From Undaria pinnatifida (lineage: Eukaryota; Sar; Phaeophyceae; Laminariales; Alariaceae): a stretch of 64,000 nucleotides of DNA. The notes beneath the pieces are model-generated. The model did no database searches and had not been told where the DNA came from. It worked only from the letters and a program-made list of their open reading frames with translations. The first letter of the stretch is position 1. Each line of letters starts with the position of its first letter. Positions 1 through 64,000 of the stretch are shown in pieces. Both the position numbers and the translations under genes were made by a program. Location of the stretch: positions 129,155-193,154 of the forward strand of contig JABAKD010000104.1 in NCBI GenBank assembly GCA_012845835.1. The letters run 5' to 3'.

Positions 1-245
1 CTATTGAACACGAGGGGGAGAGGTGCAAATCGTCATTGTTTTGAAGGAACGCTTGCCGTGCCCGCGCCCAATGACGTTACTTTGTCAGGTGCGTTTGGTA
101 GAAGTTGTCAGACGATCATGCAGACGGCAGGCAGGCACGAAATACCCTGCGTAGTAGGTTGGTAGTGTGGTGTACCGCAGTTTTAACATATCTCCCTGTA
201 CTTCCTTTTCACATTTTTATCTTCTAGTGTACGATTATCCGCCCT
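1..245 (+). repeat. Dispersed repeat, second copy at 12810-13050
   Basis: This stretch matches 12810-13050 in the same orientation over its whole length. Shared blocks include GATCATGCAGACGG, GTAGTGTGGT and TTTTGAAGGAACGCTT with scattered substitutions. Both copies lie a few hundred bases upstream of a plus-strand copy of dispersed family A, so the pair may be parts of one longer element. No coding frame is preserved between them. Confidence 0.65.
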
Positions 246-726
246 GTTTTCCCCCCCACCCTTGCCCACCCCTGTGTCGTCGAAGTTATACATAACCTCT
301 ACTATCAATCAGGTATACAAGAACTACATTACAGCACTTTAGATTGTGTGTCCAATCAACATGACATTGCATGTATGTATGAATGGGTTGTGCTCGGCCA
401 CGCCGACTGCTATTAAAATACATATCAAACGTAAACACATGTATGTATGACTTGTTCAAAATATGGTTTGACTGCTAGGTAGGGCGATAATAACTCTCTG
501 CAGGCTGGTTCACGTAAAACCCCCCAAATTATCTCCCCGGCGATTGCCGCTCGCAACATCCAGTCAAAGGGCATGATACTGACCCCCATGATCAGTGGAG
601 GAGGGTGACATAGCCACTTCTTTTTTGACGGCCTCGGGCTGTCTATTGGAGCAAAATTCGTATCGATCAATTTCAATGACAGGCTTTCACATTCTTCTAA
701 TACTATTCAGGCTTTTTCCAAGCGGA

Positions 727-779
727 GGCGAGAATATATGATATATATATTCGCCGGGGGATATATATATATATCCCCC
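727..779. repeat. Two adjacent AT-core palindromes
   Basis: Positions 727-755 form a near-palindrome with GGCGA/TCGCC arms around an AT-rich core. Positions 756-779 form a perfect 24-base palindrome made of GGGGG, seven AT units and CCCCC. Both could extrude as hairpins. They lie just upstream of the family A copy at about 790. Confidence 0.75.
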
Positions 780-789
780 TCCCCCACCC

Positions 790-1460
790 ATTCCTCCAAT
801 TCACCCTCACCCCGTCGAACACTCCGCTCTCTACTCACTGGTTGAGCGACTTACATGATATACATGATAAACTGGTGCATTCTTTCGAAACTCCGTCACA
901 TGTATCACCTTGAAATAATGTATAGTTTCCACGCACAGATTGAGCTGCCCCCCCGCCCGCCCGCCCCCCCCCCCCCCCCAATGATAAACTGGTGGATTCT
1001 TCCCAAAACCGTCAGATTTATCCCCTTCCTTGAAGGATTTATAGTTTCCACGCGCACAAATTAAGCTGCCCCCCGCCCCCACCCCCCCCACACCCCCGCT
1101 CCTTTTGATCAAAAGCAGGCCTCTACGCCCTTAAAAACTACGCCCTCCCCTCACCGGATATTCGACTTACAGGAGTCACTTGATAAACTGATGTATTTCC
1201 TTCCACAGCTAGCTGTCAGATTTTGTCCCCCTCAGAAACGGGTTTTATAGTTTCCGCGCAGACTGACTAAGATCACCCTGTTGACCCTGATAGCTGCACT
1301 GTAGTTGCAAGGAAGTCGCCGACCTATATCCTTAACGAGGACACACAACCCGTAATACGCGCGATCGGAGTATCACACGCAGCTTGCAAATATGAGTTTC
1401 GACAAAATCTTCGATCTCACAGCTAGCTGGAGTGTATCTATATTTTTTATAATATATACA
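790..1460 (+). repeat. Dispersed repeat family A, long copy
   Basis: This is a representative plus-orientation copy of the commonest repeat in the window. In order it carries the block GATAAACTGGTGCATTCTTT, a poly-C run near 965-980, a second C-rich run near 1070-1095, GATAAACTGATG, TTTTATAGTTTCCGCGCA, CACCCTGTTGACCCTGATAG and the right-end block CAGCTTGCAAATATGAGTTT before a GGAGTGTAT end. Other copies are listed separately. Neither transposase nor long open frame is visible, so it is probably non-autonomous. Confidence 0.75.
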
Positions 1461-3430
1461 AGTGCTACAACAACACCGCTCTACTCTTTATATAGACTAT
1501 GTCGATACTTTCGAGTACGAGCTAGCAGATAGTAGGCGATGAGTATTATTGACGATTTTTTCGATACACCTGCGCCACAGCAGGTAGGTGTACGTCGTAG
1601 ATAGAGAGCTGCTACAGAGTACGTCTACAGCAGTAGTAGCCCGAAAATTTGGACCCTCGCTACTGTACTACTGTTACTGTAGCCAGGACTATCCAAGGAA
1701 AATGCCCATCACGTTCCCAGCAACGAAAACTCGAGGTCACCATCAATATCGTATACCTAGACGAAATACAACTGGTAATACTGCACATAGTAATATATCT
1801 ACCACCACCCAGGTACATCACGCTCCGCAGAGCATGACGGTTTTCGTTTCACAGCGATTTCGCACGCCAGAGCATGCAACAGCGGCAACAATAAACGGTA
1901 CCAGCTAATTAAGTAGCATTGCTGCAGTCTTCAGTTTATTTTATGAATAATCAATAAGTAAGAACTAGTGGTGGCCGCGCGTTTCGTGATGATGGCCTGC
2001 AGATGAAAGATAACACGAAACTTGGTAATGACTCAGGCCGCCGGCACAGCTGGCTGAAAATGCGCTCTCCAAGCAGTTTCGCCAGGCAGTTATGCTTACA
2101 CGTAGCAAAACAATGCATTCCTGCAAGAGTTAGTGACAGCAAAGCAGAGCAGACCACCAGCAGGTCGTATGGTCTGGAGGAGTGGAGTGTTCTGCTGTAC
2201 CAAGGCACCACACGCAACACCGAAAACCTCTCAGGTTCACAATATGGACATTGGTATATGGTTGATTTGTTGCGAGTACGCGGTGGGAAGTGGGTACCGC
2301 TGTACACCAGCACGTGCATATCATATCGTTCGGTAGGTAGTGCATAGAGCGTCGGAGTACCATTCATTGTCACAGCGTAGAGACTAACTAATGGCTGGCG
2401 TGCGTGGTTGCATATGCCATGGCTACAGTACATGATTGCTACTTACACCAGATACACTGCTGTTCAGTAGGAAATGATTGCCTTTCATCACGTTGAATGT
2501 TGAAAAAAATGTTGAACCGGGTATTATCATAGCCCATAGTCTAGACTATATGCACGAAAATCGCCGCGCGGCTGTTACTAATATGCGGTGTAAACTTCAA
2601 GACCTCTACTACTACTCGTATTGATATTAATACCCGTTTGGTATAGTCTATAGTCTAGTAGTTGAACCCGTCATCGATGTTTTATTAGCGTTTTCGCCGG
2701 CAAGGCAAATACATGGTATATTTTAGAAAGCCAACGTCAATCGTCAATGGTTCAGGCAAACGAGGACGATAACGGCATACTTCGAAGTATATGTATATGT
2801 ATGTAGACTATTATAGAAGCCACTCATAACAGGAACAAGCACATCGACATGCAGTAGTAGTAGGTGTTTGATTTCAAGTTTACGAGATACACAGAGGGCT
2901 TCGTGCAGGTTCCTTCGGCAACCCAAAACAAAAACACGACGCGTGCCTGCCGTAACGCGCTGACGTTGATAGTATATCGGTTGCTCCGGCCCTCGTCCGG
3001 AGTATAGACTACACATTCGCCTGTTGTCTTGTCATATGCGTCGATATGGATGGATGTTTTTTTTTAACTGAAAATAAATGCGTGCGCATGCAGACTCTCA
3101 TCATATCGATTTTCGGTTGGTGCTTGGGTGGAAACGTACTGAATCGTGAACACCATATAACCCGCCAACTCACTGCCTGCACCGACGCAACCAACCAAGG
3201 AATGGACTAGCCGATACTATTAATAGCCCCGTATTGTTATGGAAAGTGCCACCATCCACGAGGGGACCATAGCTCGCTCGCTCACGCAGCCAGCAGATAA
3301 AGTACTGGGCTAAGCAAACCGGCATCGGCCCTACGTATGTTTGTCGATGGTTCGAGGCTGACTACCACTGCGTTGTTTCAAAATGCCACGCGAGGCTTCA
3401 GTGCGATATTAACGGCACGTGCAGCAGTGC
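1460..3430. other. No gene recognised
   Basis: Open frames here are short, overlap on both strands and show no recognisable motif. The stretch includes TA-centred micro-palindromes at about 2541-2554 and 2642-2660 (TAGTCTA type) and a perfect TACTTCGAAGTA at about 2779. No repeat family, tRNA or splice-compatible exon was found. Confidence 0.4.
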
Positions 3431-3572
3431 ATTGGAGCGCTGCACACAGGCCCAAGTTGCTAGGGTAAGGCGTTGCCCTCCTGCTCCATCTTTGTTTGGG
3501 TTGTTTTGTAACGAGGACGCGTCGAGAGCAACAAAAAAATACCGTACAAAGTTGTATCTAGGTCCGCGAAAC

Positions 3573-3911
3573 CTAACAGACCAGACCCATCGTTGTGTGA
3601 TTGGTTATAGCTGGGCGGCACTTTTGCCGAGTGATCCACATCTCTTGGGTTGAGAGGAAGGCGTTTTCACCTCGGGAACCTGTCCTCTCTAAGTATATAT
3701 CTGCTATCCGTTGTTCAGTTACGAAGAGAGCTTCCGGCAGATCTATCCTCGCCAACGCAATTGAACCCTCCGCGTGGTACTGGAAGTCCTCGGTCAGCCG
3801 CCCGTGCGTGGGATAAACCCGTATCCCATGGAATTTAAAAGAGTTTTCCATGATCTCCCAAGCGCGTAACAAACGCGTAACAACAGCCGAACTGACACTT
3901 TCCTGCATCAT
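3573..3911 (-). CDS. Unrecognised open frame, possible exon
   Basis: A 112-codon minus-strand frame has a mixed, non-repetitive composition, with stretches such as YPTHGRLTEDFQYHAEGS and LPEALFVTEQRIADIYLERT that read like protein. No family was recognised, no signal peptide or membrane segment is seen, and no neighbouring exon could be joined to it. The opposite strand is also open over part of the stretch (3601-3816), which weakens the case. It could be an exon, a decayed gene fragment or chance. Confidence 0.2.
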   Translation of the reverse strand: MMQESVSSAVVTRLLRAWEIMENSFKFHGIRVYPTHGRLTEDFQYHAEGSIALARIDLPEALFVTEQRIADIYLERTGSRGENAFLSTQEMWITRQKCRPAITNHTTMGLVC

Positions 3912-3914
3912 TTA

Positions 3915-6860
3915 GGAACAAGAGGCTTCTCGATGGGAAAATGCCGCGGGTGCGGCGTAGAACGGGGCCACGGGATGTTTTTTTCGTCGATTTCAAAGAC
4001 ACTTACTTTTGATACTTGTATAGTCTAGTTTTGTAGTTGCGCTGACACACCATAAATTATGCATACAGTACAACAACAACGGCGCAGCAGCAGCCGCGCT
4101 TTGTACCCTTTGCGTTGTGAAAACCACGACGTGTGATCGCTAGTGTGCAGTACTGAGCGGGGCATGATCGAACGACGACCTTGTTTTAATGCCCACCGCA
4201 AAATCAATGACACACCGTCGGATCTCATTATGTCATGGAATTTTCTTTGCTCCCCGTGTTCAACTTGCGACACCCCTCTTGTCAGGGCACCCACAGTCCC
4301 AAGCAAGGGGAATCTTGTATTGCACGATTGATTCCAGCGCGAACTGCACTCACTCGTCGTGTTTGAGACGCGTGCAAGCTTGAGAAAAGCGCCTGTTCTG
4401 GTGGCCAAATCGTAGAGACGAACAAGACAGAGTGGATAAGTAGAGGACCGGAAGAAAGAAAGGGATCGATAGACACATCCTTTAATTATATCTTTAAAGG
4501 AGGTTCATCGAGGAGGGGGCAAATAAGTGCGATTAAACGTCTTGGTAAAGTCTGCAAACTAAGACTATTGTATTGTCGTGCACGAGCTGTTGTTGTAATG
4601 GCCGTGTAGCCGCCACACGGCGGCGTTCCCTGACAACCCCAGTAGCGAGATGTAAGTGCCAACTTCCCGATGGAAACAACTCCACGTGTACAGCTTACTC
4701 TACACTATACTGCTGCGTACGTACGTACCGAATGACAAAGGGGATATAATGAGCTCGCTGGCCGTCTTGCCGAAATGTCTGTTCGACTGAATTTCTGAAA
4801 AAAAAAAATCCAAACTACGCAAAAAGAAGAGTGTCATCTACGCTCGTGCGTATTTAATCGAAACGCTGCGCATCATCTCCTCCAGGTACATGATATTATG
4901 GACCTGGCAGGAAATATGAGCATCATACTCCTTTTCGTTCCAATAGTTTGAACCTGTCGTTTACGATGTTTCGTTATGTTGTGCTGACCCGCGAACACGC
5001 GGTCGTCATATATATAGTGTAGGTATGGAGATTTTTGAGCTTACGATCCTAACCCTTACACGTACTACTTAGCACTACTAACCGTTAGCACCGACGAGAT
5101 GATATGTAACTTCTTGAAGGTGTTGAAGGGATGTTAGGGTAACTTTATGTAAATAGCGATGCTGTTTACCGCAGTAAGTGTCCCCAGCATTGCGAGCAAC
5201 TCGGCCCGCTCGGCACGAGAGTCCGGGCAAGGCAAGCCGTGGAGAACTCCTCCGAGTGAATTCATGACCCGAGTATACTTCCAGTATTTTAGTAGGTATA
5301 CTGTGTTATACCAGGTATGTCTTTATTCTTGAACACCGTGGAAACCGATAAACAATTACCCCCCTCCCACACTAGTGCGGACACTGACTTCGTGTACGAG
5401 TATATAACACATAGCCAAAGACGCGGACCAAGGCTACACGGCGAGGGGGGGTACCCCCGTCTTCCCATCTCTACAACCGGGGTTTCTCTGGACGTCACTG
5501 ACAAAAGTACTTTGGGCTGTTTTTTGGCGAAGCGTAGATAAACAAATCGTATCACAAAAGAGACAGGGGAGTTTGTCTGACGCACGCACAGGCAGGTGCC
5601 CTGGTCGGAATGGGTTCACGGGTGGGTTCTCATGGTGGCAGCACCGAAGGGGTACATGTGTAGACACGAAGTAGAATTTAGAAGAACGAGGTATAATACC
5701 AAGAAGAGATGAAGCAGATAGATGTATTAGTGGGGACCTCCCCGAGGTCCATGTAATGTCGCCCGGGAGAAACATCCCTGTTGTCTCCACGAACTCCCAG
5801 ACGGTTTCATCACCATCTCGTACGCCTCGTACCGTCGACAGCCTCCCTACCAGGTGCACGAGATAATACAAACCTCGAAAATATACCGGCGATTCAAAAC
5901 ATGACAATCAAAGACTCAGATCCATGTTATCATGCTCAAAACTCACATACCAAAGCCAAATAATATGAGATTATCTATAAAAATACAAAATCCAGCATAT
6001 TCCAATTGAATGACATCAAGCAGTAGTCAGCACTGAGCTGCTGTAACATGGAGCGTCTGCCCCAATAATTAAAAACGGTCATCAGCTAGCTGGTGAATAT
6101 GATTGAAAAGTGTGTCTAACGCAAAGCTGCAACATGTATGTTGAAAACTCAAATTCAAACATCCAAAATATGAATTTCAAGAACTAACTTCAACATCAAC
6201 CCGGTAATTAGCACTCAGCAGTTAGTTAGTTGTCGTAACCAGGAGATTCTGCCTCCTCAATAATAAAAAAATACTGGTCATCACCTATCTGGCGAAGATG
6301 ATAGGGTTGAAACAAGCGCGTCAAAGGCACAAAAAACTGCTGCAGAATAGAATATCAATTCTTGACCTCAACCGATAATCTCAAATCTCAACCTTACCTA
6401 CTAAACAGAGATTGTCTCAAATATCCGAAGCCGGAATCGAAAATAATAGTCTGTCGAACTCATGGGCTTGAAATACCTAATATCAAAATCAAAATACCTC
6501 AAATATCAAAAGCCATAGACTGATAATCAAGAGCCTGCCAAACTCAGAGGCCTAGAATATACCAGGTATCAGCATCATAGTCTACTCCAATATCATACCA
6601 GCAGCCTATATCATTTTCTCGAACTAATAACCAATCAATGCAAAGAAATAGCCTCCCCGCGAAGAACGTCTACATTGCGTCCATCCAGTTAAAACATCAT
6701 GGAGAAACCATAATGAATGTACGGGACTCTCAGTTAGTGCGGTTGGCCTGCATATATACGACAAATTCTTCAACTTACGAGTTTCTCCGGAACCCGTCAA
6801 GAAAAGCTGGATATTAGCGAGAAGAACATCCTCACGTATTTTTTTGTCTGCTAAGTAAGG
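3915..6860. other. No gene recognised
   Basis: No convincing gene is seen in this 2.9 kb. The longest frame is a 157-codon minus-strand frame at 5434-5907 with no recognisable motif. 5900-6620 is AT-rich with repeated short words such as AATATCA and CAAATATC, and no frame of useful length. TACCAGGTA micro-palindromes occur near 5312 and 6558, and a TAGTCTA near 4021. Confidence 0.35.
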
Positions 6861-6864
6861 GCCA

Positions 6865-6985
6865 ACGAACGATGGCGTCACTGTTTGCAGGAAATACGGC
6901 AGGGAGCTGGGTTCAAAACCGTCGATTTTCTTGAAGGAAAGTTGGGGGGTCTACCGTAGAACGACGACTCCGATACATAGCCTCC
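6865..6985 (+). repeat. Dispersed repeat family B, copy 1
   Basis: This copy shares GGGAGCTGGGTTCAAAACCG and the downstream block GGGGGGTCTACCGTAGAACG with copies at 34610-34775 and 59795-59905. The centre resembles an RNA polymerase III B box (GGTTCNAAACC). No matching A box at a normal distance was found, so the tRNA origin is only a suggestion. Confidence 0.6.
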
Positions 6986-7679
6986 CTACTCCACTCGACA
7001 AAGAAAGAGCAAAGCGGGCGGGTGGGGGGGATTTTTTTTGCACATTTAAATACAAATCTTAGTGAACTCCAGATGCCAAGTACTTGGGCACGTGTCACGG
7101 ACCGCTCGCGTAGTCACTCGGCCTCCAATCTGTAATCAGAGGGTTGGTTAATGCATATTTCAGCAAACGATAAGCCTATAGTCTACAGACCTTCCCTACT
7201 CTCTACTTGGCAAACTATATATATTGCAGGGGGGGGGATCTCTACTGCTTCTCTAGTTAGTGTCTACTCCTGCCCCCACCTTTCAAATAACAAATGACAC
7301 TGCTACGTACGACTTTATGGCGGCTTCTACCCACGTGAAAACCGCAACACGTACTTTGGTACTCCGAAGTATATGCATCAAAACTCAAGCCAAGTTGGCC
7401 AAAGCGCCGTTCACGTGAAAATCGCGACAACTTCCATACATACCGCCTGCCAGACGTGGCGAAATACAACGTAGTGGTGGGTCTATCTCTGCGATATTTG
7501 ACCAGATAAAACACAAACTATATAGTCTAAGCCAACACATTATACTCCTCCTGCCGATTAGACTATATACGTTAAAAACAACATAAACACCACAAACAGT
7601 TCTTGAAGTAATACAAAAACCCGACAATATCCTCCGGGATGGACTATACATTAATAGCAACTCCACCACCACAACACGC

Positions 7680-8010
7680 GGTAATGCTGCCGGTCGCCCC
7701 GGTGGCGTACCAGATCGTTCCCGAGTCTGGTATAGGTCAGTTTCGCGAGTTCGAGCCCCGTCGAGTGCATACTCGTATGACGTCGTTGGGACTTTTTCTT
7801 GTGCATTAACTGACTTGCGGAAAGCGCGAGAGCGTGAGTTAGCAACAGTCGATGAAAAATCGACGAGCAGTGGGATTCCTGAACCCTATGCGCGATAAAA
7901 ATTGAAGGCAAGAACCGGGGGGAAGAAGGGACGACAACTGTGACCACGGCTCGTCCAGAAGCTGGAAAGTAAAAGTGTGAGAAAAAAAGAAAAAAAAATC
8001 CACACAGCAA
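7680..8010 (+). mobile_element. tRNA-related SINE-like element S1
   Basis: The head carries a B-box-like GAGTTCGAGCCCCG at about 7749. The body contains GAGCGTGAGTTAGCAA, CGCGATAAAAATTGAAGGCA, TGTGACCACGGCTCGTCCAG and an A-rich tail near 7985-8000. The same head and body order recurs at 29845-30160, 35455-35780 and 62660-62980, and body only (reverse) at 27225-27420. The matching place in duplication copy 2 (about 49015) lacks it, so it inserted after the duplication. It has no coding capacity. Confidence 0.65.
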
Positions 8011-10129
8011 CTCTACCGTACGTTGTTTCATATTTGACGAACGAAGTATTGGCTCTATAACCACGGTATTGGACTATGCAGTAGTAATAATACTGTCAGG
8101 AACCGTTCCCTGCAAAAATGAACAAAACCAAAAGACGAAGTACGACGTATGCCTCCACCGTACTGTTAGACGGCGGTAACATATCGTCAGCCGTTCCTCC
8201 AAAAGAAACTAAAAACGTGCCGTGTAGTTTCAATGCGCTAAGAAAAAGTTGAAAAGCTCGATGCAAACACGACAGACACCGTTCGACAGTAAACACGTGT
8301 TTTCTCCTCCTTACCGAGCCGCAAATCGCCTTAGAACACTAACGTACACACACGCGGCATGCGAGCACCGCACCCTCAAACGGCAAAACGGAGTTGTTCC
8401 GCTTCTCATCGAGCTGCAAGATAGCCAACACTGCGGACAAAACTACTTCGAAGTATACGCATAGTCTAGAGATATATAAAAACTTGCGGTGACACAGCAA
8501 GAATGGCAGGAACACCGAGGGAGAAATAATGCCAGCGAGCGTGCGCCAGGTTTCGACCAGACATTCGATGCCCCAATAATAGCTACTGCTGTATATATGG
8601 GCTTGCATCTATGCTTCGACGTTCCTACAACGAAAAATACTTATCCGAGACTACCACCACGTATTTCGTCCCTGCCAACGTGCACACGGTTTGAAATGGG
8701 TTTGTTGGACGACCGCGGACAATGTCTGATTGGCGTCCAAACCGTCCTCGCCCGGTGCACTGTTGTTGCTAACTTAATCGTCTCGCGCCAGGGCACGACC
8801 TCTTCGTAGGCGTGGAATTTACAGAGTACATGATATTAATACAGTGCAAGCTAGCGTTGCACGCATCACGCGTAGATAATCAATCGCCACAAACGCCAAG
8901 GCAGCTGCTGAATGCTTTCACATCAAAAATGCCTCGGGGGCAGCAATGTTCGCGCGCTTAACCCATCCTTTTTATGCCCCTTTCGATCTGTCGCCCTTGC
9001 GGTCTCCTTCACCGCAGCTTGTATCGCTCTCTCAGGAAAAATCTTTTGTAGGGTCGTTAAACAATTTCCCAAGATGTAACCTTCCAATCCCCACCGCAGG
9101 GCAGCACAGAATCGCGCGGACACTCCATGTCACAATCGGCGCTCGCTCCGTGCATGTCCACGTCCGACTCAGTGTCGGTACACCGGCACCTGTGATGTTA
9201 GCACGATCGATTCGCGAAATACGATCGGGAAACGAATTATTTGTGGATGGTACCTTGACGCATTGGCATCGCATGCGAAGGATGTGGACCTACACGGTAC
9301 GTTCCTATTCAGAATGAAGCTCGTATTGCGGGCAACGGCGGAAGGCGTATTCTGGCCACAGTCGGCACTCTCTCTAAGTCGGCCACTCGCACACTAGCCG
9401 TTGGTGCGGCCGCGTTTGTGTTCGGATGACGTGTGCAAACAGGAAAAATGTAACATGATTGAGCGGATGAAACGAATGTATGTACCAAATCTCGCAGTGG
9501 TTGCGCAGTAAACTTCACGTTACTTTTTGTTTATAGGTGACTGGCCGAGCCAGTACCACGATTGTCATGTAGACAGGGATGTAGCTGTCGGAAAGCTCTC
9601 CGCAGCAACATTGGAGGTTTGCAGAGTCGGCTGCCGGGATTAGAACGCTTTCCTATATCCACCAAACATATACGCTACACATGGTTGCTGCTTTGCTTGC
9701 TAACCGTGGTGACTCTTTTGCCAATCGGAGATGTGGAAATCTGGGCTGTATAATATTGAATATTTCCATAAAATCTGGTGGTCTGAGGAGAGATTTAGCG
9801 TGGACGTATTCGACCCTCCCTGCCGCGCACTCGAGACAACGAGGTGTGTCAGTCTCGGAAGTAGGAACCTGGTCTACGTGCGTTGGCCAACGGCTTCCTA
9901 AAGCCAGGAGCAGATGCACGTAGAAAGTTTTTCGTCGGCACCCGGCAACCGCACACAACAGACGCTGGCGTGTTCCGACCATACAGCACATTTCGTCCTC
10001 CGGCGAGGGTCTGCTGCCGCTGCCACCACAATATTTTTCGTTGTTTTCTGTTTCCGAAACTCCCGGGGGTATCACATGATACGAGCCACGCTATGATTTT
10101 TTTTTTTCAGCGAGGGCACTGTAGTACTG

Positions 10130-10480
10130 ATGTTTATTTCGACACAGACAAAATATCTAGTACTTGCAGCCTGCCTGATGAGCAGTATGTCCATGCAACC
10201 TACGGAGATATGATTTATGATTCACGTATGAACGAGCAGTATAGTTCGTTTTGGTATTGGGAAATGAGTGCATTCTATTGAATGACGGTGTGTTGTCAGA
10301 ATGTCAGCCACCCCGCTGGAAACATGCCTCCAGTGGTATGTTTGGTTCAGGGTTGATTCCGAGATCAACACCTGTCACTTCTATTTTATCCGCTGCCACC
10401 GCGCAACCAAGACCCGCGCATGAGGTGGGCCACGCGAGCAAGCCGACCCATGAGTTATCCCGATACACTAGTGTGACGAT
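10130..10480 (+). repeat. Repeat shared with 15590-16060
   Basis: This stretch aligns with 15590-16060. Shared words include GCAACCAAGACCC, GAGGTGGGCCA, CACCCCGCTG and ATGATTCACG. The second copy continues into sequence resembling 51430-51560 of duplication copy 2. The arrangement suggests the 8 kb separating the two parts of duplication copy 1 includes a partial further copy. Confidence 0.65.
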
Positions 10481-11200
10481 GTTCATCTGGAACCGTGCTC
10501 CGGCAGGGCAACGCGCTGGACCGGGGCTGACTCACGACACATTTTCCCGGGCTGCTTCAGGAGCAACTTTTATTCGTCATCGACCTCCACTCTACACGAA
10601 CGCGATGGAACCCGAACGTACACCAGCAGCAACAGGGAGCAAGACAATCGAGACGCAGCCTACGACAGCCAGATACAGGAAAAGACGCGACAGCAGCCAG
10701 GGAACGGTAGCGAGAGCAGACAGGGAACGGTAGCGCGAGCCATAGAGCCGCGGCCCTTCACCATGCCAGACTTCCTTGTACGTGCTTGCATTGAGCGAGC
10801 GATTTCGGGGGTTGACGTTTGAGTTGCGGTTACGAGCAATTTTCTGAGCAACGATGATTGGGAAAGGGGTGATGATAGTTTGAGGACAGCCAGTCAATCA
10901 AAAGGGAATGAGCGTGGCGGAGCAGCAGGCGCACAGCAGGAGATTCGTGGAAGGTCAGGGGGGGAGAGGGCCACCGTGGAAGAGGACGGAGCAAGGGAGG
11001 AAAGGGCCACCCTCTTCCGCGCCAGCACGACCTTCGGCTTACAACAAGCGCGTACTCATCTTTTGACTTTTTTGTGTATCCGTAATTGTCTCTAGAGTTG
11101 ATTGATGTGTTGATGTTTTTTTATGCGTATCGGTTGGTACGTAACGTATCGTTTCTTTCTGAAAAACTCACGTCCATTTTTCGTTTTTCAAGGCCCATAT
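10480..11200. other. No gene recognised
   Basis: Open frames occur on both strands but none has a recognisable product. A short imperfect tandem (AGGGAACGGTAGCG twice) lies at 10698-10733, and 10900-11010 is G- and A-rich. Neither strand is favoured. Confidence 0.35.
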
Positions 11201-11214
11201 GATATAGACTATAT

Positions 11215-11700
11215 ATTCAAAAAATATAAATACACTCCAGCTGTGAGATCGAAGATTTTATCGAAACTCATCTTTGCAAGCTGTGTGTGATACTCCGATC
11301 GCGCGTATTACGGGTTGTGTGTCCTCATTAAGGATATAGATCGGCGACTCCCCTTGCAACTACAGTGTAGCTACCAGGGTCAACAGGGTGATGTTAGGCG
11401 GTCTGTGCGCGGAAACTATAAAACCAGTTTCTGAGGGGGACAAAATCTGACAGCTGTGGAAGGAAATGCATCAGTTTATCAAGTGAATCCTGTATGTCGA
11501 GTAACCGGTGAGGGAAGGGCAGAGTTTTTATGGGCGTGGAGGCCTGATTTTGATCAAAAGGGGGGCGGGAAGGGGGGAGGGGGGGAGGGACGGGTGGGGC
11601 AGCTCAGTTTGTGCGTAGAGGCAATATGTCCTTCTTGTGGGGGAGGGGGGGGGGGGGATGTGTGTGTGGGGGGTGTGTGTGGGGGGGGGGGGAAGGGGGG
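11215..11700 (-). repeat. Family A copy with G-rich body
   Basis: This is a minus-orientation family A copy. It starts with the conserved end ACACTCCAGCTGTGAGATCG, followed by the GATCGCGCG block, GTCAACAGGGTGATG and TGATCAAAAGG. It then runs into poly-G-rich DNA with several runs of eight or more G from about 11568. Confidence 0.75.
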
Positions 11701-12545
11701 GGAGGGCTTTAGGTCGCACAGATGTAGGGGTTTGCTGTACGCCTGGTGCTAGGTCTAGGCGATGGTGCGGGTGGTGGGGAAGGAGGGGACGTGTGGGGCG
11801 GGGGGGGGTGGGAATTGCAGCAGCGGCATGGACAACTCTAAAACGATAATGGGGTGATATCCAGGGCGTGGAAGTGTTTATTACTCTGGCGGATTTCAGC
11901 ATTAGGTGAGGCGTTTAAGCAAGAGAGAGCGAGGAAAAAAAAAGGGGGGGGGGGGGGGGGGGGGGGGTTCAAGAGGTTTAGGTCATATGTATTATTAAAA
12001 TACACTCCAGCTATGAGATCAAGGATTTGGTCGAAACTCATCTTGGCAACATTGTGTGTGATGCTCCGATCGCGCGTATTAATCATATATGTAGGGGCTT
12101 GCTAAACGCGCGGTGCTGGGTTTGGGCGATCGTGCGGGGTGTGGGTAATGAGGGGGCGTTAGAGGGGGGGAGGGGGGATGAATGAAAGCTACGTCATGGA
12201 TGGCTAGAAAGATAATGACGTGATATCAATTGCGTAGAAGCGTTTATTACTCTGGCCGATTTCGATTTTAGTGGGGCGTTTGAACGAATTGGGCGGGGAA
12301 CAAAGGGGGGTGGGGGGGGGGAGGAGGGTGAGATGAGTTGGAGCTGCGGCATTCATGGCTATAAGGATAATGAGATGATATCAGCTGGCTGGTAGTGTTT
12401 ACTACTTTGGTAGATTTTGATTTCAGGTGGGGCGTTTGAACAAGAGGGGGGGGGGGGCATGCCAATATGTGCGCGGAAACTATAAACCCTTAAAGGGGAC
12501 GAATCTGACGGTTGTAGGAAGAAGACACCCCTTTATAACACCCGC
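11700..12545 (-). repeat. G-rich tandem block built from family A segments
   Basis: Three imperfect units follow one another here. Each has a G-rich run, a GATAATG-GTGATATC block, the word GTTTATTACTCTGG (GTTTACTACTTTGG in unit 3) and a GGCGTTTGAACAAG-like end at about 11912, 12283 and 12440. A family A end (CACTCCAGCTATGAGATCAA) lies inside at about 12003, and a closing family A piece with GTGCGCGGAAACTATAAACC lies at 12468-12545. Confidence 0.65.
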
Positions 12546-12809
12546 CTGGTAATGAATATTATTCTAGAAGGTTTGGTGTTACATAGTCTATAGTATGCAA
12601 CCCAATTTTTAGGTGTAGTAAACAACGTGTTAAAAGCTTCATAATTTGTTATTGTGCATGGATCGAAAGATACAATATTTCAATCGATAGGTACAACCAT
12701 GTAGTTACCATTATTTTCTGACATCGCTAATTATAAGAAAGAGATAAACATTATTGCCAAATACAACAGGCGAGGTGATGTGGTCATCATGCAATGTCGT
12801 CGCCATTGA

Positions 12810-13050
12810 GAACGAAAGGGATAAATGCGAATCGTTAGTGTTTTGAAAGGAACGCTTAGTGTACGCGCGCTCAATTACGTTACTTCGTTAGTCATACTTC
12901 GCTTGGCATAGGTTGGGAGGCGATCATGCAGACGGTATGTACAGAATACCCTACGTAATAGGTCGGTAGTGTGGTTTACCGCAAATTTTACATATCTGTT
13001 TGTACCTCCTTTTCATATTAGTATTGTCTCACATATACGATATTACGCCT
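12810..13050 (+). repeat. Dispersed repeat, second copy of 1-245
   Basis: This stretch aligns end to end with 1-245, as described there. It is followed at about 13180 by a plus-orientation family A copy, the same arrangement as at the left edge. Confidence 0.65.
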
Positions 13051-13179
13051 GTGATTTTTACCGTGCCGATGTGGGGCTCTGAGGTCGCCAACTCTAAGAC
13101 AGAGATACATCTTACAAGTACACCAAGCGATATACTCAGTATATAACTTGTTCAAACCCAGGCCCCCACGCCCATGCAA

Positions 13180-13500
13180 TCTCCGCCCTCCCCTCACCAG
13201 TTATACGATGTACATGGCACGCTTGACGAACTGATGCATTTCCTTCCACAGAAGATGTCAATTTTTATCCCCTTCAAAAACAGGTTTTATAGTTTCCGCG
13301 CACAGACTGATTAACCTCACCCTGTTGACCCTGGTACAAGCTACACTGTAGTTCCAAGGGGAGTCGCCGAACTATATCCTCAGTAAGGACACACACCCAG
13401 TAATACGCTCGATCGGAGTATCACACACAGCTTGCAAATATGAGTTTTGACAAAATCTTCGATCTCATAGATAGCTGGAGTGTATAAGTATTTTGAGAAT
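13180..13500 (+). repeat. Family A copy (right half)
   Basis: This copy contains GATGCATTTCCTTCCACAG, GTTTTATAGTTTCCGCGCAC, CACCCTGTTGACCCTGGTA, the CGATCGGAGTATCACACAC block and CAAAATCTTCGATCTCA, and ends near GGAGTGTATAAG. Confidence 0.75.
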
Positions 13501-13684
13501 ATACAACAAACAAACGGTATGATTAATTATTTGAGTCGGATAGAAATTCGCACCACTAACGTGGTACTTCTGAGAGGGTACTGGCTCAATGGTTGAGATG
13601 TTATTTAGATGCATTTTGGAACGGGTCTGCGTCTTCCCGGCGGTTCTATCGTATCGATCAGTTACTATTCTGTGGACATGTATA

Positions 13685-13850
13685 TTATAAAAATGAAAAT
13701 ACACTCCAGCTGCGAGATCGAAGATTTCGTCGAAACTCATCTTTGCAAGCTGTGTGTGATACTCCGATCGCGCGCATTACGAGTTGTGTGTCCTCATTAA
13801 GGATATAGGTCGGCGACTCCCCTTACAACTACAAGTATATTATATTACTG
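13685..13850 (-). repeat. Family A copy (terminal part)
   Basis: This is a minus-orientation terminal fragment with ACACTCCAGCTGCGAGATCG, GAAACTCATCTTTGCAAGC, a GATCGCGCGCATTACGAG block and ATATAGGTCGGCGACTCC. It stops at a sharp break near 13850. Confidence 0.75.
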
Positions 13851-14529
13851 ACACTGCGAGATTGAGCATCACCGTACATCACTTCTAGGTCTTTCTGCCG
13901 GATGTTTTTCCCTTTGAGTCAAGCCATTGGGCGCGACCACTTGCAATCGCCCAGGTGGATAAGGTGGGTAAGAGGACCCAGCCTCGGCCAGGAGATCATC
14001 GTGGAGGGGGATGGTTGGCCGGCGGCCGGGGTCAGTAGTTCTAGATAAGGTTGCGTGCACTCGTGTAGTACGAGATGGAATGTTAATGACTTTTCAACGG
14101 TGGTTCTACTTCAGACTATTTTCTTGGGGGGGGGTTGTTGTGTGCTTCTTGAAATGGTACCCTGTAAAGATGTACCTGGCAGTAGATTTGGGGACGCCAT
14201 CCGACGAAATTTTTCATTATTATAGTGCGTGCAAAATACGAGTATTTTTGTGAGAGATTGGGCACATGTTGTGGCCCCCTGTGACTGACCTGAGATAGTA
14301 ATATCACATACATGTAGTCCCCCTTGCCATGAAACAGCACATAATTGATCAAGTTGCTGGTTGCTCGGCAGGTAGGGTATCACGGTTGGTGGGATTTACT
14401 ATCACCACCACCAGGCATTGTTACGGGACTGCGTATGTATGTGGTTTGTTTTGGGATTTTGTGGGTTTGTGTTATTTTCATGGAAGATGTCAAGTGTGCT
14501 GAAAGTTTGTAAGACTCTCGGTAATAATA

Positions 14530-14645
14530 TATTTGGTGTTGTTATCGTTGTTGTTGTTGTTGTTTTTGTTGTTGTTGTGGGTGTTGTTGTTTTTGTTGTT
14601 GTTGTGGGTGTTGTTGTTGTTGTTGTCGTCGTCGTTGTTGTTCTC
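14530..14645. repeat. GTT/GTC trinucleotide microsatellite
   Basis: About 110 bases of imperfect GTT repeats with a few GTC and GTG units. Translations give only poly-Val, poly-Leu or poly-Cys, or poly-Thr on the other strand. No flanking coding context is seen. Confidence 0.9.
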
Positions 14646-14989
14646 ACATTAACTCGCATAATCCAGTCCGTGGTCACAGGACAGGTTCCAGTCACTTAGG
14701 AGTGAGTGGGAGAATGCCTCAGACAAAATCACATGCATTTAACATAGATGACGCAATTCATGCCTCCGCCAGAAAAATGTAGAACGTATATTCGGGAGTC
14801 AGTGTACGATGTGCTAGGTCCATACTGGTGTACATACGTCGCACTACTCGCGCCTGGAAAAAAGACAACTACACCATTTATTTATTTGCTACCCAGAAAA
14901 GACTACCACATAGTCTATGTTACACGTGGTACCTATTACTACGCATACGCACGTCAGACACAAGGCAATTGGACAAAATACTTGAAAAT

Positions 14990-15075
14990 AAAGGACAGAA
15001 AATAAATAAGAAAAGAAAAGAAAATAAGTCGAAAAAGAGGAGGAAAAAAGAGAAGAAAGAAAGAATATGCACACA
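14990..15075. repeat. A/G-rich polypurine tract
   Basis: The stretch is almost pure purine on the plus strand, with AAATAAATAAG, AAAAGAAAAGAAAA and GAGGAGGAAAAAAGAG. It is low complexity and not a gene. Confidence 0.8.
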
Positions 15076-15589
15076 TGCCACAAATAGACTAGTCTAACGA
15101 TTTATGTTGGGTTGACTGGTGATTCATTTGTGGCATGATGTTTGTTTGCCTGACGCGATAGGTCAGTGCTGACAACCAACCGACATTTTTCTGCCGTCCA
15201 TTCTATTGGTACACGAGGCATGCATCGTTCCTCGTTCAGCGGACACGTCAAACGATACACTTGTTGTACTGATGATCAGATTGATGATGATTTGCAGTGC
15301 CCACAACTGGGTTGGGGATATTGAACTTGAGGTTTCGACGTATTTGGGTGTGTTTTGGATTGCTGACTGATTATATCGGGGGGATGTTTTTCGATAAATA
15401 AATAGTGATATTTCGGAGAAGGAATGATGAGGATATATCTTGTACCTGGTATTTATTTTGTGTTTCGGGTACTTGTTTCAAATATATGCTGATAGAATAG
15501 GGAAACATCTGTTTTCGGGATAAGTGTATCAAATGTAGAGACACTAAAGTCTGGTATCAAGACAGACATACAAACAGGGGGAATAACAG

Positions 15590-16060
15590 ATCTAGTACTC
15601 TTGCAGCCTACCTGATGTGCAGGATGTTCACGTAATCTACGGAGGTATGATTCATGATTCACGGATGTACGAGCATTACAGGATATTTTTGTGTTGGGAA
15701 TGAGTGCCTTCTTCTATTGGATGGTGGTGTGTTGCCAGAAAATGTCTACCACCCCGCTGAAAAACATGCCTGCTATGGTGGTATGTTTGGCTTAGTTAGG
15801 GTTGATTCCGATGGAATAAGCCCAGTAGACTATATATTTTAGCCTTATTTTGGTCCAGTTCTGGTCTGGTTTGTGGTCGCCTTCTGGCCGATCTTGACTG
15901 ATATGTCTTGATTGTGATAATCTACAGATACACGCCACAATAATATTACCTAATGATAATTACCTTGGAATTCTATTTTGTATGGGTCACTGCGCAACCA
16001 AGACCCCCTTATTATGAGGTGGGCCAAGCGAGCAAGCTGAACCTGAGCATGCATGGGTTA
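15590..16060 (+). repeat. Repeat shared with 10130-10480
   Basis: See 10130-10480. This copy is longer and continues after 16060 with weaker similarity to 51430-51560 (GATGTGCAATA, ACGTGTTCC). Confidence 0.6.
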
Positions 16061-16675
16061 TCTCATTGACACTTCCTTGTTCCTTGCCTCGTATTGTTGT
16101 CTCTTCTTTTATGTATTTCAACACCCACCCGTCGATTCTCATATATTCGGCGATTAGAATAGCGGGGGATGTGCAATATATTTACATACGTGTTCCTCGC
16201 GTGACGTTCTTCCCTGATGAGGTACATTCCCTTTGTTGTCAACCAGCAGCGGCGAGCTTGTTGTGGTCTCACGTGGTGAGAACGGCCGTCGTTCCAACGA
16301 GTCTAGCTTCCATGCAGATTCTCGATTTAGGCTCTTCTTGCGTTTTGTTCTCTCGCTTTGACATGATATACGTCTTCATTTGGATTGACCTTTTGGCGAC
16401 CAACGCCCCCCCCCGTTATTCAGTATTTGCGGTAAACCCATAAAAACACATGATGACCTATCTATGTACTACATCTATCTATTAGTAGTGTATAATGCTT
16501 TGTGAGTTTGAAGTGTTAAGAGCATTTCAGCTCCTCCAACCGTCACGCAGCATAAATTCCTAACGTTATTCGGTAACACTCCAACAAAATGTTAAAGTCG
16601 GGGGGATGTGCTACACCTGCAGCAACTTGATGGCGTTATGATAGACGCCCTCAGCGTCAAAGGAGGGGTGTCCTA
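16060..16675. other. No gene recognised
   Basis: A 125-codon plus-strand frame (16066-16443) has hydrophobic stretches but no recognisable motif and no splice context. The rest holds no useful frame. Confidence 0.3.
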
Positions 16676-16682
16676 CATTACT

Positions 16683-16800
16683 GTGTTTTTCACCATGGAT
16701 GGAACTAACCCAAACGCTAACTCTAACCCATACTAAACATATTATGCCGACGACTGCCCCCCAATGACGTCACTGGGGTGCAATGGTTGAAAACACGCAA
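16683..16800 (+). repeat. Dispersed repeat family C, copy 1
   Basis: This copy pairs with 27670-27785. Both have a CCATG start, degenerate telomere-like words (CTAACTCTAACCC here, AACCCTAGCCCTAACC there), then TGACGTCACT, a GGTG and TGGTTGAAAA-CACG. It is a short non-coding element. Confidence 0.55.
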
Positions 16801-17344
16801 TAATGTGTATCTCTGCAAAGAAAGGAGCCCCCCGGACAGTTTTTTTTGTAAGTTTACGCTGTTTGTTATACTTACTTGATGGATCTGGGATTGATTTAAT
16901 GTGTTGACCCCTTCTTTGCTCCACGACAGATTGTTCAACTTAAAAAGTCCTTAGTAGGTTGGGGGTGGGACGGGATTTAATTTTTTGTTTCGCCTCCAGC
17001 CTTCGACCTCTCATAACAAACAGTAGTAGTACCAGCAGCAGTACAAAAGTTAGTTGCTGTGTGATGATAAGATATACCTACCAATTTCCTGTACTCAGCT
17101 GTATAAGGTTTGCTTGTTTGCCACCTAGGTCCTGCCGTGTCCTTATCTCTCTCCTGGATCACAGCTTATCTTCACCAAACTCGCTCTCACATAATACTTG
17201 TGTTGTTAAGTATCCCCTACTCATTCAGGATTCAAAATATTTTCGAATATTATGTTGAAAATAAATACATATTTCGACCAAAACATACAGACTACTTCTA
17301 TAGTCTATATTGTCAGCAGAAACCACGCTAGAGTAATTCTAATA

Positions 17345-17700
17345 AATTACTTTAAAAAAATAAAATACACTCCAACCAACCAGCTGTGAGATCGAAAACT
17401 TCATCGAAATTAATGTATGTATGCAAGCTGTGTGTGATACTCCGATCGCGCGTGTTACTGGGTGCGTGTCCTCATTTCGGATATATACATAGGTCGGCGA
17501 CTCTCCTTGGAACTACAATGTTGCTTGTGCCAACGAGGTCAATGTTACAGGGTGATTTCAATTTGTGCGCGGAAACTCTTAAACCCGTTTTTGAGGGGGA
17601 CAAAATCTGACGACTGGCTGTGGAATGAAATGCATCAGTTTGTCAGATTGCATATATATCCTGTAAGTCGGACAACCGGTGATGGGGGGGCAAATAATTG
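17345..17700 (-). repeat. Family A copy
   Basis: This is a minus-orientation copy with ACACTCC, a duplicated AACC spacer, CAGCTGTGAGATCG, the GATCGCGCGTGTTACTGG block, GTGCGCGGAAACT and GACAAAATCTGACGA. It ends near 17690 at a GTGATGGGGGGGC run. Confidence 0.75.
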
Positions 17701-18830
17701 TATTTTAGCGATAGGAATAACGCGGAAATAAATAATAGTGATCAGATGCCCTCTCAATCACAGCACGAGGCCCTGCGAATTTGATGAGCAAAAAAACTTA
17801 CTATCAAGGCAAGCAAGCGTGCTACTGCCAGTTAATTCGGGCGCTAGCATCAACCCGAAAAACGCCTCAGAGACTATTTATAATGCTGTAAAGATCACTC
17901 TGCCGTCTATCGGTCATCCTGAAAAACGTGCGATTCAGACGCCACCGATGTTGTTTAACATGGAACTTTGGCGACAATACCAACCATTGACATGCCGATC
18001 GATGCCAGCCTCTAGCGGAATCTCTTACAGCGCAAGCGCCGCAAAATAGTTGTACGGGTTAGGGGTTGCATATTGGGCCAAACCCAGGCACATATTTACC
18101 GGATACAAACACAGCATGGTGTGCGCGATAGTGATATGCTATTAGTTCGTAACATATTTTGGCTTCTCGCAAGCTTTCTTCACATGTCATGCAGACATAG
18201 CAACGGTGTGTTGTTCGGGACTTGTGACGCTTTGCTTGTTGAGGCGAGTTTCACAAGCCACTACTATGCTGGAAATAGTACATACGTCAGCTGATGAATC
18301 ATGATGCGGAAAATACAAAATATACAACAAAAAATGAAAAAACTAAGAAACAAACTTATGGTGCCACAGCGGTGTGGCCGTCGCGGCTCCTTAACCAACA
18401 TCCGTGCATAATAATAGTGTTGTTTTGCGACCAGCCCAAAGTGCAACTTACCTAACGGGTGCCAAAAACATTCGAAGAACATTGTGTTGACATTACCCAC
18501 AACATTAAAATCTGTATGAAGTTGTTTTGGCACGTTTGACCTAGTAATATCGGGTTGACGTCGACACGATAGGGTACCAGACGCGTGCTACGATATATTA
18601 TAGAGGTGCACCACTCTTTTTCTGCGGTCCCCCATTGTCGGAGTTGTAGACCTCTCCCAAGACCTGATTCGGAAAAAAATTGAAACTGCGACCGGACGAA
18701 CCATCCTGTGGCCAAGGTGTACAACGATAATCAATCATGCAAAAACTGACCTGTTGAGGACGATTTTGGGTTACTTACGGAGCCCCGTCATTTCAGACTA
18801 AATTTCAGACGAAACATGCTACCTCTATTG
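17700..18830. other. No gene recognised
   Basis: A 103-codon plus-strand frame (17738-18049) has mixed composition, but I recognise no family and see no joined exon. The remainder has no useful frame. Duplication copy 1 resumes at its right end. Confidence 0.3.
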
Positions 18831-19267
18831 TAGCACGAGTTATTTTGCACACGACTCCTATTAGCCAACATTGTGTCAGCACGTTCTAGCGAATCGGGGG
18901 AAAGTTTTTTTGCGTATATAATAATATGCTGATAACGTGCGAGTCTGGGGCGAATCCTAACATTATTATACGATTTTTGTACACGCACCGATCACGACGC
19001 AACACTGTGTTACCGCACCAGAGCCGAGAAGAAAAAACATAACGAACGGTGCTGCGTCAAATAACGTTCGTGAGTACACATCGAACACTATCTTCACGTG
19101 TTCAAGCGGTTGGTTCTCGAGCGCTAACGCTGTGATAGAACGCTGCCAAGTGGCCGTGGTAGGTCCTATAACGCAGCTAGGTAGTATCGGAGATCTACAT
19201 TGTTCGATCTTGTGCGAGGTTTATATGTTCTTGGGTGCGTCGATGGAAACAGAGAAAAAAAACTCAC

Positions 19268-19329
19268 ATTCTGCCTCGAGATGTTCCGGCGAATCTCTTG
19301 CCATCTTCTTTGCAGTGTTCCACACATGC
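19268..19329 (-). CDS. Copy 1 exon 14: WSC middle
   Basis: This exon has 62 bases, enters in phase 0 and ends in phase 2, from acceptor TATGCAG to donor GTGAGT. It encodes ACVEHCKEDGKRFAGTSRGR, the second and third Cys region of WSC. No exon carrying the expected CxCG continuation was found between here and 7.3 kb on this strand. Confidence 0.8.
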
Positions 19330-22300
19330 CTGCATAGCATTGAAATTGAGGGGTCGAGAGCGAGGACGAGCACGACACGAGCCGTCGTCGTTTGGCCTTC
19401 CACACAATGTACTCCCAATGGGCTCGTATATACATCGGATATGGGCAAGATGTACCCAAGAACGTTTGATGGCGTCAGGAAGCACGAGAGACACCAGTGA
19501 GAACGAGCATACCATGGCTTTGGATGGTGCTTACAGCTGTAGGGGATCAACGTTTCTCTAAATCTTGGTGTTGATAGTTGTAAAAGGACTGCCAATACCA
19601 CGCCAATGCGGGAAGAAGAGGAGAACCAGCACCGACAAGAAAATATACAGCGCAAAGCGTCGACACAGGTTCTCATTGCATAAATCTATTTTCCGGGCGC
19701 GATCACGGCTTCCTCCTCCACACACTGGCGGAATAATTGATGACTAGCCCAGGGTGCAAAACCGCCCTCGGCTCTGATTTTGAGCCTAGCAGCGACAAAA
19801 GACTAGAAGAAGATGGACGCAGCCATTGTATTCACCTCATTTGTCAGAGTGTTTCTGGCTTTGTACGCCAAATCCATTGTGCGCTCGCGACGTACGTCCT
19901 GAAAGCAACCCAGGTACACCGCACCGGGAATAAGAGATGGAGAAGGGGTACTGGGCATGCCGGTCGGAGCCGGGGTGCTGGGAGGGAGGCTGCCGCATTC
20001 CTCGAACGGCTTGTATTTGTGGCCATAGTCGCCCCCGGTGTACTCGTACTACATAACATGTTTGCGGGCGAGGGTGTCGATGGGATAGGGTGCGTGGGCG
20101 GGGCGTGGGGGGGGGCAATAATTCAGTTTCGAGCCGTGATCTCTGCCAGTCTGGAGTGCATCACCGGGCTTGCTTACTTGGGGAGAGTAACATGTACAAT
20201 CTATTGCTATTGTACCGTAGGCACTCCGATATCCGCCCAGCTAGGGGGCGCGAAGCAAATGACAACACATACGTTTGCTTATTGTTGGTGCGTCTACGGA
20301 ACCACTTTCACATGGTTGTCCTTCCTTTGAACCAACACTAAAGTTAAAGGTGCACACGCCTAGATTGAAAACGGACGCGAGTTGCTCGTCGAACTATCAC
20401 TCATTGTGAACCCACCGTATCCACGGTTTCTCCTTCCGGCAGCACGACCTCATTGCCGCAAATCTCCCCTTGGGGATCCGTCTCAACACGGACGCCGTAG
20501 GCAGCACAGTTCACCAAGATGTTATCCGTCACCTGTGAATTTATTTTGGTGTTGAACAGGTTCATCAGTGAGCGTTGTCATTGGTCAGGATATGAATATT
20601 CTCACATGCCGTGCTCGGTCGAACCAATATTGTTATCCACATTGTTTGTGATACCTATCAGCATTGTTTGCGATATCACAGTGGTGTCGGTATACATTCT
20701 ATAATGTGGCCGCGCTCGTGGTGCTGCTGCGCGGAGTTCGCACACGTTTCTGGAGCCCCCCTCTCAAGAAAAAAGACATACAAACGACGCGTTTATGCTA
20801 TCTTGAGTAAACTGAGCATCATAATTTTATATGCGGAAAACAAAAATACACGGCGAAATTCATAGGAGTTTGTTCTTTCTAGTCGGCATACTGTTGTATA
20901 AGAATCGGCCTACCTGTATCGGGAAGGTGGTCGTAGTACAGGGTAATCAGCTTACCGCCACAAGTATCAGAAGAACGTTAAAGAGAACACACGACGAGTA
21001 TGAAAACACGTGGAAGTGTGGTGAGATAAAGCCTTATTTTTCCCCATCCGCCGGAGGATACAAAAAAAAAAGTTAAAGAGAACGTTTCCTACAGCATTGC
21101 AAGGACGTTACACTGAATTTTGCAGGGAACAGGACACTACACCTGTCCATGATCAGCTGAATAGCATTATCGACTGTCTGCATGCCTTGAATATGCAGTG
21201 CTGCGGATGAAACCCACCTTGTTGTTGGTTCCGTAATATCCCTCTCCGATGTATTTGGATGTCCCAACGCGCACACCAGCTCCTGCTGCATTTGAGATTG
21301 TGTTTCCGGTGATCGTAGTATCGTCTCCATAACTGGAGATACCTGTTGCGTTCGGTTCACGATATTGGACCACGAGCGGACAGGGTGCAGCATTCGGCTA
21401 ACTGTAGCTAGGTCCGTATCCACGGTCAAGCCATTTGGCTGGACTGGCGTGTGCAATGCAATTGTGCAGCATCGAGCAGAAATATCAAGCTATCTCTCCG
21501 TGGTTTGTGTCGGGGTTGTTGGCAGATATTGCGCTTGCAGAATAAGAACCTACAAATTACGTGTTTTCATTATTCGAGGGTTGCCGAGGACGAAGACAAA
21601 CCACCCCATGCGATGATCGTGCTTCATTAATAGAGTAGGAGAGATGTGTTCAGCAGGCACACGGAGTCACGGGGGCAGCAATTTCGTGAGAGACTGATCG
21701 AAATTTCGTGTGGTTAGCAAGGTGATGTATTACAGTAGTTGTTGCCTCTACGAACTGGACGCCAGCTTAACCCATGCCCCTCGAGTCACATCCCACGCAC
21801 ACGTCAATCGCCACGTATTGTTGGGGCCATAACCGTGGCTCCTGACGTCGAGAGATGTTTGGCTCCATCAGGTTGGTGCTGCAGATATTGCGCCTATCGC
21901 GGGCATATTTTGTGTTCTTCATAATATCACGATTCGTTGTGTGTACGAAGGTGGACTTTGAGGAATATACTATATAGGTGTGAAGACGCCGCGCCAGAGC
22001 TCCGTGCGGGAGCGCTGTTTCAGCGCGATTAATGCTACTGCACTCTCCCGAGCTTCAGCACAATCCAGGCAATCGAAACACGAAACAAATCGCTAGAACA
22101 TCAAACACGTTTAGCTGACATGTCTCTGACATCAACTACCCCAGACCGTAGAGGCGACTTTCCTATAACGTGTCAAAGTTCTCTGTATATCCTCGTCGGC
22201 AGAGAAAACCCGGGAATTTATCGACGAACGGAACAGCGATGGGCAGCTAGCATACCTCCCGATTTTTCGTCACGCTGCATGGAGATGTTGTTGTTCTCGA

Positions 22301-25300
22301 TGACCGTTTCCACGGAGCCTTCTTTCACGTCTACGCCTTCGTTTCCCTGGCCAACACATTTTTAGTGTGAAATACAACATATACACCGACAAGCGAGATG
22401 GGTGGCTTAGGTGGGGGGGAATGGCTGGAGCAGGTACGTCTTGCGTGATAGGTTTAATCAGTACGGAGATTGACTTACCTCATGGTGATAGAGGCAACAC
22501 GCACATGACAGCTTGACCAAATTAACGAACATACACTGGACATCAGCTTATGTGGTTGCCCCTGTCTGATCTACGGTCGCCCATTCATTGCGTTCTTGCC
22601 TGAAATCTTTTAGTCCAAGGTCGACATTTGAAACCCTCACGGAAGTAGGAGCAACACTATCCAGGGCTAATTATTGTAGCTGTTATTGCCCTCTGAATGA
22701 TATTGCATTGCCAAGTCTGGTGTACGACCGCGCATACACCGGCAAGGAAGGCCAATTTAGTTCTACATGCAGGGGCCTCGCGAATCGTTCGCACATTAGT
22801 CTCGATTTCGTTGTTGCTGATCACGTTCCCGCGGCAGATGTCCTCGCCACCCGAGTGGTTCTTTACGTGGGTCCATTGAGAGCGTGATGTTCCAACGTCT
22901 GCGAGAATGTGAAAGCGGCAAGACGAGCGCAAGGCAAGACAATTACTGAGTTCATGTTGACCACGACATGTGCACATCAGACAAGCAAAGTGTTCCCCCG
23001 ATCAACCCCAAGATAGGAACGGGCGTTAGATAGTCGAAAGGAATAAGACGCGTGCGGAGCCCGCATTTCTGCACTTTCCCTGTTACAGTATTCTAGATGG
23101 CAACATTCATTCGGGGTTGCTGGTTTACCGGCGGGAGGCGCGGTGATGGTGAACGTTATTATCGTTACATCGGCGATCAACACCTCAATTGGAACACAAG
23201 TCATGCCTGTATGTTGGCGGTTACGTTGAATGCACGACTTTAGATCACACCGGTAGACTCCTATTATGTGGTTGTGGCTCAGGCGACGGTAGCGGTCGAG
23301 GCTATCATGCTCTCGCTACGGGCTCAATCACAACCTTCACGAAAGCACCGTCTTTATGGCATGCACCAACACCCGACCCAAGAGTACGTATAAATTCGGC
23401 AGTTTCGGAGGGCGGTGTTGCTGGAGGTTCTTATCAGATGTACGTTTCGTCCCTTTCCCTGCCTCTTGTATCGATATGTTTCCTACTAAACCACTAATGT
23501 ATGCCGCATCATAGCCGGTTCACTCACATACTCCCTCCCCGTTCTTGCCCGCGTCGTCGTCCGCATGTTCGTAGTCGAATATACCGCAGTCACGGATGGT
23601 ATTACCGTTAATAATCGCATAGGTAGTGAAATCTGAGGCAATAATATTGTGCGCACAACGTGGAAGACGCGGTTGAATATAATTTATATTAATACACACG
23701 GTTAGTACGACAGATCCCTCATACGGTCAGCTATCAAGTCTTGCCCAAGAAGCTCATACAACACATAGAAAAGTTGGCTGTTCCGTCCATAGCGCCGTGC
23801 TTGTTTGTGATTGACGTCCTTCAGAACCAATAGAAGCACGAGCTCAAGTTAGACAGGCAGTCGGAGGCGGGATGAGAACCAGAGGCCGCGAGAAGATTTC
23901 GCCCTGCCCAGAATAGCTATCGCATTGGCTACCAGTCAGGATCGAGCACACTCGCGGCTACGTTGGCTTGGAAACCGTATTCCCCGTTTAACGCTGTTGG
24001 AGTCGGCGACACATCTGTAGCTCGCGTAGCTACTATAGGCTTAAATACAACGCTTCCCTCGATTTCTAAGGCGCTCGCACTACCGCGAGCGCCTTCAGAA
24101 CCGTGCCCGTGGTTCTTGAGAAATAATACTACAATGGGAAGTACAGCAGTAGTGTGGAATCGCATTAGCAGTTCAGACTCACGGCGGAGACGAAGGCATT
24201 CAGCCCCGGCGTTCTGAAGTACCATTCCGGTGACGATCAACCCGTCCAGGGCGGACATGTAGCCTCCACTCCGCTCCGTCTCGTCACGCGCCGCTGAGGT
24301 TATTACGAAACAACAGAAATTGTTACGCTTAACGTGAGTTTTTTCTTGGGATATCGTTGAGTTAGTGCAGCAGCATATACCTAGGGATACGGTTGTCGTT
24401 GGCATTGTTTGGACGTGACCGTGCTTGATGCCAAGAGAATGTCTTGCTATCTTGTACCTTCTCCACCAACCCCAAGAGGTTGACTAAACAGCGGGCCCTC
24501 TTACATAAATCGACGATCCCTTTCTAAGCATCGAAGGGGACGTCGTGTTAAATTATACCTGGTACATTATACAACGTTCCCCTTCGGGATGCGGGTAACG
24601 TGAAATCCCGGGGGCGTCGCAAGGCGAAAAGGGAGTCACAGGTAACGCACGTAACATGTGATTCGTGAAACGAAGAACTAGACGTGTCAAACACACATAT
24701 GCTACACACCCAGTGGGCCGATCGAGTTTTTTTTGTTTTCGTGGAGGCATCAGGCGCCCCATCCCCAGCCACCCTCTCTCGGGCGATGCCGGCCAAGTCG
24801 CGACCGAAATCGGCATCCCCGACCCCTCGAAGTCGAGCAGACCCACCCCCCGTCGCGCGTTCACCAGGCGCACACGGTTCCAGGCAGCTATCACGGTGCC
24901 CAAGGAAGCCAACCAAACGTTGCGGATGTGTTCACAGGTTTTTTCTGGGCAAACATATAGGTTACGTTTAATTTTTTTTATTGTTATTGTGTTGTTCCTT
25001 ACGTTAATGTCCGACACGGTATACCACGCGAGAGAACAGGTCCCATTTCGACGCATGATACATCCCTGTCTGTACCCTGCATGCCGCCGCGAAAAATATG
25101 GCGCTCGGCAAAAGTGTACTGCTGCTCCTGTATACTGCCCCAGATGCTGCTGCTGTTGTTCTGCGGCTACTGCTGCGGGTACTGCTGCTTCTGCTGCTGA
25201 AACTTCTGAGAGGGTGTGATAAAACAGAGCAGACGATTCCAGAGGCTGGGCGGGTAGCGGGCCATTTCGTTACTAACAAAACTAAAAGCGAAAAACGTCG

Positions 25301-28300
25301 AGCTCACAGCTGACGTCCTTTAGGGCCCAGATTAACGAAGAGCACGGAAAATCGTAATTCGACTTTTTTTTTTTTTATTTAATGAAAAATACGCAAAAAA
25401 TTCAGCCCTGCTTCTTATCAAGGAGCGGCGTAGTGCGTTCTAGAACAAAAAAAAACGCAAAAGGGTCAACGAACACACGTGGGCAACGACCGAGGCGGGC
25501 GATGGCTCGCGTCCTCCCCAGAGCGCCGCACCTAGCGGCAGATTGTTTTGGCCTGCAGCGGCTCGGAGGCTATGGCTCTAGGCGTGTCTTGGATGGGCTG
25601 GCGCCACCTCGCCGCCCGACACGGGCAGCAGCGACGGGGATATAGCGGTCAAACTTCTAAGCTAAGTCGTTATGTGTACCATGGCAGCCGGGGAGCAGCG
25701 AGCCCAAAAAAACGAAGATCAATTTTTACATATACATAGTCTATAGACTAGTCTATGCCCTCCCGGAATAAAAACACTCACCATCGGCGTGGAGGAGGCT
25801 GTGGCTGTAAGCATCTGAGGCGTTGTCTTCATCAATACCCTCTATGACATCATCGTCCCAAACCTGTCCGTCTATTGTAAAGTCCTGCAAAAGCGGGACG
25901 AAATACGCACGAGTACAAGTAGAGGCGGGAAGAAGGGTCGATTGGTTGTGCTTCGACAATCCAACAATAGCTCTAAAATCCGCGCAGCCTTCGACGATGA
26001 ACGTTTCGCATGTTACCAACAAAAAATAGGGAATACGGGCCGCACCTTCGGTTACCGTCGTGATGACTGTATTCACGGTATATGTGAAGGCTCGGTTGCG
26101 GTCACAGCCCGTAAGGTAAACAAACTAGTTAACAGTCGCCAGTCACGTTAGGCACCAGGCGAACGGCTAGGTGATGCGGGGTCTTTACAACTTTGGAGTT
26201 GATATAGCCCAATGTCCCGTACCGGCTTGCGCACACTATGTGTTTGATTGAACTCTCGACTATTTCGAGATTGCGTAGATCGAAAAAGAGCTCTCGTCAA
26301 AATTTGCCAGCATTTAATTGCTGTCAACAACAATCCTCCAGCCGTTATGCCGAGAAGGCGAGAGAAAGGCGCTGCGCTTTATTATGAGAACACAGCAACG
26401 AAACACGAATGTCTAGCCAACGTCTACGCGGAGAGAAGCAATTCGAACCTGAAGAGTGTAGTAGTCGTGCTTGATCTCAAACAGCCTAGACTTCTTTCCC
26501 GAACCACGTACAATTACGTTGTCCGTGCCTCCGACCCCTCTGATCGTAATCCTTGCGTCTTCGGTGCCGTCCACCTATGGCGAGCAAACAAGCGCGTTAA
26601 ACATATGGACTGTGTAAGTGGCTTCCTTTATTGTCCCGTGCGACAACGATTAAACGACTGGTCGCCATGGGTTAGCCAGTGGTCACCAAGACTTGTGCGC
26701 CGAAAGGTCTGAAAACGATGACCGCCTTGAATAGCCGCATTTCACCCAAAATAGGGCGTCGAAACTGAATACTCCGATAAGAGACTCCTCGTTGAATTTA
26801 TAGACTACACGTGGTTCGGTATGATTTTATAAGGTGTGTCGCTGTGAATTGTCTGTGTTTTAGGTGCGGGGGGTAACAGGAGAATTAACTAGCAGGGGTG
26901 TGGGCCAAGCACTGCCGTTCCTCTGGATTGTGGACGTTGTTCGATGCAGCATGCACCGCATCGCTGTGGTCCAAATATCATCTGTCAACTATCACTTTTC
27001 AGCGGCACAACTGCTGTCCGTCGAACCGCAACAACTGCTTGTGCTCTAATAATACTGGACTGTTTGGGTGATATACGTGCAGTATCCTATATACATACGA
27101 CGGGCGCGATACGCCATGCAGCTTGCGAAATACGTTGGTGCAGATCGTCGCTCCAAAAAAATGCAGGCGCATAGATGGGTTCATCTTCAACGCGACCTCT
27201 CTACGGGTGTAGCATTCTCATCAAATGCACATTTTTTTTTCTACACTTCTACTTTCCAGCTTCTGGACAAGCTGTATTCATAGGTGTCGTCCCTTCTCCC
27301 CCCCGGTTCTTGCCTCCAACTTTTATCGTTCGGCAATCCCACTGCTCGTCGACTTGTCATCGAGTGTTGCTAACTCACGCTCTCGCGCTTTCCGCAACTA
27401 TTAAGAGGCGAATTTCGTTTCGTTGCAAGATGTGACGTTTTCCGTTCAAAATGCTTGCGTAGCGAAACATTATTCCAACGTTGGTCTTTATTCTCTTGTC
27501 CACCGCCGGCTTGTCAACTGAAAAAAAATACAATTCCGGTACAACCGTTAGTTTATTTCCGTTTGAAACCTACAGCTTTCCGTACTAAAGTATCGTGTCA
27601 GTGCGTACTTGTATCCTTAATTCACTGAGAAGTCTGCCCTACTACCCTTTTTCCGTAGCGCGGTGTCCTCTACATTATTGCGTTTTTAACAACCATGAAA
27701 CTAACCCTAGCCCTAACCAATACGAAATACCGGTCAGAGTGCCTCATAATATTGACGTCACTAGGGTGAGGTGGTTGAAAAAACACGAAAAATGTATCAC
27801 TGCCGTAGCGCCTGGTTTGTTTTTCCATTCTGCTGCCTTCCCTTTTTCTTTTTATCCTGGGCAATTCCTTGGGAGAACTTGGATACCGTTTGGTACATGT
27901 ATGAACCTAGTGCGTGCGGCATTCGGGAGGGAGGAGTATTATCAAGTTACTCTCACCCGTACGACATAACGCATGCATGTGTGGCTCTAAGGCAAGTGCC
28001 CTACGGCAAGTGCCGGCCGCAAGGGACGCGCAAAGTGCCCTTGCGGCCCATGAAGCGTCTCCATGCACCCGAGAACGATCGGAGCAGCCGTTGGATTCGA
28101 CAACTATTCAAGGGAACACTTCCCGTGTGGTCCTAATTAAGTCTTTTGGGGCCCAGGTATACCATCATGCCGACCATGCACTTTCAGGTAAGTAAGGCAT
28201 CAGCCCGGGGGTTGTTACGAGTGTCCAGCGGTGCAACGGAGGAAGCTCTGCGAACGAGTGAGTGGCTTTGTTGGGCAGTCTGCTCGCCCAAGGATTTGGT

Positions 28301-31300
28301 GGCCAATTTTGCGAGGAGGGTAGCTTTGCAACCAGAAAAAATAAATCCTGCTAAAATAGTACCAACTCCCACTGACCATGGTGACGAGATCTTCAGAGTA
28401 GGTGCCGCTCTCAAGGTAGATCGTGTCCCCGGCTTCGACTCTGTTGAGTACACTCTGTGGGCAGGGTGGCGGGCACGTGGTGGCAGTTGTATTTGAAGGG
28501 GCCTGCTTATGTTAGAATGTCGGTAGAATATGCAGCCACGCCCATTTCGGGATTTTCTAGAGGCAGCTATTTTCAGCAGAAGAAGCCGACAATCAATCGT
28601 CGATGTCTTTAGCATATAGACCAGTCTATAGTCTATAGATTAGTAAATATGTGTGAAACATTGGGAGCTCTTCATGGGAGCAGCCTCACTCAACAAAAGA
28701 TGGTGCCAATTTGCCACAGCATGATCCTTTGCCGTAGCATGATCCCTTGATAGGAATAATAATAGAGCTTATTGTGCAACCCACGCTCTCTCTCTCTTCA
28801 GCGGCAATGAACGTGGCAAGCGCCTATCATATAGGATATTCTGAGCGAGCGGGGTAGGAAAAACAACAGTCGTACAGAAGTAATTTAACAGTGCTTCGTA
28901 GCCGAATGGGTTAACCGCATAATAAAGTACACATAAAATACTGCTTGTGGAGGACAGGTAAGCAGATTCCGTCAAGCTCCGATCAACGCATATTGTGTCA
29001 ACCAGGAAGATACGTTAACCAACGTCCGAACTACGAGATCCGCCATTGATAAATAACGGGTCTAAAATAGAATGGTTGACGGTCGGGAATATCAATGAAT
29101 ATCAATGTCCTTCCCAGCAGCAGGGCGTAAAATAGGCACCCGGCTCGTGGTGCGGCCACGCCACGCACCACGAGCCGTAGGGGACGTGCGCCCCCCCGGA
29201 GGACCGCCGGAGGCCAAATGTTTACCATATATATATGCGTCAATAAACTCAAGTTGAGTGCGTCTAGGACGAAATCAACACAAAAAAACACCAATTGTTT
29301 TTTGGGGTGAAACAGCCCCCCCCCCCCCCCCCCAAATGCCTGCGGCGAAAACGTACGAGCAGTTTGCGCCTACCGCAAAAATTGGTTGTGGCACAGGAAA
29401 AGCGTGGTGTGGCAATGCCTTCGGCACATACGTGGTGCAAAAAAACGGGATTTATGACAAAAAGGTGCGCCGGCACGCAACATTTCCCACCTCTATTTTA
29501 CGACCTGCTTACACGGCGGTGTGTGCTGTCTTCACATTATACCGTTCTTTCTACCCAACGACATCAAAGTCTTGATTCGGTACACACCCTGTCCGTGTAT
29601 AGGATGGCCTGTCTGTGGACTGTCCCTACGCTGATTGGTTGGGTTAGGGTTAGGGATCTGGGGTTCAAGTAATTCAAATTGTATGTCAACCATATCCTCG
29701 AATAAGTGCTGAGCTATCCTCAGCGATAAATCTGCTGGCAGGTGTTCGGTCTCCGTGAAGCCAATAGAAACGAGAACCGCCCCTAGGATACTATTAATCC
29801 GCAAGTTAACAACCAGTTATTATTGGTGTCGGTATGTATGGTACCAGCGTCGCCGGTGGATCAACGGTGTGCCGCGTAGCTACTATCGAGGTCAAGGTCG
29901 TCCAATCGATGGGCTCGAGCCCTGAAAAGGGCCCTTTCATACAAATTGACAGGCAGGGAGCGGGAGAGCACGAGTTGGCGAAATTCGATGCCAATCGATG
30001 AGCTAAAAAATACTGAAATGTGGGAATAATTAATGCTGAACAAACACTGCAGCTGTGCGCGAAAACAATTAAGGCACGTGCCGGGGGCGAGAAGGGAAGA
30101 AACCTGTGACCACGGCTTGTCCAAAGGTCACCGAAGGAAAAAAGTGATGATTGATAACAAAAAAATTAAAAATGGTGCCTGTCGCCCCTCCCGGCGTGGT
30201 CTACAGCAGTGAGTGGTGATTACCCTCTAATAATGCTGCCAGAGTGGGTTTTGGGGTTCGAATCCCTTGAGGGTCGGAATTTTGAGTTTACTTTGGAAAC
30301 ATAGAAATCAAGGGAACCAACTGCTGAGAGCGTCTAGCAGGGTGGGTAGGCGCAGCTCTGTGCGAGTGGACGAGGGAAAAAATGAAAAGGAGCCATCCCA
30401 CGGTAGGGTTGCAGCATGATCGATCAGTCCCTCAGCTCCTCACACAAGGAACTCAATACCCCACCCGAAGGACGAGGGAGAATAGGTAGATGTACCAGTG
30501 AGTAGACGAAGGGATAGGAACCACATCATCATTATGATGGGCGAGGAAAACGCTTAGTCTCGGCCTTGAACTTCGCGCATCTCGCCCTTTTAAAATAGTC
30601 GTGGAGTATAGACTAGTAGTCTATGATTGTCGGGTGCATTGTGTTCCGTACCGCTACTTTGACTACTTGTTACCCTGCCTGATAGCAGCGTCGCCCCGGT
30701 GGTTTATTTAGTTGTGAGCCCCGAACACTACTAAGAACACTGATGGACTGGGTTGTATAATTACGAAGATACAACGGTTTTCGGTTGACAACTTATTTCG
30801 GCTAGTCTGAGAGGGCATCACCGAAAATTGTGTATTTAATCGTTGATTGACTTTTGTAAGGTTGGAGTCGGGGGTTCAAATCTCGGTATGCACATTTTTT
30901 TTCTAGAGACACCAGGCCAACAGTCGAGAGCGCTTTATCGAGCGGGTAAAATAATTCAACGCCAGTCGACGAGGGAAGAAAGTAAGTGCTGGCTTATTAT
31001 CGCGGTAAAAACAGAATACATGAGTGTCCTACAGAAGTTACAGGAGTTTTTTGTAGGGTAATGCCAGGGGTAAATACCCCGGGTATGGTTTTGTGTGCAC
31101 CCTACAGACAGAACGAAAATAAGAAGTACGGGTACGGGTATGAATGTCGCACGGAACTCACAGCCGTTCCGGGTACGGGCAGGGTTGTACCGAACTCACA
31201 GAAGTCCCGGACACGGGTAAATCCCGAGTAAATACCCGCGTTAAAACGGGCAAAAAACCAACAAATTGGCTGGTAAAAACAAGACACAATTAATTGTCAA

Positions 31301-34300
31301 CGCATTTCCAATTTCTGCGATTGGTATACTGCATACACTGATTTGATGCACTCATAGGAAATAATACATAGACATACCACTGTAGCCCTTTTTTGTTGGT
31401 CGTGCTTCCGTTTACAAACCCCGTTTGTGTTGGTGCTGTGTTCAACAAATTTCACAGTAAGAATCTTTCCAACTAACTTCCCAAGCAAGGACTTCCTCCG
31501 CGGTTACAGGTTTTCCTCCCAAATTACCGTACTGTATTGCTCGAGAACAAAACTTTGCAATAAAACTAATACTGCTGCATATTGAACGCTAGGTACAACT
31601 TATGTGTTAGTATAGCAAGCCCGAAAATCCTTCCAAACCGAGAACAAAAACAAGAAAAAGATATATTATAAATAAAAATATCAATGCCGATCACAGCAAC
31701 TACTAGTATAATAATGACAAGGTATCTAAATAAATATACTTCCGAGCAATAGACAAAAAATATGTAAAATCCTTCTTTGGTGTCAGGGATTTGGTCAGGA
31801 GTTTTTTTTGTCTCGGCCGGAGTATGCGACTCGCGGAACTGGAATTCTCGGTCGAATATAGCTTCGTTCGAGCGCCGCCTTCGGGGGGCGGCTCCAACGC
31901 CCCTCGCCCTGCCGTGTCCTTTCCGCACGTCGACGTGAATGCGGACGGATGCCGAGCGAGACAAGCGAGAACTTGCAAAAATACCGCATGTCGAGGAGGA
32001 ATTTCGGAGATTTTGGTTGAATCTTAATGTCTGCAACGCCTGGATGATTTACAAAATTGGCATCATTTCCAAACGGTACTTAATACTGTTTGAAATTTTG
32101 CGGTGGCATGTGCAACTTATTATTGTTTCGTCGCAGATTGTGCTATAGGCGTTTAATTGCACGCGCCTGGATGATTTACAAGATTGGCATCATTTCCATA
32201 CGGTATTTGGTAATGTTTCCGCATATACAACTTATTATTGTTTTGTCACAGATTGTGGCGTTTTCTCCACACTCGTGTCATCAAGGGCCCAAGACTCGAG
32301 ACGAGACGAAGCAAGGTTATTTGCCTCGTCCCGTCCGAGACCCAGAGCAGCGTAGGGCACCAGCTGCCAGGGGTGTGAGACGAGGCATGCACGGCATGGG
32401 CTAGAAAACGTTGCCTGCAACAACTACCCGCCACAGTATAAACGCGCGGAAGCCGCCATGGGTCATGGTTTGAGTTTTGCTTTAGGTGGTTACTGCTGTT
32501 GTTGGGTTAGCTTGGGGATAGACACAATCTAATAGCGATCGATGCCGAGGAACGAACGCAGGCAAGGGGGTTGACACAACAAAGGAATAACTGACTGCTG
32601 TGCTCCAGCTACCTACTGCTGTGGAGTGCCCTCATCAACTGGAACCAAGCAACAGACACATACATCTTCCCGGGCTCGAGAGCAGGCGCGCCAGTCGGTC
32701 AAAGGGCTAATCCAGCCGTCGCAGTCATTCGTTATTCATGGTGCCTCGCTGTAGGCTTCATACGTGCAGCGGTTGGTTGCGTGTGTGGTGTTGGGCTCTC
32801 ATGTGCTGTGTGCGTGCTGGCCATGTATCTGCAGGTGTGGCTGCAAGACGATACATGATACGTCTAGAAGAACGCGTGTTAATTATACCAGTAGTAGATC
32901 GCTCTAATATTTCGCCTTTATATATTACAGTATTACGTTTGGTGCTACTGCAGTGGAGTGCCCTCATCAACTGAAACCAAGCAACAGACACACACACACA
33001 CATCTTGCCCGGACTCGAGAGCAGGGGCGCCGGTCTGTCAAAGGGCTAATCCAGCCGTCGCGGTCGTTCGTTATTCGTGGTGCCGCGCTGTAGGCTTCAT
33101 ACGTGCAGCGCTTGGTTGCGTGTGTGCTGTTGGGCTCTCATGTGCTGTGTGCGTGCTGGCCATGTGGCTGCAGGTGTGGCTGCAAGACGACACATGATTC
33201 GCCCAGAAGAACGCGTGTTAATTATACCAGTAGTAGATCGCTCTAATATTTCGCCTTTATATATTACAGTATTGCGTTTGGTGCTGTTGTAGTGTTCATC
33301 ATTTTGAGCGTGCTCGGTCTGCAGGTACAGATAGGCTCAAAACTGATCTGTCATACGGATTAAGTTGTTTTAGAGCCTACCTTCCACAGAGTTGGGGGGC
33401 TGTTAGTGATAGTGGTACGATTTCATACCGGTCTAGGATTATTTTTCTATATCCCCTTTAGTCTAGGGCTCCTCTCATAAGTGAGTTCTTCGTACATTGT
33501 GCAAGTAAGCCCGGAGGACCCATCGTGTATCTCACGCCGAGTCGAAGAGCTGTTTTGTGACTATGGTACAATCAAATACTGATCTGTGATACGGATTAAG
33601 TTGTGTCGGGGCCTACCTTCCACAGAGTCGGGGGCTGTTATAGTGATAGTGGTACGATTTCAAACCGGTCTAGGATTATTTTGTTTGTCTTGTGTGAGGC
33701 TTGATTATCCCCCTTTTCCCGTTTAGATTGCCATTTTTCTGGTGTAAGTTCTCTGCGTTGAAAGTACCAATTGGATCGAGGGCATTCTATATCCCCTTTA
33801 GCGCCCCTCTCTAAGTCTGCATAGTTCGTTCTTAATTTTTGTATATCTTTACGAGTGTATGTAAGTGCCGCGTACATTGAAGTAGCTAATTGAGGGCATG
33901 CAGTGTCGTCTGTAGTTCTTTTCTGTGAGTAAGTTCTTCGTATATTTTGGAAACAAACATGGTAAGTTCTTCGTCTACTGCTGTGGGAGTAAACACCGAG
34001 GGGTTTTCCAAGGCACAATCTACGGCGCCTTCCTTTTTCCCTTCCGTAAAAATAAAACCATATTCAACCATTCCGTCCGATACCTTTTTTATTGATGCCA
34101 TCTCCTCTTTCCTTTCGCCTCGAAGCCTCGAAGCGAAGCAGGTTTTTAAATTCTCCTTTCGGCATTTCTCACCTACTTTTACTCGGCGGCGGTTTCAATA
34201 ACAGCAGCAGCAGTGTTTCGCCTATTCTTGCTTCCTTCGTTTATATGTTTTCCTTCCATCAAAGTTTTTTATATTTATTTTTTCATTCTTCTGCGGATGG

Positions 34301-36054
34301 GGAAAAATAAAGCGTAAGCTTACCACTTTGTAACCTTTAGAACCTCATGTTCGTATTAAACTGTTGGCATTACTTCAAGCTTCAATTTCTTTAGAATTAC
34401 AACTTATTTCGTCGAGTGCTACCCTTCCTCACCCAAAGAATGGGCGCCATGGAATGTCAAATTATGACCTTTAGGACCTTATATTCGTATTAAACTCTCG
34501 ATATTACTTTAAACTTCTAATAATGACTGATTCTACGGTAGCCCCCCCCAAAACCTGCGATTTTGTTCAACGAATGTTTCATGGCTGCTCGACAAAAGGA
34601 AGGACACTATTGAAAGAAAAGTATCCACATATTTTCTTGTGGGCAAGGGTCTATCGACCGATGACGGCGGGGTGTCGAGGGGCACCGTATTTCAGGAGAT
34701 ACGACCGGGAGCTGGTTTCGAAACCGGCGATTTCGTTGAAGAAAAGTTGGGGGGGCTACCGTAGAACGACTCTAATGTCGAATCGAACAGCTACATTTTT
34801 TTCCCCTTTTCCTCCTCCGAGTGCCGCCCTGCCGTACCCGTAGCATGGGCGCCGGCGAATGCCGGCGCCCATGCGGAGCCCTTTTATTTACCATAATAAC
34901 TCCCCCCCCCCATGATAAACTGGTGCATTCTTTCCAAAACCGTCAGATTTATTCCTCTTGAGGAATATATAGTTTCCACGCACAAATTGAGCTCCCCTCC
35001 CCCCCTCTCCCCCCCCACCCCCGCTCCCTTTCGATCAAAACCAGGCCCCCAGGTCCTCCAAAAGTTCGCCCTCCCGTCGCCGGTTATTCGACTTGCAGGA
35101 TTCACTTGATAAACTGATGCATTTCTTTCCACAGCTGTCAGATTTTGTCCCCCTCAGGAACAGGTTTTATAGTTTCTGCGCACAGACTGACTAACATCAC
35201 CCTGTTGACCCTGATAGCTACACTGTAGTTGCAAGGAGAGTCGCCGGCCTATATCCTTAACGAGGACACACAACCCGTAATACGCGCGATCGGAGTACCA
35301 CACAGCTTGCAAATATGAGTTCCGACAACATCTTCGATCTCACAGCTGGAGCGTAATTTTATTTTTATAATATGTACTACCTACCAGGTATTGATTATCC
35401 GATGAATAGGCTATTGGCCTCCCCTGCGGAGTAGAAGGTGAATGTCGCTCTTACTTACTTTAGAAAAGTTGATCATAGAGCGGGTTTGAATCCTCTCGAG
35501 TGTGATCGTGCTGGCATAGTTGTAGTGAATGTTGTTGTCCTCGGGTAAACAAGTTGATGAATAATGGAAGGGGCGTGAGCGTGAGTTAGCAAAATCCGAT
35601 GAAAATCAACAAGCATATTTAGACTAGATGCTAAAAAGTGGAAATGCTGAAACCTGTTCGGGATTATAAAAAGGCTAGTACCGGCCCCCCGCCCCCCGGG
35701 GAAGGGAAGATGCTTGTGACCACGGCTGTCGTCCAGAAGGTCGCAGACGGTCAAGCCTCTTACGAGCTGAGCTGGACAACAAAGGGATGGTTATAAATCA
35801 TAATAAAAAATTGACTGTTCTTTGTCTGATAAATGGGCACGAGGCCTGCATACAAAAAGAGCCAGTGACTCAGACCCAAAATATAAGCGTTTGGGTTGAA
35901 CACCCCAAAGCAAAAGTATCCACCCCGTGTGAGAGCTTACCTGGATAGTTTCGCCCCCTGGCTCGACGGTGATATCAGCACTTTCCACCTGGAGTACCAG
36001 AAGCATTAATACCACAGCCGAGGTGGCGGTTGTTGACCAACTTCGCCTGCCCAT
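19268..36054 (-). CDS. Secreted beta-helix protein with WSC domain, copy 1 (gene span)
   Basis: The product is inferred to be an extracellular carbohydrate-binding or carbohydrate-modifying protein. Exon 1 encodes a signal peptide. Exons 2-9 and 12 encode right-handed parallel beta-helix repeats of the pectate-lyase-like superfamily, with coil motifs such as AGDTIYLESGTYSEDLVT, AITGN-like TTITGNTISN and GNEGVDVKEG. Exon 13 adds a Pro/Ser/Thr linker, then VYLGCFQD, the start of a WSC domain (PF01822 type), and exon 14 continues it to the Cys-rich KRFAGTSRGR segment. The usual second half of WSC (CxCG, then CPG) was not found. Introns are GT-AG and phases agree except around exon 10, where a 1-base deletion breaks the homologous frame. 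Mannuronan C5-epimerase-like, lyase-like or purely structural roles are all possible, and no catalytic set was proven. Confidence 0.8.
19836..20048 (-). CDS. Copy 1 exon 13: linker and WSC start
   Basis: This exon is 71 codons in phase 0, from acceptor TTATGTAG to donor GTGAAT. It encodes YEYTGGDYGHKYKPFEECG, a Pro/Ser/Thr linker, then AVYLGCFQDVRRERTMDLAY and KARNTLTNE. The YLGCFxD core followed by a leucine/Met stretch and (L)TNE is the N-terminal half of a WSC domain. Copy 2 has a linker six residues longer. Confidence 0.82.
20416..20532 (-). CDS. Copy 1 exon 12: last beta-helix turn
   Basis: This exon is 39 codons in phase 0, from acceptor TTCACAG to donor GTGGGT. It encodes VTDNILVNCAAYGVRV, TDPQGEICGNEV and LPEGETVDT. 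Reading through the donor would stop three codons later at 20401, giving an alternative ending without WSC. Splicing to exon 13 keeps the frame, and both copies preserve both options. Number 11 is left free for a doubtful exon near 20590-20690. Confidence 0.82.
21136..21185 (-). pseudogene. Copy 1 exon 10 remnant with 1-base deletion
   Basis: This stretch is homologous to copy 2 exon 10 (54382-54429), which encodes ARGTFDNAIQLQILTE in phase 0. In copy 1 the segment before DNAIQL is one base shorter, so entry at the homologous acceptor (TTCAAG) runs into TGA after ten codons. An internal AG could restore the DNAIQL frame but drops three codons, and the following donor would then be in phase 2, which does not fit exon 12. 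Either copy 1 uses other splice sites or it is damaged. Confidence 0.55.
21218..21342 (-). CDS. Copy 1 exon 9: beta-helix turns
   Basis: This exon has 125 bases, enters in phase 1 and ends in phase 0, from acceptor CAACAG to donor GTGGGT. It encodes GISSYGDDTTITGNTISN, AAGAGVRVGT and GEGYYGTNNK. An open frame continues upstream of the acceptor, but the phase-1 entry matching exon 8 fixes the start here. Confidence 0.87.
22256..22346 (-). CDS. Copy 1 exon 8: beta-helix turns
   Basis: This exon has 91 bases and ends in phase 1, from acceptor GGCCAG to donor GTATGC. It encodes GNEGVDVKEGSVETVIENNN and ISMQRDEKSG. GNExVDVKEG usually has Cys at the fourth position; both copies have Gly instead. 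Confidence 0.88.
22795..22898 (-). CDS. Copy 1 exon 7: beta-helix turns
   Basis: This exon has 104 bases, enters in phase 1 and ends in phase 0, from acceptor CTCGCAG to donor GTGCGA. It encodes VGTSRSQWTH, a short variable loop, then DICRGNVISNNEIETN. Together with GEGVY of exon 6 it gives the continuous GEGVYVGTS turn. Confidence 0.87.
23528..23632 (-). CDS. Copy 1 exon 6: beta-helix turns
   Basis: This exon has 105 bases in phase 1 at both ends, from acceptor GCCTCAG to donor GTGAGTG. It encodes FTTYAIINGNTIRDCGIFDY and EHADDDAGKNGEGV. The NGNTIRDCG turn and KNGEGVY stretch are diagnostic of a parallel beta-helix. Confidence 0.88.
24183..24293 (-). CDS. Copy 1 exon 5: beta-helix turns
   Basis: This exon has 111 bases in phase 1 at both ends, from acceptor CCTCAG to donor GTGAGTC. 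It encodes RDETERSGGYMSALDGLIVT and GMVLQNAGAECLRLR. The GAECLRLR end is followed by the aromatic start of exon 6. The exon and about 270 bases of flanking intron are nearly identical to copy 2. Confidence 0.88.
24540..25740. other. GC-rich block in intron 4, absent from copy 2
   Basis: The corresponding intron of copy 2 (57740-58070) is much shorter and unrelated here. The block is GC-rich and open on both strands: a 184-codon plus frame at 24665-25219, and minus frames of 122 and 167 codons overlapping 24548-25056. It contains a CTG-rich run near 25140-25205. Its right edge is marked by a double TA-centred palindrome (TAGTCTATAGACTAGTCTA). No protein family was recognised. It may be an inserted element or a nested gene. 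Confidence 0.4.
25782..25884 (-). CDS. Copy 1 exon 4: acidic beta-helix segment
   Basis: This exon has 103 bases and ends in phase 1, from acceptor TTTTGCAG to donor GTGAGTG. It begins DFTIDGQVWDDD and continues with the acidic EGIDEDNASDAY. It follows YYTLQ of exon 3 to make the usual YYTLxDFTIDG motif. Confidence 0.85.
26449..26574 (-). CDS. Copy 1 exon 3: beta-helix turns
   Basis: This exon is 42 codons in phase 0, from acceptor CCATAG to donor GTTCGA. It encodes VDGTEDARITIRGVGG, NVIVRGSGKKSRLFEI and KHDYYTLQ. The DGTxxARITIRG and SRLFEIxHxYYTL patterns are typical of this superfamily. The copy 2 exon at 59005-59130 is the same length. Confidence 0.88.
27225..27420 (-). mobile_element. 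SINE-like element body, reverse copy
   Basis: This carries the reverse complement of the S1 body, including CTTTCCAGCTTCTGGACAAG, CCGGTTCTTGCCTCCAAC and TTGCTAACTCACGCTCTCGC. The tRNA-like head is missing and the A-rich tail is represented by TTTTTTTT at 27232. Confidence 0.6.
27670..27785 (+). repeat. Dispersed repeat family C, copy 2
   Basis: See 16683-16800. The shared core is TTGACGTCACTAGGGTG followed by TGGTTGAAAAAACACG. Confidence 0.55.
28377..28454 (-). CDS. Copy 1 exon 2: first beta-helix turn
   Basis: This exon is 26 codons in phase 0 at both ends, from acceptor CCCACAG to donor GTCAGT. It encodes SVLNRVEAGDTIYL and ESGTYSEDLVTM. The AGDTIYLxxGTY pattern is the standard opening of secreted parallel beta-helix proteins. 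The copy 2 exon (60413-60490) has the same length and differs at two residues. Confidence 0.85.
29142..29176. repeat. Perfect inverted repeat, 13-base arms
   Basis: GGCTCGTGGTGCG at 29142-29154 is repeated in reverse complement at 29164-29176, with a nine-base loop. A second GC-rich near-palindrome (GGAGGACCGCCGG) lies just downstream. It sits in intron 1 of the copy 1 gene. Confidence 0.8.
29845..30160 (+). mobile_element. SINE-like element S3
   Basis: The head has a B-box-like GGGCTCGAGCCCTG at about 29911. The body has GGCACGTGCCGGGGGCGAG and CTGTGACCACGGCTTGTCC, then an A-rich tail. The counterpart in duplication copy 2 is at 62660-62980, so this insertion predates the duplication. Confidence 0.6.
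30175..30395 (+). mobile_element. SINE-like element S4
   Basis: This begins GTCGCCCCTCCCGG and has a perfect RNA polymerase III B box GGGGTTCGAATCCC at about 30256. The counterpart at 63165-63380 shares CTTGAGGGTCGGA and AAGGGAACCAACT-like words. Confidence 0.55.
30400..32030. other. Intron 1 sequence with SINE-like fragments
   Basis: A third head-like fragment with GGGGGTTCAAATCTCGG lies near 30872. 31030-31250 holds short repeated words (GGGTACGGG, CCGAACTCACAG, GGGTAAATACCC). 31850-31960 is open on both strands with Arg-rich translations. No gene was recognised. Confidence 0.35.
32037..32258. repeat. Two-unit tandem duplication, period 127
   Basis: CGCCTGGATGATTTAC starts at 32037 and again at 32164. 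Both units contain TTGGCATCATTTCCA, a CGGTA-TT word and CAACTTATTATTGTTT-GTC. The second unit is slightly shorter. Confidence 0.8.
32621..33297. repeat. Two-unit tandem duplication, period 332
   Basis: GTGGAGTGCCCTCATCAACT begins at 32621 and 32953. The units match nearly base for base through CAAAGGGCTAATCCAGCCGT, GTGCTGTGTGCGTGCTGGCC and the right part with TATATTACAGTATT. The second unit carries a CA expansion near 32991-33001. The similarity implies a recent event. Translations of both units have frames but no recognisable domain. Confidence 0.88.
33320..33690. repeat. Two-unit tandem duplication, period about 234
   Basis: ACTGATCTGT-ATACGGATTAAGTTGT, GCCTACCTTCCACAGAGT and GTGGTACGATTTCA-ACCGG occur at about 33341-33440 and 33575-33675. 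It follows directly on the 332-base duplication. Confidence 0.8.
33638..34101 (-). CDS. Unrecognised open frames, possible decayed gene
   Basis: Two overlapping minus-strand frames (33886-34101, 71 codons; 33638-34018, 126 codons) have protein-like composition, for example SDGMVEYGFIFTEGKKEGAV and TYTRKDIQKLRTNYADLERG. The words YEELT recur in the neighbouring tandem duplication, suggesting that part of one coding unit was duplicated. No family was recognised and no start or splice context was established. Confidence 0.25.
34610..34775 (+). repeat. Dispersed repeat family B, copy 2
   Basis: This copy contains ACGACCGGGAGCTGGTTTCG, AAACCGGCGATTTCG and GGGGCTACCGTAGAACGAC, as in the other two copies. 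The B-box-like centre GGTTTCGAAACC is palindromic here. Confidence 0.65.
34843..34874. repeat. Perfect 14-base hairpin
   Basis: GCATGGGCGCCGGC at 34843-34856 is followed by GAAT and its exact reverse complement at 34861-34874, then GGAGCCCTTTTATTT. The arms are GC-rich with a four-base loop. It lies between a family B copy and a family A copy. Confidence 0.9.
34905..35370 (+). repeat. Family A copy
   Basis: This is a plus-orientation, nearly full-length copy. It has GATAAACTGGTGCATTCTTT, a C-rich tract near 34993-35025, GATCAAAACCAGGC, GATAAACTGATGCATTTCTT, CATCACCCTGTTGACCCTGA and the right end CTTCGATCTCACAGCTGGAG. Confidence 0.78.
35455..35780 (+). mobile_element. SINE-like element S5
   Basis: The B-box-like GCGGGTTTGAATCCTC lies near 35481. 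The body has GAGCGTGAGTTAGCAAAATC and CTTGTGACCACGGCTGTCG. It lies just upstream of the exon 1 donor on the other strand. Confidence 0.6.
35941..36054 (-). CDS. Copy 1 exon 1: start and signal peptide
   Basis: The ATG at 36054 opens 38 codons. A short basic start is followed by a hydrophobic core (AVVLMLLVLQV) and VESADITVEPGGETIQ, which reads as a signal peptide with likely cleavage after ESA. The exon ends at CAG with a strong donor GTAAGC. Phase 0 joins it directly to SVLNRVEAGDT of exon 2, giving the normal first turn of a beta-helix. The next exon is about 7.5 kb away. Confidence 0.8.
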
Positions 36055-36059
36055 TGTCC

Positions 36060-37940
36060 TCTCGTGTCCTCGTCGATGCGAAACTGAACAGAAATCAACG
36101 TTGATGTCGGGTGTGGGATGTGTGATCGACGGGTGGCAGTAATCGGGATGATCGGGATGTGAAGGGGGTGGGCTGTGCTTGGTGTGCGTTCTCTTGCTGT
36201 CTCGTTGTCTCCTCTCGTAGCGTTGAATGGTTGCGGCTTACCAGCCGGTAAGATGTTCAATGCCTGCCGCATAAGTCAAAAACGGGAAACAATCTTGACC
36301 TAATTGAGATTCGAAGCTTGTATAGTTTTCAGCCCAACGGTAAAGGGCCAGAAATATTGTTGAAATATTGCATGGTTCCTTGTACATTATTTTGCATACT
36401 TCATACCAGGTACCTGGTGGTGGTAATGTAGAATGTTATATCATGCGGCTACGTCTAACCACCCTATTCCTGCATGATAATAAGTCGTTTGCCTGTATGT
36501 ACGGAGATACGACCTTTTCAAATGGCCGTCTTCTACCTATCTGCCCGTCAAATATAAAGCCAGCCATGATAACAGAGTTTTCTGAAAAATGGGAACGGAG
36601 CCTAAAATGAGAACCAAGCGTTATCTCCAGAACCATGTGGTGTATCAGAGAACCGAAATGATCCTCATGGTAGTTCGCTTATACCGCAGGTGTGTCCTAA
36701 TGGTTAAGGTCCATAATGGTTGTATATTGGTCAGCATCGTGTATTCCTCTGCTATAAACAGATAAATAGTCGCATGTCTCAGTTGGCACCATCGTATATT
36801 CATCTACTGCTATTAAGAGTCACATGTCCATAGAGAGCAGGCGATGAAACACAACATAGAGACGTTTGTTGGAAGCATGCAGGATAGTTATTATTGAAAG
36901 TTTTCTCCTCGTTATCATGTCGTCGTCCACCCCAGGAATGCTACTCTGCATGGATATTACCAAACAAAATATATACCTCCGGGTTCCATGCCATTCAGAA
37001 CCTAACACTTGAACAACAGGTATCACACTCTCCATCTCGCATGCCACAACACACTGCGCGCAGCGCAAACTTAGTTAAATTCAACCAACTTCTGTGTTGA
37101 CCGTTCAATGCAATTATCGAAATGGCCATTTACTCTCTTGGAATTCGGTACGGAATTTCGGTGGTCCAGCCGACCGCGAGGAGCGCAGATAGATGACAGT
37201 CCACATATCTTGTGTTCAGACACTTTCGTGGGCTTTCTCCGGGCAGGAGATCAGCACGCAAGCCTTACAGCAGAGCAGGTATTGGTTGTATCCTAGAGGA
37301 CATGCTCATGTTTACCCTATACAAATTTCAAGGTAAATAACAGCAGTGTGTGCTCTTAAAAAAAAACTGTATGTGAGCCCATCAACATCCAGCGCAACCA
37401 CTGCCCACACTGGTGCCTCATAGAGAGACGAGTACTGCGGTCATAAGCTACGAGGCAGAGAAGCACACCGCAAATACAGCAAAGCGATTAGACCATGCAG
37501 TGGCAACCGCAATAAGCACGCAAGCAAAAAACAGCAGGGATAAGTAAGGACGACCGAAAATCTTTACAACAACATTCTGCACTGCATGCTTGATATTTTG
37601 CCTGTAGCAGCCGAGGACTAGGACGTGAACGTATTATGATGAATGCCGTGTGCCACGGAACATAACACACCCACCCGTAGGACGACGTTTGTCGCTGATA
37701 CCCGCCAACGCAAGGGGAGCACACAAAAGGAAAAGCGTGCCTTGGTAACATTTCGTCGAGATCTATCCGTAAACAGACGATTCGAGGCTCGGCATTGTTC
37801 ATTCTCCCCGTTGTCGTGAAAAAAAACTTCAAGAATCGCGCGAGGGGGGGATGTGCTATCTTTTGTACAACGATACGGTGGTAGTCGGTTGTTGTCCGGT
37901 AGTTGCGAGGCGGTTCGGGCCACCCGCAACATCTGCATTT
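36060..37940. other. Upstream of copy 1 gene; no other gene recognised
   Basis: This holds the likely promoter of the minus-strand gene starting at 36054, but I could not identify a TATA box or motif with confidence. A TACCAGGTACCTGG double palindrome lies near 36409. An isolated A-box-like word (TCCTAATGGTTAAGG) lies near 36696 without a B box. No exon-like frame was found. Confidence 0.35.
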
Positions 37941-37944
37941 TTGG

Positions 37945-40110
37945 TGGAAGCTCATGAAAGCTGCCATTGAAGCTGCCATGGAAGCGATCGAAGCTTGCAT
38001 GGAAACGTGGAACCTTCCATGGAAACTTCCACGGCATGGAAGCGTGGAAGCTTCCGTCGGAGTAACTTCCACGGAATTTTGTCGTGGAAGCTTCCACGGA
38101 AGTTACTTCCACTGCAGCTTCCGTGAACGTTTCGACGAAAGTTATAAATAGTTCCACGGAAACTTCCACGGAAGCTTTCGTGGAAGTAAATTGCTTCCAC
38201 AAAGGCTTTCACGGAAGCTTTCGAGGAAGTAATTTTGTTTCCACGGAAACTTCCACGGAAGCTTTCGTGAAAGCAAATTGCTTCAACGGAGGCTTTCACG
38301 GAAGCTTTCGAGGAAGTAACTTACTTTCGCAGGAGCTTTCACGAAAGTAAATTCTTTTTTTTGGAAGCTTCGGTGGAAGTAAAATTTGCTTCCACGGAAG
38401 CTTCCGTGAAAGCTTTCACGGAAGATTTTCGTGGAAGAAAATTAGCTTCCACGGAAGCTTAACGGAAGCTTTCAAGGGCGTAATTTTTCTTCTACCGAAG
38501 CTTTCAACCTGTAGCAAATTTTGTTCCACGAAAAGATTCGCGCAAGATTTCACAGAAGCTTTCGTGCAAGTAAATTTCTTTCACCGAAGCTTTCGCGGAA
38601 GTACATTAGCTTCCACGGAAGCTTTCACGGAAGCTTTCACGGAATTTAACCCTAACCCTAACCCTAATCCTAACCCGTAACCGTTTCGTGGAAGCTTTCG
38701 CGGAAGCTTTCGCGGAAGCTTGCGTGGTAGCTTTCGTGGAAGCTTTCGTGGAAGATTCCGTGGAAGCGTTCGTGGAAGCTTTCTACCGAAGCTTTCAAAC
38801 TGGAGTAAATTTGCTTCCACGAATCGTTTCACGGAAGCTTTCACGGAAGCTTTCACGGAAGGTTTCGTGGAAGCAAATCGCTTTCACCGAAGCTTCCGCG
38901 GAAGTAATTTTGTCACGGAAGCTTTCACGGAAGCTTTCAAGGAACCCAACCCTAACCCTAACCCAAACCCAAACCCTAACGCCTAACCCCTTGTGGAAGC
39001 TTTCGTGGAAGCTTTCGTGGAAGTTACTTCCGTGGAAGCTTCCACCACTTCCAACAAAGCTTCGTGAAAGCTTTCGTGGAAGATACTTTCATGGAAGCGT
39101 TCGGGAAAGCTTTCGAGGAAGCTACTTTCATGGAAGCTTTCGCGGAAGCTTTCGTGGAAGCTTCATTTTTTTCCATAGAAGCTTTCACGGAAGCTTTATA
39201 GGAATTACATTTCTTTCACCGAAGCTTCCGTGGAAGGACATCTTCTTCCACGGAAGCTTCCGTGAAAGCTTTCACGACAGCTTCGTGGAAGAAAACTAGC
39301 TTCCACGGTAGCATTCACGGAAGCTTTCGCGGAAGCAAATTACTTTCCCGGAAGCTTCCGTGGAGGTAAATTTGCTTCCACGGAAGCTTTCGTAGAAGAA
39401 AATTAGCTTCCACGGAAGCCTTCACGGAAGCTTTCACGGACGTAAATTTGCTTCTACGGAAGATTTAAAACTGGCGCAAAGTTGTCTTCCATGAAAAATT
39501 TCACGGAAGCTTTCACGAAAGCTTTCGTGCAAGTAAATTTGTTTCACCGAAGATTTCTCGGAAGTAAATTTGCTTCCACGGAAGCTTTCAGGGAACCTAA
39601 ACATAACCCTAACCCTAACCCTAACCCGTAACCCTTCGTGGAAGCTTCCGCGGAAGCTTGCGTGGTAGCTTTCATAGAAGCTTTCGTGGAAGCTTCCATG
39701 GAAGCTTTCGTGGAAGCTTTCTACCGAACCTTTCAAACTGGAGTAAATTTGCTTCCACGATTTTTTTCACGGACGTTTTCACGAAAGCTTTCACGGAAGA
39801 TTTCGTCGAAGTAAATTGCTTTCATCAAAGCTTTCACGGAACCCAGCCCTCACCCTAACCCTAACTCCTAACCCTTCGCGGAAGCTGTCGTGGAAGATTT
39901 ATTGGAAGTTTCTTCCGTCGAAGCTTCCACTATTTCCATGAAAGCTTCCGTGGAAGCCCTCGTAAAATCTTCCGTTTTTTTTCCCATGGAAGCTTCATTA
40001 ACTTTCATGAAAGATTCCATTGCTTCCATGAAAGCTTCCATGGAAGCGATGGAAGCTTCCATGAAAGCGGTGGAAGCTTCCACGGAAGCTTTCATGAGCT
40101 TCCACGCAAA
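37945..40110. repeat. GGAAGCTTCC satellite with CCCTAA arrays
   Basis: This is about 2.2 kb of degenerate repeats of the type TTTCGTGGAAGC / TTTCACGGAAGC, so the palindrome GGAAGCTTCC and HindIII-type AAGCTT recur every 10-20 bases on both strands. Short arrays of CCCTAA (TTAGGG on the other strand) interrupt it at about 38647-38680, 38947-38985, 39604-39633 and 39850-39875. Each is followed by an AACC-TT-GTGGAAGC junction. A second internal landmark, AAACTGGAGTAAATTTGCTT (with variants), recurs at about 38508, 38798, 39466 and 39735. Frames translate to Glu/Ala/Ser/Phe-rich repeats and are not evidence of genes. Confidence 0.92.
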
Positions 40111-40139
40111 ACCCAAGTAGTGCATGAGACTGGTAGGTT

Positions 40140-42160
40140 CATTGTGTCGTATCGTACGCACAAACTGAATGCATCAAGGATGCTGAGGTGAAACGAATTG
40201 TCTTGCAATCGTTGGAGAGTTTTTGGTCCACCAGATCCCAACGAGGCAGAGTACTCATAGAATAGACGCTAACGCCCGGACTAAGCGGAGGGCAGACGGG
40301 TGCAGTAGTGGTTTGGGTAGAGTGCGTGGAAACTACGGGCGCTATTTGCAAGATAATAATGGTGAACGACCCTCCTACCGTTCGCTCCCACTTGCAAGCA
40401 CGTTTTCACCACTGTTTTCAGCCAACCCAAGGGTGGAATTACCCACACAGCCGGCGATATCGGCGCATCCGTGCATTTCTTTGACAAATCCCGTATAGGA
40501 TTTTCTTGAGTTTCATCACGTTGGTCAAGTGATTCGCAACCTGGAGGAGGTTTCACGTAAGCCTCCTTCTGTAACTCAGCGTTACGAAACACCGTGTGTA
40601 TGTCAAGCTGGAGTAGTACCTCCCAGTCTTCACTCGCAGCGATGGCGAGTCCCATGCGGATGCTCTGGATGCGGCATATTGGTCGATATCTGCAGCAGCA
40701 GACGATTCCCGGTCCTTGCCCCAAGCCCTGAACCAAGGCTCTACCGTTCAGCGTGTGTAACCGTAAATACACTCTTGGTCCCCGATGACCTTGTGCTGCG
40801 ATGGTGCTGAGTCTGAATATACCAGGTCAAAGATGGTGTGTTTCTGGAGACTATCCACCTCGTTGTCTGTGCCTTATTTCTACTTGGTCGCTTGAGGCGA
40901 TTCCATCGTCTCCTTAAACGTGTTCGGGATAGTAATGACCTCTATATCCGAATGGCGCTTCGAGACGGAGTTTCCGGTAGCCAGGGCGTAGTCAAGGTAT
41001 ACTTCCACCCTCTGTTATTGTACTCCATATGACCGGTATTCGTTCCCAACTACCAGCACGTATTCCATCATGGTTCATTGCTCGTGCGCTACCTCTGCGT
41101 CACTTGCCATCAGGCAGTAAGGTATCCCGAGTTGCATAATCCTTGCTGTTGGTGAGGAATTAGTGCTTCGCGTGAGACGGGAGTTGCGGCTCCAAGTTCG
41201 TGATCTGTCGGCAATGCTCCTGTCTGGGTCGTCCCGAGTGTTCTGTCACTGCCGGCGCCGTCATCGGCCGGCTCTTCTTCGCCAGCTGATGTTGGGTGGT
41301 GCTTGTTCTTAGGCATGACGTTTGATAATCTCTTTCAGGAGGCTGTCTATCTCGTTGATGCCATAGACGATACTGGTGTCGTCGGTGTATTCTGGCGACG
41401 AGCTGTCTCCGTGGGTGCTGAAGGCGTCGATGGTCATGTTGCTCGCGGTGAACTCGACCAGTGTCAACGTCGGGGGCTTGATGAAGATGATGACGTTGCG
41501 GTTTTCAGCCAATCACCCCCTTGTGTTGCTGTATACCCGATATGCTTAGCTATTCCTGCTTTATCCACAAACTCTCCCTTCCCAGGTCTTGTCCTCGAGT
41601 TTGAACTGCAGCAGCAATACCAGCATTAGTGTTGAGAAACCGTTATGCCCCCCAGGTACGGCCAAGCCTGGTATATACGATGCTTGTTGCCCTCCGTGTT
41701 AACTACTTTCCCGGAAACCGTAACCGTGGCTGTTCCTATTAGAACATGTATGTCGTCCTGCGGTCAGTATCTTATGGGATCTCTCGAGTGGCTTACAGTT
41801 TAAACATTGTTTCCTTCGGATCCTGGTGAAGTTCGTCTTCAAAGTAAAGCCCGGATGTTCCGCAATCCACCAGCATGGTAACGGTTTAGAGGGCAAGCCT
41901 GCGTGTGTCGGCGGTAGCCTCCCTGGTATTGGTTGCCTGTGCAGTTCGTTGGAAGGCTGCTGATGCTTTCCACCCAGGAGTAACAAAGGCATACCCGGAA
42001 TCTTCTTCCGTAGCCGTCGACTCAGTCGCTGTGTGAGCACTGTGTACTTCTCTCTGCTGTGGTGGGTTCCCCGTGTTGCGTTTCCTTTTGTGGACGATGC
42101 GCCGGGCGTTGCTGTGTGTCGTCGAGTCGTGCGGCTAGCACCATTTAGTTGTAACAAATC
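40140..42160 (-). mobile_element. Decayed Ty1/copia retrotransposon pol fragment
   Basis: Minus-strand frames, broken by frameshifts and stops, read through copia pol in order. A protease active-site-like MLVDCGTSG lies near 41870, followed by LERSHKILTAG. A post-integrase linker follows with DDTSIVYGINEIDSLLKE near 41370. Reverse transcriptase has SIRMGLAIAASEDWEVLLQL near 40650 and a downstream SNDCKTIRF-SLM segment near 40200. Only about 190 bases separate protease from linker, so integrase is missing, and the YVDD part of reverse transcriptase is also gone. No LTRs were found. The element cannot be active. Confidence 0.8.
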
Positions 42161-42660
42161 GTTCCTTCTTGCTGTTTGTGCTACCTCTCTTGAGTAATCC
42201 GAATTATTGTCGGCTGTAGCATTGTATCTTCCGTGGTCCTTGGGTAGTTTTCATTGCCACTTCATTCTTTGCTGACTAGCTTGTTTAGATGTGTTGGTCT
42301 CGAGAGTCGGTCGACGTACAAGTTTCTCACCATTAATTGTATCCCGCAGAAGTCAAAGTTTCGGCCGTGCGAGCTCGTCATCGTTACGAACTCGTAGTCG
42401 TCGGCACTCCTTGCAGTAAGATGTCTTAAAATCTCTCGTCAGATATCTTCTATGTCGTTCATACAACCGCTCTCGAACATTCTGCAGCTTGAAGGTGTAG
42501 TCTCCGGATCTTGCCCTTGCTCCATCCGTGTACCCCCCTGCGTACACACAAGTAGTAATAGGACTCCAAACCTTGAGCGACAATAACAAGTAAGTCAGGA
42601 CAAGGACGGCACGGGCTGTGTGTCCAATAATGGCGTGTGCTCTACATACATAGATGTGCA
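42160..42660 (-). other. Possible remnant upstream of copia fragment
   Basis: A 106-codon minus frame (42353-42673) lies upstream of the copia protease, where gag would be expected. It has a basic Arg/Tyr-rich stretch and CKEC, but no clear CCHC knuckle. Assignment to gag is a guess from position. Confidence 0.2.
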
Positions 42661-43250
42661 AGGGACGTACCATATATACAAGAACCCCTACATCTTTGCG
42701 ACCTAAAGCTGGTAAAAAAAACTTTCCCCCCCCCGCCCCACACCCCTTCCCCCAACCCCCTCGAACACTCTGCCCTCTCCTAACTGGTTGTACGACTTAC
42801 AGGATATACATGATAAACTGGTGCATTCGTTCCAACAAATCCTTCAGATTTATCCCCTTAACCCCTTTACAACTGGACACCCGTTTTCGGGGACAAAATT
42901 ACTTGTATTTAGTATAGGGACGGGTTCGGGGGCTCTAAAGGGTGTACATGATTTATAGTTTCCACGTTCAGATTGAGTTGCCCCCCCGCCCCCCCCCCAC
43001 CCCCCCCACTCCCCCCGCTCCCTCTTGATCAAACCCCGGCCCTCACGTCCTTAAAAACTCCGCCCTCTCCTCACCGGTTGTTCGACTTACAGGATTCACT
43101 TGATAAACTGATGCATTTCCTCCCACAGCTGTCATATTTTGTCCCCCTCAAAAACGGGTTTTTTAGGTTCCGCGCACAGACTGACGAACATCACCCTGTT
43201 GGCCCTGATAGCTACACTAATGTAGTTCCAAGGGGAGTCGCTGACCTATT
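42660..43250 (+). repeat. Family A copy, left arm of a foldback
   Basis: This is a plus-orientation copy, long at its left side (CCTACATCTTTGCGACCTAA), with poly-C near 42726-42736 and 42980-43010. It is interrupted at 42870-42945 by a short inverted-repeat element (see next). It meets the reverse copy at 43255 with only a few bases between. Confidence 0.78.
42868..42948. mobile_element. Short inverted-repeat element D, nested in family A
   Basis: The family A word TTATCCCCTT-ATTTATAG is split here by about 85 bases running from ACCCCTTTACAAC to CTCTAAAGGGT. The same element lies in opposite orientation at 49264-49352. The ends are imperfect inverted repeats of the ACCCTTTA type. It has no coding capacity. 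Confidence 0.65.
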
Positions 43251-43254
43251 ATTG

Positions 43255-43608
43255 TAAAAATGAAAATACACTCCAGCTGTGAGATCGAAGATTTCGTCGA
43301 AACTCATCTTTGCAAGCTGTGTGTGATACTCCGATCGCGCGTATTACGAGTTGTGTGTCCTCATTAAGGATATAGGTCGGCGACTCCCCTTACAACTACA
43401 GTGTAGCTGTCAGGGTCAACAGGGTGATTTTAGTCAGTCTGTGCGCGGAAACTATAAAACCCGTTTCTGAGGTGGACAAAATCTGACAGCTGTGGAGGGA
43501 AATGTATCCTTTTATCAAGTGAATCCTGTAAGTCGAATAACCGGTGAGGGGGGGGGCGGAGGTTTGAAGGACGTGGGGGGCTGGTTTTGATCAAAAGCGA
43601 GCGGGGTT

Positions 43609-43643
<35 letters not shown>

Positions 43644-43965
43644 GGGGGGGGGGGGGGGGGGGGAGGGGGGGGGGGGGGGGGGGGGGGGAGGGGGGGGGGG
43701 AGGGGGGGGGGGGCGGACGGGCGGGCAATTTGTGCATGTAGGCTATAATTCCTTTCAAGGGGATAAGTCTAACGGTTTTGGAAGAAAAAAAAAAAAAAAA
43801 ATGCAACAGTTTATCATGGGGGGGGGGTTGGGGCGGGGTTGGGGCGTGTGGGGCAGCTCAAACTGTGCGTGAAAACTATACATTATTTTGAGGGGATAAA
43901 TGTGACGGTTTTGGAAATAATGCATCAGTTTATCATGTATATCCTGGGGTAAGTGAGGGGTTTGT
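43255..43965 (-). repeat. Family A copy, right arm of a foldback
   Basis: This is a minus-orientation copy starting ATGAAAATACACTCCAGC. It runs through GTCAACAGGGTGATTTTAG, TGGACAAAATCTGACAGC and GATCAAAAGC, a very long poly-G tract, and GGATAAGTCTAACGGTTTTGG. It then continues to about 43960, with an extra partial segment (GGATAAATGTGACGGTTTTGG) after 43890. Confidence 0.78.
43606..43714. repeat. Poly-G tract of about 100 bases
   Basis: The tract is almost pure G with single A interruptions. It has strong potential for G-quadruplex structure. Length is likely unreliable because such tracts are hard to sequence. Confidence 0.95.
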
Positions 43966-44054
43966 TATACGTGTGCTAGGTCTAGGCGATGGTGCCGGTG
44001 ATGGGGAAGAAGGGGGCGTTCGGGGCGGGGGGGGGGGGGGGGAACCTATTACGA

Positions 44055-44185
44055 AGTACGGAGTATATCCTTAATGATGACACACAACCCGTAATACGCG
44101 CGATCGCGTATCACACACAGGTTGCAAAGGTGATTTCGGCAAAATGTTCGATCTTACAGCTGAATGAAGTACATTTTCATTTTTA
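44055..44185 (+). repeat. Family A terminal fragment
   Basis: This holds TATATCCTTAATGATGACAC, ACCCGTAATACGCGCGATCG and AAAATGTTCGATCTTACAGC, the right-end part of the family. Confidence 0.75.
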
Positions 44186-44394
44186 CATATTAATAGTATT
44201 CATGGGAAGTACCATGTGTTGCGCCGTTGCAACGCTAGTTGAGAATGATCATCTCTTGTGTTGCTCTTCGCTGGTTCTATAGACTATTACCTTAACTTTA
44301 TTGCACCGTGTCTTGATCTTTGCCACGTGAATGTAAAATATTTTAGAGTTGTAAAAAAAGTACTGCTGTTGTGGTAGTAGGACACGTATGTATG

Positions 44395-44442
44395 CATGCG
44401 CGTACGTGCATACGTACGTACGTACGTACGCACGCATGCATG
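44395..44442. repeat. Alternating purine-pyrimidine tract
   Basis: ACGT/GCAT-type alternation (CATACGTACGTACG, CGCACGCATGCATG) runs for about 45 bases and is able to adopt left-handed DNA. It is low complexity. Confidence 0.8.
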
Positions 44443-44514
44443 AAGGTGTTTACTATTGTGGTTCAACAAAGAAGGAAACTACGAGACTCTTCCTAGATGC
44501 AGACTAATACTACT

Positions 44515-44610
44515 ATAAAAGAATATACACTCCATCCAGCTGTGAGATTGGATATTTTGTCGAAACTCATACGAAGTATTTGCAAGCTGTGTGTTACTCC
44601 TATTGTAGTG
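44515..44610 (-). repeat. Family A terminal fragment
   Basis: This shows ACACTCCATCCAGCTGTGAG, TTTTGTCGAAACTCAT and TTTGCAAGCTGTGTGTTACT. Confidence 0.65.
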
Positions 44611-45660
44611 CATTTGTTCAACAAGGTGGGAAACTGGTTCAATGCAAGAGCACCACACAAGATATATGAAACCTACAACAACAAAAAACAGTTAGTAGTA
44701 GTTACTACTTTAGAGTAGTACATTTGATCTTTTGCGGTACTACTGCTGCTACTACTCTGTACTCGTGGTACATGTCACCTGGTACGTGATGTATCCTGCG
44801 ACCACGCACTTACTTGGTTATGCAAGTTAATGTGAGAGCAACAACAACAACAATGTGCCAGGGATGAAAAAACGAACAACCTACCATAATGGTATTAGCT
44901 AGCCGTATATAACAACAAAGTGTAAACGATAAATAGATCTTCTACATCCAGCTGTGTATTGATAACGTAGTGCTTAGTGATAGGTTAGTAGTAGTACTTT
45001 TGGGTTTTAGTACTACTCTAATGATTTTATCACGTACGTCGTGTGCTGCCCACAACAATAGCACTAGTGAATGGTAGCCGGTCGATGATTTCGAAATAAA
45101 AAGTAAAGCTTAATAAGGTCATCACATTTAATTCCGCATAGTTTCATGCATTTCGTGTGTTAATAACTGCTCCATTGTAGTCACAAAATTAGGTGTATCA
45201 CGCAGCTTGCATAAGTATCGACCCTAAATTTACCAAACTCACAGCTGACGACGTGATAGACAATTTTATTCAAAATACTATCCGCGATTTCTGTCATCTC
45301 TTCTTCTCAGAGCGGTTCCTCTAATCTTCCTACTATCGATGTATTGTATTGATTCTACCTACTTTTTTCAACTCATCAACGTCGCAGTCGTATTATTAGT
45401 GTACTATCATCGTAGTCGCACGGAAAGTTTCTGCTTTGTTTGGGCGCAAGGGGTCTGCATCTTTGCTTCACGTATTATTGTAGTGTAGATTGTTATGTTT
45501 GTCGCTGTCATTATTACCTAATAATGTTTTTGCCTCTCTGTTTTCACTGCTGGAGTGTGTTGTAGATGGATTAACAACTACATGCCGTCGTGTGGCGGAC
45601 AGGATAATCGCTTGGGATATCTTATTGGTTATATATTAATAGCACTACTACCCACTGGCC
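44610..45660. other. No gene recognised
   Basis: This AT-rich stretch has ACAACAACA and GTAGTAGTA microsatellite-like runs. A diverged family A end may lie at about 45190-45260 (GTATCACGCAGCTTGCATAA, AAACTCACAGCTGACG). No frame of interest. Confidence 0.35.
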
Positions 45661-45674
45661 CACGCAGTCACGTG

Positions 45675-45800
45675 ACTACGTAGCTCAGTGGGTAGTTCTA
45701 TATAACCAACAAAATATATGTTTGTGAGTCCGCCAATTGACTCACCGACTTCGTAATAGGGATCTCCGGGGCTCGCTCCCCTCGCCACGCACGACCGTAA
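45675..45800 (+). mobile_element. tRNA-like head with A box
   Basis: TACGTAGCTCAGTGGGTAG near 45682 matches an RNA polymerase III A box. A stem-like GGGGCTCGCTCCCC lies near 45769. Spacing is too long for a normal tRNA unless the variable arm is large, so this is more likely a SINE-type head than a tRNA gene. Confidence 0.4.
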
Positions 45801-45911
45801 TAATCGATTTGGAGGCAAACTATCATAACCATTCACGTATGCAGCGCGCACGCTCGCTAAGACGTTATTTCCTTAATATTATTTTGATTTTCCCGGGAAA
45901 AAGCGGAAATA

Positions 45912-45990
45912 TGAATTCGGTGGGACTCGAACCCACGACAGTATTTTGTTTGTCATATAGCATTATCTCTTTCACTCGCGCTCGCTTTGG
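45912..45990 (-). mobile_element. tRNA-like T arm, minus strand
   Basis: On the minus strand GTGGGTTCGAGTCCCAC (near 45918-45936) is a perfect T stem and B box. The acceptor strand after it (CGAATTC) has no partner at the 5' side and the D arm is poor, so I do not call a functional tRNA. Confidence 0.4.
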
Positions 45991-46120
45991 GCATCTCCTC
46001 CTTTTTCGTGAATGCTCCGACCCCCAATCGATGGCGCAGACCCTCCCACCAGTACCCATCACCGCTCTCTCAACGTTGTTCCAGGATACATATGCGCGGT
46101 TCACCGCGCTCGCAATCTCG

Positions 46121-46555
46121 TCAGCCTCTCTCCCGGTACCTGCCGGCCAAGTAATCCCATATCTCATTGCCTCTTCTCTTGTAGTACGAACTAAAGTAGC
46201 TACAGATTAAGGTACAGGCCTGGCCGTACTGCGGCCTTGCAGATCTATACAGTGGTAGCCGTGGTACTAGCGGCAGCGATGGCAGCGGCGACCGCAGCGG
46301 CGGCGACGGTGGCGATGACAGCGGCGGTGCCCATGGCGGCGGCCGTGATGATGACGGTAGCGGCGGCGGCGGTGGCGGCGGCGGGGGCAGCGGCGGTGAT
46401 GACGGCTTTTTCGGCGGCAATTCTTCTTCGTTGCAAGCGTAGCAATCGTCTGACGACTGCTCTACCTGCAGATGGGGCGACTGGGGCAGCTGCTGCCGCT
46501 GCAACAACTGCTTCTCTCCAGCGCCGTCGCCACCAGCACCATTCAGATCTACCAC
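46121..46555 (-). other. Proline-rich open frame over trinucleotide repeat
   Basis: A minus-strand frame with SSDDCYACNEEELPPKK followed by a long proline/serine run. The plus strand of the same stretch is an imperfect GCG/GCA repeat (46255-46410). The composition may be an artefact of the repeat. It lies just downstream of the coiled-coil frame at 46681-46938. Confidence 0.25.
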
Positions 46556-46680
46556 CTTCGGCTCATGTTTGACTTTGCTGGGACCGCGCAGTTGCTGCTG
46601 GGGCGATACATTCTCACTCTCCTTTTCTCTCTCTATTCTCTCTCTATTGTCCCTCTCACTGTCTCGAACGAAACCACTAT

Positions 46681-46938
46681 TCAGTCCATTTTCCGCATCA
46701 CATCAGCTTGAAGCTCGTGCTCCTCTCGGAGAAGTCGTAGTGCGTCATGCTTCGCCAACACCCGCCAGGACCAAAACTTAGTCAGGCGATACACCTCTTC
46801 AGCATATGACGCTCGCAGAGCTGCCTCTGCGAGCCCTACCTCCCTTTCGCTGTTCTTCAACGTTATCCGGATCTTGAGCAGCTTTATGTCTTCTCTTAAA
46901 TAATGTACACTAATGCCAGAATCCCCCGGACCTGGCAT
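46681..46938 (-). CDS. Unrecognised charged helical protein fragment
   Basis: An ATG-started minus frame of 85 codons has heptad-like charged composition (LREDIKLLKIRITLKNSERE, AALRASYAEEVYRLTKFW, LLREEHELQADVMRKMD). It reads as a helical, possibly coiled-coil segment of real protein rather than chance. No family was recognised. It may be a single exon or a remnant; the proline-rich frame downstream could be part of the same unit. Confidence 0.35.
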   Translation of the reverse strand: MPGPGDSGISVHYLREDIKLLKIRITLKNSEREVGLAEAALRASYAEEVYRLTKFWSWRVLAKHDALRLLREEHELQADVMRKMD

Positions 46939-47144
46939 GGCTCTTTCCCACCGCTATATTGTAGGCTGGCCTTGGCTACGCTTTCCAATAGAAATCAACC
47001 GGCTCTCACTAGTGTGTTGATAAATCTTTAAAGGTGTACACGTAGCTGGAGCGGGAAATCGTGATGATGGCTCAAGACAGTGACACAGAACTCTATCTCA
47101 TATTATGTCTCGGTCTCATATGGACCAAAACTACGAGTGACATC

Positions 47145-48516
47145 TCATGGAAAATCATGCCGGGAAACATCCGGCCAAACAGCCCCCTTACACCTTATAT
47201 ATGAATCCCTTACCGACACAGTATGGAACTCCCTGATATAAGATGGATCATAATCGTCATGTTCATGAGGACAACCAACATACCCCCTCCTCATTATACA
47301 CGACCAAGACACTAATATCCCTCCTGCTTCGTGCATGAGAAAGGCAGGGCCCACGAATTGTATATTAACTTGATCCTTTGGACGGCACAGTATCACGAGT
47401 TTTTTCCTTCATTTACATCTGTTTGTTTGGCTGTTTCGTCCATGGCTTTGGCTTCGTTCTTTTGTTCGTCGCGCTGGAGAGAGCGTAGATACCTTCTCAA
47501 TTGACTGGCGTACACGTTGTACGGGACTTTTCCAACTTTTTTCGCGTGCAGCATTAGACTATTATTGTGCCTGTCGTTTATTTTATTCATGGTTTTGGCT
47601 TTTTTCGCTCAATTTTTGTAATACGCGAGATTCATCCCACGGAAGGGGTTGCGCATTTTGTGCCAAAACGCGCCTGAGCGATTGAGTTCTCCATGTGAGG
47701 GACTGCCGGTCAATGAAGAAATTTTCTCGAGAGTACATTTTATTTTTGGATCAAGGCACAGGAGCTTGGTCGGGTTGTGCGAGCGAATACTTTCGAAGTC
47801 ATTTTCGGGTGAGATATTATGTTCCTCATTTGTCATGTGAGGAGCTCAGGGACTGATGACTGCAACCCTACCGCGGGATGGCTTGTGAACGGATTCATTA
47901 TCAGCTGCCTGTCGTGGGTTGTTAAGGAAACGTGTTTATATGTCGTGCGCTCTTTGGGCCACGGCACGGTTATTGTTTAGTACCATTTTGATTCGAGTTC
48001 TGTTTCTGTCACCGAGTGCAGGGCTGAAAACATCTTCTGCACTTGTTTCGATGAAAATCATTGCTCGTACGTCAGGTCTTTGTCCGACAGTTTTCAGCGG
48101 GCCTTCCTGTGATGATTCGTGGCGTCCAATGATAGACAGACCTTAACAGGACTCCAGCCAATCAATGACGAGAGTTGCGCCCGGCAATAATCGTACATAT
48201 TTATCTCACACATTTTAACCTTCACCGGTCTTCCTTCTATCAGTGTTCGATCAGTCCGGGGGAAACCGGACATTTCACGGGCCTGGGATAAGCAGCCCTC
48301 GCCATCATAAACTACCTTTTGCAGGTATTTTGTCGTAGCCTGCGGGCATTGGCTTCGGCAGCGGCACTCACTCGGCCGCAGGCGAGGCCTCCTGGTGTTA
48401 CGTAGGCAAACTGAATGGAGGATAACGAAAACTGAATACAGCCAAAAATGGACGACAACCACACTATTTCGAAAGAATGGACTGAATATATATATATATA
48501 TACTACGGTGGCACAA
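47145..48516 (-). pseudogene. Chain of minus-strand frames, possibly one decayed coding unit
   Basis: Frames at 48094-48516, about 47940-48150, 47393-47836 and 47145-47396 follow one another on the minus strand. 47609-47836 and 47393-47590 are in the same frame, separated only by a TGA at 47609. They include NPTKLLCLDPKIKCTLEKIS, AFWHKMRNPFRGMNLAYY and LMLHAKKVGKVPYNVYASQL. The 48 kb part switches frame near 48100 (GQRPDVRAMIFIETSAED). No known domain is visible; a retroelement or transposon remnant is one possibility. Confidence 0.3.
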
Positions 48517-48589
48517 ACATTGCAGGGGCGTAGAAAAACATCGACACTGCTACGACTGCATGTCGGCCCCTATCCCACATGAAACCTGC

Positions 48590-48640
48590 AAAACATGGTG
48601 TGATATATCAAAACATGGTGTGATACATCAAAACGATCCG
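48590..48640. repeat. Short direct duplication
   Basis: CAAAACATGGTGTGATA occurs twice in tandem with a TATATCA / CATCA spacer difference. Confidence 0.8.
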
Positions 48641-49263
48641 ATCCGCCTCACAACTACGTTCGCAGTGACTGAACGCACATCTTACGTAGGCACAAACATG
48701 ATAACGCGAGCATAAAAATCTAAACCGTCACTCTTTTGGCTGTATAGTGACCACTACCTCACGTGAAACTCAACACGAAACGTGGTGGCTATAGTCTATA
48801 CATGAAAAAAAACCGACTTGGCCAATGCGCCGCTCGCATGAAAAACTTGACAACTCCCACGCCGCCTGCGGGACTTGGTGGAAAGAATCACACACAACTG
48901 TCGAAACACAACATGTACTAGTGATCCTACGGTGTTCGACTGGATGAAGCACAAACTAGTTAATCTAAGGCCTTAGTCTATACTATACTAGACTATACGG
49001 CAGTAACAACTCCACCAACCAACCAACCGTTCCTGCATAATAATCGACATTAACCTCCTGGACGAACCACGGACTACTATAATATATACGTGATATATTA
49101 ATTATGTGCGGCCGCATTAGACTACGGTACTCAGGAATACTACACAGGGACTCTACCGTACCCGGTATTATATTGGATGAAACAAGAATTAGTGCTTCTA
49201 GTTGCGGAATCAGAGCACCAGGTATGCCATAGTAATGTTAATACTGTCACGAACCGTTCCTGT

Positions 49264-49352
49264 TTAGCCCCTTTAGAGCCCCCGAACCCCTCCCTATACA
49301 AAATCCAAGTAATTTTGTCCCCAAAACGGGTTTCCGGTTGTAAAAGGGTTGA
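49264..49352. mobile_element. Inverted-repeat element D, second copy
   Basis: It runs from TAGCCCCTTTAGAGC to GTAAAAGGGTTGAGGGGC. It is the reverse complement of the copy at 42868-42948, with the same internal words (CCCCGAACCC, AATTTTGTCCCC). Duplication copy 1 has no such sequence after GAACCGTTCCCTG (8101-8113), so it inserted after the duplication. Confidence 0.65.
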
Positions 49353-51439
49353 GGGGCCAAAGACACCAGACAAAATCAGAAGTGAGTGGTAGTATTAGAC
49401 GACCGTAATCATATCACCAGCCGTTTTTCCAAAACAGACTTGAAACGTGCTGCGTAGTTTAAATACGCTCTAAAAAAGTCGAAAAGCTCAATGCGAGCAC
49501 GACAACGTTTAACATCAACACGCATCTTTCGCCGCGCACGGAGCCGCAAATTCGTTATAAACACACACGGAACACGTATACGCACTTACATGTACAACGT
49601 GCAGTACGGCACTTGATACGTCATGAATGACAGGAACACCGTGGGAAGAAATGATGCCAGCGAGCGTGAACTAGATTGCGACTGGAGGCTCGATGCCTCA
49701 ATAGCTACAGTAAACATGGGCTTACACCTGTACATCACATGCAGCCAAGCCGATGAACATATCGCATGGCAGGTAGCAAGCAAGCAACTCGCAGCCTTTT
49801 ACTTAGGTCATAGCTATGCTGTGACCGTCCTATTAGACTAATACTGTCAATACCCTTTTAAAACTAAAGAAAAATTAAACTTGTTCTAGACTAACTCCAT
49901 GTATTTGGTCTATTCAAACGTGCACACGGTTCTGAAAGGGTTGGTTACACGGCCACGGGCAATATCTAACTGGCGTCCAAACCGTCCCCGTCCGGTGCAC
50001 TGTTGTTGCAAACTTTGTCGTCGCGCGCCATGGCACGACCTATTGGTAGGGGTAGGAACATACAGTACATGTTACTAATAATACAGTGCACGCTAGCGTT
50101 ACACGCACGACGCGTAGACAATCGATCAACACAGGCGCCGAGACAGCTGTTGATTGCATTGAAGCACAAACCATCGCGGGCGGCAATGTTTGCGCGCTTA
50201 ACCCAGCTTTTTTGCGTCCCTCTGGAACGATCCTTCTCGCGCGAGCGCTCTCGTTCACAGCAGGGTGTATCGCCCTCTTTGGAAGAAGACTTTGTGAGGG
50301 TCGTTAAACAATTTCCCACGATGTAACCGCCCAATCCCCACCGCAGGGCAGCACAGAGTCGCGTGGACACTCTGTGTTGCAATCGGTGCTCTCTCCGTGC
50401 ATGTCCACGTCCGACGCGGTGTCGGTACATCGACACCTGTGTTGTTTGCACGATTGTGTTGCGAAGTACGATCGGAAAACGAATTGTTAGTGGATGGGCA
50501 CTATGTGGGTCTTGACGCACTGACATTGTATGCAAAGGATGTGGACCTACAGTACGCTCTTATTCGGAATGAAACCTCGTTTTGCGGGCAACGGTGGTGG
50601 GTAAGCTTATCCTGGCACAGTCGACCCCCCCTCTCTGTCTAAGCCGGCCAGTCGCCCTCTGGCTGTTGGTGCGGCCGCGTTTGCGTTCGGATGATATGTA
50701 CAAACGAACAACGGGAACATGCCTTACGTAGCGGATGAAGCGCATGCATTCAAATCTTGCACTGGTCTGTGCTAGTAAACATTACGGTCTCGCTAGGTGA
50801 CTGGCTAAGACAGTACCACGCGGAGGGTTGTCGCGTAGACAGAAATCAAGCTGTCGGAAGGCTCGCTGCGGCATTATTGGATGTTTGCAGAATAGGTTCC
50901 CGAGACGAGAACGCTTTCTGAAAACTGCCAAACACACATGCGCGATATCGTCGGTGTTTCGTTTACTAACCATGATGACTCTTCGACGAATCGGGGATGT
51001 GGGAATCCGGTCTATGTTACTGACTATTACCATTAGATCTGGTGGTCTGAGGACCTATTCAGCTTGGATGTGCTCGACTCTCGCTTGCATCGAACTCGAG
51101 ACAACGAGGTGTGTCAGTCTCGGAAGGAGAGATCCTGGTCTACGTGCGTTGGCCAAGGGCTTCTAGCCAGGAGCAGACGCTCGTATCAATATTTTCATCG
51201 GCAACCCGGCAACCGAACACACACAAACAAGCGTGTGTAGTGTGCCAACCAAACAACACCTTTCGTTCTCCGGCGAGGGTCTGCAGCTGCTGCTGCAGCT
51301 ACATTTTTTTTTTTTGGTGCTGTTCGAACCTCCGGGGGTATCCCATGATATGAGCCACGCTACGATGCATTATTTTTACTACAGCGAAGAACCACTAGAG
51401 TACTGCTGTTTGTTTCGACACACTTGATCTTCGCCTCGT

Positions 51440-51925
51440 ATCATTGTCGCCCCTGGTTATTGCGGTACCCGTGAAGTCTCATTTATTCACGACAGGTCCT
51501 ACAGTAATGGGGAATGTGCAATACAGATATAGACTACAACATGTATACGTGCTCTCTCCCCGTGGCGCTCTTTACCTGGCGGGACGCACCCCCTTGCATG
51601 AAGAGCTTAATATCTCACCCGGAGCATGACTTGGAAGACGTTCGTTCGCGCAACACGACCAAGATTTCTAGGCGCTAGTCCTACAAACAATCAAGGTGCT
51701 GGTAAAAATGATCATACTCGTAACAAAGTTAGTACTAAACGGCGTTTGGCTCAAGAAATGCAACCGCTTCCACCGTGGTATGAGCCTTCACCGACCAATG
51801 CTGCTCTCCATAACATTGGTTCCAATCGTTATTAACGTTGACAAGTGTCAGGGCTTCTCTCGGCTAGCATTGGCTTGACGTCGGCGCTACGTTAGGGTGC
51901 TTTAAGTGTCAACATATTTTTGTTA
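51440..51925. other. No gene recognised
   Basis: Plus-strand frames at 51444-51629 and 51626-51835 overlap in different frames and have no family. The first part is weakly similar to 16085-16200. Confidence 0.3.
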
Positions 51926-51928
51926 CCT

Positions 51929-52200
51929 GGGACCCAGGCTACGGTAGGGGGGTCCCCTTTTGGGCCTTTTATTTCAGTGGCTAGGGGTCACTCGCGCGAG
52001 TAACCCTTTTGTTCCTATGCAATCTTACGTTTTCTTTATGTTTTACATTGAGGAAATCAATCCGCAATGCAAAGGTGATCTAAGCTGCGGCAAACCAAGT
52101 TCCTAAACCATCTTCATCCATAGGGTACAGAGCTACTCGTGCGAGTGGCTCAAACACACCAGTGAAAATGGGGGTACCCCCCCTACCATAGCCTTGGTCC
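51929..52200. mobile_element. Terminal-inverted-repeat element E, full copy
   Basis: The left end GGACCCAGGCTACGGTAGGG and the right end (reverse complement GGACCAAGGCTATGGTAGGG) form inverted repeats. Further inner blocks also mirror each other (CACTCGCGCGAGTAACCC and CTCGTGCGAGTGGCTC). The element is about 272 bases with no coding capacity. Related copies are at 60773-61035 and, one end only, at 63768-63796. Confidence 0.75.
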
Positions 52201-52339
52201 TGGCGTTGTGTCAGTATGTTAGCGAATCGGCGGAAATTAATCTCGTTTATATTGGGTTAATGACGTGAAAGTCTGGGAGAACCCTTACATTTTGTGGTAC
52301 GATGTTTTTTGCACGCATCGATCACGGTGTAATGAGTCG

Positions 52340-52430
52340 GGGGACCGGTGCATTAGGGGACCGCACCTGGTATTTTAGCTAGGGGACCGATGCATTAGGG
52401 GACCGAACCTTGTACTTTAGCTAGGGACGG
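52340..52430. repeat. Two-unit tandem repeat, about 42 bases
   Basis: GGGGACCG-TGCATTAGGGGA, CCGCACCTGGTATTTTAGCT and CCGAACCTTGTACTTTAGCT form two successive units; GGGGACCG occurs twice per unit. Confidence 0.8.
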
Positions 52431-52726
52431 TGTAACACCGTGATGTTATGTTACTGCACCAGAACACCGACCTTTTCCAGAAGAACCACAACGAACGGTA
52501 CTACTGAGTTATAACGTCCGTGAGTACATATTGAACACCGTGCTGGTTATGCGATTGATTATCGAACGCCAACACTATGGTAGAACGTTGCGAAGCCGCC
52601 GCCGGGTTAGCTCCTATAAGGTAGCTACTGTAGGTAGTATCGGAGTTTCAAGTTGTTCGAGGTTGTGCGAAGTTTATACCAGGTATGTTTTTGCGTGCGT
52701 CGATGGAAACAGATGGAAAAACTCAC

Positions 52727-52788
52727 ATTCTGCCGCCAGTCGTTCCGGCGAACCTTTTGCCATCTTCTCTGCAGTGTTCGATGCATGC
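52727..52788 (-). CDS. Copy 2 exon 14: WSC middle
   Basis: 62 bases, acceptor TATGCAG, donor GTGAGT, ends in phase 2. ACIEHCREDGKRFAGTTGGR. No following CxCG exon was recognised downstream on this strand. Confidence 0.8.
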
Positions 52789-55700
52789 CTGCATAGCATA
52801 CAGAAGGACCGAGGGCGAGTATATGTTCGACACGAGCCTTCTTGGTTTGACTTTTCAAACAATGTTCCTCCAATGGACTCGTACATACAATTACATCGGA
52901 TAACAGTACTAAGCACGAGGAGACCGTGGTTCTGGACAACGTTTCCAGCTAATGGGGATCAAATTATCGCCACACCTTGGTGTCGGCATGTGTTAAAGGG
53001 CCGCCAATACTACGCGAAGGCAGGAAGAGGTGACCAGCAGCACCGAAAAGAAATAAAACAGCGCGAAACATCGACACAGGTTCTCATTCGATAAGTCCAC
53101 TTCTTCAGGCGTGATCACGGCTTCCTCCTTCACACACAGGCACGACAACTGATGACTATCCCAGGGCTCAAAATCACCCTCGTCCCTGGTATTGAGTCCA
53201 GTAGCGAGAGAAAGACAAAAAGAAGATGGGACGCAGCCGCTGTATTCACCTCATTTGTCAGTCTGTTTCTGGCTTTGTACGCCAGGTCCATTGTGCGCTC
53301 GCGACGTACGTCCTGGAAGCACCCCAGGTACACCGCACCGGGAATGAGAGATGGAGAAGGGGTATTGGGTACGGCGGACGGAGCCGGGGTACTGGAAGGG
53401 GGGGGGGTGACACCCGTACTGCTGCCGCATTCATCAAAAGGATCGTAGTTGTCGCCATACGTGCCCCCGGTGTAGTCGTACTACACGACATGTTTGCGGG
53501 CGAGGATGTCGGTGGGATAGCGGGAAAGAGGGTGTGCGAGGCGGGGAGATTTTCTCAGTTTCGAGCCGTGATATTGATTTCGTGTGGAGTGCATCACACG
53601 GCTTGTTCACTAGAGGGGAGCAAAACGAATGAGCAGCAAATAGGAATACTCGACTTTGGTCACCGCCCAAGCTGTTATGTGTACCACAATTGACTCCTGA
53701 TTCGGTCTCGAACACCCATCAGATGCCAAGTGATGCCTACCATAATTGACTTCTGATCTACTATTGCACCGTAGGCCCTCTGATGTCCGCCTAGCGGGCG
53801 CGAGGTGTTTGTCTTGTTATTGCACTGCTGGAACCTCTTTCACATGATCGGCACCCCACCTGCCCTCCTTTGAACCAACGCCGGACATGCACAAACCTAT
53901 ATTATAAGCGTCGCGCTTTGTTTGTCGAACTATGATTGTGAACCCACCGTATCCTCGGTTTCTCCTTCCGGCAGCACGACCTCATTGCCGCAAATCTCCC
54001 CTTGAGGACTCGACATGATCTTGACGCCGTAGGCAGCACAGTCCACCAAGATGTTGTCCGTCACCTGTAATTTTATTTTGGTGTTGAACGGGTTCAGTGA
54101 GAATTTTTACTGGTCAGGTAGTTAATGAATGTCACATGCCGTGCCTTGGCCGAATCGATTCGGGGCCACAACTCTTGTTGATATTGCTGTCGCTGCTATC
54201 GGTTCGTGGAAAGTTCACAGTGATTCTGGTATTGATGCCATACTGTGGCCGCGCTGCTGGTGGTTCTGCTGCGCAGTTCGAAGACATCATATATCCGCAG
54301 CTCCAACAAGCAAAATAAATGCGTAAAAAGTGTAAATATGTCGCGCACAAACACATACATACAAGCAAGGCAACAATCCACTTCAGTCAGAATTTGCAGC
54401 TGAATGGCATTATCGAATGTCCCGCGTGCCTGGAATGTGCAGCTGCTGTGAATGAAACCCACCATATTGTTGATGCCATACTGTCTGCCATCGTCGTCGG
54501 GGTCGGATGTCCCAACGCGCACACCAGCTCCTGCTGCATTTGTGATTGTGTTTCCGGTAATGGTGGTGTCGTCTGCATGGCTGGAGATACCTATCGAATT
54601 CGGTTCACGATACGGAGCGACGAACGAACAGGGTGCAGCATTCGACTCACTTTAGCTAGGTCCGTATCCAAGGTCGAACCCTTTGGTTAGGCTGGCTTGT
54701 GCAATACAATTGCATTGAGCAGGAATGCCAGCCTATCTCTCCGTGGGTTATGCTAGTCTTAGTGGACACTGCTCTTTCAGGATAGGAACATACAACGTAC
54801 GTGTTTCCACGTTATGAGAGCTGTCTAAGACGAAGTCGAGACATCCATCTACTGACCGTGCTCTATCAATAATGAAGGGGTGTTCAGTGGGCACATATAG
54901 TCATGCGAGGGGCCACGATTTCGTGAGAGGCTGGTCGAAATTTCGTCTGTTCAGAAATACGACGTACGTACTACAACAGCTGTTGTCACTAACTGGGCGC
55001 CAGTCTAACCCATGCCCCTCGAGTCACACCCCGTGCGCACGCCTATCAACACACGTATTTGTGACCACAACCGTGGCTCCTAAGATTGAGAGATGTTAGT
55101 CTTCACCACCCTGATGCTGCAGATACTGCGCAGTATCGCGGGCACATGTTGTATTCTGCATGCCACGGTTTCGTTGTGTATATGAAGGTGGACTTTAACG
55201 AAAGTGCATGTGAAGACGCCGCGCCAGAGCCCCATCCTGCGAGAGCGCTGAAAGCGTGGTTACCCTTACACTGCAGCCTCCCGAGCTGCAACAAAATGCA
55301 ACAATCAAAACATCAACCAGTTTCTGGAACTTCAAACAAGTTTAGCTTACGTGTCCGTGAAATCAACTACCCCAGAGCTCAAAGGCGCCTTTCTAGCGTG
55401 TGGACACCCGCTACATATCCTCGGCGGCGCAATAAAGACGGGCATGTATCGACAATCCAAACAGCGATAGGCAGCGAGCATACCTCCTGCGTTTTCATCG
55501 TGTTGCATGGAGATGTTGTTGTTCTCGATGACTGTGTCCAGGCAACCTTCTTTCACGTCTACGCCTTCGTTTCCCTGGTCAACGCATTTGTTAGTATATA
55601 ATGCAGCATATACGCCGATAAGTGAGATGGGCGGCACAGATGAGGGGGGATGGTTAGAGCAGATTTGTCTCACCGCACCGGGGCAACACGCACATCGAAT

Positions 55701-58700
55701 CATTGAAGCCCAACAAAATTAACGAGCATCCACTGGACATCAACGCGTGCTTTTGCCCGCGTATGATCTACAGTTGCACATTCACTGTGTCCTTGCCTCA
55801 AATATTGCAACCCAATGTCGAGAGTCAAAACTCTCACGGACGCAAGAGCGACACTATCCGAGGCTGATTATTAGCGGTGTCTTTGCCGTCGATATTAATG
55901 TTAGATTGCCACGTCTGGTGTACGACCGCGCATACACCGGCAAGGAAAGCCAATTTAGTTCTACATGCAGGGGCGTCGCGAATCGTTCGCACATTAGTCT
56001 CGATTTCGTTGTTGCTGACCACGTTCCCGCGGCAGATGTCCTCGCCACGCGAGTAGTTCTTTTCGTCGGCCCATTGGGCGCGTGCCGTTCCAATGTCTGA
56101 GGGAATGGGAAAGCGGCAAGACGAGGGCAAGGCAGGGCAATGGCTGAGATTACGTTGACCACGTGCTGTGCACACATGTGGGACGGCAAAAACGTTTCTC
56201 CACCATAGAAACGGGTTTTACGTAGTCTTAAGGAAGGAGCCGTGTACTGAAGCCACATATATACACATGCTCTGCTACAACCAGAGTATACTAAATCGAA
56301 CACGCGGAGATGCTGGTTTCCGGCAGGAGGCGCGGTAGTCGTGAAACTAGTTTTTTGTCAAATTGGGACCACCTCCCCGCTTGGAGCACAAAGTACGCAC
56401 ATGTACGTTAGGGGGTACGTTGAACGCTCGACTTTGGTTTTCACCGGTAGACTCCTATTCCGTGGTTGTGGCTCACGCGTCGGTAGCGGTCGAAGCCATT
56501 ATCTCGCTACGGATTCAAGTACAATCGTCAACCGTCACGAAAGCATCGTCTTCATAGCATCCATGTACACGCAACCCAAGAGTTAGTGTAAATTCAGCAG
56601 TTTTTGAGGGCTTGTTGCAGGAGGTTCTCCTCAGATGTACGTTTCGCTCATTTCCCTGCCTCTTGTATCGATATTGCCCCTACTAAACTGCTACTGTATG
56701 CCCCTTATAGCTGTCTCACTCACATATTCCCTCCCCGTTCTTGCCCGCGTCGTCGTCCGCATATTGGTAGTCGAACAGACCGCAGTCACGGATTGTATTA
56801 CCGTCAATAACCGCGTTTGTAGTGAAGTCTAGAGGCGAATAATGTACCACAGAGAAGGTGCGCGCAACGCGTAGGGCGGGGTTGGATACAATTGTTACTT
56901 ATAGATGATACCATTCGTACACCGGGATTCCTCGTGCGGTCAGCTATCAAGTCTTGTCGAAGAGGCAAATACAAAAAATAGAGAAACTGGCATTTCGGTC
57001 GTTAGCGCCGTGTTAGGTTGTGATTTATTATCGTTGAGAACCGATAGAAGCACGCGCAGGGGTTCGTCGGTCAGGCGGGGGCGGGATGAGAATCGAAGGC
57101 AGGGAGACGATTTCGCCCTGCGCAGGGTATCTATCGCATTGGTTAGCCGTCGACGTCGGGCACATTCACTGCTACATCGTCTTAGAAGCCGTGTTCCCCG
57201 TTTGAAACTGCTTGTGTCGACTACACAGCAGTAGCTGACCTAGCGATTCTCGCATTGACTACAACGCTGCCCTCGATTTCTAAGCCTCGCGGGTGCGAGA
57301 GCCTTCAGAACCGTGCCCGTGGTTCCTGAGAAATTATACTACAATGGGAAGTACAGCAGTAGTTTGGAATCGCATTAGCAGTTCAGACTCACGGCGGAGA
57401 CGAAGGCATTCAGCTCCGGCGTTCTGAAGTACCATCCCGGTGACGATCAACCCGTCCAGGGCGGACATGTAGCCTCCACTCCGCTCCGTCTCGTCACGCG
57501 ACGCTGAGGTTGTTACGAAATAACAGAAATTGTTACGCTTAAGGTGATTTTTTTCTTGGGATATCGTTAAGTTACTGCAGCAGCATAGTCTATACCTAGG
57601 GATACGGTTGTCGTTGGCATTGTTTGTACGTGACCGTGCTTGATGCCAAGAGAATGTCTTGCTATCTTGTACCTTCTCCACCAACCACAAGAGGTTGACC
57701 AACAGCGGGCTCTCTTACATAAATCAACGATCCCGTTCTAAGGGCCGTAGGGGAGACGTCGAAATAAACCTACATGCGTATCGCCTCCCTGCTTGCGAGA
57801 GTACGCGCCGTAGATACATACCGTGGTAGTTGGTGGGGGATAGTTGACACGTCGAGATGTTGGCGTTGGTGGCTTGTTAGGCTACACACCTACTTCGTAC
57901 TTGACCGCCTGTCTGTTGTTTCATACCCCTGGTGAGCAAGTTTCCGTGCAACGAAAACGTACAGTATCGATTGGTCATGCCTACCGTTCAGCAACCATTC
58001 TTTCGACCGTGCGCACCCCACCCAGCAAGCAAGCAAACCATTCCTCGAAATGTCTTTCCCGAATAAAAGCACTCACCACCGACATGGAGGAGGCTGTCCC
58101 TGTAAGCATCTGAGGCGTTGTCTTCATCAACATCCCCAATTAAATCGTCGTCCCAAACCTGTCCGTCTATTGTAAAGTCCTGCAAAAGCGGGATGAAATA
58201 CACACGAACGAGTAGAGGCGGGAAGAAGGGTCGATTCGTTGTGCTTCGACAATCCAAGAGCTCCAAAGTTCGTCCAGCCTTTGACGATAAACTTTTCGCA
58301 TCTTCCCCTTATACGGTGTATGCGCCGCACCTTCGGATACCGTCGTGGACTGTGTTTACGTGTTTGAAGGCTCTTTTGCGGTCACATTCCGTAAGGTAAA
58401 CACACTACTTAACGGTCGCCAGCCACGTCAAGCATCAGATGACCGGCTAGGTGATGTGGGGTCTCTACATCGTTGGCGTTGATAGAGCCCACACTGTGCG
58501 GTACCAGCTTTCAAACCCTATGTGCTTGGTTGAACTCTCGACGATTTCGAGTTTGCGTTGACCGCAAAGCAGCCCTCGTCTAAATGTGCAAATAGTTGTT
58601 GTCGGCAACACTCACCCAGCCGTATGTGTGAAGAAGACGAGGGAAAATACGCTTGCTACGATAGAGGCAAAGTGGTTTTTCCGTCTGAAACATTTTCTCA

Positions 58701-60490
58701 ATGACGGGGCTCCTTAATCCAAAATGGTCGGGAATACGCCATTTTCTTTCTTGATTACCCCTAGGCCAGGTGGTGATTTTTCATTCGGTCGCATTTGGTG
58801 GTGATTTTTCATTCGGTCGCATTTATACTCCTTCTCCAAATCCTTTTTCGGGTGAAGAAGATCATATCTTAAGCCCCAAAAGTCAGGAGCCTCTATCGTA
58901 GCTCGCGTCAAAAGGGCAAACGGGCACGACGAGGCATTCTCAACAGAACAGCAACGAAAAACGAATGTCTAGCCAACGTCTACGCGGAGAGATACAATTC
59001 GAACCTGAAGAGTGTAGTAGTCGTGCTTGATCTCGAACAGCCTAGAGCCGTCTCCCGAACCACGTACAATCACGTTGTCCGTTCCTCCGACCCCTCTGAT
59101 GGTAATCCTTGCGTCTGCGGTGCCGTCCACCTATGGAAAGCAAACAAGCGCGTTAAACATTTTGGGCTATGAGTGGCTTTTTTTGCTTTTCCCGTGCGAT
59201 TATGATTGAACGATTGATTGCCATGGGTTAGCCAGTGGTCACCAAGACTTGTGGGCCGAGGGGTCTGGAAACAAAGACCGCTTCGAATAGCCGCATTGAC
59301 CAAAAAAATGGCGTTGAAGCTGAATGCACTCCGATAAGAGACTCCCCGTTTAATGTGTACACGTGGCTCGGTATAACTAGATACGGCGTGTCGCTGTGAA
59401 TTGTCTGTGTTTCAGGTGGGGGGAGTAACAGGAGAATGGACGAACAGGGGTGCGGTCAAGCACTGCCGTCCCTCTGGATTGTGGACGTTGTTCGACGCAG
59501 CATGCACCGCATGGCTGTGGTCTAAACATCAACAGTAAACTATCACTTTTTAGCGACACAACTGCTGCCCGTCGAACCGCAACTTCGTCATGAAATTGGC
59601 TTGTCGAACAGCAACAGTAACAGAACTATTCGAGTGATAATACATATGTAAAGTATCCAACATAGATACGACGCACGCGATACACGATGAAGCCTATGAA
59701 ATATGTTACCCCAGAGCATCGCTTTGATAAGGGCTTCGGCATAGATGCGTCTACCTTTAACACGATCTCTATGGGTGTCGCAGTTTCATCAAATACACTG
59801 CTATTACGAGGCCACCGTATTTTAGGAGACACGGCCGGAAGCTGGTTTCAAAACCGGTGATTTCGTTAAAGAAACGTTTAAGGGGCTACCGTAGAACGAC
59901 TGTGAACTACCATTTGATGAATGCATGGACCTATCGCGTGCGGCACTTACTTAGTATCGTCGAGCAAGACGCGATTCAAAAAGGCTAAATTAACGTACGT
60001 TGAGCCAACCTCATACTTACAACATATTGCATGCATGTATAACTTTAAGGCACGTGCCGTCCGCGGGGGATGCGCGAATCACCCATGCGGTCCATGAAGC
60101 ATGACCATGAAAGTGGGAACGGTCGGAGCTGCCGTTCGATCGGACAAAATTGCAAGGGAGCATTACCCGCGTCGTTTTCACTCTTTTGGGGCCCAGATAG
60201 AGCACCATCACGACCTTGCAATTCCAAGTACGGCATCAACCCGTGGGTTGTTAGGAGCGCCCAGCGGTGCAACGGAGGGAGCTCTGCGAACGAGTGAGTG
60301 CCTTCGTTCAGCAATCTGCTCAACCACGGGTCTGGGGGATTGGACCTCCAATTTTGCGAACGCAGCAATCAGACAAAAACAGATCCTGCTAATAGTACCA
60401 GCTCCCACTGACCATGGTGACGAGATCTCCAGAGTAGGTGCCGCTCTCAAGGTAGATCGTGTCCCCGGCTTCGATTCTGTTGAGGACACT
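52727..60490 (-). CDS. Secreted beta-helix protein with WSC domain, copy 2 (partial)
   Basis: This is the second copy of the gene described at 19268-36054. Exons 2-9, 12 and 14 have identical lengths to copy 1 or differ by whole codons, and phases match throughout. Exon 10 is intact here and joins exon 9 to exon 12 in frame, so no in-frame stop was found from exon 2 to exon 14. The linker in exon 13 is six residues longer and exon 9 one residue longer. The signal-peptide exon is not in the window; with an intron like copy 1's it would lie beyond the right edge. As in copy 1, the second half of the WSC domain was not found. Confidence 0.8.
53250..53480 (-). CDS. Copy 2 exon 13: linker and WSC start
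   Basis: 77 codons, phase 0, acceptor TCGTGTAG, donor GTGAAT. YDYTGGTYGDNYDPFDECG, a longer Pro/Ser/Thr linker, then AVYLGCFQDVRRERTMDLAY. The WSC part is almost identical to copy 1 (NRL against NTL). Confidence 0.83.
53948..54064 (-). CDS. Copy 2 exon 12
   Basis: 39 codons, phase 0, acceptor TTACAG, donor GTGGGT. VTDNILVDCAAYGVKI, SSPQGEICGNEV, LPEGETEDT. Read-through would stop just after the donor. Confidence 0.85.
54382..54429 (-). CDS. Copy 2 exon 10
   Basis: 16 codons, phase 0, acceptor TTCCAG, donor GTGGAT. ARGTFDNAIQLQILTE continues directly into VTDNILVDCAAYG of exon 12, the pattern expected for a helix turn. The copy 1 homologue has a 1-base deletion. A weaker exon-like frame (54132-54240, YGINTRITVNF) lies in the following intron. 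Confidence 0.65.
54463..54590 (-). CDS. Copy 2 exon 9
   Basis: 128 bases, enters in phase 1 and ends in phase 0, acceptor CGATAG, donor GTGGGT. GISSHADDTTITGNTITN, AAGAGVRVGTSDPDDDGR, QYGINNM. The end differs from copy 1 and is one codon longer. Confidence 0.87.
55484..55574 (-). CDS. Copy 2 exon 8
   Basis: 91 bases ending in phase 1, acceptor GACCAG, donor GTATGC. GNEGVDVKEGCLDTVIENNN, ISMQHDENAG. Confidence 0.88.
55993..56096 (-). CDS. Copy 2 exon 7
   Basis: 104 bases, acceptor CCCTCAG, donor GTGCGA, ends in phase 0. IGTARAQWADEKNYSRGEDI, CRGNVVSNNEIETN. Confidence 0.87.
56724..56828 (-). CDS. Copy 2 exon 6
   Basis: 105 bases, phase 1 at both ends, acceptor CTCTAG, donor GTGAGTG. FTTNAVIDGNTIRDCGLFDY, QYADDDAGKNGEGI. 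Confidence 0.88.
57393..57503 (-). CDS. Copy 2 exon 5
   Basis: 111 bases, phase 1 at both ends, acceptor CCTCAG, donor GTGAGTC. It differs from copy 1 at one residue (ASRDE against AARDE). It sits in a nearly identical intron-exon-intron tract. Confidence 0.88.
58077..58179 (-). CDS. Copy 2 exon 4
   Basis: 103 bases ending in phase 1, acceptor TTTTGCAG, donor GTGAGTG. DFTIDGQVWDDDLIGDVDED, NASDAYRDSLLHVG. Confidence 0.85.
58650..58930. other. Copy 2-specific block in intron 3
   Basis: Duplication copy 1 has no counterpart for this block between CAGCCGT and AACAGCAACGAAA-ACG. It contains an exact 28-base tandem repeat (58769-58796 and 58797-58824) and a 65-codon minus frame with charged composition (DLLHPKKDLEKEYKCDRMKN). 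No family was recognised. Confidence 0.5.
59005..59130 (-). CDS. Copy 2 exon 3
   Basis: 42 codons, phase 0, acceptor CCATAG, donor GTTCGA. VDGTADARITIRGVGG, GSGDGSRLFEIKHDYYTLQ; KK of copy 1 is DG here. Confidence 0.88.
59795..59905 (+). repeat. Dispersed repeat family B, copy 3
   Basis: This holds ACACGGCCGGAAGCTGGTTT, AAAACCGGTGATTTCG and GGGGCTACCGTAGAACGACT. Duplication copy 1 has no such sequence at the matching place. Confidence 0.6.
60413..60490 (-). CDS. Copy 2 exon 2
   Basis: 26 codons, phase 0, acceptor CCACAG, donor GTCAGT. SVLNRIEAGDTIYL then ESGTYSGDLVTM; two differences from copy 1. Confidence 0.85.
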
Positions 60491-60772
60491 CTGTGGACGG
60501 GGTGGCAGGCAAGTAGTGACAGGCGTATTAAAAGAGGCGTGGTTACGTCAGCGTGTAGTAGGCAAAATATGCAATCATGCACACTTCTGTATGTTTTTCA
60601 ATTGCGACCATTTCCAGCAAAAAAAAGGAGGCGATCATCGAAGTTTTGCCTTCGCAGAAGGATCGCAATTTCGCATGAAGCCACAGGGGGTTACACTCTC
60701 AGCTACCTTGGAGACAGGCCGTGGCCATTGGGTAAAGCTTCCTCCACCCCGTCAAGACCAAGGCCACTTCAA

Positions 60773-61035
60773 GACCAAGGCTACGGTAGGAGAATACCCC
60801 CTTTTTTCACTAAGAAGGGGTTTGAGCTATCATACCATCTTATTATACTCGCACGAGTGACTCTGTACTTCACTGACAAAACGAGTTTACACCATAGACT
60901 ATGCTTGGCGCAGCGCGACTAACCTTTGCATTGCGGATTCATGTCGCTAGGTTAAAATAGCACCAAAGAGCTTAAGACCGCAAAGGAACAGGGGGTATGT
61001 CACTCGCGCGAGTGACTCCGGGCCACTACTGTAAA
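60773..61035. mobile_element. Terminal-inverted-repeat element E, second copy
   Basis: The left end GACCAAGGCTACGGTAGGAG is clear. Inner blocks CTCGCACGAGTGACTCTGTA, TTTGCATTGCGGATTCATG (reverse of the 52050 block) and CACTCGCGCGAGTGACTC match element E. The extreme right end is missing or diverged. Confidence 0.65.
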
Positions 61036-61574
61036 ACATGGCCCAAAAACAAACAACCCCCTTATACCGGAGCAGCATCGGCCTGAAACGTTGCCACTGC
61101 TGAATAATTTGGACGCATACTACGACAGAGGCAGCCCTTTTTCGCAATGACGTTTGGCGCCTTACCACAAAATATCTTCGGAATGTCGTCCTTGTTTTTC
61201 TATTAGAATGCTGTATACCTAGGCTGTGGGTTTGTTTGGCCATCGAGTTGCATCTTTAGTTTGCGTGTACAAGAGATGCACCGTTTGTTTGCTGGTAATA
61301 TGTTTACATGGGTGAAGTATAGAGCTCTTTAAGAAAAGAGTCTCAGAAACGTGTGGTGCCCCTCTTTCGTACGTAGGTCTAGCATGGTGCTTTCATACCA
61401 AGCTTATGTGCAACCCGCACGCACTCGCATTTCAGCGTCACTAGGCGTGGCAAGCGCCTATCGTACGACCTGAGGTGTATCAAATACAACCGTACAGGCA
61501 TTTAATAGCAGTGCTTTGCAGAACGGATTGGCCGCATGAAAACATAGTTGTCTAGTCTATAGAGCAAGTTTAAA

Positions 61575-61680
61575 CATACTCCAGCGGTGAGATCGAATAT
61601 TTCGTTGAAGTTCATCTTTGCACGCTGTGTGCGATACTGCTTGTACACCGATCACGTGTATTACCGGGTGTGTATGGAAC
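61575..61680 (-). repeat. Family A terminal fragment
   Basis: This holds ATACTCCAGCGGTGAGATCG, TTCGTTGAAGTTCATCTTTG and CACGCTGTGTGCGATACTGC, then a diverged GATCACGTGTATTACCGG block. Confidence 0.65.
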
Positions 61681-62659
61681 CATATTCGTATCATGCAAAA
61701 TATGTAAACAAAGAGAGGTTGTCTTGCGTCCATCGTGTTCATCCTGAAGGTCCTAACACTAGAGTGAGTAGTAGTAACGGCCGATGAAGCAATACTCTAG
61801 AGACTCCACGGTACGGTTGTGTGCGTTGTGGACTCTTGGCCCGAAACAATCGCTCCACTACGAACAGAACAGCACCTTTCTTCCTCCTTATCCTCATACC
61901 AATGCACGAAGACTTGGGTTCTAGCGCCGACAATGCACTGACTACCTCATTTCGTACGCCACTGCCCTCAAAAAGGCATCAAGCGAAAGCGTTGACACGG
62001 CCACCCTAAGCGGCGTCTCCTCTTCGCAAGGGCCGCACAGCGAACGATCAATGAGGACCGCGCACGCGGGGTGCAGCCATCACGAGTGGGAGTAGTCGCG
62101 GACCAGGCCGCGGCCAGCAATGCGTTTCTTGTATTTTTTTGTTGTTCCGAAACTGGTAACCGGTACATTATTAACATATTTTTTCTTCTGCTCTTGCCAT
62201 CAATCATTTGCGATGATTTTGTTAGTCTTTCTGTCATATCTATTTAGTGAAATATTTTGCGAAACGCTGTAGTCTGTGACCACGTGACCACACTGGGTTA
62301 GCTGGTTTAGGTCAATGACTGTCGACAGCAGTTACTCTCGCAAGCCATAACCATAACCACAAACGAGGTTGCCACTTCTTCTAGAAAATGGTTGATGCAC
62401 GCTGTGTATATAGGCCGCGAACGGGTCTGTACTGCTGTGTCCCTTATTTTGATTGGTTGGGTTAGGGCTAGGAGTAGCGTTAGAAGTTTATTTCATGCCA
62501 ACCATTTCCCCGAATAAGTTGTGAACTAATACTACTTTCAGCGATGAACCTGCTGGCAGGTGTTCGGTCCCCGTGAACACCCTAAAGACACGAAAACCGT
62601 TACGCAGAACGTTGCCAAGAAATTTGTCTGCAATCTAATCATCCATCGGTACCGGTATT

Positions 62660-62980
62660 TTTTACGACCAGCGTCGCCCAACACGAAACAGCAGTATACT
62701 ACTACTGCTGTACGACTAGTAGTAGCCGCGTATTAATAGTAACTATTGAAATCAAAGGCCGTAGGTTTAAACCCCGCAAATGACTCCTTCATGCGACGCA
62801 TTGACAGACAGACCCACAGCAGTGCGAGGTGGCGGAATATTACAAATATTTGGCGACACGACGAGCATAATAATAAAAAGCTGAAAGGTGGGAATGCTGT
62901 ATGAACCCGACGCGCGATAAAAATGAAGGCAAGCACCGGCGGGGGAGGAGAGAAGACACCTCTGACCACGGCTATATTAT
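62660..62980 (+). mobile_element. SINE-like element S6
   Basis: This is the duplication counterpart of S3 (29845-30160). The B-box-like GTAGGTTTAAACCCCG lies near 62761. The body has CGCGATAAAAATGAAGGCAA and CTGACCACGGCT. A family A fragment joins directly after it. Confidence 0.6.
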
Positions 62981-62984
62981 CAAA

Positions 62985-63070
62985 ATTAAAATTCACTCCA
63001 GCTGTGAGATCGAATATTTTGTCGAAACACATCTTTGCGAGCTGTGTGTGATACTCCGATCGCGCGTCTA
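62985..63070 (-). repeat. Family A terminal fragment
   Basis: This holds TTCACTCCAGCTGTGAGATC, GTCGAAACACATCTTTGCGA and TGATACTCCGATCGCGCG. It is fused to the end of S6. Confidence 0.7.
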
Positions 63071-63164
63071 TATATGCCAGAAGGTTACTGACGGTAAAAC
63101 ATCTTGAACGAGTTGAGAGCTCTGAAAAGAATAAAGGCGAGAAATGCCGATAAAAATGATGGTG

Positions 63165-63465
63165 CCGGGGTCGCCCCGCCCGGTGGTGAGGTTATTACCC
63201 TCGATTGCTTGCTGACGAAGTTGCTTTTGAGGCTCAAAAAAAAAAACCTTGAGGGTCGGACTTTGGTGTTCACGTTGCAAAATGACAATGAAGGGAATCA
63301 ACCAACTAACTAGACTAATTAACTAGACCTATGTATCTGCTCAGAGCACCTAAAATCGTGGTTAGGCACTCGTCTATGCTTGCGAGTCGACGGCGGGAAT
63401 ATATAGGCTGGAATCTTCCCGCGATAAAAGTTGAGGCGCGTACTCCGGGGGGGGGGGGGGGGGGA
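63165..63465 (+). mobile_element. SINE-like element S7
   Basis: This is the counterpart of S4 (30175-30395). It starts GTCGCCCCGCCCGGTGG, has CTTGAGGGTCGGACTTTGGT, and a body with CGCGATAAAAGTTGAGGCG ending in a poly-G run at 63448-63466. Confidence 0.5.
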
Positions 63466-63499
63466 GCCTGCGTAGTGAAGCCGGATCTGAGTCGAACGG

Positions 63500-64000
63500 T
63501 ACCATAATAAGGGTTATGCCCCTTTATATGGTGCGGTGGATCGAGGTCTGTCGCGCGATTGACACACCCTCCTGTTCCATGCGATCATAGAAAGGGCTTC
63601 GCGTTGCTTAGACTAAACATTCCGATATGAATCTCCAATGGGATGGTGTTAGACATGTGTCATGCTGCGTCAAACAAACCGCCTCGTAGCTTGTTGTTGT
63701 CAGCGAGGTGCAGAGTCGCTCGTGCTACAATAATAATAGCGGCTCAGACCCGGTGGTAACGAGAACTGGGGGTACTTCCCTACAGTAGCCTCGGTCATGA
63801 TAATCAATGACCTACGTCGTCTGGCGATGGAACCCAATGGAGAAAGAAAACGCGAGGAGATAGTAGAAGGGATGAGTAAAATGAATTCGAATGAAATCAT
63901 ATGGCGTTTTCTGTGGACAATGGATGGATTGCGTGAACTGCTTCCCTGTAAGTTATTAACGCTGTCGTTGCTGTTGCACGAGTTCCCCCAATCATTTCCA
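63500..64000. other. Right edge, one end of element E
   Basis: Positions 63768-63796 match the element E end (reverse complement GACCGAGGCTACTGTAGGGA). The other end was not found within the window's last 500 bases or just left of it. No gene recognised. Confidence 0.5.

Follow-up and report, generated by a model that had tools for sequence, protein, structure and literature searches.

Short palindromes bounded by TA recur along a 64-kb stretch of the Undaria pinnatifida genome (the window, i.e., the whole 64,000 nucleotides that were analysed), which raises the question of how they arose. The original prediction regarded the change of a TA into TA-core-TA as the behaviour of a cut-and-paste element on excision. 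On the evidence given below, it is highly probable that most of the TA-core-TA words in excess are excision footprints of cut-and-paste transposons with a TA target.

The counts were compared with 100 dinucleotide shuffles of the window. The words TAGTCTA and TAGACTA (together TAGWCTA), estimated by eye at more than 25 against about 8 expected, were found at 43 sites (21 and 22, respectively), the shuffles giving a mean of 5.1 and a maximum of 12. TACCWGGTA occupied 7 sites (shuffle mean 0.41, maximum 2), each within about 10 bases of one of the seven places predicted for it, and the perfect palindrome TACTTCGAAGTA, expected at about 2779 and 8442, was located at 2778..2789 and 8444..8455 (shuffle mean 0.00). 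The related word TAGSCTA showed no excess in the window (3 vs. 5.1), indicating that the enrichment is not general to palindromes.

Single TAGTCTA words were counted at 4021..4027, 6578..6584, 7179..7185, 7523..7529, 8462..8468, 17301..17307, 28629..28635, 33459..33465, 48792..48798, 48974..48980 and 61553..61559, and TAGACTA at 1493..1499, 2804..2810, 3005..3011, 7559..7565, 11205..11211, 15826..15832, 35620..35626, 44280..44286, 47555..47561, 48989..48995, 49118..49124, 49834..49840, 49887..49893, 51530..51536, 63311..63317 and 63609..63615. Grouped forms comprised two overlapping, nested copies (TAGTCTAGACTA, 2537..2548), two adjacent copies (TAGTCTATAGTCTA, 2644..2657), a nested pair (TAGACTAGTCTA, 15085..15096), three copies in a row (TAGTCTATAGACTAGTCTA, 25737..25755) and a close pair (TAGACTAGTAGTCTA, 30609..30623). 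TACCAGGTA was present at 5309..5317, 6560..6568, 35382..35390 and 36404..36412, and TACCTGGTA at 15443..15451 and 24556..24564. The shorter words TACGAAGTA and TACTTCGTA occurred at 44050..44058 and 57891..57899, respectively.

The same count was made in 20 loci of 10 kb each, taken at regular intervals (200 kb, all from contigs C1, C2 and C13) and unselected for the motif; eight loci chosen by their match to the footprint pattern (L001–L008) were left out of the excess counts and included in the self-alignment and paralogue tallies. The excess over dinucleotide shuffles was found here as well, with 43 TAGWCTA (shuffle mean 13.4, maximum 24), 34 TACCWGGTA (mean 1.1, maximum 4) and three TACTTCGAAGTA sites (mean 0.00), the density of TAGWCTA being about three times higher in the window. 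TACWGTA was in mild excess (35 sites, mean 17.6, maximum 31). No excess was detected for TAGSCTA (11 vs. a shuffle mean of 15.4), so that an excess of all palindromes was ruled out, or for the non-palindromic TACCATA (19 vs. 19.5). Extrapolation from these 200 kb to the 511-Mb genome gives about 84,000 excess copies for each of two words. The bases next to the words varied with the core, T and then A outward for GWC and C or T for CCWGG; the suggestion that different cores mark different families agrees with this distinct flank preference of each core.

The two copies of a segmental duplication within the window provided filled and empty alleles. Two of the three gains originally proposed for this duplication were clean in the alignment: copy 2 acquired GTCTA at 57586..57592 (TAGTCTA; TA at 24375 in copy 1; predicted at 57580 and 24370) and CCAGGTA at 52677..52685 (TACCAGGTA; TA at 19223 in copy 1; predicted at 52671 and 19219). 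For the third pair, predicted at 26796 and 59353, the five-base difference exists (TAGACTA at 26801..26807, copy 2 being 5 bases shorter at 59357), but substitutions adjoin it and the event is less clean. A further clean gain, absent from the original prediction, turned the TA at 19177 of copy 1 into TACTGTA at 52626..52632 in copy 2. The three clean gains were also recovered in the self-alignment and in the paralogue tally.

BLAST self-alignments of 313 kb (alignments of at least 72% identity, poorly flanked gaps removed) contained 28 five-base insertions, six of them of the TA type (core GAC in five, two rows of which represent one event, and CAG in one), and 10 seven-base insertions, three of the TA type (CCAGG in two, CGAAG in one). 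TA-type insertions with other cores (A, C, CA and GA) made up 9 of 140 three-base and 3 of 76 four-base insertions, and such cores are what slippage in a TA run would give. An aligned paralogue was available for 10 of 113 TAGWCTA sites, four of which were clean five-base gains, for 3 of 57 TACCWGGTA sites, with two clean seven-base gains, and for 1 of 13 TACGAAGTA/TACTTCGTA sites, this being the TACGAAGTA at 44570..44578 (a five-base core of the CTTCG class), where the paralogue has TA and the seven-base gain is clean. The TAGACTA at 60895..60901 also corresponds to TA in an aligned paralogue (L012). At 12584..12590 (TAGTCTA) the paralogue is 5 bases shorter with substitutions, and at 14911..14917 (TAGTCTA) two paralogues are only 3 bases shorter, in a TA run, and the difference is not clean. 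One of the ten TAGWCTA comparisons (TAGTCTA at L022:3144) differed from its relatives by substitution without insertion, so not every TAGWCTA copy is a footprint; in four more the word was shared, the comparison unclear or the difference just 3 bases. For TACWGTA, 12 of the 13 sites with a paralogue showed no clean gain and several were copies of one element.

Repeats allowed many copies of one TA to be compared. At the first repeat site 269 places with extra bases were found, and at the second, between GTACACGCATA and TATCACAGCTG, 179 copies carried 3–33 extra bases; the inserts are described for the 100 places listed at each. GTCTA or GACTA accounted for 35 of the 38 five-base inserts at the first site and for 21 of 29 at the second, where CCAGGTA or CCTGGTA additionally made up 20 of the 23 seven-base inserts, and one CTTCGAAGTA and one CGAAGTACCTGGTA insert were noted. 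Both central-base versions occurred at similar frequencies at a fixed orientation (GTC 20 and GAC 15 at the first site; GTC 11 and GAC 10, CCAGG 8 and CCTGG 12 at the second), and the second site also held nested forms and all three classes. A control split placed 4 bases to the left of the first site, which requires an intact ATTAAGG and in which many rows are TTA inserts also present in the first-site list, contained no TAGWCTA, TACCWGGTA or TACTTCGAAGTA among 100 listed of 147 places. Exact matches to the empty allele numbered seven in 264 kb for the first site and none in 264 kb for the second, with four near matches in 313 kb. In the paralogues and in both repeat surveys, the gains of footprint words fell precisely on a TA, left a TA at either side and drew on a small, fixed set of cores, as the original prediction of excision behaviour would have it; one control split supports the same reading.

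Another TA of the repeat, between GATA and CTCC, was searched with a pattern beginning CTTGTGTG. The usual repeat copy reads AAGCTGTGTG there, CTTGTGTGTGATA being present in only one copy of the 313-kb set, so the five hits obtained are uninformative on that TA.

Clean gains, both centres at one oriented site and core-specific flanks fit the activity of several TA-target families. In the proposed mechanism, a cut-and-paste transposon would enter at a TA and duplicate it, and later staggered cuts would leave on each side a short 3' overhang of the terminal bases of the element; the overhangs would then anneal and be joined, giving TA-core-TA. With GAC (or GTC) ends, 3-nt overhangs would pair at the outer bases with a mismatched centre, which would resolve to TAGACTA or TAGTCTA. 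With CCAGG (or CCTGG) ends, 5-nt overhangs would pair save for the centre, producing TACCAGGTA or TACCTGGTA. With CTTCG ends, 5-nt overhangs would pair only via the last CG, so that CTT-CG-AAG would be formed (TACTTCGAAGTA), and a single overhang kept in the join would yield TACTTCGTA or TACGAAGTA. The gains, cores and flanks were read directly, whereas the overhang lengths (3 nt and about 5 nt, as the cores would imply), their annealing and the source elements of the three cores are what we infer from them. This scenario would call for at least three families, probably Tc1/mariner-pogo-like. More speculatively, and rather doubtfully, several TA-target families, two of them combining overhangs of about 5 nt with near-palindromic tips on which the breaks of one excision could anneal, may have moved by cut-and-paste so frequently, yet with no increase in copy number, that footprints now far outnumber elements. 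If this were true, footprints alone would suffice to detect such transposon families, to date them and to map them. We know of no TA-target family with 5-nt overhangs that could be cited.

Elements flanked by TA with inverted-repeat ends starting with GTC/GAC, CC or CTTC, the sources that the original prediction anticipated, did not emerge: no TA-duplicating element ending in GWC, CCWGG or CTTCG was recovered in the terminal inverted repeat (TIR) scans of CCWGG and CTTC ends in the 313-kb sample plus loci L055 and L056, or at the repeat sites, and the link from footprint to element is accordingly one that we infer. The only long CCAGG-ended pair in the scanned sequence (window positions 11372–13336) was rejected, as it consists of two inverted repeat copies whose homology continues through the TA. 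Inspection of 12 hits at the first repeat site revealed no TA-type element; at the second, one candidate was seen, a TA followed by CCTGG at C26:26075011. DDE transposases are encoded in the genome (82 DDE_1 and 8 DDE_3 matches, alongside a Pfam check), none of them tied to the three main cores. Two pogo-like (DDE_1) elements, a 3,976-bp copy on C48 (TIR CAGTAGGTGGCCCTATATAGTGCGG) and a copy of about 3.9 kb on C35 (TIR CAGTAGGGGTCCCGGTTTAGCGGT), have TA on both sides and CAG ends. Terminal CAG predicts TACAGTA/TACTGTA, and together with the clean TACTGTA gain at 52626 these elements partly connect footprint and source for a class that is the fourth and weaker one. Like the proposed sources they combine TA on both sides, TIRs and a DDE_1 domain, but their CAG ends leave GWC, CCWGG and CTTCG unexplained. 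For another two DDE_1 groups (B and C), a search for terminal inverted repeats gave no result.

Elements with GAC ends were considered as the source of TAGWCTA and rejected. Two types were identified, with TIR TAGACGTATTTAAGCC (435 + 435 ends) and TIR TAGACACTTATAAAACTC (31 + 31 ends), one element sitting exactly at the first-site footprint position. In all ten copies whose flanks were compared, aX(TAGAC...GTCTA)Xt, the two X bases were identical, which means that the duplication is the 3-bp ANT, not TA, and that this site, when empty, reads as the ordinary CCTCATTAAGG. At TAGWCTA, the left flank base equalled the right one in only 16 of 86 sites (complementary in 31 of 86), in disagreement with a duplicated ANT. 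Seven of nine sampled TAGACGTATTTAAGCC-type copies lie in one host repeat, and the exact host-repeat pattern with 0–14 bases in place of the element had no match. Harbinger elements with ANT duplication (the Pangu subgroup) have been reported in Ectocarpus (PMC12477816); the elements found here, with TIR AGAC... and an ANT duplication, resemble TAGWC at first sight and are putative Harbinger members by their duplication.

Other origins of the words were weighed. A host repair pathway, or a nuclease that acts at TA, could have generated the short inserts as micro-insertions with no transposon involved, as no matching element turned up at the two repeat sites in spite of the dozens of listed copies there that bear footprint words. 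This is improbable given cores that are few and fixed, each with its own flank preference, the dominance of GWCTA and CCWGGTA among the five- and seven-base inserts listed at both TAs, and the lack of the words among the 100 inserts listed at the neighbouring split. Still less probable is that the words are functional motifs or arose by slippage and mutation bias. Slippage-like inserts do occur (9 TATATA, 5 TATATATA and 7 TTA among the 100 listed at the second site, 22 TTA among the 100 at the first), and TATATA and TTA may be its products; the GTC and CCAGG cores, however, are not copied from the neighbouring bases, the gains seen in several paralogues and in many repeat copies are of precisely 5 or 7 bases and are bounded by TA at each end, and TAGSCTA shares no excess.

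We consider it equally improbable that there were few real events, a single footprint or a handful in each repeat family having been multiplied as the repeats were copied. Some filled alleles at the first site lie close together (C1:2235326 and 2236817; C18:1180343 and 1181557, among the 100 listed of 269), as local duplication would give. Against this stand both centres, three classes and nested forms at one site, and 41 TACCWGGTA sites in 264 kb whose 8-base flanks look unrelated by eye. Excision of Paramecium-type internal eliminated sequences leaves a single TA; here TA-core-TA remains, and this origin was dismissed.

Footprints of transposon excision thus remain the preferred reading, and comparable systems are known. 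Sleeping Beauty is described as making staggered cuts with 3-nt 3' overhangs, its footprints being identical to them (PMC7827188). Sleeping Beauty and mariner resemble the present case in the TA target, the TA on both sides and a short core that matches the 3' overhang left by the terminal bases of the element, but the present genome shows the cores GWC, CCWGG and CTTCG(AAG), which are known from footprints alone and for two of which overhangs of about 5 nt are implied. A study on Stowaway in the Triticeae beta-amylase gene reported that past excision left several footprints at one site, with an insertion beside a footprint (PMC1925063); this historical excision of TA-target elements is alike but concerns one locus, in contrast to the copy numbers extrapolated here. 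In rice, a survey describes 94 putative excisions, of which eight had just two target copies and the rest deletions or filler (PMC4423477), so footprints as uniform as these are not the rule everywhere; that survey was likewise genome-wide, whereas in the present case two short words make up most of the inserts that share their length. A literature search for TACCAGGTA returned nothing related by title among the matches listed.

As a rule, excision footprints are examined one locus at a time. In the 264 kb sampled of the 511-Mb Undaria pinnatifida genome, few TA-bounded words are as over-represented as the footprint words, and the repeats act as ready-made arrays of targets, so that every footprint class can be tallied at a single TA. 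One assembly could therefore provide measures of how often elements excise, of end-joining choice and of target preference, and it would be wrong to treat five- or seven-base indels at TA in this genome as random. The genome behaves as if it keeps a record of past transposon movement, though the source elements were not found here, and this record is a pointer to transposon families that could escape annotation when it relies on full-length copies.

The three classes of TA-bounded word that the original prediction had placed across the window (G000:C7:129155-193154; the assembly comprises 511 Mb in 68 contigs) were found where it located them, and the proposed comparison with shuffled sequence showed all three to be over-represented. 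Relative to 100 shuffles preserving dinucleotide content, TAGWCTA occurred 43 times (mean 5.1, maximum 12), TACCWGGTA seven times (mean 0.41, maximum 2) and the 12-base palindrome TACTTCGAAGTA twice (mean 0.00). The corresponding counts in 20 loci spaced at steps of 2 Mb along three contigs (200 kb in total) were 43 versus 13.4, 34 versus 1.1 and 3 versus 0.00, and TACGAAGTA/TACTTCGTA was present nine times versus 1.2 (maximum 5). In the combined 264 kb, 86 TAGWCTA and 41 TACCWGGTA sites were counted versus 15.6 and 1.65 under an order-3 Markov model, together with five TACTTCGAAGTA sites, two of them within one tandem duplicate. Extrapolation of the order-3 excess in the 20 loci, from a base of 0.04% of the genome, put both TAGWCTA and TACCWGGTA at about 84,000 copies in the whole genome. 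Genome-wide, TACCAGG stood no more than 3 bases after TAGTCTA in 340 places, versus five for the reversed pattern.

The density of TAGWCTA was about three times higher in the window than in the 20 loci (43/64 kb versus 43/200 kb). Also over-represented in the 200 kb were the palindromes TAAGSCTTA (7 versus 0.37) and TACASTGTA (9 versus 1.05, mostly within one repeat) and, mildly, the word TACGATA (39 versus 22.5). ORFs of 150 aa or more numbered 21 in the window, with a maximum length of 273 aa, and no tRNA or Rfam match was obtained.

The proposed alignment of the segmental duplicates revealed clean gains at TA, copy 2 carrying the additional bases GTCTA, CCAGGTA and CTGTA relative to copy 1. 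Aligned paralogues were inspected at all motif sites and were available for 10 of 113 TAGWCTA sites. A clean 5-base gain was observed in four (57586, 60895, L008:377 and L012:519), a 5-base difference with substitutions at 12584 and a 3-base difference within a TA run at 14911, and the word at L022:3144 differed from its paralogue by substitution; two further comparisons represented one shared element and one was unclear. Three of 57 TACCWGGTA sites had a paralogue, two being clean gains and one carrying different footprint words in the two copies. The single comparison among 13 TACGAAGTA/TACTTCGTA sites was a clean gain (44570), and none of the five TACTTCGAAGTA sites had a paralogue. In a 313-kb self-alignment set, in which insertion sites of 3-40 bases were scored (n = 364), 6 of 28 five-base insertions converted TA into TA-core-TA, with GAC as the core in five (two rows being one event) and CAG in one. 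The same form was taken by 3 of 10 seven-base insertions (CCAGG twice, CGAAG once), 9 of 140 three-base and 3 of 76 four-base insertions, the shorter cores being A, C, CA and GA.

A repeat of about 400 bases, recurring within the window and in many other loci, allowed a single TA to be surveyed across its copies. At this first site, between TGTGTCCTCATTA and AGGATATAGG, the exact empty word occurred seven times in 264 kb, and 269 copies genome-wide carried 3-33 extra bases. Among the first 100 of these listed, 35 of 38 five-base inserts were GTCTA (20) or GACTA (15). The second site surveyed, another TA between GTACACGCATA and TATCACAGCTG, had 179 filled copies; in the first 100 listed, 21 of 29 five-base inserts were GTCTA (11) or GACTA (10) and 20 of 23 seven-base inserts were CCTGGTA (12) or CCAGGTA (8). 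CTTCGAAGTA, CGAAGTACCTGGTA and GACTAGACTA were inserted once each, the latter two being read as nested footprints. The near-miss inserts GACTG, GACCG, CCTGTA and CCGGGTA may represent imprecise joins or later mutations. With the first-site split shifted four bases left as a control, no TAGWCTA, TACCWGGTA or TACTTCGAAGTA was present among the first 100 of 147 filled copies.

According to the accessible text of PMC7827188, the cuts made by Sleeping Beauty and mariner lie three bases into the element and produce 3' overhangs of 3 nt, whose sequence is also that of the footprint in mammalian cells. The pogo element Passer leaves 0-4 bp behind, as described in the available part of PMC9976928. In a 3-nt GAC overhang set against itself, the outer bases would pair and the centre would be mismatched, so that repair would give GAC or GTC; both centres were common in fixed orientation among the first 100 copies listed at each site (GTC/GAC 20/15 and 11/10). 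A 5-nt CCAGG overhang would pair likewise and give CCAGG or CCTGG, which numbered 8 and 12 in fixed orientation at the second site (first 100 of 179). A 5-nt CTTCG overhang could be joined via CG or retained once, and the even palindrome CTTCGAAG and the TACGAAGTA/TACTTCGTA excess fit such products. Overhang lengths and pairing are both inferred. The outward flanks differed by core, being T then A for GWC and C or T for CCWGG.

The genome yielded DNA transposons of three kinds, none of which was the source of the GWC, CCWGG or CTTCG classes. Elements with the TIR (T)AGAC... (about 0.75, 1.28 and 1.09 kb; L011:3600-4352, L019:5468-6752 and L063:112-1203, the last occupying the first footprint site) had an ANT target duplication and resemble the ANT-type (Pangu-type) Harbinger of Ectocarpus, as far as the accessible text of PMC12477816 describes it. 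Their exact ends numbered 31+31 and 435+435 genome-wide, and no transposase frame was noticed. A TTA insert was common at the first site (22 of the first 100 of 269 listed) and is what a retained double ATT would look like. The DDE_3 family (eight matches; long ORFs at L029-L036) had ends of TA followed by TGGTCCGTGCACAACT, four on the left and one on the right having been observed; these ends and the approximately 99% identity among the four shorter copies (L029-L032) suggest recent mobility.

DDE_1 pogo-like genes gave 82 matches. Two elements had TAs on both sides, one of 3,976 bp on contig C48 (L085+L062+L086:917-4896) with a perfect 25-bp TIR, CAGTAGG..., CAGTAGGTGGCCC, and one of about 3.9 kb on C35 (L091+L058:314-4236) with the TIR CAGTAGGGGTCCC. 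Both contained DDE_1 according to Pfam, which also gave one of them a CENP-B_N match below threshold, and their split frames suggest introns. At L060:1-5160, a DDE_1 gene formed an inverted pair with 98.5% arm identity. The CAG ends of the pogo-like elements predict the footprint TACWGTA, which was mildly over-represented in 200 kb (35 versus 17.6, maximum 31); 13 of 62 such sites had a paralogue, and a clean gain was seen once (52626).

The search for GWC ends at the first site yielded 12 matches with GWC followed by non-T, which on inspection were the ANT element, near-miss footprints and an insert of about 100 bases (L064) lacking a matching right end. One candidate was obtained for CCWGG at the second site (C26:26075011). 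Among other repeats, a 12-bp inverted repeat, TACGATAGAGGC...GCCTCTATCGTA, spanned 244 bp in copy 2 (58657-58900), was apparently missing in copy 1 and is possibly a MITE insertion. A C-rich element about 226 bp long, bearing TACGGTAGCCCCCCC or TACGATAGCCCCCCC at its ends, was located at 34534-34763 and L026:1292-1520, and a satellite-like block at about 38080-39920 comprised GGAAGCTTTCGTGGAAGCTT units interspersed with telomere-like CCCTAA runs.

The excision-footprint origin put forward in the original prediction was supported by the clean TA gains and the excess, but no element was found for the three main cores. For most of the TA-bounded words, the best reading is that they are footprints left on excision by three or more TA-target families. 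No genome-wide footprint census of this kind was recognised in the literature searched, in which subscription papers were thinly covered; the nearest published relative, judging from the accessible part of PMC4423477, is a rice survey. What is unusual is the number of footprints, the presence of two cores of the 5-nt type and the lack, so far, of the source elements.
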